Of a stretch of 64,000 nucleotides of DNA, positions 1 to 64,000 are shown piece after piece. The stretch comes from Ianthella basta (lineage: Eukaryota > Porifera > Demospongiae > Verongiida > Ianthellidae). The notes under the pieces are model-generated. The model was not told the origin of the DNA. It did no database searches and saw only the letters and a program-made list of their open reading frames with translations. Position 1 is the first letter of the stretch; each line of letters starts with the position of its first letter. Position numbers and translations under genes: made by a program. The stretch covers positions 2,875,553-2,939,552 of the forward strand of contig OZ025890.1 in NCBI GenBank assembly GCA_964019415.1, read 5' to 3'.

Positions 1-1855
1 AGACCCCTACTACAGAGTAGTGAGTGACACACTTTTGGTTGATGTCACTTCCTATGATTATGGAGGGAGGTACTACTGTTCTGTGAATTACAACAAAAGG
101 CAACAACAGGCAAAGTCTGCTGGCTTTACACCTCGGATCACTGTGGCTGGTTAGTATACACACCATGAATACCATGGATACTTTTTCTATCTCACTGACA
201 CACCTTCCCTCTCTATACAGGTAACACTGCTCCCTTCCTATACACCCCCATCTCCCTCCTCCCTGAGAGCTCCCTCATCACTGATGTACAACAGGTAACA
301 GGGAGGAATGGACAACAGTGGATAACATGTAACAGTGGCAGACTGACACAAAGGCCACAGATTAAGATAGGGAGTGTTGTAATTCGTCTTTCAAACCATA
401 CTTCTAACTCTGCCACTATTGAGCCTGTCATGGACCGTCCTAATGGACTCTACCACTGTTCATCAGGACATTCACGACAATTAATGCAAAATTTCTCACT
501 TTACTTTCAGAATTCAGGTAAGCACTTTTGTCATTATCATGCCAAATTTAGTATCATAAAACACACTGGCAGAGTGTATGCAAATTTGGGTTGTAATGCT
601 TTTACTGTTCTAATTTGATTCATTGCTATTCCCTCCTCCCAGCCCCTCTACCAACACCCACTGTACATGACCAGGACTCTACTATGTGGACACTTACATC
701 ACCAGATGGCAGCCAAGTAGAGAGATATATTGTACAGTTTGAGTGTAGGGTACGAAACATCACATTTGTAGTGAAGTACATGAGTGTCAGTGCTAATGGA
801 GGAAGTGGACGAGAAGCAACAAGTCAATCCTGTTTTGTAGTAGGCCAGCTCTACAAAGTGAAGGTGTGGTCAGTTAGTGGAGCCAACATCAGTCACCAGC
901 CAACAGTGAAGTGTCTTACACCAGATGGGCAGTGCAGGGAGGAAGGTGGGAGATGCACAATGATGTGTAGTGTTTGTGACTATTGTTGTGGAAATGGGTG
1001 ATGTGCATGGGTGTGGTCAGCATTGTCCTTTTAAAGTAAACTATGAAGTTCATGGTGTTTTTGATTGTAATTGCATGGTCATGTGCACTTGATGGACCAA
1101 TAACAAGCCCATGCAGTGATGCTTGCTCTAACGGCTTTAGGTGGCAGAGAGACTGCAACTCCATCAACAGTGACTGCTACATCAGCAAGAAGTGATACGT
1201 CACCCACCACACCCAGTGGACCTTCCGGCTCCGGTACACAACCTGCTAATATGAAGCATAATGGTGAGGACCTCAGAGTTGTACATGTACAGTAGTGCAT
1301 ACTCCAAAGCAACCAAACCAAATGGGATTTATGAAGTATGTCCAAAGAAATTCTACTACATGCTGTACTATGCCTTCTTTTTTACTCACCTCTGTTTATC
1401 AGCATTTGCATCCACAGTTCAATTTGTGGCCATTAATCGCATTCTGAAATGAGGTGAAATAGTTTGAAGAGGAATGTTACTGCCATTAGTACCTGATTCC
1501 ATGAAACAAAAGACTGTTATTATGCTGTTGCCTCCTTGTATAGGTACATGCACACGTACTCCTTCAACAGTGGTACCAATTGCAATATCATTTGGAACCC
1601 TAATGGCTCTCTTGCATGGGCATTGTCACATTCACTGCTGGTGTAGTGATGTTGGTCAGAACCAAGAGGGTACTAGACCACTCCCACAAACCACCTCCCC
1701 TTGGAGATGGCCACTATGAGATAGTGGATGAAGGAAAGAAGAGTGCATCTCTTAGTGCAGTGGTCTATGAGGAGGTAGACAAGCAGGACACACAGACAGA
1801 CAGACACTCCAACCAGTATCAGGATCTGGAACTGACAAAGATGGCAGGGAATTAG
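1..1855 (+). pseudogene. R1: Ig/FN3 transmembrane receptor, 5' truncated by window, tail type 2, broken
   Basis: Exons by homology to intact copies: 1-149 (end of Ig1, with the D-Y-G-G-R-Y-Y-C F-strand motif), 221-517 (Ig2), 643-945 (FN3), 1141-1263 (Ser/Thr/Pro stalk) and 1544-1855 (transmembrane plus tail). All introns are phase 1 with GT-AG ends. The usual stalk acceptor is TTG here, and a downstream CTTTAG at 1140 replaces it in frame. Two lesions are visible. First, the transmembrane segment entered from the stalk frame (VVPIAISFGTLMALL) must shift by one base near 1605-1620 to reach the tail frame (GIVTFTAGVVMLVRTKR). Second, TAG at 1853-1855 stands where R7 has GAG, which removes the last YASINA residues. 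The tail has DGHYEIVDE and VVYEEVDK tyrosine motifs like R7. The signal exon lies outside the window. A sequencing error cannot be excluded for the frameshift. Confidence 0.8.
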
Positions 1856-2432
1856 TATGCCTCCATCAATGCTTAAATAGCTAGTGTTGAGTATTTACGT
1901 ATGTAGCATTCTTTGTGTCATGCTTTCAGACACACAACCACATGTCTGGTAGTTGACTGTAGAATAGGCTGTGTGTACTCCATTTAAAGTACATATGTAG
2001 CAAGATGCAATATGTAGTAATAGCGACACCAAACATGATGATTTGCAATTGCTGTGTGAGCCACTGCCATATATGGTATCAATTTATGAATTCATAATCA
2101 CTATACTTGGTCCAGCATATAAACATTGCTGGTGAGACCCAAATTTCAAAGGCATAAAAAAATAATATGGACAATTGTAAAGCACAGAATAGAACCAGCC
2201 TGTTACAGTCTGGCATGTAGCTCTTGTATTGTGTATCTCATCCAAGTATGTACAAATTACTGACTACACTATCTCCAGTTTATTGTACAACTTGTGCAAA
2301 ATTGCACTCGTTTCCCTTTCACATTGTGCACTCTTGTATAAATGGGGTTGCTACAACCCCGTAGCCTCTTGTTCCACTGCCCTAGGTGTGAAATATTCAT
2401 GACTGGAGCAATACAAATATATTTTGCCAACA
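1856..2432. other. 3' flank of R1, no gene seen
   Basis: The first ~540 bases match the 3' flank of R7 (about 50254-50800) closely, so R1 and R7 share their ends including noncoding sequence. No coding potential is seen. Confidence 0.6.
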
Positions 2433-3680
2433 GTTGATCCCAAATTCAGACGTTTCGGCAACCTACAGATACCTTCATCAGTGAATACTTGACACTTACT
2501 GTACAAGCACAGATGTATATATATATATGTACAATCGATCATGCAGATGATGACATGGTCACATGAGGTACACGAGTACAACAGAGCAAGGATTGTTGCC
2601 AGAAATACAGACAATAAAATTAGTGATAATAAAATAATGATAAGAATACTAGAGGAAAAGAGGGCTGAGTACCTAGAACACCAAAAAGGAAACATGGTCA
2701 GTTCAACAGTGCTGTGTAGAGTTCTGGCAAGGTGCCCTTCTCACTGCTGAGGGTGACCTGATGGTGCTGTATGTGCCAGGACTCTAATATGCATTGTGTC
2801 TGAGTGAGGGAAGGGTCAGTGCTGCACGTCTTTCCTCACTACCTTGAACCTGGTTCGGCTGTAAAATGGTGTGTCTACGGATAAAGCTCATTGGGTATCT
2901 ACTTCTTTGGATGGCTTTAGTGACGCACCTTTCTCCTCCACCCGGCTCATCCCTGATGACGAAAGGGCCTCAGCTCTGTGCAGTAGTGTCCTGACGATGG
3001 CACTCTTGTGCACCATTGGATGGTGGGACTGGAAATTCAGATACTGATCTGTGCAGTCTTGCAGTACACACTGCATGGTGCTGACTGAACCAATGTTGTC
3101 CTCCTGTGTCAAGATAATGTCCAGGAAGAGGAGCTGCATGCTTAGCTGACTCCTTCTCAACTGTGAACAGTATGTTGGAGTCAACACTGTTCAGGTGGTT
3201 GTGAAAGGATTGACCAGGTCCACAGGGACTATAGTGCACATGTTATCTACATGCCATCTCCAGAAACATGAGGAGTATGAAAGGGTGAAAATGCCACATT
3301 GATCGACGCACATCCCTACACTCAGACATAATGCATGTTGGAGTCCTGGCACTTACTGCACCATCGAGCCATCCTCAACAGGAGGAGGGCACCTTGCCAG
3401 AACTCTATGCAGCACTGTTGGACTGACCATATTTCCTTTTGGTGTTCTAGGTACTCACTCCCCTTTTTCTCTTGTATCCTAATCAATACATTAATTATCA
3501 CTAATTTTATTGTCTTTACTTCCTGCCACAATCCTTCCTCTGTTGTTACATGGGTACCTCACGGGACCATGTCACCATCTGCCTGCTCAATTGTGTTAAT
3601 ATGTTTGTGCTTGTAAGTGTCAATAATTCACTGATGAAGACATCCGTAGGGTACCAAAACGTCTAATTTTGTGATCAAGC
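2433..3680 (-). mobile_element. Penelope-like retroelement remnant with long inverted arms
   Basis: The element has two ~370-bp arms in inverted orientation, about 2433-2815 and 3310-3680, diverged from one another but alignable along their whole length. Between them the minus strand carries a decayed reverse-transcriptase fragment. Each arm's end, read toward the outside, carries CTGATGAAG followed by a short stem and an (A/G)AAACGTC block, a motif of the hammerhead type known from Penelope-like elements. Inverted or partial terminal repeats are typical for that class. The insertion lies between R1 and R2 and has no counterpart between R7 and R8. The class assignment rests on the RT fragment and the arm motif, not on a search. 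Confidence 0.6.
2888..3239 (-). pseudogene. Reverse transcriptase fragment (Penelope-like)
   Basis: The minus strand carries, in two overlapping frames, a run reading HLNSVDSNILFTVEKES, then LLFLDIILTQEDN, GSVST, TDQYLNFQSHHPMVHKSA and IVRTLLHRAE. This order (FTVE, then PFLD-like, then a sequence ending in DQYLNFxSHHP, then VRTL) matches the C-terminal palm/thumb region of Penelope-type reverse transcriptases as I know them. The frame changes near 3140-3170, so the copy is dead. The catalytic YADD box and a GIY-YIG endonuclease are not present. Confidence 0.6.
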
Positions 3681-3857
3681 GTTGGCGTCTAGTGATACGT
3701 AATATAAAAGAGTTGTAGCAGAAACCATTTACCTACGCACTTGAACAAATACTCCTGAAGCCACAAAGACAACCGTCAAACTTACAGCACTACTTCTCAC
3801 CAGGGCACAGCTGGAGAAGAGGAGTGGTTCAGTGGACAAGATGTGACAGTTCTGACA

Positions 3858-6087
3858 ATGAAGGTACTGGTGGTTCTATTGGGACTCATCACAACCTGTC
3901 TTCTATTAGGTAGGAGGGGGAATATAGGCTGATTGCTAGGAGGGAAGGAGGGAACTGGGGACACAAGTGATTGTGGGGTACCATCCACATGACCAACAGG
4001 AGATGGAGCTGTTACAGTGAGGATCAGGGCATACAATGCCACTGGAGAACTGGACATTAAAGCAGTGAGGACTCGCTATAAAGACAGTTTCACTCTGGGA
4101 ACAAGAGTCCTTCTGACTTGTGATGTGGACCAACTACCTGTGGGCAGTGAGGTAGTCAGCTACAAGTGGAAACACAACTGCACAGGAGGCACTCAAGGGA
4201 GGCGTGAGATACAAGAGGGAGACCCCTACTACAGAGTAGTGAATGACACTCTTTTGGTGGATGTCACTTCCTACAATTATGGAGGGACGTACTGGTGTTC
4301 AGTGAATTACAGCAATATGCTACCAATGGCAATTGGGTTTACACCTCAGATCACTGTGGCAGGTTAGGGCACACATCATTCAATACCATGGACACTACAT
4401 ACTGTACATGCACCTTACATCATCCATCTCTATGATGATTATAGGTAACACTGCTCTCTTCCTATACACCCCAATTTCCCTCCTCCCTGAGAACCCCTTC
4501 ATCACTGATGTACAACAGGTAACAGGGAGGAATGGACAACAGTGGATAACATGTAACAGTAGGAGACAGACACCAAGGCCACAGTTCATGAGGGGAAGCA
4601 ATTTCATTACTTCTTCTAATAGTACTCTAAACTCTGCCACAATTTGGGTAAGTAGCCGCCGTCCCAATGGACTCTACTACTGCTTCATATCACAGAGACA
4701 CTACTTCTCACTCTACTTAAGGAATTCAGGTAAGCTATTACCCCATGTGCCCAACTTAGCAGCACAAGACACACTGCTCTGGTAGACTGTGTGTGAACTC
4801 AGGCTATAATGGTTATCACTGCTCTTGTTTGATTAAATGCCATTCCATCCTCCCTGCCACTCTACCAACACCCACTGTACATGACCAGGACTCTACTATG
4901 TGGACACTTACATCACCAGATGGCAGCCAAGTGGAGAGATATATTGTACAGTTTGAGTGTAGGGTACGAAACATCACATTTGTAGTGAAGTACATGAGTG
5001 TCAGTGCTAATGGAGGAAGTGGACGAGAAGCAACAAGTCAATCCTGTTTTGTAGTAGGCCAGCTCTACAAAGTGAAGGTGTGGTCAGTTAGTGGAGCCAA
5101 CATCAGTCACCAGCCAACAGTGAAGTGTCTTACACTAGAAGGTGAGAGGTGCACAATGATGTGTAGTGATTACGACTATTGTTGTGGAAATGGGTGATGT
5201 GGGTGTTGTCAACATTGTCCTGTAAGTGAAGAATCTCAAAGTTAGTCAGGGGCCCAGTAAATGAAGTATCAAGTTTTCAGTTAGTCAGGGGTAGTGTGGT
5301 CCCTCCCCCTTGTGGGGAGGGGTCAAGTATTGCCTGACTAGTTCACAGTTTACCAATTTGTGGTGATTGTATGGTCATGTGCTCTAGTTGGACAAACAGC
5401 AAATTATCATTATTACAGTAAGATTTACCATATATTTTTGTGCATATAACATACCTTACATACTTACTGGTGGGCCTAATTCTTGTAGTAGTGGTGAGAA
5501 GGAAAACTGTTCTTGCACAGAATGGAGACATGACGATGGATGAGAATCCGTACTACAACAAGACAGCAGTGATGGAGCAAGAGATTGAGATGAGAGAGAA
5601 AGATCTAGCTGCTATTAATGAAGATCCAGATAATGGCAAGGGTGAAGAAACTGGCTCTACTGTTGATGGCTTTGATCTCCATGAAGATGTCGATAGTAAA
5701 GTACGGATGAAATCCACAGAGAAACCTGCCTCAGAAGTGTCTACTACACCAGCCAATGCAGCCAACATTGAGGAACTGTATGCTGTTGTGGACAAGAGCA
5801 AGAATAAGGAGACCAAGACGGAGAGAGAAGGTGGGACTGCTGCAGCAGACAGAGGTGATCTGTACTCCATGCCAATGAAAAAGAAAGGTATGATGACAGA
5901 GGAAGGGGAAGGAGTGGTTGAGAGTGTTGGTGTGGAGAAGGGAGAAGAGTATGATGACATGGTAGGGCTCAAGTATGAGCCAATGGCAGACAGTGAGTCT
6001 GGGCAGCAAAGTGAAGGAGATCGCAAGGCTCTTAATGTTGACATGCTCTATGCAGTCGTGGATAAGAGCCATAAGAAGAAACAGTGA
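3858..6087 (+). pseudogene. R2: Ig/FN3 receptor with lost splice acceptor and lost stalk/transmembrane start
   Basis: Exons by homology: 3858-3909 (signal peptide MKVLVVLLGLITTCLLL), 4000-4362 (Ig1), 4445-4729 (Ig2) and 4857-5141 (FN3, six codons short at its end), then a tail open from 5440 to the stop at 6087. The FN3 acceptor AG is TG at 4855-4856, while every other copy keeps AG, and the next AG downstream is out of frame. The stalk exon survives only as ~33 bases after 5390 and the first half of the transmembrane exon is missing, although VGLILVVVVRRK and the whole type 1 tail are open. That tail has NPYY, EELYAVV, DLYSMPM, LKYEPM and MLYAVV. A long open tail behind broken upstream exons suggests recent inactivation or an unrecognised alternative transcript. 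Confidence 0.75.
5282..5340. mobile_element. Short hairpin MITE-like element in R2 intron
   Basis: A 59-bp element begins TAGTCAGG and ends CCTGACTA, with an internal CCCTCCCCC/GGGGAGGGG foldback. It is flanked by 9-base repeats GTTTTCAGT (5273-5281) and GTTCACAGT (5341-5349), consistent with a decayed 9-bp target-site duplication. R7 and R8 carry the same insertion at the same intron site. Confidence 0.65.
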
Positions 6088-7258
6088 CTCTCTATACATT
6101 CGCTTATTGTGTGACGCAGAAAAAATGACCTTGTTTACTACAGCTTATTACAGTACATTTGCTTATTGTCTGAAGCAGATAAATGAACATGCTTACTACA
6201 ACCCATTACATACTGCTTACATTTCATCGTGTGTGCATCAGTTTGCAACACACTTTATCAGCGGTGATCTCAAAGGGAACGCATCCAACCAATACTAGTG
6301 ATGCCCTTAAAGTACAGAACACTTTCAAGTGGTAGACATAGTGGTACCCAAGAGTGTGCACTATGTGAGTGCATGCATTAGTGCAGCACTGATTGGTATT
6401 AGTCATTAGTCACCTTATACTGTAACACTAGTGTGTGAATGTGTAGTTATACAGCACAAACAGGTTAACTCATACAGTAAGTGCACAAAAGTTAGAGGAG
6501 TAGCAACTGTGGAGGCTTCAGTCACACTTCATCAGCAGTGATTTCAGGGGATCACATCCAACCAGTAATGAGAGTGATGCATGTCATGTGATGCCCTTAA
6601 TGTACATAACACTTACAAATGGTAGACATACAGTAGTGGTACACATCCTTCCTCATAGCTTTTCTACTGCACATGCATACAATTATTTTCCACTGCTGCA
6701 CAAATAATATAGTTGTATGTGTGCCTCTGTATAGCTTATCCACAGTGTCATGTGCGTACATATAATTTGTCATGCAGAAGCATTACAATCTGAGTGTAAC
6801 GTGGTAGTTGTGGTGGTGGCAGTCTCTGTCTGTATAGTATTAAGCATGGATATATGTATATTCAAAGTAACTTATGTACCTAAATTGCAAGACCAAGTTC
6901 ATTATGTAGTGAACTATGCACTTGAAGCACATACCAATTTCCCAAATATTGAGCTATTGTGTATGTATTGTGTACTGAAGTCATGAAAGCAAAACTATTA
7001 CAGCACAATTATAATATTATGATGGAACTGATGACTATTGTAAAATGAAAGATAAGTAAGGCTTAGCTATCTATTCATCTATTGTTACAGTAAGAGGATT
7101 GAAAGAGGCTGCACTTTCAGCAACCTTTAATGTACACAAAGCAGCTTTGCTTGGCCTGTGATTTATCAAGATCCCAAAATGTAACATCTTGATATAATGT
7201 ATGTATGTGTACAGTGCTACACAGTCCAGTGGCTCTTAACTGACAAGTGGTTGTGGCA
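6088..7258. other. Spacer and upstream region of L1
   Basis: No gene is seen. It holds a diverged tandem repeat of about 275 bp (units beginning near 6264 and 6538, each with CATCCAACCA and a later GATGCCCTTAA). The same pair recurs at about 21580 and 21845. Near 6966-6985 lies TGTACTGAAGTCATGAAA, a block also found ahead of L2 and L4 and in altered form ahead of L3. The last ~60 bases before the start match those of L3 rather than L2 or L4. Confidence 0.5.
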
Positions 7259-10200
7259 ATGGCTCTCAATTCTTGTCTGCCAACAGTGACTACACTGATG
7301 GTGGCCTTTCTTCTGCTCATTAACCAAGGTGGTACCTCCTCTGCTGGCAGACCTCAGTTGTTCTGGGTGGCAGCAGACAAAGCACAATGTAGCAACTACA
7401 GCAATGGCAGTGACTGCGACACACTAGCTGGATACCAACTGAGGAAGGATGTCAACTTCTCCCTCTCTGACACCACCTGGGTCTTCCTACATGGTGAGCA
7501 TAAGTGGGGCTCTGGAGGAAGTAGCCTGAGAATTGTGGGAGCAAGAAATGTGACATTCAAAGGAGACGAGCAATGTGCTATGGGAGCTGAGAAATGTGCT
7601 TTAGTGATGCAGCAGTACATGTACAGTATTGCAAGTGTTCTTGTGGGGCAGTCAAGTGATGTCACGTTTGTAAATTTGATTCTAGAACATTTTGGTAATA
7701 TTGATGTGACACAAACAAGTAACTTTCATGTTTATTCTGTTCACTTCCGGTACACAAATCTGGTTGTACATGATCCTTTCGGAGATTACACAATAGAGGG
7801 AAGCCATTTTGGCCCGTGGTCCCGTATTAACACAGAGCTTAGTGCTTGCCCTTGTGCATCAGAGAGGAAATGTAAATTTACCTTCACGGTCAAAGAATGC
7901 AAATTGGAAATGGATTATGCTTCTACTACTGATTCGTCTTCAGGTTTTGTATTTGGTAAAGATGGTTATCCGTGGCCTACTGGCATAGCCATTTCAATGC
8001 ATAACCAAACCTACTACCATTTCATTGGCATGTTCATTACCAACAGCACCTTTTCCTACAGCGATTTAACTGTGATTGTCAGAAACTATCCAACAAGTTC
8101 ACTTGCTGTGGAGATCAAAAACGTTACTTTCAACAGGTGTCTTGTCAATGTGGAGCTGCCTTTAATGAAGACTGTGACATATTCTGAGGGAGCTCGTGTG
8201 CTTATAAATGAAAGCAATTTCATAGTATCGCATGATGGAAAATTGGATATTTGTCTCCGGCTTAATTTGTCCCAAGACAGCCTGGGAAAAGTATCAACAC
8301 AGCACCCTGAGATAGTTATTGCAAACTCAAACTTTCAAGATGACCAACTCGCACAACATGAGGATGACGTTGACATATACCCCTACATACTTAGGGCTAG
8401 GATCACTCACAATCTATATCACCTTGAAGCCAAGCATAGGCCATTGTTGACTATTCTACGCTGCACATTCAAGAGAACGAGGCGAGATGTAGTACTTGAG
8501 CTAAGCAACCTACAAGGGTACAGAGTGTTACTGGCTGGCAATCAGATAATATCAAATGAAGGCATGTATCTACAGATGAGCAGCACCCAAGTGGAGCTTC
8601 ATGGCTATAATGAAATCAGCAGTAACAACGTCAAATTAGTTCTGGGGAATGATGGTGGTGGAATCTATCTGTCATCTGATTCTCGGTTGTTACTGGCACC
8701 ACACTCATTTCTGAATGTGTCTGCAAACAGAGGAGACCCATATGGAGGTGGAATATACATTGATTACAAGGGCAGAGGTGTACGGACACTGAATGAGTTT
8801 GTAGACTGTTATGTTGATAAGCTGACCTGTCCAGGATGGTGTTTCTTTCAGTTCATCAACAGTGATGGGCAGTATGTGAATGCAAGTGACATAGCAGAAC
8901 ACAATGCAACTGTTATACTGTCAAACAACACAGCAACCTATGGTGGGAACAATGTCTTCAATGGACACTTTCAGAACTGCATTCTACGGACTGCCCATGG
9001 CACTGCACCAGCCAACAGAGAGCTCATCCTCAATGTCTTCCAACAGTATCCTCCCATGGATGAAGAATCAATACCTTCTTTCCCCTATGCCATCTGCTTC
9101 TGTGGTGGTGATGAACTCAGCTGCATCGGGAACAACAAATTAGTGATAGAGACTTACCCTGTACAGCAGCTCCCAATATTTGTGACAGTTTTAGGAGATT
9201 GGGAACGTGAGATACCAGTAAGGCTAACAGTAGCAATGGCACAGTCAGAAAAGCGTAATAAACTGGACATTAAAGGCTGTACCCGAGTGCACACAGTAGA
9301 GCATCCCAATGGACCAGTACCAGGCAGCAGGCATGAACTGTTACTGGAGGCATCACTGGATATCGGTGACAACTTTCAAAGATTTATAGTAATTCATGTC
9401 TTTAATGACTGCTCCCCAGGGTTGCAATATATAGACCAACAATGCATATGCAACCCATTCCTCAAACAACACCATTTCACCTGTACCATCATGTCAAATA
9501 CAGCAACATACAAGGCTGAATGGCCATATTACTGGATTGGTGTTGTGGAGGAACATGTAATACTGAGCCCAAGTTGTCCCATGTTCTTCTGCAACTCGGC
9601 ATTGCAGTCCGGTCTAGCACTAGACAGTAACAGTGACAATAGCTTGCAATGCATCAATGGTCGTCGAGGCCTGCTCTGCAGTGAATGCCCATCAGGTTAC
9701 AGTTCAGTGTTTGGCTCTTTCAAATGCAAACAGTGCTCCAGTGTGTGGTTACTTCAGTTACCACTGTATGCATTGGGAGGGGTCTTCATTGTTGCTCTTC
9801 TGTTCCTCTTCAACTTAACTCTCCTCCAAGGAACCATCATGGGTGTGGTGTTGTACACCAACATCATGGGACTCATGGGAGACTTCCTTCATGAACATGC
9901 CTGGGGTCCACTGTTCTTTCTCCTGTCAGTACTCAACCTACAGTCAGGTGCTGGAGTGTGTTTCTACAGTGGGATGGATGAGTTCTTGAAGGCTCTTCTC
10001 CAGTTTGCATTTCCCTTCTACCTCTTCACCTTGCTCATAGTCATCATCATTGTCACTCACAAGTGTGGCTACAGGATGTTCAGAAAGGCTCGCTTCATAG
10101 CCAGGAGAGCTGTACCAGTACTGGCCACCATCATGGTACTCACATACACCTCTCTTGTGAGTGCTGTCATCACTCCACTGAGGTACACTACACTTTACAA

Positions 10201-11125
10201 TGCAGACACTGCACAAGGTCAAACAGTTTGGCTGTATCAACCCTCCCTGCCCTTCTTTGGCGGCCAGCACCTTGTCCTGGGCATCCTGTCCATTGCAGTG
10301 ACTGTGCTCTACCTGATTCCCTTCACATTCACAATGCTCTTTGGAGATCTGATGAGAAGGTACTTCCACAAGTTGTGGTTCAGTCACTTCATGGATGTCC
10401 TCCATGGAGGATTCAAATGGCCCCTTGGTTTCTGGATTGGCTTGAGATTGCTGGCACGAGTCATCCTTGTGGCTATAAACATCACTACCAATCCAAACAC
10501 TTCCGCTTTCTGCACTATGGTCACAGCTGAGACACTGCTAGTTGTTCAGTTGCTGGTCAAACCATTCAGGGATCCAAACCAATTCAGAGAAGACATCCAT
10601 GTAGAAGGCCTTCCATCTTGTAAGAGGAAGTGTTTAACACAGATAAAGAAGTTCTTGAACACATATCATGCTCCATTATTTGAGACTATGTACCTAGTCA
10701 ACATTGTACAAATGAGTGCAATGGTTGCCTTTGGTTCCCATTCAGAAACTGTGGTGCTCTCTGCTGCAGGAGTGAACTTCCTTATCATCATGGCACTTGT
10801 ACAGTTTGCAGTCATCCTTGTCTACCATGCCTACAACTTCTTCCCTGTACCAGAGAGAGCTCGTAGCTGTGCCCAGTCATGTTGGTCAACCATGCATGCC
10901 ATCCCCAGCATGCTAAAGGACACTCAGTGCTGCCGGAGGGGGCCCAGGGAGGAGGAGGAACCCAGAAGGAGCCCTGTTCCAATTCTGATCCTACGACCAC
11001 CAGAGGTTGATGAGAGCTATGAGAGTGAATCAGAGACCAGTTCTTGCAATGAGCATCCACCTCCAGAAGAGGTGGAAGTCAGAGAGAGCTCTCTACATGA
11101 ACCACTGTTGACATATTGTGACTAA
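7259..11125 (+). CDS. L1: intronless beta-helix-like ectodomain plus polytopic membrane protein
   Basis: A single open frame of 1288 aa from ATG 7259 (an in-frame ATG at 7247 is less likely, because the MAL start is the one conserved in L2 and L3). Residues 1 to about 30 are a signal peptide (TVTTLMVAFLLLINQGG). Residues of about 35-770 form the ectodomain, rich in N-x-S/T sites and recurring short beta-strand units of the type NVTFKG, ITNSTFS, IVIANSNFQ and TILRCTFKR, as in right-handed parallel beta-helices. About 797-826 is a Cys-rich knot (GLLCSECPSGYSS). About 828-1197 holds some nine hydrophobic helices, and the end is an acidic Ser/Glu-rich tail with ESESETSS and LLTYCD. I do not recognise a named family and assign no reaction; a surface recognition or sensory role is inferred from architecture and context. 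It is intact and the last gene of unit 1. Confidence 0.85.
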   Translation: MALNSCLPTVTTLMVAFLLLINQGGTSSAGRPQLFWVAADKAQCSNYSNGSDCDTLAGYQLRKDVNFSLSDTTWVFLHGEHKWGSGGSSLRIVGARNVTFKGDEQCAMGAEKCALVMQQYMYSIASVLVGQSSDVTFVNLILEHFGNIDVTQTSNFHVYSVHFRYTNLVVHDPFGDYTIEGSHFGPWSRINTELSACPCASERKCKFTFTVKECKLEMDYASTTDSSSGFVFGKDGYPWPTGIAISMHNQTYYHFIGMFITNSTFSYSDLTVIVRNYPTSSLAVEIKNVTFNRCLVNVELPLMKTVTYSEGARVLINESNFIVSHDGKLDICLRLNLSQDSLGKVSTQHPEIVIANSNFQDDQLAQHEDDVDIYPYILRARITHNLYHLEAKHRPLLTILRCTFKRTRRDVVLELSNLQGYRVLLAGNQIISNEGMYLQMSSTQVELHGYNEISSNNVKLVLGNDGGGIYLSSDSRLLLAPHSFLNVSANRGDPYGGGIYIDYKGRGVRTLNEFVDCYVDKLTCPGWCFFQFINSDGQYVNASDIAEHNATVILSNNTATYGGNNVFNGHFQNCILRTAHGTAPANRELILNVFQQYPPMDEESIPSFPYAICFCGGDELSCIGNNKLVIETYPVQQLPIFVTVLGDWEREIPVRLTVAMAQSEKRNKLDIKGCTRVHTVEHPNGPVPGSRHELLLEASLDIGDNFQRFIVIHVFNDCSPGLQYIDQQCICNPFLKQHHFTCTIMSNTATYKAEWPYYWIGVVEEHVILSPSCPMFFCNSALQSGLALDSNSDNSLQCINGRRGLLCSECPSGYSSVFGSFKCKQCSSVWLLQLPLYALGGVFIVALLFLFNLTLLQGTIMGVVLYTNIMGLMGDFLHEHAWGPLFFLLSVLNLQSGAGVCFYSGMDEFLKALLQFAFPFYLFTLLIVIIIVTHKCGYRMFRKARFIARRAVPVLATIMVLTYTSLVSAVITPLRYTTLYNADTAQGQTVWLYQPSLPFFGGQHLVLGILSIAVTVLYLIPFTFTMLFGDLMRRYFHKLWFSHFMDVLHGGFKWPLGFWIGLRLLARVILVAINITTNPNTSAFCTMVTAETLLVVQLLVKPFRDPNQFREDIHVEGLPSCKRKCLTQIKKFLNTYHAPLFETMYLVNIVQMSAMVAFGSHSETVVLSAAGVNFLIIMALVQFAVILVYHAYNFFPVPERARSCAQSCWSTMHAIPSMLKDTQCCRRGPREEEEPRRSPVPILILRPPEVDESYESESETSSCNEHPPPEEVEVRESSLHEPLLTYCD

Positions 11126-11759
11126 TTATGCCACATCCATACGAAAGAGTATGTACCACCAAATCAATAGTTCATTACTCTAGCTGTCCATGATTTAATT
11201 TTGCTGTGAACAACATCTTTGCATTTTCGCATACATATAATTATGTTGCATGTCACACTATGATGTTATTTTGAACTGCTTGGCATGCTGTGTATTCAGA
11301 ACACCATTGGATTACTTTGTAACTATTGATTGTGCAATATTCCATTCCATTTACTCCACACGAAGGAGTGAAACATAAGGTGCACGTCACACATAGGCAC
11401 TTGTAATACATAAGAATACTGTCGATTGCACTAAAGGACATCCCAAATAAGTATACATTGGCTACTGACACTGCATGCAAGGCTCCGTGGTCCTACGTAT
11501 TTCATGGAAGTTGGGCTGTAGGCTCATATGAGGTATGAAGACCAATTAACACAGAGAGGGACATTATGTTAACAGCAGATTAACCGAGCAGAAATACAGT
11601 ACAGTAAGAGTATTAGTAAAGTTTATACTCAGTATTTCCTTATCATATGCCATCTTCATGATCAATAATTCAACCTTCTGCCTGCAAATGCATGCATGAG
11701 ATCAAGTAACCCACTAATGCACTATCTATTATTGTAACATACAGAATTGAATGATTTGG
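11126..11759. other. 3' flank of L1, shared with L2 and L3
   Basis: No gene is seen. The sequence aligns with the 3' flanks of L2 (from 30942) and L3 (from 44625), for example through the AGTATGTACC block and a later ACACAGAGAGGGA block. The duplicated unit therefore includes the downstream noncoding region. Confidence 0.5.
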
Positions 11760-12680
11760 TCAGCATTATATACAGTGAAGGTGTATTTGACTTAGTAGAT
11801 TCAACATCAGTCGACAGCCAGCTGTGAAGTGTCTTACACCAGATGGGCAGTGCAGGGAGGAAGGTGGGAGGTGCACAATGACGTGCACTACTCTGACTGT
11901 TGTTGCTGAAAGTGATAGATACAGTCAGCAGTGCATTTGGAAGCACACACAAAATGCAAGTAGTGCTACGGTAACCAGCAATTATGTATGATTAACGCAC
12001 GCATGTACATATACATGTGCAGCTAATGGATCAGTACTGATAACTCAAATGACTGCGTCAACAGCAATAGTTCATTGGTGGCCTTTACAATTAATGTTTG
12101 CAGTATACGCATACTTGGACATGATTGTTCAACTGTATCTATTGTAGGTGGGCTGGAGGCAGAGCAAACTTCCTACTTGCACAGTTGGCTGGAACAGCAG
12201 CTCCTGTAGGCCACTATCAAACCACTCCACTGTGGTTGCTCCAGATTAATACACTGCCAACATTAGCTTATTGTTTGCCTCATGTATCACCACTCTCCAT
12301 GTAGCCCTAATCAGGGTCTTTCATTTCCTCTCCAATCTGCGATTGGCACATTAAATAAAAGTCGGTGGCTGGTGTACATAGATCCTTCCTCCTTATTGTG
12401 ATCTTGGTGGCCTGACTATGAAGTTGTAGGCAAAGGTTAGGCAAGAATGAAGACAATTGCTCATTCACTGATGGTTAAGATGTACATAACAGGAAGGCTA
12501 AGGGAGTGGCAGAGTGTGGCAGAGGAGTAAAAGAGTGCACAGTAGGTCTCAAGTATGAGCTGATAGCAGACAGTGAGTCTGAGCAGCTGTGTGAGGTGAT
12601 ATAGTGATGTTCCAATTGTTGACATACTGTACATAGTTATGAAAAAGACCTGTAAGAAGAAAAGACTTAGTGCATGAATT
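11760..12680 (+). pseudogene. r1: degenerate receptor remnant
   Basis: It contains a scrap of the FN3 exon 3' end with its donor region (about 11815-11885: GAAGTGTCTTACACCAGATG then GGGAGGAAGGTGG), a decayed transmembrane region near 12365-12420, and a piece of tail near 12540-12605 equivalent to VGLKYE-xx-ADSES with an early stop. No continuous frame remains. Equivalent remnants follow L2 and L3, so the relic pre-dates the unit duplications. Confidence 0.6.
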
Positions 12681-14025
12681 CTCTGACAGTACACAGTATA
12701 TAGTTCACAATGTGGTGCAACTGGATGCACCTCTACAGTAGATTGATAGTCATTTATCAAGTGTCAGTGAAACACGTGATTTCCAGTAATGCATGAGCAT
12801 CACACATTAGTGAGCACATGCACCATCAACCTAGCTCTCATCAACACTTCATCTCAGGAATAAGTAAAATACATGCACAGTAGCTATTGATGTTAAGACA
12901 CACAAGAAGTACCAATGGTATTCATTACCAGTCACACTTACATGTACTTCATATCACTGCACATGTTCAGTTATTTGTGAACTATAGCCATTTGCCCAAT
13001 TACGTGAGCAAGCTTCCCAGAAACCCAAATCAGGCCCCAAGTAATTGATTCACTACTTCTAACCTTCCCACAGGACAGTGACAGTATGCTGTCAGCCAAA
13101 GGATTACCCTATCCACAGGTGCCCTGAACATCAATATGGAATCCAATCATAACCTTAAGCTTGGCACAAGAAGCTATTATAGAGTGCATATACACACAGT
13201 ATATGTAGCATGAGATGTCCATTAATGAGTCCTCTTTGAAATGGGTCTGTAATAAGCAGAGAGTGAGATGAAATGGACAGTACATGTGGAGGTAATGGGA
13301 CTTCACAATGACTTAAATGCAAATCAACAAACCCTACACAGTACATGTAGAAGGTGAGCATGACAGCCACAGGTGTAGTGGTGCATGGCATGGGAGAACC
13401 ATGAACCTGACACATTGTACACTGTGTGCTGTCCAAACACTTTGATAAGTAAGGACATCATGTATCAGAGGGGATTGGCAGGTACTGAACACTCACACAC
13501 AAGCACTGAAGTACTGTATACTGCACAGCATACAGCCACTGAAATTGGTATCAATGATAGTTGTTCATTGAGTGCATACAAGCGTCATCAGATTTTGGTT
13601 CACAGTCAGTTATATTTTGACTGTACCTGCTTAACATGTGATTTGCTAGGCTGCCAAACAAAGTTACCAACTGTGCCATTTGTGAAGACTGCTGCACCAC
13701 AGACACACAGGAATCACAGTGTTCCATATGAGCAAACGCAACTCTCATGAACACTTCATCAGAACAATAAGTACAGAAAATGATGCGATAACATGCACAA
13801 AATATTCAGATAATGGCACCAGTGGTCTTCACTAGCTGCAGTCTCATTATTATGCATTGTCTACTTGGGTTTATTGAAACTGCTGTAGCGACTTGCACAC
13901 ATGAACAAACACTCTTGAAGCCATAAAGGCAGCCCTCAACCCTACAGCACTACGTATTTCTCACCAGGGAACAGCTGAAGTAAAGGTCTGGAGTGTTGAG
14001 GTGACAAGGTGTGACAGTTCTGACA
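12681..14025. other. Spacer upstream of R3
   Basis: No gene is seen. It is alignable with 32040-33641 (upstream of R5) and partly with 46680-47934 (upstream of R7). The last ~120 bases contain the block that precedes all R starts, ending GTGACAGTTCTGACA just before the ATG. Confidence 0.5.
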
Positions 14026-15304
14026 ATGAAGGTACTGATAGTTCTCATCACAGCCAGCCTTCAATTAGGTAGGAAGGGGACTAGGACTGATTGCTAGGGA
14101 AAAGGGGTACCATCCACATGACTCACAGGAGATGGAGCTGTTACAGTGAGAATCAGGGCATACAATGCCACTGGAGAACTGGACATTGAAGCAGTGAGGA
14201 CTCCCTATAAAGACAGTTTCACTCTGGGAACAAGAGTCCTTCTGATTTGTGATGTGGAACAACTACCTGTGGGCAGTGAGGTAGTCAGCTTCAAGTGGGA
14301 ACACAGCTGCACAGGAGGCACTCAAGGGAGATGTGAGATACAAGAGGGAGACCCCTACTACAGAGTAGTGAATGACACTCTTTTGGTGGATGTCACTTCC
14401 CATGATTATGGAGGGAGGTGCTGGTGTTCAGTAAAAATATTACACTATGCTACCTGTAGCAATGGGGTTTACACCTCAGATCAGTGTGGCTGGTTAGTGC
14501 TCACACCAGAAATACCATGGACACTAATGCACCTCACACCATCTCTAAATATGTAGGTAACACTGCTCCCTTCCTATACACCCCCATCTCCCTCCTCCCT
14601 GAGAACTCCCTCATCACTGATGTACAACAGGTAACAGGGAGGAATGGACAACAGTGGATAACATGTAACAGTGGGAGAACAACAAAAAAAGCCACAGTTT
14701 CTGAGGGGAAGCAATGTCATTACTCCTTCTAATAGTACTCCTAACTCTGCCACAATTTGGGTAAGTAGCCACCATTCTAATGGACTATACTACTGCTTCA
14801 TATCACAGAGACACTACTTCTCACTCTACCTAAGGAATTCAGGTAAGCTACATATTACCCCATATGCTATAATTTGCAGCACAAGACACACTGCTGGCAG
14901 ACTGTGTGTGAACTCAGGATACAATGCAAATCACTGCTCTTGTTTAATTAAATGCCGCTCCATCCTTCCAGCCACTCTACCAGCACCCACTGTACTTGAC
15001 CAGGACTCTACTATGTGGACACTTACATCACCAGATGGCAACCAAGTGGAGAGATATATTGTACAGTTTGAGTGTAGGGTACGAAACATCACATTTGTAG
15101 TGAAGTACATGAGTGTCAGTGCTAATGGAGGAAGTGGACGAGTAGCAACAAGTCAATCCTGTTTTGTAGTAGGCCAGCTCTACAAAGTGAAGGTGTGGTC
15201 AGTTAGTGGAGCCAACATCAGTCACCAGCCAGCAGTGAAGTGTCTTACACCGGATGGGCAGTGCAGGGAGGAAGGTGGGAGGTACACAATGATGTGTAGT
15301 GTTG

Positions 15305-16236
15305 TGAGTATCATCTGTGCAGTCAACGTTGGACCCACTACTTCACAAGGCACCCAGAACAGTACTGTACAGACACAAGCAGTAAAATAAAGAAAGAAGG
15401 GTGGGGGGAGGAGGGGTGGAGGGAATAAATAAGTATAAAGAATAAAAAGGCCATGCATTACTAACAATAGATTAAATTTAAGCATTTAAAATAAAGAGTG
15501 AAGAATTGTCATGCAGGCATACACAAGTAATATGATTTAGCAGAATACATGCATATGCGAATGACAGGTGGCCTTAAATAGAGTAAGTTAGCAAGTGAGA
15601 TTTGATGGAGCTTGAAATGTCATTACTCTTGCTAGCTCTGATACTCGCTGGAAGTCCATTCCATTTCAGCACTCCTCTGAAGGCAAATGCCTTCTTCCCA
15701 AGTTTGGTCCTCACTTGAGGGACACGAATACTTCTGCAGGAGGCGGACCTGGTGGCGTGTTGATGGGTTCTTGCACAATGCTGGAATAATGCAGACAGAT
15801 AGGCTGGGTCACGACCAGAGACACTTGGGTAAACTGCCACAGCTTCACTCACGGCCCTTCTGAAAGCCAGTGTGGGCCAGTTCAGTTCCCGCTGCACGTC
15901 AGAGCAGAGGCACCCACACATCTGTGAAGGATGATACGGGCAGCATAATTCTGGAGATGCTCCAGACTTTTGCTTTGTCATTGTGTGCAAGTGCCCTGGA
16001 CTGTATATGCATAGGTGAGGTGAGAGAGTAGGTACGCATTGTACATGGTGTAGAGGGCTTGCCTAGGTAAGAACCAAGACAGTCGGCGGAGGAGGCCAAT
16101 CGCCTTGGCGGCTTTGCTGCGGACAAGGTCAATATGCTGACTCCAAGAGAGAGTGTCACTGATTACCACACCAATGTATTTGTAGTTCTGTACCTGCTGA
16201 ATGTGGGTACCATTGAGTTGAGCATCACTGATGGCA
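15305..16236 (-). mobile_element. 5'-truncated non-LTR retrotransposon (LINE) fragment in R3 intron
   Basis: Minus-strand reading from about 16230 gives a typical post-catalytic LINE reverse-transcriptase region: QNYKYIGVVISDTLSWSQHI, then AAKAIGLLRRLSWF, TMYNAYLLSHLTYA, EHLQNYAARII, and finally a C-terminal KLGKKAFAFRGVLKWNGLP. In-frame stops and a frame change near 15990 show decay. The upper boundary abuts receptor intron sequence (TTGCATGGTCATGTGCAC) at about 16237; the lower boundary is where similarity to other R introns stops. The clade (RTE/CR1/L2-like) is not resolved. Confidence 0.75.
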
Positions 16237-16261
16237 ATGATTGCATGGTCATGTGCACCAG

Positions 16262-16304
16262 TAGTCAGGCATCGCGTGACCCCTCCTCACGCGACGCCTG
16301 ACTA
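16262..16304. mobile_element. 43-bp hairpin element duplicating the stalk splice acceptor of R3
   Basis: A near-perfect palindrome begins TAGTCAGGC and ends GCCTGACTA. It is flanked by perfect 9-bp direct repeats GTGCACCAG at 16253-16261 and 16305-16313. That 9-mer is the 3' splice site of the stalk exon, so the insertion made two copies of the acceptor. Confidence 0.75.
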
Positions 16305-17616
16305 GTGCACCAGATGGACCAACAACAAAATCAATGATTTTTACAGCAATAACTGTAGGTAGCAGAGAAAGAAGTGACATGCCGATTGAACCATCACTAT
16401 CCAGTAAGGATGACCTGCTGTCCAATGGTATGTATTCCATAGACATGAATACCACCAGTTATATATGGACTTGAATAATGATAGGAAATGTAGTAATTGA
16501 AGACCTTTCTGTGTGTAACTTTGAAAATGCCACCTTTACCACACTGTGCATTCGCATTCATTTATATGCAGTACGTATATACTCTTAGTCACCTAAATGC
16601 CTCTTGCCTCCACTCCCTGTAGATAACCAAGAAACAATTGGCACTTATATTGGAGTGGGAGTTGGTATAGGTGCATTTCCTCCTCCTTGTAACGGTGGTC
16701 TCCTGGCAGGCATAGTCATGGTAGTAGTGGCAGTGAGGAGGATAGTTGTTATCAGCACAAGAGAGACATGAAGTCTGATGATAATTCATGTTACAACAAG
16801 GCAGTGGCGAGGAAGTAAGAGACTGAGGTGAGAGAGAAAGATCTAGGCACTGTATGTGAAGATGTGGCGAAAGTGAAGAAAAGGCTCAATAATAATTGAC
16901 GACTGTCATCCATATATGGATGTTAACAGTATGTTACAGATCAAAACCAAAGGGAACCTGCCTCAAAGGTGTCCGCTACTCCACACACCTGGCAGAACCG
17001 TCCAGGCTGCCCAGGCCATGGCCTGGCCAAATTTTAAGGTCTGCCGTGCTTTTCTATAGCTAGGGTACTTCCTGGCCTGTGCAAGTGGCCGTTTGGGTAG
17101 TATTGTTCTGACTTGGCCTGACCACTTTTAAAGTGCTTCCTCTGGGCCTGCTCCAACCAGTGCAAGTTGCCAACCAACATAGAGGAACTGTATGCTGTTG
17201 TGGACAAGAGCAAGAAGAAGGGGACCAAGAAAGAGAGAGAAGGTGAGGCTGCTGCAGCAGACAAAGATGGCCTGTACTCTACGCCAATGAAATTGAGGGG
17301 TAAGATGGCAGATGGAGGGGAAGGAGTAGTTGAAAGTGCTAGTGTGGAGAAGGGAGAAGAGTGTGATGGCACAGTAGGTATTGAGTATGAGCCAATAGTA
17401 GACAGTGAGTCTGGACATCAGAGTGAAGGAGACAGCAGTACCATAAGTTGTGACATGCTCTATGTGGTTGTGAATAAGAGTAAAGAAACAGTGACTTCCC
17501 CTAAAACTTGCAGAAATTCTGCAGTATGCTACAGTAAATATGCAGTACTGACTTTGACTGAATGTGCAATATTGAGTCATACTTCAATTGCTTCTACACT
17601 TCAGAGTAGGTTGTGA

Positions 17617-18555
17617 ACTTCTATTGCGTATAGCATTTCCATGTACTATGTGTATCCCAAGGCCACCAATCTGACAGTGCCTTAGGAAGAGTGCACTATA
17701 GAGTGCACAGGTACTCATTGCACTCATAGTGTCTTGTGTATGTGCACTCTTACAAGTGAGGACATGTTTACCACTAGTACTGAGGCCACACCATCTTACA
17801 GGCCCCTAGTGGGATAATGAGGTTGAATACAGTGGCTTCACTGCAATCAACAACACCCTACACAGTACATGCAGGAGGTGAACATGGCAACCACAGATCA
17901 ATGTGGGGGGTGCATGAGAAGCATGTATAGATATGCAGGTTTTACGTACATAGTTATTATGCCTCTGAAGCACCTTACTAACTATACATACACATGAGGT
18001 ACCAGAGGGTACAGTATGGACATTATGTACTCGTGCAAGTGTACTGAAGCACTGCTTTCTACACAGTAAACAGCCAGTCAAGTTCACTGAGTACACCTGT
18101 TTCTGGTGGAGAGTCAGCTAAACTAAATGCATTTCCATCACACCTACACAAAGTGTGACTGTACAAGGCTGCTGACTGATATTGCCATCAATGATAGCAG
18201 TAAAGCTTGCACATGGAAGTAATACAGTAGTGAGTATGTATCATCAGCTTCTCATCAATACTTCATTTGAGAAACACTTAGTCTATATAACAGACACAGA
18301 GGAAGATTCAAGAACCACGTACAAGAATATCTGATAATGGTACCAGTGGTCTTCAACTGCTGTAGCCACACGAATGTGCATGGTTAAGTAGTTATGCATT
18401 CACAGAAGCCATTTGCACAGTGAGCAAAGCTTTGATCCCAAAGCCATAAAGGAAGCCATGAGACTTACAGCACCATGTACAGCTCACCAGAGTACAGCTG
18501 CATGAAGAAGAAGAGGAGTATAGTGCAGTGAGCAAAGTGTGACAGTTCTATAGCA
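17617..18555. other. Spacer between R3 and R4
   Basis: No gene is seen. It is alignable with 35593-36778 (between R5 and R6), including the CTACACAGTACAT block and the AAGCCATAAAG block upstream of the receptor start. Confidence 0.5.
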
Positions 18556-20745
18556 ATGAAGATGCTAGTGGTTCTACTGGGACTCATTATAACCTGTCTT
18601 CAATCAGGTAGGAGGGGAATGTAGGATTGATCACTAGGAAGGGAGGGAGGTAGGAAAGTGGGGAACCAAGTGATTGTGGGGTACCATCCACATGACTCAC
18701 AGGAGATGGAGCTGTTACAGTGAGGATCAGGGCATACAATGCCACTGGAGAACTGGACATTGAAGCAGTGAGGACTCGCTATAAAGACAGTTTCACTCTG
18801 GGAACAAGAGTCCTTCTGACTTGTGATGTGGAACAACTACCTGTGGGCAGTGAGGTAGTCAGCTACAAGTGGAAACACAGCTGCACAGGAGGCACTCAAG
18901 GGAGGTGTGAGATACAAGAGGGAGACCCCTACTACAGAGTAGTGAGTGACACTCTTTTGGTGGATGTCACTTCCTATGATTATGGAGGGAGGTACTACTG
19001 TTCTGTGAATTACACAAAAATGCAACAAGAGGCAAAGCCCAATGGCATTACACTTCTGATCACAGTGGCTGGTTAGTGCACACACCATAAACAACATGGA
19101 CACTCTTACTGTGCCAAGTAACGCCTTCCATCTCCATATATAGGTAACACTGCTCCCTTCCTGTACACCCCCATCTCCCTCCTCCCTGAGAACTCCCTCA
19201 TCACTGATGTACAGCAGGTAACAGGGAGGAATGGACAACAGTGGATAACATGTAGCAGTGGGAGATTGATAGCGATGCCACAGATTAGGATGGGGAGTGC
19301 TGTAATTCATCTTTCAAATCATACTTCTAACTCTGTCACTATTGGGCCAGTCATGGACTGTCCAAATGGACTCTACAACTGTTTTTCAGGACATTCACAA
19401 ATGCAGTATTTCTCACTTTACTTACAGAATTCAAGTAAACACTTTGCCATTATCATGCCAAATTTAGTATCATAAAACACACTGGCAGAGTGTATACAAA
19501 TTAGGGTTGTTATACTTCTACTGTTCTAATTTTATTCAATGATATTCCATTCCATCCTTCCAGCCCCTCTACCACCACCCACTGTACATGACCAGGACTC
19601 TACTATGTGGACACTTACATCACCAGATGGCAGCCAAGTGGAGAGATATATTGTACAGTTTGAGTGTAGGGTACGAAACATCACATTTGTAGTGAAGTAC
19701 ATGAGTGTCAGTGCTAATGGAGGAAGTGGACGAGTAGCAACAAGTCAATCCTGTTTTGTAGTAGGCCAGCTCTACAAAGTGAAGGTGTGGTCAGTTAGTG
19801 GAGCCAACATCAGTCACCAGCCAGCAGTGAAGTGTCTTACACCGGATGGGCAGTGCAGGGAGGAAGGTCGGAGGTGCACACAATACCATATAATTTTGTG
19901 CATATAACACTGAGAACAATTACTCTGTAGACATACAGATGAATATGTGCATGCTTCCTGTGTCTGTGTATGCTTCTTGCACCACTGACACTCTGTGTTC
20001 TCGCTTATCCTCTCAGTCTCCTCCATATCTAATGTCTCCACTCCCTGTAGGTGACCAACTAACAAATGGTACATACACTGGAGTGGGGATTGGTGTGAGT
20101 GTGTTCATCCTCATTGTCTTGGTGATCATGGTGGGCCTAATTCTTGTAGTAGTGGTGAGAAGGAAAACTGTTCTTGAGCAGAATGAAGACATGACGATGG
20201 ATGAGAATCCATACTACAACAAGACAGCAGTGATGGAGCAAGAGATTGAGATCAGAGAGAAAAGTATTATTTATGAAGATCCAGACAATGGCAAGAGTAA
20301 AGAAAATGGTTCTGTCATTGATGGCTTTGATCCAACTGAAAATGTCAGTAGTAAAGTATGGATAAAATCCACAGAGAAACCTGCCCCAAAGGTGTCTACT
20401 ACCTCTTCAGTCAGTGCAGCCAACATAGAGGAACTGTATGCTGTTGTGGACAAGAGCAAGAAGAAGGGGACCAAGGAGGAGAGAGAATGTGGGCCTGCTG
20501 TAGCAGACAGAGATGATCTGTACTCCATGCCAATGAAAAAGAAAGGTATGATGACAGAGGAAGGGCAGGGAGCAGTTGAGAGTGTTGGTGTGGAGAAGGG
20601 AGAAGAGCATGATGGCATGGTAGGGCTCAAGTATGAGCCAATGGCAGACAGTGAGTCTGGGCAGCAGAGTGAAGGAGACGGCAAGGCTCATAATGTTGAC
20701 ATGCTCTATGCAGTCGTGGATAAGAGTCATAAGAAGAAACAGTGA
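18556..20745 (+). CDS. R4: Ig-Ig-FN3 type I receptor without stalk, tail type 1 (intact)
   Basis: Exons 18556-18607, 18703-19071, 19144-19434, 19564-19866 and 20051-20745 give 569 aa with no stop. Residues 1-17 are the signal peptide. Residues 18-140 are Ig1 (B-strand LLTCDVEQ, C-strand YKW, F-strand YDYGGRYYC). Residues 141-237 are Ig2 (WITC to GLYNC). Residues 238-338 are FN3-like (LYKVKVWSVSG). The transmembrane helix is about 350-374, followed by RRK and a 195-aa tail. Tail motifs are ENPYY (NPxY type), EELYAVVDK, DLYSMPM, LKYEPMAD (YxxM, the PI3K SH2-binding type) and MLYAVVDK. The stalk exon is absent, and FN3 joins the membrane exon directly, in frame because every intron is phase 1. 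The Ig2 donor is CAA-GTAAAC, weaker than the CAG-GTAA of other copies. Extracellular recognition and tyrosine-dependent signalling are inferred from architecture. Confidence 0.85.
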
Positions 20746-20948
20746 CTCTCTTTAATCGTGTGAAGCAGATAAGTGAATATGTTTACTACAACCCGTTATA
20801 TACTGCTTACATTTCAGTGTGTGTGCATCAGTTTCATCCTGTATACATTTTGTGCTCTCATAGAATAGTTTTGAACTTGGAACTTGAAACTGTTTGTGCT
20901 GGTGTGAATAAGCAAGTATATATAGTGTGCTTCAAATGAGGACTTCAT

Positions 20949-21266
20949 TAGCCAGGAGGATAGACAGATGTCAGTTGTCAAATGTTTTGACCCAATCTAC
21001 TGTAGCACCTTAGTTCATCTGTGGTAATATGGTACAATGCAAGGCATGGTGACTAACATATAGTATGTAGGGAAGAGGGGCAGGTGATTATGAGAAAGTT
21101 TCCACCTTAGCTTTCTCACTTGCCCTTATTCCCTGCATGCATACGCATGTTGGTCGCCATGCCTTGTACTGTATCATATTACCACTGATGTAGACCCTAG
21201 ATTGGGTTGAAATGTTTGGTTGATGTGACAAGTGACATCTGATCTGTCTATAGCCCTCCATGGCTA
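20949..21266. mobile_element. Fold-back (long inverted repeat) element
   Basis: Two ~150-bp arms face each other around a short centre near 21100. The left arm starts TAGCCAGGAGG and the right arm ends CCTCCATGGCTA. Inside the arms, matching blocks include CCTTAGTTCATCTGTGGTAA against the reverse complement of TTACCACTGATGTAGACCC, and AAGGCATGGTGAC against GTCGCCATGCCTT. No open frame of note. A second copy lies at 54763-55046 in the matching position after R8. Confidence 0.7.
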
Positions 21267-21575
21267 GTGTAGTTCTCAATTTGAAGCAGTTGTACAGTAT
21301 ATGGACCTATCCACTCAGAGACTTTCAAGTGTATAGCTATTTCAGAAGTGCCTCCATTTCAAGGTATCTAAGAGTGCACTATGTGAGTGCATTAGTGAAC
21401 ATTTGCACAATGCAAACGGTCAATATTCACTAGTGTATGACAAAGATCTTAGTGAACGCACGCACTTCAGTGGCATACCCCATAACACTTATGTGTGAGT
21501 GTGTAGTTATACAACATGCACGAAGTTCTTGAGCTCGCTACAGAGTACTGTAGGCTCCAGAGTCACACTTCTTCA

Positions 21576-21910
21576 CCAGTGATTTCAAAGGGAACACATC
21601 CAACCAATACTAGTGATGCCCTTAAAGTACAGAACACTTTCAAGTGGTAGACATAATGGTACCCAAGAGTGCACTAAGTGAGTGCATGCATTAGTGCAGC
21701 ACTGATTGATATTTGTCATTAGTCACCTTATACTGTAACACTAGTGTATGAATGTGTAGTTATACAGCACAAACAGGTTAACTCATAAGTGCACAAAGCT
21801 TAGAGGAGTGGCAACTGTGAAGGCTTCAGTAACATGTCATCAGCAGTGATTTCAGGGAACACAGCCAACCAGTAAAGAGAGTGGTACATGTCATGTGATG
21901 CCCTTAATGA
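21576..21910. repeat. Diverged tandem repeat, also present before L1
   Basis: Two repeats begin near 21580 and 21845 with the CATCCAACCA and CACAGCCAACCA blocks and share GATGCCCTTAA. They correspond to the pair at about 6264 and 6538 in unit 1. Confidence 0.5.
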
Positions 21911-21993
21911 TCTGCAGTCATTCATTGGTGTATGTGATAATTCCAAGCTACAATTGTACACACATTTACGTATGTCAGAGCAAGCACTACTCA

Positions 21994-22819
21994 CTATACT
22001 GTGTTACAGCCTACACACCAAACCAAGGTGATAAAGAGTGAGTCAAGTGCAAATAAGCAATATAATAATACAATGATGACGATACAAGATACAGGTCTTG
22101 TACATAGCTTCATCATAACCGAGGAGGGAGATCCAACTGCCAGGCCAATGGCCAAAGCAATGATAAAGACAATGTAGAAGATAATGGTAGTGATGTTAGC
22201 CAAAATTGCCAACCAACCACAGGTGTTTGCAGTCTGTTCATTGACAGTGGTGGACTGCCCCTGTAAAGCAGAACACAAGAGGATATAATGAATGTGTTGT
22301 GCATAGCCCCCTCCCCCCACACACATGCACACAAACACACGTACACAAACAAGAGTAGTAACCTACAAGTGCATTCATCTTATTGTATATATGCAGAGCA
22401 AGAAATTTATGGAGTGCTTGGCATTCAGTGGCAGTAGTAATGGGCCACCCCTCCCCCCCTTCCTTCCCTGATGAGCACATTAGATCTACACTCACAACAA
22501 TGGCACAAATCAGAGCTGGAATAATGCAGACAATGATGGCAACGTTACCACAGATCAAGCACACAAAGAGGAGGCTGAGGGTGAAGATCAGAGGAGGAAG
22601 TGTTTCATTGGCACGGTGACTTGAAGGCTGCACATAAGTGGTGGTGGGGGTGGGCTGGGTAGCAATCACTGTGGTGGTGGTGGCAGTCTGGAAGGAGGAG
22701 AAGAAAAGAATAGAGTCAGTCCAGATCATGACAGCATGACAAGTGCTCTATAAACCTCACTTACTCCATGTGATCAGTGTCAAAGCCACATACCTGTGGA
22801 GAATAGCCCTGGGGATAAC
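21994..22819 (-). CDS. D1: small two-helix membrane protein, possibly CD225/dispanin-like (5' exon not found)
   Basis: Minus-strand exons with matching phases are 22794-22819 (26 nt, coding YPQGYSPQ), 22496-22687 (64 codons, phase 0 at both ends, donor GTGAGT) and 21994-22260 (starts GQSTTVNEQTAN). The product has a Pro/Tyr/Gln then Thr-rich N-terminus (TATTTTVIATQPTPTTTYV), a first hydrophobic helix (FTLSLLFVCLICGN...IIPALICAIV), a short polar loop, and a second helix (LANITTIIFYIVFIIALAIG). A further hydrophobic run follows in this copy, whereas D2 stops after VGSPS. Pro/Tyr-rich N-terminus plus two helices resembles CD225/dispanin (IFITM-related) proteins, but the family call is weak. The start exon would lie above 22819 and I could not place it. 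Confidence 0.45.
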
Positions 22820-24628
22820 CTGTTGAGAGGTAGAAGACACAATAATAGCAGTTAAGGTCATAGTGGGCGAATTCTCTTTGTACTAGTATGAAGGCCTAAT
22901 TTAACATTCTACCTAATAATTTAAGTCTAGTAATTTAAAAGTCTTAAAATCTCCCATACTTTATCATCTGAGGCATATCTAGCACATGCTCACGAGGGCC
23001 TCCAAACCCTCCAGCCATTATTCCTGCTAATTGGGTGGCATTATGTATCTCCGGCTTTCTATGGCTAATTGAGAAATGGTGCTAATGGCATAGACCAATG
23101 GGCCACATGGACATGTCCACCAAGTTGCATGACCATGCACACCCGTTTATATTGCAATTGATACCACACCATGTATCTGTACAAATGTCCTGATGTGTTA
23201 TGTTATGAGGATTTATATCAGCACTTGTGCAGTTCCTTGAACAAGGACAGAGGCCAAATTAGAAATCTGTCTGTATTAACAGTCTTAGAATCTTGTGTAC
23301 TTTGTCAGCATACCAAGCACATGCTTATGAGTGCCTCCAAATCCCTCAGGCATTATTTAGATTATATTATTTACTTTAGATTTATTTAGTTCATTGTACT
23401 GTTACTTGCATAACACTTACAAATGATAGACATACAGTAGTGGTATACATCCTTCCTTACTAGCCTGACACAATGGTATGAAGAGAATGATATTATGTGT
23501 ATAAAACTACATGATACATACATGTAACCAGGCAGATAGATTCAGTGAAATCACATGAATCCATTACATCTGTCTGCAAGCTGCTGAACAAACTCATGAG
23601 TAATGTTAACACTGTGAGAGAACAAGAACTGCGTACATAACAAGCAATGGTTTGCTTCTACAACCTCCTCATATAGCAACATCTCAGATCCGTTGAAGCT
23701 ATCAGTGTGACCAGATTAAAGCTGACGCAATGGATGTGAGTCCATTAGACTGAGTCCCTGTCGTAACAGTGCAGGTCACCAAATCTGAACCTGTGTTTAC
23801 ATGATGGAATGCACTTGCAGTAAACATTAATTACTGCTACTACAACTGGGTCAGTACTAATCTTATGTATATCTACACTCATTCCAATGATTTGGTGCAG
23901 CACAGTCAGATGCAGCTTGGTCAAAGGTCTATTGCTCTCTACATCCATGCATGCAGTTTCCACTGCTGCACAGGGAATGTGTTCATGTGCACTTCTGGTG
24001 TGCTCTCTGGCAATGCATGCTCATATCACATGCAAGGATTGCATGAGGTTCCATATAAACTGCATTATTAGTATGCATATTATAATTCTACATTTCAAAT
24101 CTTGTTGGATTACACCACAAGTTGTCACATCAGTATCAGGACCAGTAATGTTATGAGGAAGGGATAAATAGCTACGTAATTCAATTAATTGTTAGAGTGA
24201 TAAGACAAGACGTTGTAGGAACTGAAGCACAAGGTATCACCAACATAAACTTGCAATATATTATTGTAAAAATAATCTTATGTGCTCCTGTCTTGCTCTA
24301 CCACATATATACTTGCAAAGTGGCAAATTGAATTGACATAGCTACAGTACGTTTGTGGTGTAGTATTAGGTGTTAGTGAGAAATCACAGTTGCATGCACA
24401 AAAGCACACAACGAAAACAGTCATTAATATTATATGATAACTGCTCTTAATGCTTAATGCTTAACTGCTCTTAATCTAAACTGCTGTCTGTTCTTAATGA
24501 TATATAATAACGTTAAGGGCAGAAATGAGGATGAGGAAACCATGCATTAATGCAATCTTATCATCCTGTGTCTCCGCACATTGAATGCGTAAATCATACA
24601 TTTAGAGTTAAATCCAAAACTTCCTTAC

Positions 24629-24721
24629 TTGCAGCATGGCTTCCAGTACTTCTTTCTTTGTGATGCTGTGAAACATGGGGCCACAGCAATGGACTTTGCC
24701 CACTCTGCTATTTGCCTCCAG
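24629..24721 (-). other. Candidate orphan exon
   Basis: A minus-strand open stretch of exactly 31 codons (LEANSRVGKVHCCGPMFHSI...) lies between an acceptor-like TGTGTGTAG and a donor CAA-GTAAGG. It is conserved at 57806-57898, and a diverged copy of the same stretch lies near 26128-26226. The family is unknown, and being in a recent duplicate limits the weight of the conservation. Confidence 0.25.
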
Positions 24722-25680
24722 CTACACACACAAGTATCAGGCAGTCAGCCCAAGTGATACTGAACCATGCAGTGTTGCTGGATCATGTAGGGCTTGCTGT
24801 GCATGAGTGCATGGAGCTCCATAAGCCAATAGCTGTACTGAATCAATTATAAGGAATCATCTGTTGGCTACCAACCAACAGTCAAGCCAATTCTTGCAGT
24901 TCCTGAGCTAAACCAATGCTGTCCGTGCCACACACCTCTTGACCTGTCTCAACACTCCTCCAGCAGTGCTCAGTTGCTAATGCATCTGTTAAATCAAAGA
25001 GGACGTTGAATTGTGTGTACAACATGGATGTAGCAGTGAGTTACAGTACTGCCTCTAGGTACAGGCATGCAGAGAGTGAGTCATGTACAGTATACGTATG
25101 TGGCTACTGTAGTGACTGCTGCTTGTCCATCCTAGAGTGGGACTGTGTAAGGCATAATAAATTTCAGCAATTTCAGTGTTTGCTGCGATTCCTGTAGAGG
25201 ACCCACTAGCTCCCTTAAGGCTGGACCTGCATAAGAGTTATGTATACGCACTCATTCTGTGGTATTACGGTTTGTGTTCCAAACTTACCATACATACATG
25301 TGTACAGTTCCAGACACATACTGTACATCTATGCACACAGACACACAATGTGTGCATACACATACCCAAGCACCTTCCATGCAGAATAGTGCTATTATAG
25401 AGAATGAGATAGACAATTGCTCTCCATTAAAGATTACACATAGCAGGGGCAAGATAGACTGAATATCTTGATCATCATTGTAATGAGGAGGTGAGAGAGA
25501 CTAGATAGATCAAGAAGCCACTCTTAACACAATCCACAAAAAAACAGAGAAATGGAAGTTGAAGCTACCAAAAATGCACTACACCAGACTATAGCATAAA
25601 TGATTGATGCTGCATGATTAGATGGCCCGGAGGATCAAATGGGACCAAGAGGCAAGCAATTTAAAATATGACATTCAGCA

Positions 25681-25962
25681 GGCATTAGTGACACTGGGGA
25701 GTTGTGTGCAAGAGTGCCAAGTAATGAAAAGGGGCACCATCAATACAGCCCATTGGGTTCAATTGAAATGAAAGCAAAGGAGGAGTCCCAATCTGACACT
25801 GTTCAGCATGGTAAATACACGCAGGTGTCTATGCAAGCATCAAATATGGTAATGTCACAGTGGTCATATCACAGGATGTCCTTCCGATTTGACTGTACCA
25901 ATTGCACAAAGCTGTACTGCTTCACTGCTCTCTCTACCTACATGCGTGCCTCGGTCCATTAG
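25681..25962 (+). other. Candidate orphan receptor-tail exon
   Basis: After an acceptor-like TTCAGCAG the plus frame, phase 1 as in the R genes, reads a polar, charged stretch containing HHQYSPLGSIEMK and HGKYTQVSMQ, that is, two YxxL/YxxV-type motifs. It is preserved at 58860-59178. A diverged relative with QFGSIEVNEM lies near 39550-39650. It could be a leftover or alternative cytoplasmic exon, or chance. Confidence 0.3.
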
Positions 25963-26880
25963 CTACAGTTACCCTCTCCACCAGCCCACATGCAATCCCA
26001 ACTGATCAGTTGTGTTAAATCATCACATGAGTAAGGGATGCTTGTTAGTGGCTCACTATTGCATGCTCACAGTACATGTCTCCGCAGTACGTACATGCCT
26101 GAATACATTAGCAGCTCAACTTCAACTTGCAGTATGGCATCCAGTTCCTCCATGCACTTCAAGAATCTTAGACACTGTGGAGTGTGTGACTGCTTGCACA
26201 GCTGAGATCCATACTGCATGTAGCTACTGGATGCTGCCACTCACCTAGAGGCCTTTAGCTACGCAATTGCAAGACAGTCATGAGTTCCAGCAAGGCCAAA
26301 CATTTGCGGCTGAGTTCTGACATTTATTTTGCAAAATAATGATGGGTATTGTATGCATGTGCATGTGTGTGTTCATACGTAGCTCCAAGTGGAGGTAACC
26401 AACTCCTACACCTTCCATTGATGCTGCTTTCAATTAGCAAATGACACAGCGAATCAAATTTACTGATGCAGACAAGTTATGGTTGAGTGTGTAGATACCT
26501 GTTGCAACCTGCACTGTGTGGTGGTGATCATGGTAGTATGTGAGTGCATGGTCACATTTGTATGTAGTGTAGTGCATATTGTATGCATTTGAAGTATATG
26601 TATAGTACCTTGACCTGCAATCTCTTCATGTACTGTAGTAAGACCACACTGTGACACTGAATGTCAAATTATTTAGCATGTGTTTCTCACATGCTGAGCT
26701 GTTGTGTACTGTGTACTGAAGTCATGAAAACAAAACCACTGCCCGTACAATTGAAAGATGGAAACTGATGATGACTGAAGTGAAAGGAAAGGTAGCCTTA
26801 TCCATTGTCACAATAAGAAAGAGCACAATAGAATTGAAGGAGCTGCAATTTCAGCAACCATTCAATGCACATAGAGCACC

Positions 26881-26937
26881 ACATGCACTATTGTACACCA
26901 CATGCACTATTGTACACCACATGCACTATTGTACATC
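26881..26937. repeat. 19-bp minisatellite upstream of L2
   Basis: Three head-to-tail units of ACATGCACTATTGTACACC; the third unit ends TC. The matching array upstream of L4 (about 60054-60120) has a fourth, partial unit. Confidence 0.7.
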
Positions 26938-26985
26938 TTGCACTATATGTGCACAATATACAATATTGATTCAGCAATAGTACAG

Positions 26986-26993
26986 TATATAAA
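26986..26993 (+). promoter_or_regulatory. TATA-box-like element of L2
   Basis: TATATAAA lies 67 bases before the chosen start of L2. It is conserved before L4 at 60160-60167 but not at the same place before L1 or L3. Confidence 0.4.
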
Positions 26994-27059
26994 TTAAAGG
27001 AAACTTTATCTGTGTCTGCACAGTACACTGCCTCTCAATTGGAAAGCAGTTGTATAGCA

Positions 27060-30000
27060 ATGGCTCTCGATTCTTGTCTGCCAACAGTGACTACACTGAT
27101 GGTGGCCTTTCTCCTGCTCATTAACCAAGGTGGTTCCTCCTCTGCTGGCAGACCTCAGTTGTTCTGGGTGGCAGCAGACAAAGCACAATGCAGAAACTAC
27201 AGCAATTACAGTGACTGCAACACACTAAAAGAATATGTACGGAGGAAGGATGTCAACTTCTCCCTCTCTGACACCACCTGGGTCTTCCTACATGGTGAGC
27301 ACGAGTGGGGCTTTGAAGAAAGTAGCCTGAAAATTATGGGAGCAAGAAATGTGACACTCAAAGGAGAAGAGAAATGTGCTATGGGGGCTCAGAAATGTTC
27401 TATAGTATCATTTTACCCCGGTAAATTAGAAATCATTATAAAGCGATCAAGTGCTGTCACATTTGAGGACTTGAGATTGCAGACTGTTATAATGGAGGTG
27501 CAACAAACAAACAACTTTTGTCTTCATAATGTTAACTTCCTGGACTACGCAGGATTGAATCTTAGAGATCCAGTTGGAGATTACACAATAACTGAAAGTT
27601 CTTTTGACCCAGACACGAAGTTTTATACATCAATTAAAGCCTGTCCATATGCATCCAAAGTAAGCTGTAATTTAACTTTCACAGTTAAGCAATGTCAACT
27701 ATATTTGGACTCTCGATATGTCATGGCCATGGACATGGACAACCTAGCCCACTACCACTCCATCAAGATCACCATTTCCAACAGCACATTTACTAATCAT
27801 GAGCTAGCTCTGGAAGTCGCAAATTATCCAATAAGTTCATTTACTTTGGAAGTTAATGATGTTACCTTTACTGAATGCAGTTTCACACTTATGATGCCCT
27901 TAATGGTGACTATGACATATCCTGAGGCAGCTGATGAATGGCTGGGAGCACGTGTTCTTATACATAACTGTGATTTCATGGTAAGAGAGAAAAGGGTAGT
28001 AGACATCCTGCTCGGGCCAAGCTGGTCACAAGATAGTGGAGTAAAGGGAGAAACACAGCACCCTGAAATTGTCATCTCACACTCAAATTTTCATGAAAGA
28101 TATGGCAATATCACAGATCGCATTGTGTACCCGCATTTATTCAGTGTCGAGATCGCTCACAGTAAGCATACTCTCCCTGAACCCAAATGTACACCATTGC
28201 TGACTATATTGCACAGCACATTTACGAGAATCAGCAAAGGCAACGTGCTTGGACTACAGAATCTACAAGGATATCGGGTATTATTGGCTCAGGGGAATCA
28301 GATACTATCAATAGAAGGTTTTGATCTTCTGCTTGACAACACCCAACTGGAATTACATGGATACAATGAAATCAGTACTAACATGACATGCGATGGAATC
28401 TATCTGTCATCTGATTCTCAGTTGTTATTGACACCACACTCATTTCTGAATGTGACCACAAACAGTGATAATATGTTTGGAGGTGGTTTGTGTCTGGGTG
28501 GGTTGTACAATGATTACAAGGGAAGAGGGATGCAGACACTGAATGAATTTGTGGACTGTTATGTTGATAAGCTGACCTGTCCAGGATGGTGTTTCTTTCA
28601 GTTCATTAACAATGATGGGCAGTATGTGAATGCAAGTGAACTAACAACCCACAATACCACAGTTGCATTGTCAAGCAACACGGCAACCCTCAGTGGAAAC
28701 AAAGTTTTCAATGGACACTTTCAAAACTGCACTCTACACACATCCAATGGCACTATACAAGCCAGTAGAGAGCTCATCCTCAATGTCTTCCACCAGAATC
28801 TGCCCATGAATGAAGAAGTAATACATTCTTTTCCATATGCCATTTGCCTCTGTGATGGTGATGAGCTCAACTGCATTGGGAGCCACACATTAATGATTGA
28901 GACCTACCCAGTAAAGGAGTACCCAATATTTGTGACAGTGTTAGGAGATTGGCAGGTTGAGATACCAGTGAGATTAACTGTAACACATACACAGACAACA
29001 ATCGGAGACGGGCAGCATGAGATACCAGCAAAGCTATCAGTACCACACACACAAACAGCAACAGAAACAACGCTGTACTTAAAAGGCTGCACCAAAGTGC
29101 ACACACTGGAGCACCCCAATGGACCAGCACCTGGCAGTAGGCATAAACTAACACTACAGGCATCACTCATAGACAGTGGAAAAGATATCTTTCAAAGGTT
29201 TATGTCTGTTCAAGTCTTTAATGGTTGTTCTCCAGGTTTGCAATATAGTGACAAACAATGTGTATGCAACATATTCCTTGAACAACACCATTTCACCTGT
29301 ACCATCAATATCATGTCCAATACAACAACATACAAGGCAGAACAATCACATTATTGGATGGATATTGTAGATACTCATGTATTACTCAGCCCCAATTGTC
29401 CCATTTTCTTCTGCAACTCAGTCCTGCAGTCAGGTTTGACACTAGACAATAGCATTGACAATACCTTGCAATGCATCAATGGCCGTCAAGGACTGCTCTG
29501 CAGTGAATGCCCATCAGGTTACAGTTCAGTGTTTGGCTCTTTCACATGCAAAGAGTGCTCCAGTGTGTGGTTACTTCAGTTACCACTGTATGCATTGGGA
29601 GGGATCTTCATTGTTGCTCTTCTGTTCCTCTTCAACTTAACTCTCCTCCAAGGAACCATCATGGGTGTGGTGTTGTACACCAACATCATGGGACTCATGA
29701 GAGACTTCCTTCAAAAACATGCCTGGGGTCCACTGTTCTTTCTCCTGTCAGTCCTCAACCTACAATCAGGTGCTGGAGTGTGTTTCTACAATGGGATGAA
29801 TGAGTTCTGGAAGGCTCTTCTCCAGTTTGCCTTTCCCTTCTACATCTTCACCTTGCTCATAGTCATCATCATTGTCACTCACAAGTGTGGCTACAGGATG
29901 TTCAGAAAGGCTCGCTTCATAGCCAGGAGAGCTGTACCAGTACTGGCCACCATCATGGTACTCACATACACCTCTCTTGTGAATGCTGTCATCACTCCAC

Positions 30001-30941
30001 TGAGGTACACTACAATTTACAATGCAGATACTGCACAAGGTCAAATAGTTTGGCTGTGTCAACCCTCCCTGCCCTTCTTTGGTGGCCAGCACCTTGTCCT
30101 GGGCATCCTGTCCACTGCAGTGACTGTGCTCTACCTGATTCCCTTCACATTCATAATGCTCTTTGGAGACCTGATGAGAAGGTACTTCCACAAGTTGTGG
30201 TTCAGTCACTTCATGGATGTCCTCCATGGAGGATTCAGATGGCCTCTTGGTTTCTGGATAGGCTTGAGATTGCTGGTACGAGTCATCCTTGTGGCTATAA
30301 ACATCTCTACCAATCCAAATACTTCTGCATTTTGCACTATGGTCACAGCTGGGACACTGTTAGTTGCACAGTTGCTAGTTAAACCATTCAGGGATCCAGA
30401 CCAATTCAGAGAAGACGTCCATATTGAAGGCCCACCATCTTGTAAAAGGCTGTGTTTGACAAGGATAAAGAAGTTCTTCAACACGTATCATGCTCCATTA
30501 CTTGACACACTGTACTTGTTCAACATTGTTCTGACAAGTGCAATGATTGCCTTTGGTTCCCATTCAGAAACTGTGGTGCTCTCTGCTGCAGGAGTGAACA
30601 TCTTTTTTATCATGGCACTTGTGCAGTTTGCAGTCATCCTTGTCTACCATGCCTACAACTTCTTCCCTGTACCAGAGAGAGCTCGTAGCTGTGCCCAGTC
30701 ATGTTGGTCAACCATGCGTGCCATCCCCAGCATGCTAAAGGACACCCAGTGCTGCCGGAGGGGGCCCAGGGAGGAGGAGGAACCCAGAAGGAGCCCCATT
30801 CCAATTTTGATCCTACGTCCACCAGAGATTGATGAGATCTATGAGAGTGAATCAGAGACCAGTTCTTATGATGAGCATCCTCCTCCAGAAGAGGTGGAAG
30901 TCAGAGAGAGCTCCCTGCAGGAGCTGCTGTTGACATATTGA
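27060..30941 (+). CDS. L2: intronless beta-helix-like ectodomain plus polytopic membrane protein
   Basis: 1293 aa from ATG 27060 (MALDSCLPTV), aligned with the other L starts; an upstream in-frame ATG at 27012 is judged 5' UTR. The layout is that of L1. It starts with a signal peptide. The Asn-glycosylation-rich ectodomain has repeated beta-strand units (AVTFEDLRLQT, ITISNSTFTN, VTFTECSF, IVISHSNFHE, TILHSTFTR), then YNEIS and LSSDSQLLLTPHSFLNV. The Cys knot, nine or so helices and the tail (SYDEHPPPEEVEVRE) follow. The segment after GDWQVEIPVRLTV contains an extra short repeat of the pattern, unlike L1. The ectodomain is closest to L3 although the 5' flank is closest to L4. Function not known. 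Confidence 0.85.
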   Translation: MALDSCLPTVTTLMVAFLLLINQGGSSSAGRPQLFWVAADKAQCRNYSNYSDCNTLKEYVRRKDVNFSLSDTTWVFLHGEHEWGFEESSLKIMGARNVTLKGEEKCAMGAQKCSIVSFYPGKLEIIIKRSSAVTFEDLRLQTVIMEVQQTNNFCLHNVNFLDYAGLNLRDPVGDYTITESSFDPDTKFYTSIKACPYASKVSCNLTFTVKQCQLYLDSRYVMAMDMDNLAHYHSIKITISNSTFTNHELALEVANYPISSFTLEVNDVTFTECSFTLMMPLMVTMTYPEAADEWLGARVLIHNCDFMVREKRVVDILLGPSWSQDSGVKGETQHPEIVISHSNFHERYGNITDRIVYPHLFSVEIAHSKHTLPEPKCTPLLTILHSTFTRISKGNVLGLQNLQGYRVLLAQGNQILSIEGFDLLLDNTQLELHGYNEISTNMTCDGIYLSSDSQLLLTPHSFLNVTTNSDNMFGGGLCLGGLYNDYKGRGMQTLNEFVDCYVDKLTCPGWCFFQFINNDGQYVNASELTTHNTTVALSSNTATLSGNKVFNGHFQNCTLHTSNGTIQASRELILNVFHQNLPMNEEVIHSFPYAICLCDGDELNCIGSHTLMIETYPVKEYPIFVTVLGDWQVEIPVRLTVTHTQTTIGDGQHEIPAKLSVPHTQTATETTLYLKGCTKVHTLEHPNGPAPGSRHKLTLQASLIDSGKDIFQRFMSVQVFNGCSPGLQYSDKQCVCNIFLEQHHFTCTINIMSNTTTYKAEQSHYWMDIVDTHVLLSPNCPIFFCNSVLQSGLTLDNSIDNTLQCINGRQGLLCSECPSGYSSVFGSFTCKECSSVWLLQLPLYALGGIFIVALLFLFNLTLLQGTIMGVVLYTNIMGLMRDFLQKHAWGPLFFLLSVLNLQSGAGVCFYNGMNEFWKALLQFAFPFYIFTLLIVIIIVTHKCGYRMFRKARFIARRAVPVLATIMVLTYTSLVNAVITPLRYTTIYNADTAQGQIVWLCQPSLPFFGGQHLVLGILSTAVTVLYLIPFTFIMLFGDLMRRYFHKLWFSHFMDVLHGGFRWPLGFWIGLRLLVRVILVAINISTNPNTSAFCTMVTAGTLLVAQLLVKPFRDPDQFREDVHIEGPPSCKRLCLTRIKKFFNTYHAPLLDTLYLFNIVLTSAMIAFGSHSETVVLSAAGVNIFFIMALVQFAVILVYHAYNFFPVPERARSCAQSCWSTMRAIPSMLKDTQCCRRGPREEEEPRRSPIPILILRPPEIDEIYESESETSSYDEHPPPEEVEVRESSLQELLLTY

Positions 30942-31559
30942 GACTAATTATGTCACATGCATACAAAATAGTATGTACCACCACATCAATAACTCATTAG
31001 CTGTCCATGATGATCAGAGTTATTTTCACTGTGAACAAGACCTTTGCATTTTGCATACACATATGTTGCATGTCATACTATTATGTTATTTTGAACTGCT
31101 TGGCATGCTGTGTATTCAGAACACCATTAAATTACTTTGTAACTATTGACTGTGCAATAGTCCATTCCATTTACTGTACTCCACAAAGGAGTGAAACATA
31201 AGGTGTATGTCATAGGCACTGGCCATACATAAGCATACTGTCAATTGCTCTGAAAGACATCCCAATAATTAAGTATAATATTATAATGGATACTGATACT
31301 GCATGCAAGGCTGTGTGGTCCTATTATATGGGAGCTGAGCTGTAGACTCATATGAGCTGTCAAGACCAATTAACACAGAGAGGGACATTATGTTAACAGC
31401 AGAGCAACTGAGCAGAAAACAGCGTGAGTTATTCATAAAGTTTTTGCTTAGTAATTCCTAATCATATGCCATATTCATGGTCAATAATTCAACTTTCAAC
31501 CTGCAAATGCATGCATGAGAACAAGTAACCTACTAATGTACTAGCTACAGTAGCTACTA
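30942..31559. other. 3' flank of L2
   Basis: No gene is seen; alignable with the L1 and L3 3' flanks. Confidence 0.5.
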
Positions 31560-32010
31560 TGGTAACTTATTGAACTGGATGATTTGGTCAGCATGATATG
31601 CAGGGAAGGTGTATTTGACTTAGTATAGACCAAATGTTAGTTGACAGCCAGAAGTGAACTGTCTTACACCAGATGGACAGCGCAGGGTCTTTCCTTTCCT
31701 CCCCAATCAGCAATTGGCACATTAAATTTACAGTGGTGGTTGGTGCATGTACATGGATCCCTCCTCCTTATTGTGATCTTGGTGGGCCTGACTATGAAGT
31801 TGTAGGCAATGGCAAGAATGAAGACAATCGCATATTTTCTGATCAATGGTTGTGATGCACATATATAACAGAGAAGACTAAGGAGAGTGATAGAGTGTGG
31901 CAGAGGAGTGAAAGAGTGCACAGTACTGTAGGTCTCAAATATGAGCTGATAGCAGACAGTGAGTCTGAGCAGTGGTGTGAGGTGATATAGCAAGGTTCTA
32001 ATTGTTGACA
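31560..32010 (+). pseudogene. r2: degenerate receptor remnant
   Basis: Near 31650-31690 is the FN3 3' end scrap (GTCTTACACCAGATGG), near 31735-31800 a decayed membrane-exon piece, and near 31915-31990 a tail scrap equivalent to LKYE-xx-ADSESE followed by a stop. It corresponds to r1 and r3, with part of the FN3-to-membrane region deleted. Confidence 0.55.
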
Positions 32011-32249
32011 TACTCTACACATTTTCTACGCATCACATGATTTCCAGCTAATATGAATGCCCACAATGGGCATCACACATTAGTGAGTACATGCACCATC
32101 AGCCTACGTAGCTCTCATCAATGCTTCATCTCAGGAATAAATACAATACATGCACAGTAGATGCTGCAAATATTTAAGACACACAAGAAGTACCAATGGT
32201 CTTCATTATTACCAGTCACACTTACATGTACTCTAGAGTGTTTGTGAAC

Positions 32250-32648
32250 TATAGCCATTTGCTCAATTACATAAACAAGCTTCCCAGAAAGCGTATAGCG
32301 GGAAAATTTCGCGATTAATGTTCGCGATTTGACCAAATTCGCGAAATTTTCCTTCGCGAATTTTCTCCACTCATGATTATAATTTTATGCAAACGTCATA
32401 ATAAGATGGCCGCCACCAAGCGCAGAAGTGGATTTAGCCGTTTAAGTGCTATGCTACTGTTCTGTCCCCAAAAATTCCTTTCAACTAAGTATTTTGCCTT
32501 CCAAGGAGATCTTTTGGAGGTTGGAAATCGCAAAAGTAAAACCGCGAAAAGTTTAGTTTTGAACAAAATCGCGACATTTTCTTCCGCGAAATTTTCCCGC
32601 TATACGGTATAGCCATTTGCTCAATTACATAAACAAGCTTCCCAGAAA
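32250..32648. mobile_element. 315-bp TIR (MITE-like) element with 41-bp flanking duplication
   Basis: The core 32292-32606 has perfect 22-bp terminal inverted repeats (CGTATAGCGGGAAAATTTCG... at the left, its complement at the right) and GCGAA/TTCGC-rich subterminal sequence. It is flanked by exact 41-bp direct repeats at 32250-32290 and 32608-32648. The corresponding spot near 12975-13030 in unit 2 has one copy of this 41-bp sequence and no insert. Confidence 0.75.
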
Positions 32649-33641
32649 CCCAAATGAGGCCCCAAGTACTTGGTTCACTGCTTCTAGCCTTCCCACAGGA
32701 CAGTGACAGTATGCTGTCAGCTATATATAGAATTACCCTAGCCCCAGGTGCCTTGAACATCAATAAAGAATCCAGTCACAACTTTGGCACAAAGAACTAT
32801 TATAGAGTGCATATACACACAGTAAATGTAGCATGAGGTGTCCATTAATGAGTCCTCTTTGAAATGGGTCTGTAATAAGCAGAGAGTGAGATGAAATGGA
32901 CAGTACAAGTGGAGGTAATAGGACTTCACAATGGCTTAAATGCAAATCAACAAACCCTACACAGTACATGTAGGAGGTGAGCATGACAGCCACAGGTGTA
33001 GTGGTGCATGGCATGGGAGAAGCATGAAACTGACATGTTGTACACTGTGTGCTGTCCAAACACTTTGATAAGTAAGGACATCATGTATCAGAGGGGATTG
33101 GCAGGCACTGAACACTTGTACACAAGCACTGAAGCTCTATATACTGCACAGTAAGCAGCCACTGAAATTGGTATCAATGATAGTTGTTCATTGAGTGCAT
33201 ACAAGTGTCATCAGATTTTGGTTCACAGTCAGTTATATTTCGACTGTACCTGCTTAACATGTGATTTGCTAGGCTGCCAAACACGGTTACCAACTGTGCC
33301 ATCGTGAAGACTGCTGCACCACAGACACACAGGAATCACATGGTTCCATATGAGCAAACGCAACTCTCATGAACATTTCATCAGAACAATAAGTACAGAA
33401 AATGATGCAATAACATGCACAAAATATTCAGAAAATGTCGCCAGTGGTCTTTACTAGCTGCGGTCTCATCATTATGTATTGTCCACTTTGGTTTGTTGAA
33501 ACTGCAGCAGCCATTTGCACACAACAACAACAAACACTCCTGAAGCCATAAAGGCAGCCCTCAATCCTACAGCACTACATCTGACCAGGGATCAGCTGAA
33601 GTAGAGGAGTGTTGAGGTGACAAGGTGTGACAGTTCTGACA

Positions 33642-35592
33642 ATGAAGGCACTGATAGTTCTCATCACATCCACTCTTCAATTAGGTAGGAGGGGGACTAG
33701 GACTGATATGCTAGGGAGGAGGGAGGGAGAAAGCTGGGGACACAAGTGATTGTGGGGTACCATCCACATGACTCACAGGAGATGGAGCTGTTGGAGGAGA
33801 GTGTTTCTGACTATTGTTGTGGAAATGGGTGATGTGGGGTGGACAACATTGTCCTGTAAGTGAAGTAAGTGAAGTATCAAGTTTGCAGAGTTTCTGATGG
33901 CCATGATTGTATGGTCATGTGCACCAGATGGACCAACAACAAATTTAGTGTTATTTACACCAATAACTGTAGGTGGCAGAGAAAGAAGTGACATGCCAAT
34001 TGGACCATCACATTCCAGTAAGGATAACATGTTGTCCAATGGTATGTATTTCCATAGACATGAATACCACCGGTTATTTATGGACTTGAATGATGATAAG
34101 ACTTGTAGTAACTGAAGACCCTTCTGTGTATAACATTGAAATGCCACCTGTTGCAATATGTGCATTCGCAGTTGCCTAAATGCTTCTTGCCTCCACTCCC
34201 TGTAGGTAACCGGACAACTTATATTGGAGTTGGAGTTGGTGTGGGTGTGTTCCTCCTCCTTGTGATGGTGATTTTGGGGGGCCTAGTCATGGAAGTAGTG
34301 GTCAGTTAGTGGAGCCAACATCAGTCACCAGCCAGCAGTGAAGTGTCTTACACCAGATGGGCAGTGCAGGGAGGAAGGTGGGAGGTGCACAATGATGTGT
34401 AGTGTTTCTGACTATTGTTGAAGAAATACATGGGTAATGTGCACGTGGGTGTGGGCAGCACTGTCTTTAAAGTGAAATATTAAGTTCACTGTCTTACTGA
34501 TTGCAATGATTGCACGGCCACGTGCACTAGATGAACCAACAACAAATCCAATGATGCTTATGCCATCAACTGCAGGTAATAGAGGATCGAGGACTAACCC
34601 CAGCAACAATGGCTACCACATCAAGAAGAAGTGACACGTCAACCTCCACATCAAGTGGACCAGCAATTTCCAGTACAGAAACATGCAGTCTATGGTATGC
34701 ATTTTTATTGGTTTTGGAATAATGATACATGTAATGAAACAAAGAACATACTTAGTATACAACTGACAATCATTCTGTGTATTTACTATACTGTACTCTG
34801 CATAAATACAGATATGTATATGTATGTACAGTATGAGTGCATGCTCCTTGTACCACTGACTTCGTTTTCATTTATACTCTTGTCTCCTCAATGTTTGAAT
34901 GTCTCCACTCCCTGTAGGTATAACCAGGCAAAAGCTGCTACATACATTGGAGTGATGGTTGGTGTACATGTGGGTGTGTTCCTCCTCCTTGGTGGTCCTG
35001 GCGGGCCTAGTCATGGTAGTAGTGGTGGTGAATAGGATAGCTGTTTATCAGCAGAAGGGTGACATGAAGTCTGATGATAATTAATCCATGCTACAAGAAT
35101 ACAGTAGTAATAAAGCAAGAGACTGAGATGAGAGAGGAAGGTGTAGGCACAGTTTATGAAGATGCAGACAATGGCAAGTGTGAAGAAAATGGCTCATTAA
35201 TTAATGGCTTTGATCCTCATGAGGATAATGATAGTAAGGTACAGATCAAAACTACAGAGAATCCTGCCCCAGAGCTGTCTACTACTCCAGCCAGTGCAGC
35301 CAACATAGAGGAACTGTACGTAAGAAGGAGAGAGCAGGTGGGACTACCACAGCAGACAAAGATGATCTGTACTCTATGCCAATGAAGAAGACAGTTATGC
35401 TGACAAATGGAGAGCAGGAAGCAGTTGAGAGTGTTGGTGTGGAGAAGGGAGAAGAGAATGATGACATAGTAGGGCTCAAGTATGAGCCAATGGCTGACAG
35501 TGAGTCTGGTCAGTGGAGTGAAGGAGGGAGCTAGGTTCTGAATGTGGATATGCTTTATGCAGTCGTGCATAAGAGTCATAAGAAGAAACAGT
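33642..35592 (+). pseudogene. R5: receptor pseudogene with most of the ectodomain deleted
   Basis: Signal exon 33642-33684 (MKALIVLITSTLQL) is normal. The Ig1 exon starts at 33779 but after GAGATGGAGCTGTT the sequence jumps straight into what is intron 4 in other copies, so Ig1, Ig2 and FN3 are gone. A stalk exon (33928-34041) and a membrane exon (from 34206) follow. The latter runs after LVMEVVV into the end of an FN3 exon (about 34306-34375) and a stop. A second stalk-like and membrane-like set follows (about 34535-35040) with the frame broken just after the acceptor. The tail is open at 35074-35385 and loses the YAVV codons at EELYVRR. A deletion plus partial internal duplication explains the order. 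Confidence 0.75.
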
Positions 35593-36778
35593 GACTTCCC
35601 TTAAAACTTGTTTACATATGCTGCATAATGTATCCAGAGCATCCGTCGGTGCTTCAAATGTACGTACTAGAACTGTAAGCCATACTTGCTAATTATTTGA
35701 CTGTACAGAATATGATGCATGTACAGGAAATGATGCAGTATATGTTATACATGTATGTAAGTAGTGTGATTTGAATAATGTGTGATTTTGAGTCATACTC
35801 ATGCTTCTACACTGCCAGTCATTTTCTCAGAGATAGTCATGAATTTCCGTCATTTACAATATGTGTATTTCCCAAGGTTACTATGCAGTTTGACAGTGCA
35901 ATAGGTATTCAGTGCACCACAAGGTTGTTACACTACTGTAGAGTACACAAGTATCCACTGCACTCATAGTGTCTCATGCGCACTCCTACAAGTGAAGATA
36001 TGTTTACCACTGCAGTCCCAACCCTTGAGGCCACACCCACTTACAAGCCCTTGTTGGTGGTGATGAGGTTAGTGGCTTCACTGCAATCAACAGCACCCTA
36101 CACAGTACATTGAGGAGGAGAGCATGGCAACAACAGATGTAGGGGTGCACAGAATTGGAGAACCAGGTTCTACACGCGTATTGTGCTGTTGAAGCACCTT
36201 ATGAATGACACATACGTACAATTGAGTTAGAGCATGAGCTATCGGAGGGCACATAGTGTTGACACTAAGTACTCATACAAATGTACTGAAGCATCATTTT
36301 CTACACAGTATAAACAGTCAAATGGCCTTTGTGGTCTTAGTTCACTAAGTTCTCCAGGTTTCTGCATTTGATTGAGAGTCAGCTAACGCATTTGCATCAC
36401 ATCTGCTAACCTGCGACTGTACAAAGCTGCTAAGAAAAGTGACTGGCTCTGTCATCACCCATAGCTGTAAACTACATACACATGCAGGAGTCACACATAT
36501 TCTGTGCCATCACTTCCCCATCAACACTTCACCTGAGAAATTAACATTATCATAGTAGATGCTGTGGAAAATGTAAGAACCATGTTTAAGAAGATCTAGT
36601 GGTCTTCACCAGCTGCAGACACACATGTGCGGTTACTAAATCACAGAAGCCACATACACACATGAACAAACCCTCCCAAAGCCATTAAACTGACAGCACT
36701 ATGTGTACTTATCACCACAGAGCATAGCTGTATGAAGGAGAGGAGTGGTTCAGTGGACAAGGTGTGACAGCTCTGACA
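35593..36778. other. Spacer between R5 and R6
   Basis: No gene is seen; alignable with 17617-18555. The usual block before an R start (GTGACAGCTCTGACA) ends at the R6 ATG. Confidence 0.5.
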
Positions 36779-38934
36779 ATGAAGGTACTGGTGGTTCTAT
36801 TGGGACTCATCACAGCCATGCTTCAATCAGGTAGGAGGGGAACTAGGACTGATTGCTAGGGAGGGAGGGAGCTGGGAACACAAGTGATTGTGGGGTACCA
36901 TCCACATGACTCACAGGAGATGGAGCTGTTACAGTGAGGATCAGGGCATACAATGCCACTGGAGAACTGGACATTGAAGTAGTGAGGACTACCTATAAAG
37001 ACAGTTTCACTCTGGGAACAAGAGTTCTTCTAGCTTGTGATGTGGAACAACTACCTGTGGGCAGTGAGGTAGTCAGCTACAAGTGGGAACACAACTGCAC
37101 AGGAGGCACTCAAGGGAGGTGTGAGATACAAGAGGGAGACCCCTACTACAGAGTGGTGAATGACACCCTTTTGGTTGATGTCACTTCCTATGATCATGGA
37201 GGGAGGTACTGGTGTTCTGTGAGTTACAGCAATGTACCACTGGCAAGACGGTTTACACCTCTGATCACTGTGGCTGGTTAGTGCACACACTGTAATTGCC
37301 CATGGACACTGTCACTGTGCCACTTAATTACATCCATCTCTATAATATTATAGGTAACACTGCTCCCTTCTTATACACCCCCATCTCCCTCCTCCCTGAG
37401 AACTCCCTCATCACTGATGTACAACAGGTAACAGGGAGGAATGGTCAACAGTGGATAACATGCAGCAGTGGGAGACTGAGCATCAAGCCACAGTTTTGGA
37501 AGAAGAATATACTAACAGGAAGCAGTAACCTCATAACGCCTTCAACTAATACTCCTAACTCTGTCACAATTTGGTTAGATATTGCTATCCACCATTCAAA
37601 TGGTCTCTTCTACTGTTTCGCAAGACAAACAGAAATCTTCTCAATTTTCTTAAGAAATTCAGGTAAAGTACTGACCCATATGTCAAACTAAGAGCATACA
37701 ACACACTGATAGAATGTGTACAAACTCAGCTTATAATGAATTCACTGCTCTGTTCATTGTATAATATTCCCTCCTCCCAGTCCCTCTACCAACACCCACT
37801 GTACATGACCAGAACTCTACTATGTGGACATTTACATCACCAGATGGCAGCCAAGTGGAGAGATATATTGTACAGTTTGAGTGTAGTGTACGAAACATCA
37901 CATTTGTAGTGAAATACATGAGTGTCAGTGCTAATGGAGGAAGTGGACGAGTAGCAACAAGTCAATCCTGTTTTGTAGTAGGCCAGCTCTACAAAGTGAA
38001 GGTGTGGTCAGTTAGTGGAGCCAACATCAGTCACCAGCCAGCAGTGAAGTGTCTAACACCAGATGGGCAGTGCAGGGAGGAAGGTGGGAGGTGCACAACG
38101 ATGTGTAGTGTTTCTGACTATTGTTGCGGAAATGGGTGATGTGGGTGTGGTCAGCATTGTTATTCATGCAAAAACATGCAGGTTAACAGATTTGCAGTGA
38201 CAGATTTGTAACATATACAATGCTGATATCACTCACTAAACCATTGCCATGACTGCATCATACTGTCAGATAACAAAGTACAAAAGTACAAAGATACAAG
38301 ATTGCCTAAATCACATCAAAGACTGCATGGCCATGTGCAATAGATGAACCAACAGCAAAAACAGTAATGTTTACGTCAATAACTGTATGCAGGTAGAAGA
38401 GGAACCGGAATTCCAACTCCAACAGCAAATTTGAAGTGTCTCACATCAGATGGGCAGTGCAGGGAGGAAGGTGGGAGTGCACAGTGATGTGTAGTCATTC
38501 TTATACTAGAATGTAGCCATAACCTTGGACTCAAGCTATCTCATGTCTCCTTCTTTGCAGCTGTGGTAGACCAGTCAATCCAATTTGGCACATTCTTTGG
38601 AGTGGGTGTTGGTATAGGTGTGTTCCTCCTCATTGTGTTAGTGATCTTGGTGGGCCTAATCATTGTAGCAGTGGTGTTCATGAGGAAGGCTGCTAATAAT
38701 AAGGAGGGTGAAAATCTGTACTGCAACAATACAATTGTGACGAAGAAAGAAATGGAGAATAAAGAAGATGTTGATTTTGGGGATGGTGGTTTAGGTGATA
38801 TAAAGGACTTTGTACGTGGTGATTTTGATCCAAATAGAGATTCTGATCGTGATTCTAATAGTGAGGATCAAATACACAGAGAAACTTGCCCCAAAGGTGT
38901 CTACTACTCCATCCAGTGCAGCCAACATAGATGA
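36779..38934 (+). CDS. R6: Ig-Ig-FN3 receptor, intact ectodomain, truncated tail
   Basis: Exons 36779-36830, 36917-37276, 37354-37662, 37781-38083 and 38561-38934 give 465 aa. Residues 1-17 are the signal peptide, 18-137 Ig1, 138-240 Ig2 (longest of all copies, with a unique insert around KKNILTGSSN), and 241-341 FN3. The membrane exon has FGVGVGIGVFLLIVLVILVG and then FMRKAANNK. The stalk exon is broken (an in-frame TAG at its end, with a scrap of FN3 3' end at about 38430-38490), so direct FN3-to-membrane splicing is assumed. In the tail one base is lost near 38863-38880, giving a stop at 38934. The next frame, to 39238, still encodes DELYAVVDK, DLYSMPM, MYEPM and LYKIVD. As written the protein ends without YAVV motifs, so it could be a decoy receptor, a young pseudogene or a sequencing error. 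Confidence 0.65.
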
Positions 38935-39238
38935 ACTGTATGCTGTTGTGGACAAGAGCAAGAAGAAGGGGACCAAGAAAGAGAGAGAAGGTGGGGCTGC
39001 CGCAGCAGACAGAGGTGATCTGTACTCCATGCCAATGAAAGAGATAGTTATGCTGAGAGATGAAGGGGAAGGAGTGGTTGAGAGTATTGGTATGGAGAAG
39101 GAAGAAGCGTATGATGAAACAGTAGAATCTGATGTCATGTATGAGCCAATGACAGTCACTGTCAGTGAGACTGAGCAGGAGAGTGAAGGAGATGGCAGGG
39201 CTCTTACTGTTGACACACTCTATAAAATTGTGGATTAG

Positions 39239-40781
39239 AGTTGTAAGAAGACAGCAACAATATCATGACCAGCACTGTACACATAATGGGTTGGAGTGAG
39301 AATGCAAGGCTAAGACACAACCATAAAAAATTCAACCACAAGTTGTCATCCTTTATGGACTTGCTATTATACACTGTACCAATGATCTTAGCAGATTGTG
39401 CAGAGTGCACCCTTCTTGCCATTAATTGCAATTTGAAACTTAAGTGGCAAATTGAAATAGCATATCAAGAGTCAGTGTGGGAATGCAACACTTTTCCAAG
39501 GGCACTAGTAATCATGCAATGTATGTACATTGATTATCAGTTTCCATGGATATGAAAGTGAAGGAGGAGCACACTGAACCTGCTCAGTTTGGCTCCATAG
39601 AGGTCAATGAAATGACTTCAGATGTGATCACAGATCAAAGGCTGGAGCTCATGACATACGTACAACGCTACAGGTTATGATTCTGATAGTTGAACGCATG
39701 CATAGAGTAGCATACTGCTTCACTGTTCTCCATTAAGATTGGTTCAGCATCAGTTTGGAGGGTAAGTGGTGCTAAATCAAAGTTAATAGAGCATGGAGAA
39801 TGTTCTGAGTGCGAGTGCATGGAATGAACCATAAGGGCCTCTCTAGGCCATGGTACAGTAAGTACTGCTCATGTATAAACGCATTATTCCTATAGACTAG
39901 CACACCACACACAACACAAGAGCAATTTGTGCAGCTCCTGAGCTAATAGTCTCACCCTTCCTTCGATGGTGCTCAGCCACCAACTCACCTGTTTAAATCT
40001 GTGAGGACATGATACAACATGGATGTGCATGTGTAGCTTTACAGTACAACCTGAATACTATTAGGTACAGCTGTGTATACAGTGTTACATACTTCCTTAT
40101 TGTTATATACTGCAAGTTTCTGCCTCTCACTCCAGCTTGATTCATTTCAGCATCTGCACCTCTTTATATATGCCATCTACTGTGGTAGAAAATATTCCAC
40201 TTGCACCCGTACTATATAGTCATTATCTTCTGCAACTTACTCTGTTAGTGATTTGGAGCTGGCACACTTGAGTTCAGCGATGTGGATACAAGTGGCAAAA
40301 GCTAGTAGACATGTGTGAAAATTACACTGTGTATTAGTGGTGGTCTTGGAATGGTATTGTAATTCACCAAGGCAAGTACTCTTGAATTGCAAGCTCTTTA
40401 TATAACCCATGCAATTAATCAGCAAGGTCAAGTAGTACATTGGACTATGAAACAATGCATGTATGAGCTTCAACTGTGTTATACCTCATTTCATTCCCAA
40501 ATTAAATGTTCAACTATTGTGTACTGTGTACTGAAGTTGTGAATGCCAAAGATGGAAAGTGATGACTGAAAAGGTACACGTACCCATTGTCACAGTAAGA
40601 ATGTGCATAATAGGATCGAAAGAACTGCACTTTCAGCAACCTTCAATGAACACAGAGTAGCATATGCGGAGAGGGAATGCAGCACAATATATATGACAAT
40701 GCCAGTGATATCATCTAAATTAATTATATGTGTTCAGTGCTACACAATCCAGTGGCTCTCAACTGACAAGTGGTTGTGGCA
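39239..40781. other. Short spacer of unit 3 and upstream region of L3
   Basis: No gene is seen. Near 39550-39680 a plus-frame stretch (QFGSIEVNEM) is a diverged relative of the orphan tail-like exon of units 2 and 4. Near 39930-40030 the sequence aligns with about 24890-25030. Most of the 5-kb spacer of units 2 and 4, including D, is missing. The last ~50 bases match the L1 upstream region. Confidence 0.5.
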
Positions 40782-43700
40782 ATGGCTCTCAGTTCTTGTC
40801 TGCCAACAGTGACTACACTGATGTTGGCCTCTCTCCTGCTCATTAACCAAGGTGGTCCCTCCTCTGCTGGCAGACCTCAGCTGTTCTGGGTGGCAGCAGA
40901 CAAAACACAATGCAGCAACTACAGCAATGGCAGTGACTGCGACACACTAGCTGGATACCAACTGAGGAAGGATGTCAACTTCTCTCTCTCTGACACCACC
41001 TGGATCTTCCTACATGGTGAGCATATGTTGGGCTTTGAAGGTAGTAGCCTGACTGTTGCAGGGGCAAGAAATGTGACGTTCAAAGGAGAAGAGCAATGTG
41101 CCATGGGAGCTCAGGAATGTGTTTTACTATCAAGGTACTTTAATAGTAGACCAGAAATCATTGTACAGCAATCAAGTGCTGTCACTTTTGAGGACTTGAG
41201 ATTGCAGACTGAATATTTGATATATGTGGAACAAACGAGCAACTTTTGTCTTCACTCTGTTGACTTCCTGGATTACACAGGGCTGACGATTAGAGATCCA
41301 GTTGGAGATTACACAATAATAGAAAGTTTTTTTGGCCCAGACACAGAGTTTGATACATCAATTAAAGCCTGTCCATATGCATCCAAAGGAAGCTGTAACT
41401 TGACTTTCACAGTTAAGCAATGTCAAGTAATAGCGGACTATCACTATAATGCGGTTGATATAGCCATGGACAACCTAGCCCACTACCACTCCATCAAGAT
41501 CACCATTTCCAACAGCACTTTTACTATTAGGGAGCTATCTATGGTAGTCAAAACTTATCCAAGAGGTTCATTTACTTTGGAAGTAAACGCTGTTACTTTT
41601 ACTGAATGCAGTTTCAAACTTGTGATGCCCTTAATGGTGAGTATGACATATCCTGAGGCAGCTGATGAATGGCTGGGAGCACGTGTTCTTATAAATAACT
41701 GTGATTTCATGGTAGGAGGCAAACAGGTAGTAGCCATAGACATCCAGCTTCAGCCAAGCTGGTCACAAGATAGTGGAGTAAAGGTAGAAACACAGCACCC
41801 TCAAATTGTTGTCTCGCACTCAAATTTTCATGAAAGATATGGCACAATCACAGAACACTATCTGGACCCTGACTATTTATTCAGTGTTGCGAGCACTAAC
41901 AGTATGCATACTCTCCGTGAACCCAAACGTACTCCATTGCTGACTATTCTGCACAGCACATTCAAGAGAATCCGGCAAGGTACAGTGCTTGTGCTACAGA
42001 ATCTACAAGGATATCGGGTATTATTGGCTCAGGACAATCAGATACTATCAACAGTAGGCTTTGGTCTTCTGCTTAACAACACCCAACTGGAATTACATGG
42101 ATACAATGAAATCAGTACTAACATGACATGTGATGGAATCTATCTGTCATCTGATTCTCAGTTGTTATTGACACCACACTCATTTCTGAATGTGACCACA
42201 AACAGTGGCAACATGTTTGGAGGTGGTTTGTGTCTGGGTGAGTTATACATTGATTACAAGGGAAGAGGGATTCAGACATTGAATGAATTTGTGGACTGTT
42301 ATGTTGATAAGTTGACCTGTCCAGGATGGTGTTTCTTTCAGTTCATCAACAATAATGGGCAGTATGTGAATGCAAGTGGACTAACAACCCACAATACCAC
42401 AGTTGCATTGTCAAGCAACACAGCAACCCTCAGTGGAAACAATGTTTTCAACGGACACTTTCAAAACTGCCCACTACACACATCCACTGGCACTATACCA
42501 GCCAGTAGAGAGCTCATCCTCAGTGTCTTCCACCAGTATCCGCCCATGAATGAAGATGTAATACCCTCTTTCCCCTATGCCATCTGCCTTTGTGACGATG
42601 ATGAACCCAAGTGCATTAGGAATCACACATTGGTGATAGAGACTTACCCTGTACAGCGCTTCCCAATATTTGTGACAGTGTTAGGAGATTGGCAACATGA
42701 GATACCCGTAAAGTTAACAGTAGCACTTGCACAAACTGAAACAGAGACAAAACTAGAAACGTATATCAAAGGATGTACCAAAGTGCATACATTGGAGGGT
42801 CCAAAGATACCAGCACCAGGTACTACACATCAACTATCACTGAATGCAACACTTCTGGACAGTGAAGTCGTCCTTCAAAAGTGTATTGATGTTCGAGTCT
42901 TCAATGGTTGTTCTCCTGGATTGCAATACAATGGCGAACAATGTGAATGTAAACCATTCCTTAGACAGCACCGTTTCACCTGTACCATCAGGACAAATAC
43001 CACTACATACAAGGCAAAACAATCACATTACTGGATTGGTATTGCAGAGGACCATCTAGTATTCAGCCCCAGTTGTCCCATGTTCTTCTGTAACTTGGCC
43101 TTGCAATCTGGTATAACACTGGGCAATAACAGTGATGGTAGCTTGCAATGTAGCAATGGTCGTCAAGGCCTGCTCTGCAGTGAATGCCCATCAGGTTACA
43201 GTTCAGTGTTTGGTTCTTTCAAATGTAAAGAGTGCTCCAGTGTGTGGTTACTTCAGTTACCACTGTATGCATTAGGAGGAGTCTTCATTGTCGCTATTCT
43301 GTTCCTCTTCAACTTAACTCTCCTCCAAGGAACCATCATGGGTGTGGTGCTGTACACCAACATCATGGGACTCATGGAAGACTTCCTTCATGAACGTGCC
43401 TGGGGTCCACTGTTCTTTCTCCTGTCAGTCCTCAACCTACAGTCAGGAGCTGGAGTGTGTTTCTACAGTGGAATGGATGAGTTCTGGAAGGCTCTTCTCC
43501 AGTTTGCCTTCCCCTTCTACCTCTTCACCTTGCTCATAGTCATCATCATTGTCACTCACAAATGTGGCTACAGGATGTTCAGAAGGGCTCGCTTCATAGC
43601 CAGGAGAGCTGTACCAGTACTGGCCACCATCATGGTACTCACATACACCTCTCTTGTGAATGCTGTCATCACTCCATTGAGGTACACTACAATTTACAAT

Positions 43701-44624
43701 GCAACCACTGCACAAGGTCAAACAGTTTGGCTGTATCAACCCTCCCTGCCCTTCTTTGGTGGCCAGCACCTTGTCCTGGGCATCCTGTCCATTACAGTGA
43801 CTGTGCTCTACTTGATTCCCTTCACATTCACAATGCTCTTTGGAGATCTGATGAGAAGATACTTCCACAAGTTGTGGTTCAGTCACTTCATGGATGTCCT
43901 CCATGGAGGATTCAGATGGCCTCTTGGCTTCTGGATTGGCTTGAGGTTGTTGGTACGAGTCATCCTTGTGGTTATAAACATCTCTACCAATCCAAATACT
44001 TCTGCATTTTGCACTATGGTCACAGCTGGGACACTGTTAGTTGTACAGTTGCTGGTCAAACCATTCAGGGATCCAAACCAATTCAGAGAAGACATCCATA
44101 TAGAAGGCCCACCATCTTGTAAGAGGAAGTGTTTAACATGGATAAAGACGTTCTTGAACACTTATCATGCTCCATTATTTGAGACAATGTACCTCATCAA
44201 CATTGTACAAACAAGTGCAATGGTTGCTTTTGGTTCCCATACAGAAACTGTGGTGCTGTCTGTTGCAGGAGTGAACATCCTTATCCTCCTGGCACTTGTA
44301 CAGTTTGTAGTCATTCTTGTCTACCATGCCTACAATTTCTTCCCGGTGCCAGAGAGAGCTCGTAGCTGTGCCCAGTCATGTTGGTCAACCATGCGTGCCA
44401 TCCCCAGCATGCTAAACGACACTCAGTGCTGCCGGAGGGGGCCCAGGGAAGAGGAGGAACCCAGAAGGAGCCCCATCCCAATTCTGATTCTGCGACCACC
44501 AGAGGTTGATGAGAGTTATGAGAGTGAATCAGAGACTAGTTCTTATGATGAGAATCCTCCTCCAGAGGAGGTGGAAGTCAGAGAGAGCTCTCTACATGAA
44601 CCACTGCTGACATATTGTGATTGA
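40782..44624 (+). CDS. L3: intronless beta-helix-like ectodomain plus polytopic membrane protein
   Basis: 1280 aa from ATG 40782 (MALSSCLPTV); the in-frame ATG at 40770 is less likely. Its architecture matches L1: signal peptide, N-glycosylation-rich ectodomain with repeat units (NVTFKGEE, ITISNSTFT, VTFTECSFK, IVVSHSNFHE, TILHSTFKR), Cys knot (GLLCSECPSGYSS), about nine helices, and an acidic tail ending LLTYCD. Much of the ectodomain is nearly the same as L2, including DPVGDYTI and ACPYASK blocks. The start region and 5' flank instead match L1. This contrast points to exchange of the ectodomain between loci. Intact. Confidence 0.85.
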   Translation: MALSSCLPTVTTLMLASLLLINQGGPSSAGRPQLFWVAADKTQCSNYSNGSDCDTLAGYQLRKDVNFSLSDTTWIFLHGEHMLGFEGSSLTVAGARNVTFKGEEQCAMGAQECVLLSRYFNSRPEIIVQQSSAVTFEDLRLQTEYLIYVEQTSNFCLHSVDFLDYTGLTIRDPVGDYTIIESFFGPDTEFDTSIKACPYASKGSCNLTFTVKQCQVIADYHYNAVDIAMDNLAHYHSIKITISNSTFTIRELSMVVKTYPRGSFTLEVNAVTFTECSFKLVMPLMVSMTYPEAADEWLGARVLINNCDFMVGGKQVVAIDIQLQPSWSQDSGVKVETQHPQIVVSHSNFHERYGTITEHYLDPDYLFSVASTNSMHTLREPKRTPLLTILHSTFKRIRQGTVLVLQNLQGYRVLLAQDNQILSTVGFGLLLNNTQLELHGYNEISTNMTCDGIYLSSDSQLLLTPHSFLNVTTNSGNMFGGGLCLGELYIDYKGRGIQTLNEFVDCYVDKLTCPGWCFFQFINNNGQYVNASGLTTHNTTVALSSNTATLSGNNVFNGHFQNCPLHTSTGTIPASRELILSVFHQYPPMNEDVIPSFPYAICLCDDDEPKCIRNHTLVIETYPVQRFPIFVTVLGDWQHEIPVKLTVALAQTETETKLETYIKGCTKVHTLEGPKIPAPGTTHQLSLNATLLDSEVVLQKCIDVRVFNGCSPGLQYNGEQCECKPFLRQHRFTCTIRTNTTTYKAKQSHYWIGIAEDHLVFSPSCPMFFCNLALQSGITLGNNSDGSLQCSNGRQGLLCSECPSGYSSVFGSFKCKECSSVWLLQLPLYALGGVFIVAILFLFNLTLLQGTIMGVVLYTNIMGLMEDFLHERAWGPLFFLLSVLNLQSGAGVCFYSGMDEFWKALLQFAFPFYLFTLLIVIIIVTHKCGYRMFRRARFIARRAVPVLATIMVLTYTSLVNAVITPLRYTTIYNATTAQGQTVWLYQPSLPFFGGQHLVLGILSITVTVLYLIPFTFTMLFGDLMRRYFHKLWFSHFMDVLHGGFRWPLGFWIGLRLLVRVILVVINISTNPNTSAFCTMVTAGTLLVVQLLVKPFRDPNQFREDIHIEGPPSCKRKCLTWIKTFLNTYHAPLFETMYLINIVQTSAMVAFGSHTETVVLSVAGVNILILLALVQFVVILVYHAYNFFPVPERARSCAQSCWSTMRAIPSMLNDTQCCRRGPREEEEPRRSPIPILILRPPEVDESYESESETSSYDENPPPEEVEVRESSLHEPLLTYCD

Positions 44625-45199
44625 TTATTCCACATGCATACAAAATAGTATGTACCGCCAAATCAATAACTCATTACTGTAGCTGTCCGTGATGATCAGA
44701 ATTAACTTCACTGCGAACAACATCTTCGCATTTTGCATACACATACGTTGCATGTCATACTATCATGCCATTTTGAACTGCTTAATTCAGAACTCCATTA
44801 GATTACTTTGTAACTATTGACTGTGCAATACTCCATCCCATTTACTGTACTCCGCAAGAGAGTGAAATAAACGTCATAGGCACTGACCATACATACTTAT
44901 TATATGTAATCATACTTTATGCATATAATGGTTGCTTGCGTGCAAGGCTGTGTAGTCCTGTTACATAGGAGCTGAGCTGTAGACTCATATGAGCTATCAA
45001 GATCAATTAACACAGAGAGGGATATTATGTTAACAGCAGATCAAATGAGCAGAAATACAGTATAAGAGTGTTAGTATAGTTTATGTACACCTACTAGTGT
45101 GCAAGAGATCAAGTAACTCACTACTGCACTAGCTACAGTAGCTACTATTGTAACATACTGAGTTCAACTGGAGGATTTGGTCATCAATAGAGTGAGGGT
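44625..45199. other. 3' flank of L3
   Basis: No gene is seen; alignable with the L1 and L2 3' flanks. Confidence 0.5.
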
Positions 45200-45480
45200 G
45201 CATTCAACTTAATGGACCCAACATCAGTCGACAGTACATACTGTAAGCAGTAAAGTGTCTTACACCAGAGGGTACTGCAGGGAGGAAGTTGAAGATGGGA
45301 GGTGTGCAATGATGTGTACTGTTTTGATTGTTAATTGTTGCAGAAAGTGTGGATACAATCAGCAGTGCATTTTGAAGCATACACAAAATGCAAGTAGTGC
45401 TACCAGCAAGTACGTATCATTAAATCATGTATCATATATACATAATTATGTACGTACATATACAATTGATAGGTCATCGC

Positions 45481-45672
<192 letters not shown>

Positions 45673-46069
45673 CATGATCGTGGAACATTAAGTCAGTAAT
45701 TCAAGTTGAACATAATACATTTGCATGCATGCATTTGGCATGCCTTCTGAATGGCACAAAGTGAGATACTTAACTGTCTGGCTTCAGGAGGAAAGCAATA
45801 CCAGATGACTGCGCAGAAATTACTAAATACATATTTTTCTTGGTTTTGTGGGTCAAAATTTCAAGTACGTTTGTAGTTCCTGTGTGATTAAAGTTTGCAG
45901 CATATGCATACTGTGACAAGATTGTGAACTATCACTACTGTAGGTGGGCTGGAGGCAGGGCAAACATCCTAGTTACTCAAGAATCAGAGTAATCAGCTCC
46001 CATAGGCCACTACCAGGGTCTGAGGAGTGGTGTGAGGTAACACAACAAAGTACTTATTGTAGACGAATA

Positions 46070-46350
46070 GTTTTTTGGGCAATATGTAGCAGATTATTCA
46101 GCAACTGAATGCAGGACATTTCGGCCCGAAGGCCTTCGTCAGCTGTGTACAAAACTGAGAATGTACAGTGTGAGACTGGTTTATATAGCTATGGGTAACT
46201 GTGTGTGACCAATCAAATTCTAGGATTATGTGTACATGTGTTTAGCCAATCAGAAACTTAGTTATGTGTAAAGGGGTGTGTGGCCAATGAAAAAGAAAAT
46301 AGTGGGGTTAGAGGGGGGGGGGCTAAATTCCTTGTAAATGCTGCAATGTT
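46070..46350 (-). mobile_element. Insertion with hammerhead-like motif, likely Penelope-like terminal fragment
   Basis: Unique sequence between the two copies of the ~170-bp duplicated block. On the minus strand, 46142-46107 reads CTGACGA, then AGGCC-TTCG-GGCC, then GAAA, then ATG...CAT. This is a hammerhead-type core with a stable stem II and a short stem III. Such motifs occur in terminal repeats of Penelope-like elements. No coding sequence remains. Confidence 0.5.
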
Positions 46351-46540
46351 GCATATGCACACTGTGACAAGATTGTGAACAATCACTACTGTAGGTGGGC
46401 TGAAGGCAGGGCAAACTTCCTATTTACTCAAGAACTAGAGTAATCAGCTCCCATAGGTCACTACCAGGGTCTGAGGAGTGGTGTGAGGTAACACAACAAA
46501 GTACTTATTGTAGACATACTCAACACAGTCACGATTAAGA

Positions 46541-47934
46541 TTTGTTATGTACATAGAAGAAAAGTGACTTATCCAAACAGTAGTTCGCAATGTGGTGCAA
46601 CAATTAGCATATGCACAATTCAAGTGATGCACCTCCATTTTGATAGTCATCAATTTTATTCATTGTTAGCAGACACATGATTTCCAGCTGGATATCTCAC
46701 ATTAGCGACCACAGCCACCACCAACCTCTTACCAACACCTCATCTAAGCAATATGCATATGCACAGTACATACACAGTAGATGGCGCAAAAATATTCATG
46801 AGCCACAAGAAGCACCAGTCTTCGTCATTTGCTGTCACTCTAACATGTACTCCAGGTTGCTGCACAGGTGCAGACGTATTGAACTACCAGCCATTCTTTG
46901 TGCACATACACAAACAAGCTCCTCTGAAGCCTCAAAGAAGGCCCCAAATACTTCTTCACTACTAACACTGAAACCTGCCCTCAGGGCAGTGACAGAATGA
47001 TGTCAGCCAAAGGATGATCCTAGCCAGAGGTGCCCTTATAACATCAATCAAGAAGGAATCCAGTTGGAACTGTGGCACTAAGTTACTATGTACAGTGCAT
47101 ATTCACACAGTAAATGTAGCGTGGTGTATCCTGAGTCCTCTTTGAAATGTGTCTGTGATAAGATAAGTAGAGAGTGAGGTGATGGACAGTACAAATGGAG
47201 GTATTGGGATTGACTACAGTGGCTTCACTGCAGTCAACAAATCCTACACAGTACATGTAGGAGGTGAGCATGACAACCACAGGTGCATTGGTGTGTGTCA
47301 GGTTGTACTCTGCGCTGTTCAAACATCTTACTACAATGTACGTAAGGGCATCATGAAGCAGAGGGGATGGTAGACACTAAACACTCGTACACAAGCACTG
47401 ATGAAGCTCTATCTACTGCACAGTACGTAAACAGCCACTGAAATTGGCATCAATGCTCTTTGTTTATTGAGTGCATACAGCTGTCATCAGAATATGCTGG
47501 TCAGCTATAAACTTCCACCACACCTGCATAATCCTGTAACTGTACTAGGCTGTCTAACTGTGTCCACATGAAGAATACCACACCACTGACACACAGGGAA
47601 CACAATATACTTATGTATGAGCACATGAAATGCTCATGAACACTTTATCTGAGCAGTAAGTACAGTGAAAGGATGCACAGATTTAAAAACGGAATATTCA
47701 AACTATGGCAACAGTGGTCTTCACTAGCTGCAGTTGTGCTAAAATGCATTGTCTGCATGTTTTGGGGTTTACTGAAACTGCAGAAGCCCTAGGTCTGCAC
47801 ACTTACATAAACATGCTCTCTTGAGTCCCAATTGGCGGTCAATAGCTTAATGTACTACAGTACTTCTGATTTCATCGCAGGGCACAGCTGGAGAAGAGGA
47901 GTGGTTCAGTAAACAAGGTGTGACAATTCTGACA
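46541..47934. other. Spacer upstream of R7
   Basis: No gene is seen; alignable with 12681-14025 and 32040-33641. It ends in the conserved GTGACAATTCTGACA block before the R7 start. Confidence 0.5.
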
Positions 47935-50253
47935 ATGAAGGTACTGGTGGTTCTATTGGGACTCATCACAACCTGTCTTCAATTAGGTAGGAAGGGGAAT
48001 AGGACTGATTGCTAGGGAGGGAGGGAGGGAAGTGGGAACACAAGTGATTGTAGAGTAACATCCACATGACTCACAGGAGATGGAGCTGTTACAGTGAGGA
48101 TCAGGGCATACAATGCCACTGGAGAACTGGACATTGAAGCAGTGAGGACTCGCTATAAAGACAGTTTCACTCTGGGAACAAGAGTCCTTCTGACTTGTGA
48201 TGTGGAACAACTACCTGTGGGCAGTGAGGTAGTCAGCTACAAGTGGGAGCACAACTGCACAGGAGGCACTCGAGGGAGGTGTGAGATACAAGAGGGAGAC
48301 CCCTACTACAGAGTAGTGAGTGACACACTTTTGGTGGATGTCACTTCCTATGATTATGGAGGGAGATATTGGTGCTCTGTGAATTGCAGCAGTATGCCAC
48401 TGGTAACAACTGGCTTTACACCTCGGATCACTCTGGCTGGTTAGTGCACACACTGTAGATACCCATGGACACTGTGCACCTTACACCTTCCTTCTCTAAA
48501 TCATAGGTAACACTGCTCCCTTCCTATACACCCCCATCTCCCTCCTCACTGAGAACTCCCTCATCACTGATGTACAACAGGTAACAGGGAGGAATGGACA
48601 ACAGTGGATAACATGTAACAGTGGGAGACTGACACCGCAAAAGCCACAGATTAAGATGGGGAGCACTTTCATTCCTCTATCAAAGCATAGTCTTAACTCT
48701 GGCACTATTGGGCTAGTCATGGACCGTCCTAATGGACTCTACCACTGCTTAGCAGGAGGTTCACAAATGCAATATTTCTCACTTTACTTACAGAATTCAG
48801 GTAAACATTATTGCCATTATCATGCCAAATTTAGTATCATAAAGCACACTGGCAGAGTGTATGAAATTTGGGTTGTGATACGTTTACTGTTCCTATTCGA
48901 TTCAATGATATTCCCTCCTCCCAGCCCCTCTATCACCACTCACTGTACATGACCAGGACTCTACTATGTGGACGCTTACATCACCAGATGGCAGCCAAGT
49001 GGAGAGATATATTGTACAGTTTGAGTGTAGTGTACGAAACATCACATTTGTAGTGAAGTACATGAGTGTCAGTGCTAATGGAGGAAGTGGACGAGTAGCA
49101 ACAAGTCAATCCTGTTTTGTAGTAGGCCAGCTCTACAAAGTGAAGGTGTGGTCAGTTAGTGGAGCCAACATCAGTCACCAGCCAGCAGTGAAGTGTCTTA
49201 CACCAGATGGGCAGTGCAGGGAGGAAGGTGGGAGGTGCACAATGATGTGTAGTGTTTGTGAGTATTGTTGTGGAAATGGGTGATGTGGGTGTGGTCAGCA
49301 TTGTCCTGTAAGTGAAGCATCCAGTTCACAGTTATTCAGGAGCAGTGTGGCCCCTTCCCCTTGTGGGGAGGGGTCAAGTAATGCCTGACTAGTTTGCAGT
49401 TTCCAATTTGTGGTGATTGTTTGGTCATGTGCACTAGATGGACCAACAACAAGTCCAATTATGTTTACACCGATATCTAAAGGAAGTCCAACTCCATCAA
49501 CCACAGCTACTACGTCAACAAGAAGAGACATGTCTCCCACCACACCAAGTGGACCACCACATTCCAGTACAGACAACACACAGTCTAATGGTATGCATTT
49601 CAATAGACTTGAATATCTCATCACAGCAAATGCATGCGTTATGTGTAGAAAGAATATACGTATGTAGAACATGTGCATATTAAAGACCATTTGGTGTATA
49701 ACACTGAGAGCTTTTGCACTGCAGGCAAACAGATGAATATGTGCATGCTTCTTGTGTCAGTGCATGCTTCTTGCACCACTGACACTCTGTGTTTTCACTT
49801 ATCCTCTCAGTCCCTCCATGTCTAATGTCTCCACTCCTTGTAGGTGGCCAACTAACAATCGGTACATACATTGGAGTGGGGGTTGGTGTGGGTGTGTTCA
49901 TCCTCATTGTCTTGGTGATCACGGTAGGACTAATTCTTGTAGTAGTGGTGAGAAGGAAAACTGTTCTTGAGCAGAATGGAGACATGACGATGGATGAGAA
50001 TCTATGCTACAACAAGACTGCAGTGATGTTAGTCAGAACCAAGAGGGTACTAGACCACTCCCACAACCCACCTCCCCTTGAAGATGACCACTATGAGATA
50101 GTGGATGAAGGAAAGAAGAGTGTATCTCTTAGTGCAGTGGTCTATGAGGAGGTAGACAAGCAGGACACACTGGCAGACAGACACCCCAGCCACTATCAGG
50201 ATCTGGAACTGACAAAGATGGAAGGGAATGAGTATGCCTCTATCAATGCTTAA
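47935..50253 (+). CDS. R7: Ig-Ig-FN3-stalk type I receptor with tail type 2 (intact)
   Basis: Exons 47935-47986, 48077-48439, 48507-48800, 48925-49227, 49438-49590 and 49844-50253 give 524 aa. Residues 1-17 are the signal peptide, 18-138 Ig1 and 139-236 Ig2. Residues 237-337 are FN3 and 338-388 a Ser/Thr/Pro stalk (TPSTTATTSTRRDMSPTTPS), probably O-glycosylated. The transmembrane helix is about 400-424. The tail first follows type 1 (VLEQNGDMTMDEN, but with LCYN instead of PYYN), then switches after KTAVM to the R1-like sequence LVRTKRVLDHS. Its motifs are DHYEIVDE, VVYEEVDK, SHYQDLEL and NEYASINA. VVYEEV and SHYQDL fit the (V/I/L/S)xYxx(V/L) inhibitory motif. An intron hairpin element is at 49333-49391. 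The intact splice sites and frame make this a good candidate for an expressed inhibitory receptor. Confidence 0.85.
49333..49391. mobile_element. Hairpin MITE-like element in R7 intron
   Basis: A 59-bp copy (left end TATTCAGG, right end CCTGACTA) flanked by GTTCACAGT (49324-49332) and GTTTGCAGT (49392-49400), at the same site as in R2 and R8. Confidence 0.65.
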
Positions 50254-51981
50254 ACAGCAAGTGTTGAGTATTTACGTATGTAGCATTCTTTGTGTCTGCT
50301 TTCAGACACACAACCACATGTCTGGTAGCTGACTGTAGAATAGGCTGTGTGTACTCCATTTACACTACATATGTAGCAAGATGCAATATGTAGTAATAGT
50401 GACACCAAATGGGATAATTCACAATTGCTGTGTGAGCCACTGCCATATACGGTACCAATTATGAATTCAAAATCACTATACTTGTTGTCCAGCATAAAAA
50501 CATCAATGGTGAGACCCAAATCTCACAGGCATAAAATTAATATGTACAATTGTAAAGCACAGAATAGAACCAGCCTGTTACAATCTGGCATGTAGCTCTT
50601 GTATTGTGTAACTCATCCAAGTATTTACAGATTACTGACTACACTATCTCCAGTTTATTGTACCAACTTGTGCAAAATTGCACTTGTTTCCCTTTCACAT
50701 TGTGTACTTATGTATGAGGGGAGGGGGGGGGGGATGAGCTACAGCCCCCTAGCCCCTGTTCAGCTGCTTAGGTTTTAAATGTTTCAATGACTAGAGCAGT
50801 ACAAATATAATATATTTAATCATTGCTTAGTCTGGATGCATGGAAGGAGGTATAGTATATGCATAATAATTGTACAAGATTGAATAGCACCTCATCCATG
50901 TGTACGCACAGAGCCTAAGCTGATAAACACAGAATGAGTGTCTCAAGTTGTTTGTAATATTGAGGAATTATTACAGAGTAGGTGTGTGATAAGAGATAAA
51001 AGAATATCTCTCTTGTTTGAGTGTTAGCCATGGGAAGCCCATGCATAAGTCTGAGGAGAACAAGATCAATTTTCAATTTTTCACATTCCATGTGACATAT
51101 TCACCTTGCAGTTCACTTCATACACTTTCAGTGGCTTCAATGAGCTTCTATGTATTGAGTTACAGTAGTTCCTCGAGCACAGCACTCCAGGTATGAATGC
51201 ACTGCCATAACAACTATGTAAACTGTGAACTTGGTAACAGGGTGGCAACTGTGAGCAATGTACATACTTCTTCTCAAACTGATTAACACATTACTTATGT
51301 GATAGGAGACATGTGCAAATACGTATTTTCAAAGGTAGTATATCCTGCTGGGTCAAGAAGATGTGTGGAATAGTGTGCAACTGGCATCAATCAGTCTGCA
51401 TTCTGCAATGTTTAGTTGCAGACACTGTTACTAGATTACAATGAAATGAAGTTGCATGGAATGATGCATGTCTAAAGGATAACATAACCTTACCATTGGG
51501 CACCATGAACATTAACAGGAATCCTAACAAGGCATTAAATTGGCAGTTTGTTGTTATATGTACACACTGCAAATGTTGCTAGGTGTGTCCATTAGTGAGC
51601 AATCTGTCCTTGACTAGTTTAAGTAGAGAGTGAAGTGAGATCAACCTTACAAGTGGAGGTAATGGGATTACACAGTGGCTTCAGTGCAAATCAACAAACC
51701 GTACACAGTACATGTAGGAGGTGAGCATGACAACCACAGGTGTAGTGGTGCATGGCATGGGAGAACATGACAGGTAGTTGTATATATGCTGCTCACAACA
51801 CATACGTACTAAGAACAATTAATACATGTAGAAGAGTTGTAGCAGAAGCCATATGGCTACACACTGGAATAAGTACTCCTGAAGCCACAAAGACAACCAT
51901 CGAACTTATAGTGCTACTTCTCACCAGGACACAGCTGGAGAAGAGGAGTGGTTCAGTGGACAAGGTGTTACTGTTCTGACA
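50254..51981. other. Spacer between R7 and R8
   Basis: No gene is seen. 50254-50800 aligns with the R1 3' flank (1856-2400). About 51590-51760 resembles the sequence upstream of R3 and R5 (GTACATGTAGGAGGTGAGCA). The Penelope-like insertion present after R1 is absent. Confidence 0.5.
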
Positions 51982-54520
51982 ATGAAGGTACTGGTGGTTC
52001 TATTGGGACTCATCACAACCTGTCTTCAATTAGGTAGGAGGGACTGATTGCTAGGGAGAGGGAGGGAACTGGGGACACAAGTGATTGTGGGGTACCATCC
52101 ACATGACTCACAGGAGATGGAGCTGTTACACTGAGGATCAGGGCATACAATGTCACTGGAGAACTGGACATTGAAGCAGTGAGGACTCGCTATAAAGACA
52201 GTTTCACTCTTGGAACAACAGTCCTTCTGACTTGTGATGTGGAACAACTACCTGTGGGCAGTGAGGTAGTCAGCTACAAGTGGGAACACAACTGCACAGG
52301 AGGCACTCAAGGGAGGTGTGAGATACAAGAGGGAGACCCCTACTACAGAGTAGTGAATGACACTCTTTTGGTTGATGTCACTTCCTATGATCATGGAGGG
52401 AGGTACTGGTGTTCTGTGAAATACAGCAATATGCCACTGGTAACAACTGGCTTTACACCTCGGATCACTGTGGCTGGTTAGTACACACACTGTAGATAAC
52501 CATGGACACTGTGCACCTTACACTTTCCTTCTCTAAATCATAGGTAACACTGCTCCCTTTCTGTACACCCCCATCTCCCTCCTTCCTGAGAACTCCCTCA
52601 CCACTAATGTACAACTGGTAACAGGGAGGAATGGTCAACAGTGGATAACATGTAACAGTGGGAGACTGACACAAAGGCCACAGATTATAATGGGGAGTGT
52701 TGTAATTCGTCTTTCAAACCATACTTCTAACTCTGGCACTATTGGGCCAGTCATGGACCGTCCTAATGGACTCTACCACTGCTTAGCAGGAGGTTCACAA
52801 ATGCAATATTTCTCACTTTACTTACAGAATTCAGGTAAACATTTTTGCCATTATCATGCCAAATTTAGTATCATAAAGAACACTGGCACTGGCACTCCAT
52901 CCTCCCAGTCCCTCTACCACCACCCACTGTACATGACCAGGACTCTACTATGTGGACACTTACATCACCAGATGGCAGCCAAGTGGAGAGATATATTGTA
53001 CAGTTTGAGTGTAGTGTACGAAACATCACATTTGTAGTGAAGTACATGAGTGTCAGTGCTAATGGAGGAAGTGGACGAGTAGCAACAAGTCAATCCTGTT
53101 TTGTAGTAGGCCAGCTCTACAAAGTGAAGGTGTGGTCAGTTAGTGGAGCCAACATCAGTCACCAGCCAGCAGTGAAGTGTCTTACACCAGATGGGCAGTG
53201 TAGGGAGGAAGGTGCGTGAAGATGATGTGTAGTGTGTTTGTGACTTATTGTTGTGGAAATGGGTGACATGGGTGTGGTCAGCATTGTCCTATAAGTGAAG
53301 TATCAAGTTCACAATTAGTCAGGAGCAGTGTGACCCTCCCCCTTGTGGGGAGGGGTCAAGTAATGCCTGACTAGTTCACAGTTTTCCAGTTTGTGGTAAT
53401 TGTATGGTCATGTGCACTATGTAGATCCAACGACAAATCCAACGATTACGCATAGTATATCTAAAGGAAGTCCAACTCTATCAACAGCAGCTACTACATC
53501 ATCAAGAAGAGACATGTCACCCACCACACCAAGTGGACCACCACATTCCAGTACAGACAACATGCAGTCCAATGGTATGCAATTTTGTAGACTTGAATAC
53601 CTCATCACAGCAAATGCATGCATTTTCAAAGAAGGAACATATGTAGTACATGTGCATATTAAAGACCATTTGGTGTATGCATAATTACTCTGCAGACATA
53701 CAGATGAATACCTGGTATGTGCATGCTTCTTGTGTCAGTGCATGCTTCTTGCACCACTGACACTCTGTGTTTTCACTTATCCTCTCAGTCTCCTCCGTGT
53801 CTAATGTTTCCACTCCCTGTAGGTGACCAACTAACAATTGGTACATACATTGGAGTGGGGGTTGGTGTGGGTGTGTTCATCCTCATTGTCTTGGTGATCA
53901 TGGTGGGCCTAATTCTTGTAGTAGTGGTGAGAAGGAAAACTGTTCTTGCGCAGAATGGAGACATGACGATGGATGAAAATCCATACTACAACAAGACAGC
54001 AGTGATGGAGCAAGAGATTGAGATCAGAAAGAAAGGTCTAGGTGCTAGTAATGAAGATTCTGACAATGTCAAGAGTGAAGAAAATGGCTCTATCATTGAT
54101 GGCTTTGATCCCTATAAAGATGTCGATAGTAAAGTACGGATGAAATCCACAGAGAAACTTGCCCCAAAGGTGTCTACTACTCCAGCCAGTGCAACCAACA
54201 TAGATGAACTGTACGCTGTTGTGGACAAGAGCAAGAAGAAGGGGACCAAGAAAGAGAGAGAAGGTGGGGCTGCCGCAGCAGACAAAGAAGGTCTGTACTC
54301 TATGCCAATGAAAAAGAAAGGTATGATGACAGAGGAAGGGCTGGGAGTGGTTGAGAGTGTTGGTGTGAAGAAAGGAGAAGAGCATGATGACATGGTAGGG
54401 CTCAAGTATGAACCGATGGCAGACAGTGAGTCTGGACAGCAGAGTGAAGGAGATGGCAAGGTTCTTAATGTTGACATGCTCTATGCAGTCGTGGATAAGA
54501 GCCATAAGAAGAAACAGTGA
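51982..54520 (+). CDS. R8: Ig-Ig-FN3-stalk type I receptor with tail type 1 (intact, full architecture)
   Basis: Exons 51982-52033, 52114-52476, 52544-52834, 52909-53211, 53425-53574 and 53823-54520 give 618 aa, the only copy with every module and the full type 1 tail. Residues 1-17 are the signal peptide (MKVLVVLLGLITTCLQL), 18-138 Ig1 (TCDVEQ, YKW, YDHGGRYWC), and 139-235 Ig2 (WITC to GLYHC). Residues 236-336 are FN3, 337-386 the Ser/Thr/Pro stalk, and about 398-422 the transmembrane helix. Residues 423-618 are the tail with ENPYY, DELYAVVDK, GLYSMPM, LKYEPMAD and MLYAVVDK. Intron 3 is only 74 bp. The stalk acceptor is ATGTAG with a 2-base change from the usual site. NPxY, YxxM and YxxV motifs suggest PTB- and SH2-domain partners; this is inference from motif type. 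Confidence 0.88.
53316..53373. mobile_element. Hairpin MITE-like element in R8 intron
   Basis: A 58-bp copy, TAGTCAGG to CCTGACTA, flanked by GTTCACAAT (53307-53315) and GTTCACAGT (53374-53382), a 9-bp duplication with one difference. Confidence 0.7.
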
Positions 54521-54762
54521 CTCTCTTTACATTTGCTTATCATGTGACGCAGAAATTGTGTGAAGCAGATGAATGAACATGTTCACTACAACCCAATATA
54601 CTGCTTACATTTCAGCATGTATGCATCAGTTTCATCCTGAGGTTTGCGCATAACATATACATTACATGCTCTCATAGAATAGGTTTGAACTTGGATCTTG
54701 GAACTGTTCATGTTGGTGTAAATAAACGAGTATTCATAGTGTGCTTCAATTGAGGACTTCAT

Positions 54763-55046
54763 TAGCCAGGAGGATAGACAGATGTCAGTTGTCAAATGTT
54801 TTCATCCAATCTAGCACCTTAGTTCATCTGTGGTAATGTGGTACACAGGGCAGGGAAGAGGGGCAAGTGATCATGAGAATGTCTCCACCTTAGCTTTCTC
54901 ACCTGCCCCTCTTCCCTGCATGCATACGTATGTTAGTCACCATGCCTTGCACTGTGTCATATTACCACTGATGAAGACCCTAGATTGGGTTGAAACATTT
55001 GGTTGATGTGACAAGTGATCCCTATGTCTATAGCCCTCCATGGCTA
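54763..55046. mobile_element. Fold-back element, second copy
   Basis: Same inverted-repeat element as at 20949-21266, shorter in the left arm. The right arm contains CTGATGA-AGACCC-TAGATT-GGGTT-GAAAC at 54968-54997, with a 5-bp stem between the two conserved blocks. Confidence 0.7.
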
Positions 55047-55290
55047 GTGCAGTACTCAATTTGAAGTAGTTGTACAGTATTATATAATGCACCTATCCAG
55101 TCAGAGACGCTCAAGTGTATAGCTAGTGCATAGCACTTCAGAAGCCCATCAGTTTCAAGATGCCCAAGAGTGCACTAATGAACACTATGTATGACAGAGG
55201 TCTTAAAGTGAACCCACCCCCAAATAAGCAATATAATAATACAATGATGACGATACAAGATACAGGTCTTGTACATAGCTTCTTCAAAAC

Positions 55291-55978
55291 CTAGGAGGGA
55301 GACCCAACTGCCAGGCCAATGGCCAAAGCAATGATAAAGACAATGTAGAAGATAATGGTAGTGATGTTAGCCAAAATTGTCAACCAACCACAGGTATTTG
55401 CAGTCTGTTCATTGACAGTGGAGGACTGCCCCTGTAAAGCAAAACACAAGAGGATGTAATGAATGTGTTGTACAAAGCCCACCCCCACACACATGCACAC
55501 AAACACACGTACACAAATAAGAGTAGTAATGTACAAGTGCACTCATCTTAGTGTATATATGCAGAGCAAGAAATTTATGGAGTGCTTGGCATTCAGTGGC
55601 AGTAGTAATGGACCACCCCCCTTCCATCCCTGATGAGCACATTAGATCTAAACTCACAACAATGGCACAAATCAGAGCTGGAATAATGCAGACAATGATG
55701 GCAACGTTACCACAGATCAAGCACACAAAGAGGAGGCTGAGGGTGAAGATCAGAGGAGGGAGTGTTTCATTGGCACGGTGACTTGAAGGCTGCACATAGG
55801 TGGTGGTGGTGGTGGGCTGGGTAGCAATCACTGTGGTGGTGGTGGTGGTGGCAGTCTGGAAGGAGGAGAAGAAAAGAATAGAGTCAGTCCAGATCATGAC
55901 AGCATGACAAGTGCTCTATAAACCTCACTTACTCCATGTGTGTGTCAAAGCCACATACCTGTGGAGAATAGCCATAAC
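55291..55978 (-). CDS. D2: small two-helix membrane protein, possibly CD225/dispanin-like (5' exon not found)
   Basis: Minus-strand exons 55959-55978 (20 nt, YGYSPQ; six bases shorter than in D1, in frame), 55658-55855 (66 codons; the Thr run is longer than in D1) and 55291-55431. The last exon ends VGSPS then TAG, while D1 reads on. Changes relative to D1 keep the frame and the two helices, and the differences are mostly conservative or in the Thr run, which supports a real gene. It lies opposite in direction to R8 and L4. Confidence 0.45.
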
Positions 55979-58900
55979 CTGTTGAGAGGTAGAAGACACA
56001 ATAATGGCAGTTAAGGTCACAGTGGGCGAATTCTCTTTGTACTAGTATGAAGGCCTAATTTAAAATTCTGCCTAATAATTTAAGTCTAGTAATTTAAAAG
56101 TCTAAAAATCTCCCATACTTTATCATCTGAGGCATATCTAGCACATGCTCACAAGTGTCTCCAAATCCTCCAGCCATTATTCCTGCTAATTGGGTGGCAT
56201 TATGTATCTCTGGCTTTCTATGGCTAATTAAGAAATGGTGCTAATGGCATAGACCAATGGGCCACGTCATGGGCATGTCCACCAAGCTGCATGACCATGC
56301 ACACCCGTTTATATTGCAATTGATACTACACCATGTATATCTGTACAAATGCCCTGCACAGTCATGATGTGTTATGTTATGGGGATATATATCAGCACTT
56401 GTGCAGTTCCTTGAACAAGGACAGAGGCCAAATTAGAAAATCTGTCTGTATTAACCGTCTTAGAATCTTGTGTACTTTGTCAGCATACCAAACACATGCT
56501 TATGAGTGCCTCCAATCCCATCAGGCAATATTTAGATTATATTGTTTATTTTAGATTTATTTAGTTCATTGTATTGTTACTTGCATAACACTTACAAATG
56601 GTAGACATACAGTAGTGGTACACATCCTTCCTCACTAGCCTGACATAATGGTATGAAGAGAAATGATATTATGTGTATAAATACCACATGATACATACAT
56701 GTAACCAGGCAGGTAGATTCAGTGAAATCACATGAATCCATTACATCTGTCTGCAAGCTGCTGAACAAACTCATGAGTAATGTTAACACTGTGAGAGAAC
56801 AAGAACTGCGTACATAACAAGCAATGGTTTGCTTCTACAACCTCCTCATATAGCAACATCTCAGATCCGTTGAAGCTATCAGTGTGACCAGATTAAAGCT
56901 GACGCAATGGATGTGAGTCCATTAGACTGAGTCCCTGTCGTAACAGTGCAGGTCACCAAATCTGAACCTGTGTTTACATGATGGAATGCACTTGCAGTAA
57001 ACATTAATTACTACTACTACAACTGGGTCAGTACTAATCTTATGTATATCTACACTCATTCCAATGATTTGGTGCAGCACAGTCAGATACAGCTTGGTCA
57101 AAGGTCTATTGCTCCCTACATCCATGCATGCAGTTTCCACTGCTGCACAGGGAATGTGTTCATGTGCACTTCTGGTGTGCTCTCTGGCAATGCATGCTCA
57201 TATCACATGCAAGGATTGCATGAGGTTCCATATAAACTGCATTATTAGTATGCATATTATAATTCTACATTTCAGATCTTGTTAGATTACACCACAAGTT
57301 GTCACATCAGTATCGGGACCAGTAATGTCATGAGGAAGGGATACATAGCTACGTAATTCAATTATTTGCTAGAGTGATAGGACAAGACGTTGTAGGAGCT
57401 GAAGCACAAGGTATCACCAGCATAAACTTGCAATATATTATTGTAAAAATAATCTTATGTGCTCCTGTCTTGCTCTACCACATATATACTTGCAAAGTGG
57501 CAAATTGAATTGACATAGCTACAGTACGGTTATGGTGTAGTATTAGGTGTTAGTGAGAAATCACAGTTGCATGCACAAAAGCACACAACGAAAACAGTCA
57601 TTAATATTATATGATAACTGCTCTTAATGCTTAATGCTTAACTGCTCTTAATCTAAACTGCTGTCTGTTCTTAATGATATATAATAACGTTAAGGGCAGA
57701 AATGAAGATGAGGAAACCATGCATTAATGCAATCTTATCATCCTGTGTCTCCGCACATTGAATGCGTAAATCATACATTTAGAGTTAAATCCAAAACTTC
57801 CTTACTTGCAGCATGGCTTCCAGTACTTCTTTCTTTGTGATGCTGTGAAACATGGGGCCACAGCAATGGACTTTGCCCACTCTGCTATTTGCCTCCAGCT
57901 ACATACACAAGTATCAGGCAGTCAGCCCAAGTGATACTGAACCATGCAGTGTTGCTGGATCATGTAGGGCTTGCTGTGCATGAGTGCATGGAGCTCCATA
58001 AGCCAATAGCTGTACTGAATCAATTATAAGGAATCATCTGTTGGCTACCAACCAACAGTCAAGCCAATTCTTGCAGTTCCTGAGCTAAACCAATGCTGTT
58101 CGTGCCACACACCTCTTGACCTGTCTCAACACTCCTCCAGCAGTGCTCAGTTGCTAATGCATCTGTTAAATCAAAGAGGACATTGAATTGTGTGTACAAC
58201 ATGGATGTAGCAGTGAGTTACAGTACTGCCTCTAGGTACAGGCATGCAGAGAGTGAGTCATGTACAGTATACGTATGTGGCTACTGTAGTGACTGCTGCT
58301 TGTCCATCCTAGAGTGGGACTGTGTAAGGCATAATAAATTTCAGCAATGTCAGTGTTTGCTGCGATTCCTGTAGAGGACCCACTAGCTCCCTTAAGGCTG
58401 GACCTGCATAAGAGTTATGTATACGCACTCATTCTGTGGTATTACGGTTTGTGTTCCAAACTTACCATACATACATGTGTACAGTTCCAGACACATACTG
58501 TACATCTATGCACACAGACACACAATGTGTGCATACACATACACAAGGACCTTCCATGCAGAATAGTGCTATTATAGAGAATGAGATAGACAATTGCTCT
58601 CCATTAAAGATTACACATAGCAGGGGCAAGATAGACTGAATATCTTGATCATCATTGTAATGAGGAGGTGAGAGAGACTAGATAGATCAAGAAGCCACTC
58701 TTAACACAATCCACAAAAAAACAGAGAAATGGAAGTTGAAGCTACTAAAAATGCACTACACCAGACTATAGCATAAATGATTGATGCTGCATGATTAGAT
58801 GGCCCGGAGGATCAAATGGGACCAAGAGGCAAGCAATTTAAAATATGACATTCAGCAGGCATGAGTGACACTGGGGAGTTGTGTGCAAGAGTGTCAAGTA

Positions 58901-60159
58901 ATGAAAAGGGGCACCATCAATACAGCCCATTGGGTTCAATTGAAATGAAAGCAAAGGAGGAGTCCCAATCTGACACTGTTCAGCATGGTAAATACACGCA
59001 GGTGTCTATGCAAGCATCAAATATGGTAATGTCACAGTGGTCATATCACAGGATGTCCTTCCGATTTGACTGTACCAATTGCACAAAGCTGTACTGCTTC
59101 ACTGCTCTCTCTACATGCATGCCTCAGTCCATTAGCTACAGTTACCCTCTCCACCAGCCCACATGCAATCCCAACTGATCAGTTGTGTTAAATCATCACA
59201 TGAGTAAGGGATGCTTGTTAGTGGCTCACTATTGCATGCTCACAGTACATGTCTCCGCAGTACGTACATGCCTGAATACATTAGCAGCTCAACTTCAACT
59301 TGCAGTATGGCATCCAGTTCCTCCATGCACTTCAAGAATCTTAGACACTGTGGAGTGTGTGACTACTTGCACAGCTGAGATCCATACTGCATGTAGCTAC
59401 TGGATGCTGCCACTCACCTAGAGGCCTTTAGCTATGCAATTGCAAGACAGTCATGAGTTCCAGCAAGGCCAAACATTTGCGGCTGAGTTCTGACATTTAT
59501 TTTGCAAAATAATGAAGGGTATTGTATGCATGTGCATGTGTGTGTTCATACGTAGCTCCAAGTGGAGGTAACCAACTCCTACACCTTCCATTGATGCTGC
59601 TTTCAATTAGCAAATGACACAGCGAATCAAATTTACTGATGCAGACAAGTTATGGTTGAGTGTGTAGATACCTGTTGCAACCTGCACTGTGTGGTGGTGA
59701 TCATGGTAGTATGTGAGTGCATGGTCACATTTGTATGTAGTGTAGTGCATATTGTATGCATTTGAAGTATATGTATAGTACCTTGACCTGCAATCTCTTC
59801 ATGTACTGTAGTAAGGCCACACTGTGACACTGAATGTCAAATTATTTAGCATGTGTTTCTCACATGCTGAGCTGTTGTGTACTGTGTACTGAAGTCATGA
59901 AAACAAAACCACTGCCCGTACAATTGAAAGATGGAAACTGATGATGACTGAAGTGAAAGGAAAGATAGCCTTATCCATTGTCACAATAAGAATGAGCATA
60001 ATAGAATTGAAGGAACTGCTCTTTCAGCAACCATTCAATGCACATAGAGCACCTCATGCACTATTGTACACCACATGCACTATTGTACACCACATGCACT
60101 ATTGTACACCCCATGCACTATATGTGCACAATATACAATATTGATTGGCAATAGTATAG
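55979..60159. other. Long spacer of unit 4, near-identical to the unit 2 spacer
   Basis: No complete gene is seen. It matches 22820-26985 base for base over long stretches, for example the whole of 56780-57250 against 23600-24070 with a handful of changes. The exon-like stretches recur at 57806-57898 (minus) and 58860-59178 (plus). Confidence 0.6.
60054..60120. repeat. 19-bp minisatellite upstream of L4
   Basis: Three and a half units of the 19-bp sequence also found before L2; unit number and end units differ between the two loci. Confidence 0.7.
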
Positions 60160-60167
60160 TATATAAA
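60160..60167 (+). promoter_or_regulatory. TATA-box-like element of L4
   Basis: TATATAAA 71 bases before the L4 start, in the same setting as the one before L2. Confidence 0.4.
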
Positions 60168-60237
60168 TTAAAGGAAACTTTATCTGTGTACTGCTGCACA
60201 GTGCACTGCCTCTCAATTGGAAAGCAGTTGTATAGCA

Positions 60238-63200
60238 ATGACTCTCAATTCTTGTCTGCCAACAGTGACTACACTGATGTTGGCCTTTCTCCTGCTCGTT
60301 AACCAAGGTGGTCCCTCCTCTGCTGGCAGACCTCAGTTGTTCTGGGTGGCAGCAGACAAAGCACAATGCAGCAACTACAGCAGTGGCAGTGACTGCGACA
60401 CACTGGATGGATATTGGAGAAGATATAAATATGATGTCAACTTCTCCCTCTCTGACACCACCTGGATCTTCCTACATGGTGAGCATCAGTGGGACTCTGG
60501 AGAAAGTAGCCTGAAAATTGTGGGAGCAAGAAATGTGACACTCAAAGGTGATGATAACTGTGCCCTGGAAGCTAAGAAATGTACTATAGTTAACAACATT
60601 TTCATTAAACAATCAAATGGTATCACATTGCAGCAACTGAGATTACAGACTGGTACAGTCGTTGTTATACAAACAAGCAACTTCTATATTCATTCTGTTG
60701 ATTTCTTGAGAACATCAATGCTTATCAAGGAACCATTTGGCAGTTACACACTAATGAAAAGCTCCTTTAGGTCCCTGTCTGGTTACCACCTTTTTGCAAC
60801 ACTTCATGCCTGCCCATCCACATCTGAAGTAAACTGTAACTTTACCTTCATTGTTGAACAGTGCAGCCTGGAAATGGAAGAATATCCTACAGACGATTTT
60901 CGAGACATTAGCACTGGCATAATTGTAAATGAGAAAAGCTACTACCACTACATCAAGATTGCTATCATCAACAGTACGTTTATCAATAGCCATTTACATG
61001 TACTTTTTTACGGCTACCCAGTAGGTTCACTTGATCTTGGTGTCCAAAATGTAACTTTCAATGGTAGCATCATGAATTTTAGAATGCCTTTAGTGGAGAA
61101 TATGATCTATCCTGAGGTGGCTGGTGAATGGTTGGGAGCATATGTACTTGTACAAGACTGTAATTTCATGGGGACAAATGATCAGGCTATGGCTATTGGT
61201 CTCATCCCAAGTTGGTTTCAGGATAGCTATAACCAAGGAAGAGTAGTGAAGCAGCACCCTGAAATTGTTATATCACATTCAAACTTTCGAGGTGGGGTAT
61301 ATGTATTTTTTTACATAATACAATTTCAACTCGATGTTCAGATTACTTTTCCTAATGAGCATACTCTCCATGAAGCCACGAATAGAACATTGCTGACTAT
61401 CCTACATAGCACATTCAAGAGAGCCAGACAAGGTGCAGCACTTCACCTACATCACCTACAGGGATATAAAGTAACATTGGCTGAGGGCAATCGGCTGATA
61501 TCAAATGAAGGCTTCGGTCTACTACTGAACAGAACCCAAATCGAACTACATGGTTATAATGAAATCAGTGGTAACAAATTTACGAGGCATACAGCTGGTG
61601 GTGGAATCTATCTGTCATCTGATTCTCAGTTGCTACTGGCACCACACTCACTTCTGAATGTGTCTGCTGATATAGTAGACCCATATGGAGGTGTACTATA
61701 CAACAGTTACAAGGGAAGAGCAACACAGACATTGAATGAGTTTGTAGACTGCTATGTTGATAAGCTGACCTGTCCAGGGTGGTGCTTCTTCCAGTTGATT
61801 GACAGTGATGGACAGTATATGAATGTGAATGACATACCACAGCACAATGCAACTGTTATATTGCCAAACAACACAACAAGCCTTGGTGGGAACAATGTCT
61901 TCAATGGACACTTTCAGAATTGCTCTCTACAAACAGCCCATGGTACTATACCAGCAAGCAAAGAGCTTATCCTCAATATCTTCCTTCACTATCTTCCCAT
62001 GGACAAAGAAGTGACTCCCTCCTTCCCTTATGCCATCTGTTTCTGTGACAGTATTGAGCTCAACTGCGGCATCAGGAACCACACTTTAGTGATAAAGACC
62101 TACCCAGTAAAAGAGTTCACGTCATTTGTAACAGTGGTAGGAGACTGGCAACACGAGATAGCAGTAAGTCTAACAGTAGCACTTCCACAGCTGGGAACAG
62201 AGTATAAGCTGGACATCAAAGGCTGCTCCAAAGTGCACACATTGGAGCACCCCAATGAACCACCACCAGGTAGCAGGTATGAACTGTCATTGAAAGCATC
62301 ATTCAGGAACAGTGATGCTGAACTTCAAAGGATTATAGCTATTCATTTCTTTAATGACTGTTCTCCAGGACTGGAGTATAAACATGCAAGCAAACAATGT
62401 GAATGCAACCCATTTCTTGAGCAGCACCATTTCACCTGCACTATCACAAACAATAAAACTACGTACAGGGCAGAACAGTCACACTACTGGATTGGGATTA
62501 AGGATGAACATGCAATACTCAGCCCCAGTTGTCCCATTTTCTTCTGCAACTCGGTCCTGCAGTCAGGTTTAACTCTAGACAACAGCACTATTGATAGCCT
62601 GCAATGTAGCCATGGCCGTCAAGGCCTGCTCTGCAGTGAATGCCCATCAGGTTACAGTTCAGTCTTTGGCTCTTTCACATGCAAAGAGTGCTCCAGTGTG
62701 TGGTTACTTCAGTTACCACTGTATGCATTAGGAGGGATCTTCATTGTTGCTCTTCTGTTCCTCTTCAACTTAACTCTCCTCCAAGGAACCATCATGGGTG
62801 TGGTGTTATACACCAACATCATGGGACTCATGGGAGACTTCCTTCAAGAACATGCCTGGGGTCCACTGTTCTTTCTCCTGTCAGTTCTTAGCCTACAACC
62901 TGCTGCTGGAGTGTGCTTCTACAGTGGAATGGATGAGTTCTGGAAGGCTCTTCTCCAGTTTGCCCTTCCTTTCTATGTCTTCACTTTGCTCATAGTCATC
63001 ATCATTGTCACTCACAAATGTGGCTACAGGATGTTCAGAAAGGCTCGCTTCATAGCCAGGAGAGCTGTACCAGTACTGGCCACCATCATGGTACTCACAT
63101 ACACCTCTCTTGTGAGTGCCGTCATCACTCCGCTGAGGTACACTACACTTTACAATGCAGACACTGCACAAGGTCAAACAGTTTGGTTGCATCAACCCTC

Positions 63201-63965
63201 CCTGCCCTTCTTTGGTGGCCAGCACCTTGTCCTGGGCATCCTGTCCATGTGCTCTACCTGATTCCCTTCACATTCACAATGCTCTTTGGAGACCTGATGA
63301 GAAGGTACTTCCACAAGTTGTGGTTCAGTCACTTCATGGATGTCCTTCATGGAGGATTCAAATGGCCACTTGGTTTCTGGATTGGCTTGAGGCTGTTGAT
63401 ACGAGTCATCCTTATGGTTGTAAACATCTCTACCAATCCAAACACTCCTACTTTCAGTGCTGTTGTCACAGCTGGGACACTGTTAGTTGTACAGTTGCTG
63501 GTCAAGCCATTTCGGGATCCAAACCAATTCAGAGAAGACATACACATACAAGGCCCACCATCTTGTAAGAGGATGTGTTTGACATGGATGAAGAAGTTCT
63601 TTAACATGTATCATGCTCCATTATTTGACACACTGTACTTGTTCAACATTGCTCTAACAAGTGCAATGGTTTCCTTTGGTACTAATTCACAAACAGTGGT
63701 GCTGTCTGTTGCTGGAGTGAATATCCTAATCCTCCTGGCACTTGTGCAGTTTGCTGTCATCCTTGTCTACCATGCCTACAACTTCTTCCCTGTACCAGAG
63801 AGAGCTCGTAGCTGTGTCCAGTCATGTTGGTCAACCATGCGTGCCATCCCCAGCATGCTAAAGGACACTCAGTGCTGCCGGAGGGGGCCCAGGGAGGAGG
63901 AGGAACCCAGAAGGAGCTCCATCCCAATACTGATTCTACAGCCACCAGAGATTGATGAAAACTAA
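60238..63965 (+). pseudogene. L4: beta-helix/polytopic membrane protein, frameshifted and C-terminally truncated
   Basis: The frame opens at ATG 60238 (MTLNSCLPTV) and runs through signal peptide, ectodomain, Cys knot and the first helices to a stop at 63261. At 63248 ten bases (TGCAGTGACT in L1) are missing, which shifts the frame. The correct downstream frame resumes with VLYLIPFTFTMLFGDLMRRY and continues to a stop at 63963-63965, after PPEIDEN. L1-L3 carry about 35 more residues with ESESETSS and the LLTY end, so the tail is cut as well. The ectodomain is the most divergent of the four (for example DFRDISTGIIVNEKSYYH) while the helices are nearly identical to L1-L3. Two C-terminal lesions suggest a dead copy; a single assembly error could explain only the first. 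Confidence 0.8.
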
Positions 63966-64000
63966 TCAGATATGAGTTTTCTAGAATGAGTAACCTCATC
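63966..64000. other. Start of L4 3' flank
   Basis: Remnant of the tail-coding region past the new stop; nothing else seen before the window ends. Confidence 0.5.

Follow-up and report, generated by a model that had tools for sequence, protein, structure and literature searches.

The window, meaning the whole stretch of 64,000 nucleotides from Ianthella basta analysed here, holds a tandem array in which the order R, R, (D), L occurs four times, always on the plus strand and with damaged copies included, just as the preliminary description had it. The mitochondrial sequence of this genome points to a demosponge. The four units are composed of R1, R2, L1; R3, R4, D1, L2; R5, R6, L3; and R7, R8, D2, L4, where R are receptor-like genes, L are polytopic proteins and D is an additional block. 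The features are as follows:

1..1873, +, R1, truncated at the window edge: Ig2 221-517, FN3-like 644-945, tail class B 1649-1873
3858..6087, +, R2: signal, Ig1 4000-4360, Ig2 4445-4729, FN3-like 4860-5142, tail class A 5468-6087
7259..11125, +, L1: single open frame of 1288 aa with ectodomain, DUF7630-like Cys motif and 7 hydrophobic segments
11774..12662, +, R relic after L1: end of an FN3-like exon and end of a tail A
14026..17494, +, R3, broken: Ig2 changes frame, tail contains stops
18556..20745, +, R4: class A tail, full exon set lacking a stalk exon, 569 aa
22050..26970, +, D1 block
27060..30941, +, L2: single open frame of 1293 aa
31645..32017, +, R relic after L2
33660..35594, +, R5, broken: dispersed remnants of signal, stalk, membrane exon, FN3-like exon and tail A
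36779..39251, +, R6, broken: Ig1, Ig2 and FN3-like exons open, tail A with a frame change and a stop
40782..44624, +, L3: single open frame of 1280 aa
45191..45288, +, R relic after L3: end of an FN3-like exon
47935..50253, +, R7, complete, 524 aa
51982..54520, +, R8, complete, 618 aa: signal 51982-52033, Ig1 52114-52476, Ig2 52544-52834, FN3-like 52909-53211, stalk 53425-53574, membrane exon with tail A 53823-54520
55221..60180, +, D2 block
60238..63965, +, L4: L gene with a frameshifting deletion

Several copies depart from the common plan. R1 has a stop inside its tail and a membrane exon spread across two frames (the latter judged by eye), in R2 neither a recognisable stalk exon nor the initial part of the membrane exon was found, and in R3 additional sequence separates the FN3-like exon from the membrane exon. 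R7 carries a class B (ITIM) tail in frame with a class A membrane exon. From about position 22190 onwards D1 and D2 share 94.8-99.7% identity per 300-column window, and the minus-strand open frames of D gave no Pfam match.

The full exon sets of R4, R7 and R8 are joined by GT-AG introns in phase 1. The encoded proteins are laid out as an Ig domain, a V-like domain, an FN3-like domain, a stalk, a single membrane helix and a tyrosine-containing tail, with a predicted type I topology. That Ig domains are present, as had been proposed, is borne out by Ig1, which matches PF00047 at 8e-8 and was found in 8 of 9 members. Ig2 shows a mere resemblance to V-set domains (best E 0.02), its Pfam search giving no match below E 0.1, and the FN3-like exon matches no FN3 profile in Pfam or PDB.

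The description of L as intronless holds as well, L1-L3 being single open frames, and the 7-8 hydrophobic segments past the signal predict a polytopic protein. These proteins resemble those of Pfam DUF7630 and Beta_helix (PF13229), signatures of which occur in 8/9 and 2/9 members, respectively. A right-handed beta-helix profile is matched in the family at best with 1.2e-5, by members other than L1, and for the whole L protein no solved relative was found in PDB. Within the locus the median synonymous divergence (dS) of the membrane part is 0.14 versus 0.55 for the ectodomain, and overall the membrane-part dS lies below the ectodomain dS in 64 of 66 L pairs, with the reverse in two. When compared with a distant L sequence the same membrane part reaches a dS of 1.4-1.9, so the low local value cannot be ascribed to a fixed constraint; it suggests gene conversion. 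L is best explained as a family in its own right, made up of polytopic proteins with a beta-helix, whose homogenised ends flank a diverged ectodomain core. One may still consider L a chance passenger of the array with a non-recognition role, e.g., as sensor or channel, whose ectodomain diverged under weak constraint. The predicted polytopic structure with a large ectodomain and the pairwise omega of 0.36-0.77 among L1-L4 ectodomains agree with that idea, but many L copies retain frames of more than 1000 codons and omega stays below 1, which speaks for constraint, and we regard a passenger role as rather unlikely.

The R tails fall into two classes, A and B, with recurring tyrosine motifs. Their motifs were counted in 20 of the 48 class B and 20 of the 36 class A matches on C21 (upper part of the list) together with R7, R4 and R8. 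Of the 21 class B tails, 12 have a strict ITIM (versus 13% of shuffled tails) and nine lack it. Among class A tails the motif occurs in 4/22, compared with 28% of shuffled tails (helix excluded); these tails have two conserved YAVV sites and an NPxY motif, the latter in 20/22, and inspection of the 22 rows revealed neither an ITAM nor a charged membrane residue. The view of R as clustered type I Ig receptors stands, but not the notion that the tails are uniformly of inhibitory type, since class A does not exceed its shuffled rate. The tails would be phosphorylated and act in signalling. Two SH2-SH2-phosphatase exon series on C16 fit SHP phosphatases, and on C4 SH2 and kinase matches adjoin.

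Along the minus arm of the C21 array the two classes take turns, 20 of the 22 neighbours with an assigned class being different (a value as high in 6 of 20000 shuffles); along the plus arm alternation is absent (14 neighbours differ versus 21 that are the same), and so it is at the window locus (4 versus 4). This neighbour count omits the matches on C8 and C9 and three second tail pieces.

Ectodomain trees group by array position and not by tail class. They were reconstructed from 23 of the 65 C21 genes and 6 of the 8 window genes (the broken R3 and R5 were omitted) and comprise 28 rows for Ig1, 27 for Ig2 and 29 for the FN3-like exon, R1 being without an Ig1 row and two rows being without a usable Ig2. 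On these three trees the tail class changes 11, 9 and 12 times, numbers that are as low in 271, 162 and 289 of 300 label shuffles, while the array arm changes 3, 3 and 5 times, which was reached in 0/300 shuffles. Hence, one set of ectodomain lineages carries different signalling tails, as in paired receptors.

Hypervariable ectodomains and near-invariant membrane parts had been assigned to both families. For L both statements apply, the variable region being the ectodomain core, and in R the middle of Ig2 is variable too. Yet the invariant part of R is an ectodomain exon, namely the FN3-like one, with a dS of 0.029 versus an intron p-distance of 0.26-0.28, and tail A is more variable than this exon (dS 0.145). 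The low dS of such particular segments may be caused by gene conversion. Positive selection on average was considered for R and L and is not supported, pooled dN/dS being below 1 in every tested partition. Among individual pairs at the locus dN exceeds dS in 4/21 for Ig1, 1/21 for Ig2 and 11/28 for the FN3-like exon. In 8-column windows pN/pS is above 1 in 6/19 for Ig1, in 3/15 for Ig2, all of them in the middle of the domain, and in 7/16 for the FN3-like exon, where synonymous changes are few and the set has 10 rows only.

The close neighbourhood of both families had led to the proposal that L and R are constantly co-duplicated and work together. If so, the two would belong to a single complex for self/non-self recognition, with the roles of receptor and ligand or co-receptor, and would be kept linked for that reason. 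The four interleaved units in the window invite such a reading, and adjacent paired receptor families, FF/FcoR, are described for Botryllus in sections of PMC12065747. Genome-wide, the R family numbers at least 76 members, counting the damaged ones, and L at least 86 loci. Among the matches listed, however, only 8 of 76 R have an L within 20 kb and 7 of 86 L have an R nearby, all of them at the window locus, so that 68 R and 79 L are without such a partner. The R arrays lie on C21, the main array with 65 R matches, and on C23; no L is among the matches listed on C21, C8 and C9, and none of the 150 Ig1 matches listed lies inside another L cluster. Three gaps within other L arrays, of which one was masked in part, showed no R exons beyond chance level, and at the edge of the locus the interval between L4 and L5 contains no R exon. 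The upstream 1 kb of five R and four L genes have no common sequence beyond two 13-base matches (E 0.049). Constant co-duplication thus fails both beyond the locus and at its edge, and a functional unit derived from it was rejected, as the families were amplified separately, showed no common sequence in the upstream 1 kb and leave the L4-L5 interval without R. Joint function, read from a pairing that is confined to a single locus, loses its basis, and we consider the common complex highly improbable. The neighbourhood of R and L in the window looks like an accident of duplication, and some function of the local pairing is possible; co-duplication seen in a single window is no evidence for joint function.

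Taken together, we favour (with a probability of roughly 60%) a local tandem array in which R and L were co-duplicated, R being paired receptors with two kinds of tail and L a separate family. R genes and an L gene that were adjacent by chance would have been duplicated jointly, unequal crossing-over being the simplest route, and the R genes of the window would represent an outlying cluster of a family whose main array is located on another chromosome. Both tail classes draw on one ectodomain pool, and most likely R work as paired receptors. Ligand-binding ectodomains of one kind would then be read out via recruitment of SH2-phosphatases with a class B tail, and via SH2/PTB docking with a class A tail. 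Gene conversion would keep transferring ectodomains among tails, and the middle of Ig2 would diverge meanwhile.

The receptors would bind ligands and might thereby recognise self or microbes, for which the family is a fair candidate. That R and L are innate repertoires against microbes, with no role in allorecognition, is tentatively conceivable: both families are large, tandemly arranged and accompanied by broken copies, and the genome has further Ig and Calx-beta arrays that are built similarly, but ITIM tails suit self-recognition just as well as the control of effector cells. An allorecognition role of R is possible by analogy. The corresponding reading takes the arrays on C21 and C23 together as the sponge's complex of allorecognition receptors, in analogy to Hydractinia Alr, and sees no relation of L to it. 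It can refer to the clustering of Ig receptors that bear ITIM-like tails, to broken copies and homogenised segments, and to a diverged middle of Ig2, where pN/pS is close to 1 or exceeds it. We judge it unlikely in view of the pooled dN/dS below 1 and of the Calx-beta arrays and further Ig arrays besides R that this genome also carries. Very unlikely is the extended form, in which the two arrays would be the sponge counterpart of Alr or fuhc, with conversion shuffling the ectodomains between tails with and without an ITIM and some of the diverged beta-helix L proteins acting as ligands in trans. Aggregation factors are Calx-beta proteins and the classical candidate for self-recognition in sponges. 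Calx-beta arrays, putatively encoding such factors, are found on C11, C6 and C23:1.68-1.83 Mb among others and none is in the window; the candidate role of R can be likened to theirs.

We know of no settled account of self/non-self discrimination at the receptor level in sponges, and the portions of the open-access literature covered here report no clustered family of ITIM-type Ig receptors from a sponge. For grafting and expression studies R would offer a well-delimited group of genes. The vertebrate paired receptors KIR, LILR, SIRP and PILR combine similar ectodomains with different signalling tails in tandem clusters. R shares this arrangement, with no homology claimed, and differs in that its class A tail has no ITAM or charged membrane residue. 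In Hydractinia the Alr genes are described, in parts of PMC11067881, as single-pass IgSF genes in a cluster with pseudogenes, and candidate genes bear ITIM/ITAM motifs according to passages of PMC12065747. The R proteins, type I Ig receptors that are encoded in clusters and carry tyrosine-motif tails, resemble them in layout and differ by having two tail classes over common ectodomains. For Botryllus the same passages list FcoR/fester of fuhc as type I receptors with Ig domains that bear ITIMs or tyrosine motifs of another kind, the signalling class differing between related receptors (PMC12065747). R matches them in predicted topology, tyrosine motifs and varying signalling class, but no sushi domain was seen in R, and while FF and FcoR form adjacent pairs, R-L pairing is restricted here to one locus. 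ITIM-based paired-receptor logic is described there for cnidarians, tunicates and vertebrates (PMC12065747); if a sponge family indeed joins a single pool of ectodomains to two classes of tail, this logic would extend to a further early lineage.

The window (G000:C23:2875553-2939552, in a 209-Mb genome assembled in 96 contigs) contains a tandem array of type I receptor genes (R), polytopic beta-helix membrane genes (L) and additional blocks (D). Self-comparison and open frames show eight R copies, four L genes and two D blocks on the plus strand in the order R1, R2, L1 / R3, R4, D1, L2 / R5, R6, L3 / R7, R8, D2, L4, so that the repeated R, R, (D), L unit of the preliminary description is real. 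A complete model is given by R8 with six exons, phase-1 GT-AG introns and 618 residues:

R8, plus strand, exons in order: signal; Ig1; Ig2; FN3-like; Ser/Thr-rich stalk; a single exon with membrane helix and tail

R4 (569 aa), which lacks the stalk exon, and R7 (524 aa) likewise have complete models. The broken copies noticed before were also recovered: R3, R5 and R6 are disrupted, a stop interrupts the tail of R1, whose membrane exon is split, the membrane exon of R2 is incomplete and L4 is frameshifted. Uninterrupted frames of 1280–1293 residues are present in L1–L3, downstream of each of which additional R scraps are found. From about position 22190 onward D1 and D2 are 94.8–99.7% identical, which suggests that they were exchanged or duplicated recently. 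Further features observed in the window are:

22241-22747, minus strand: open frame in D1 (169 aa) with a hydrophobic stretch, no match in a Pfam search
55412-55915, minus strand: open frame in D2 (168 aa) with a hydrophobic stretch, no match in a Pfam search
15577-16062, minus strand, inside R3: open frame resembling by eye the end of a non-LTR retrotransposon, no match in a Pfam search
45470-45690: long trinucleotide microsatellite with several frames open

Of the denomination “Ig/FN3 receptors” the first half is confirmed. Ig1 is clearly an Ig domain, with MDGA1 (E 7e-6) as its closest relative of solved structure. Pfam and PDB searches gave no FN3 profile support for the next exon but one, for which the name FN3-like is retained. 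The likeness of Ig2 to V-set domains is weak (E 0.02), with no Pfam match having E below 0.1. Among nine L members Pfam detects a beta-helix in two and DUF7630 in eight; this part is followed by 7–8 hydrophobic segments, and a search for a solved relative found none. An open frame of 2947 aa at C19:4040476 contains an L-like membrane part.

Genome-wide, L yields at least 101 matches (97 of 143 candidates scored) that merge to at least 86 loci in eleven clusters or singles. For the R FN3-like exon there are at least 76 matches, namely 9 on C23 around the window, 65 on C21 and one each on C9 and C8. Both counts include broken copies, and 9 of the 76 R matches contain a stop. Among the matches listed, 8 of 76 R and 7 of 86 L have a neighbour of the other kind within 20 kb (9 R and 7 L within 100 kb), all of them at the window locus; C21, C8 and C9 show no L among these matches. 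The best 150 of 272 Ig1 candidates are located on C23 at the window locus, C21, C9, C8, C16 and C4, and none of them falls in another L cluster. In three gaps between L genes (C13, C23 at 2.2 Mb, C19; one gap partly masked) no R exon rises above chance, and none was found in the L4–L5 interval just beyond the downstream end of the window. A comparison of the upstream kilobases of five R genes with those of four L genes gave no shared sequence except two 13-base matches. Since, among the matches listed, neighbours occur at this locus only, the gaps inspected show no R exon above chance and upstream sequence is unshared beyond these two matches, the interleaving seems to have arisen once, as a local adjacency that was later amplified, and the proposed joint self/non-self recognition complex of R and L is not supported.

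The same searches revealed further arrays. Distant Ig1 matches among the best 150 lie at C8:6.26-7.65 Mb and C16:5.56-5.73 Mb, with no L cluster nearby among the matches listed. Big arrays of other Ig_2 exons (150 of 1350 candidates scored) occupy C8:1.76-3.49 Mb, C21:1.2-2.67 Mb, C19:5.76-6.15 Mb and other regions, and Calx-beta arrays, perhaps of aggregation-factor type, were found at C11:4.8-8.1 Mb, C6:7.36-8.47 Mb and C23:1.68-1.83 Mb (150 of 969 candidates scored). The contig C96 (21,233 bases) is the mitochondrion, where the COX1 match covers the complete family profile and contains nine TGA codons, which code 4 translates as tryptophan, and 25 tRNA genes (11 + 9 + 5) are predicted. Code 4 together with a full tRNA set is a demosponge trait that is not known from cnidarians, and on this basis the host is regarded as a demosponge.

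The order of conservation along R differs from that along L. At the locus dS of R amounts to 0.029 in the FN3-like exon, 0.127 in Ig1, 0.145 in tail A and 0.282 in Ig2, and p-distances of introns are 0.26–0.28. Mean positive selection on R was not found at the locus (pooled omega 0.53–0.82), but single pairs exceed 1 (4/21 in Ig1, 1/21 in Ig2, 11/28 in FN3-like). With genes of C21 and C8 included (29 Ig1, 27 Ig2 and 10 FN3-like rows) entropy is maximal in central Ig2, with a pN/pS of 0.74–1.34, and pN/pS is also above 1 in several Ig1 and FN3-like windows; local diversification is thus possible. Among L1–L4, 60-codon windows give a dS of 0–0.25 in the first two windows, climbing through the third and reaching about 0.6 to saturation between codons ~110 and 450 (except in the close pair L2–L3), with mostly 0–0.35 in the membrane part and an ectodomain omega of 0.36–0.77. 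Over twelve L genes membrane dS is below ectodomain dS in 64 of 66 pairs, the medians being 0.14 versus 0.55 at the window locus and 0.20 versus 0.99 in the 2.1–2.26 Mb L cluster. Against a distant gene on C15 the ectodomain is saturated and the membrane part reaches 1.4–1.9. Because the membrane part diverges with distance, its low dS suggests that exchange probably homogenises the copies in addition to purifying selection.

The part worth following is the two-tailed R receptor family. The short tail B (ITIM-like motifs) is found on R1 and R7, the long tail A (YAVV sites and NPxY) on the remaining copies with readable tail, and genome-wide 51 B and 48 A matches were detected. A strict ITIM occurs in 12 of 21 B tails read versus 13% of shuffled tails, and B rows share four tyrosines in similar contexts. 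Only 4 of 22 A tails read have a strict ITIM (shuffled A tails: 28% without and 43% with the helix, from 20 C21 tails). NPxY is found in 20 of 22, and each of the 20 C21 A tails counted carries two YAVV sites. The main R array (C21:3.63-4.51 Mb, 65 FN3-like matches) comprises two opposed arms. On the Ig1, Ig2 and FN3-like trees tail class changes 11, 9 and 12 times, the same level as with shuffled labels, and array arm 3, 3 and 5 times, below all 300 shuffles. As changes by arm are few and those by tail class many, R ectodomains are local and common to tails A and B. A direct example of such an exchange is R7, in which a B tail follows an A-type membrane exon in frame. Tail classes alternate in the minus arm of C21 (20 of 22 assigned neighbours differ) but neither in the other arm (14 differ, 21 same) nor at the window locus (4 differ, 4 same).

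R proteins are proposed to act as paired immunoreceptors, similar ectodomains being read by an ITIM tail or a docking tail; for this we infer tail phosphorylation, partner binding and a ligand. Inspection of class A tails revealed neither ITAM nor charged membrane residue, so the label “activating” is withheld. At C16:693.8-713.4 kb a stretch of about 20 kb contains two same-strand series, each with two SH2 matches and then phosphatase matches, in the order that candidate SHP phosphatase genes should show, and on C4 SH2 and tyrosine-kinase matches stand side by side as in a putative Src-type arrangement (judged from match positions, phosphatase and kinase being among the matches listed). These neighbourhoods make a signalling machinery for the R tails plausible.

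In the accessible text of open-access sponge papers and an allorecognition review, a limited sample, no mention of arrays like R was found. A sponge graft study reported that aggregation-factor adhesion genes were not enriched, and “immunoglobulin” was not found in its main text (PMC5450542). Clustered Ig receptors are described from Hydractinia (PMC11067881) and from Botryllus (PMC12065747), the latter paper also naming ITIM, hemITAM or core tyrosine motifs. In Botryllus, genes of the FF and FcoR families lie next to each other in pairs (PMC12065747), which is the best precedent for the idea that R and L act together.
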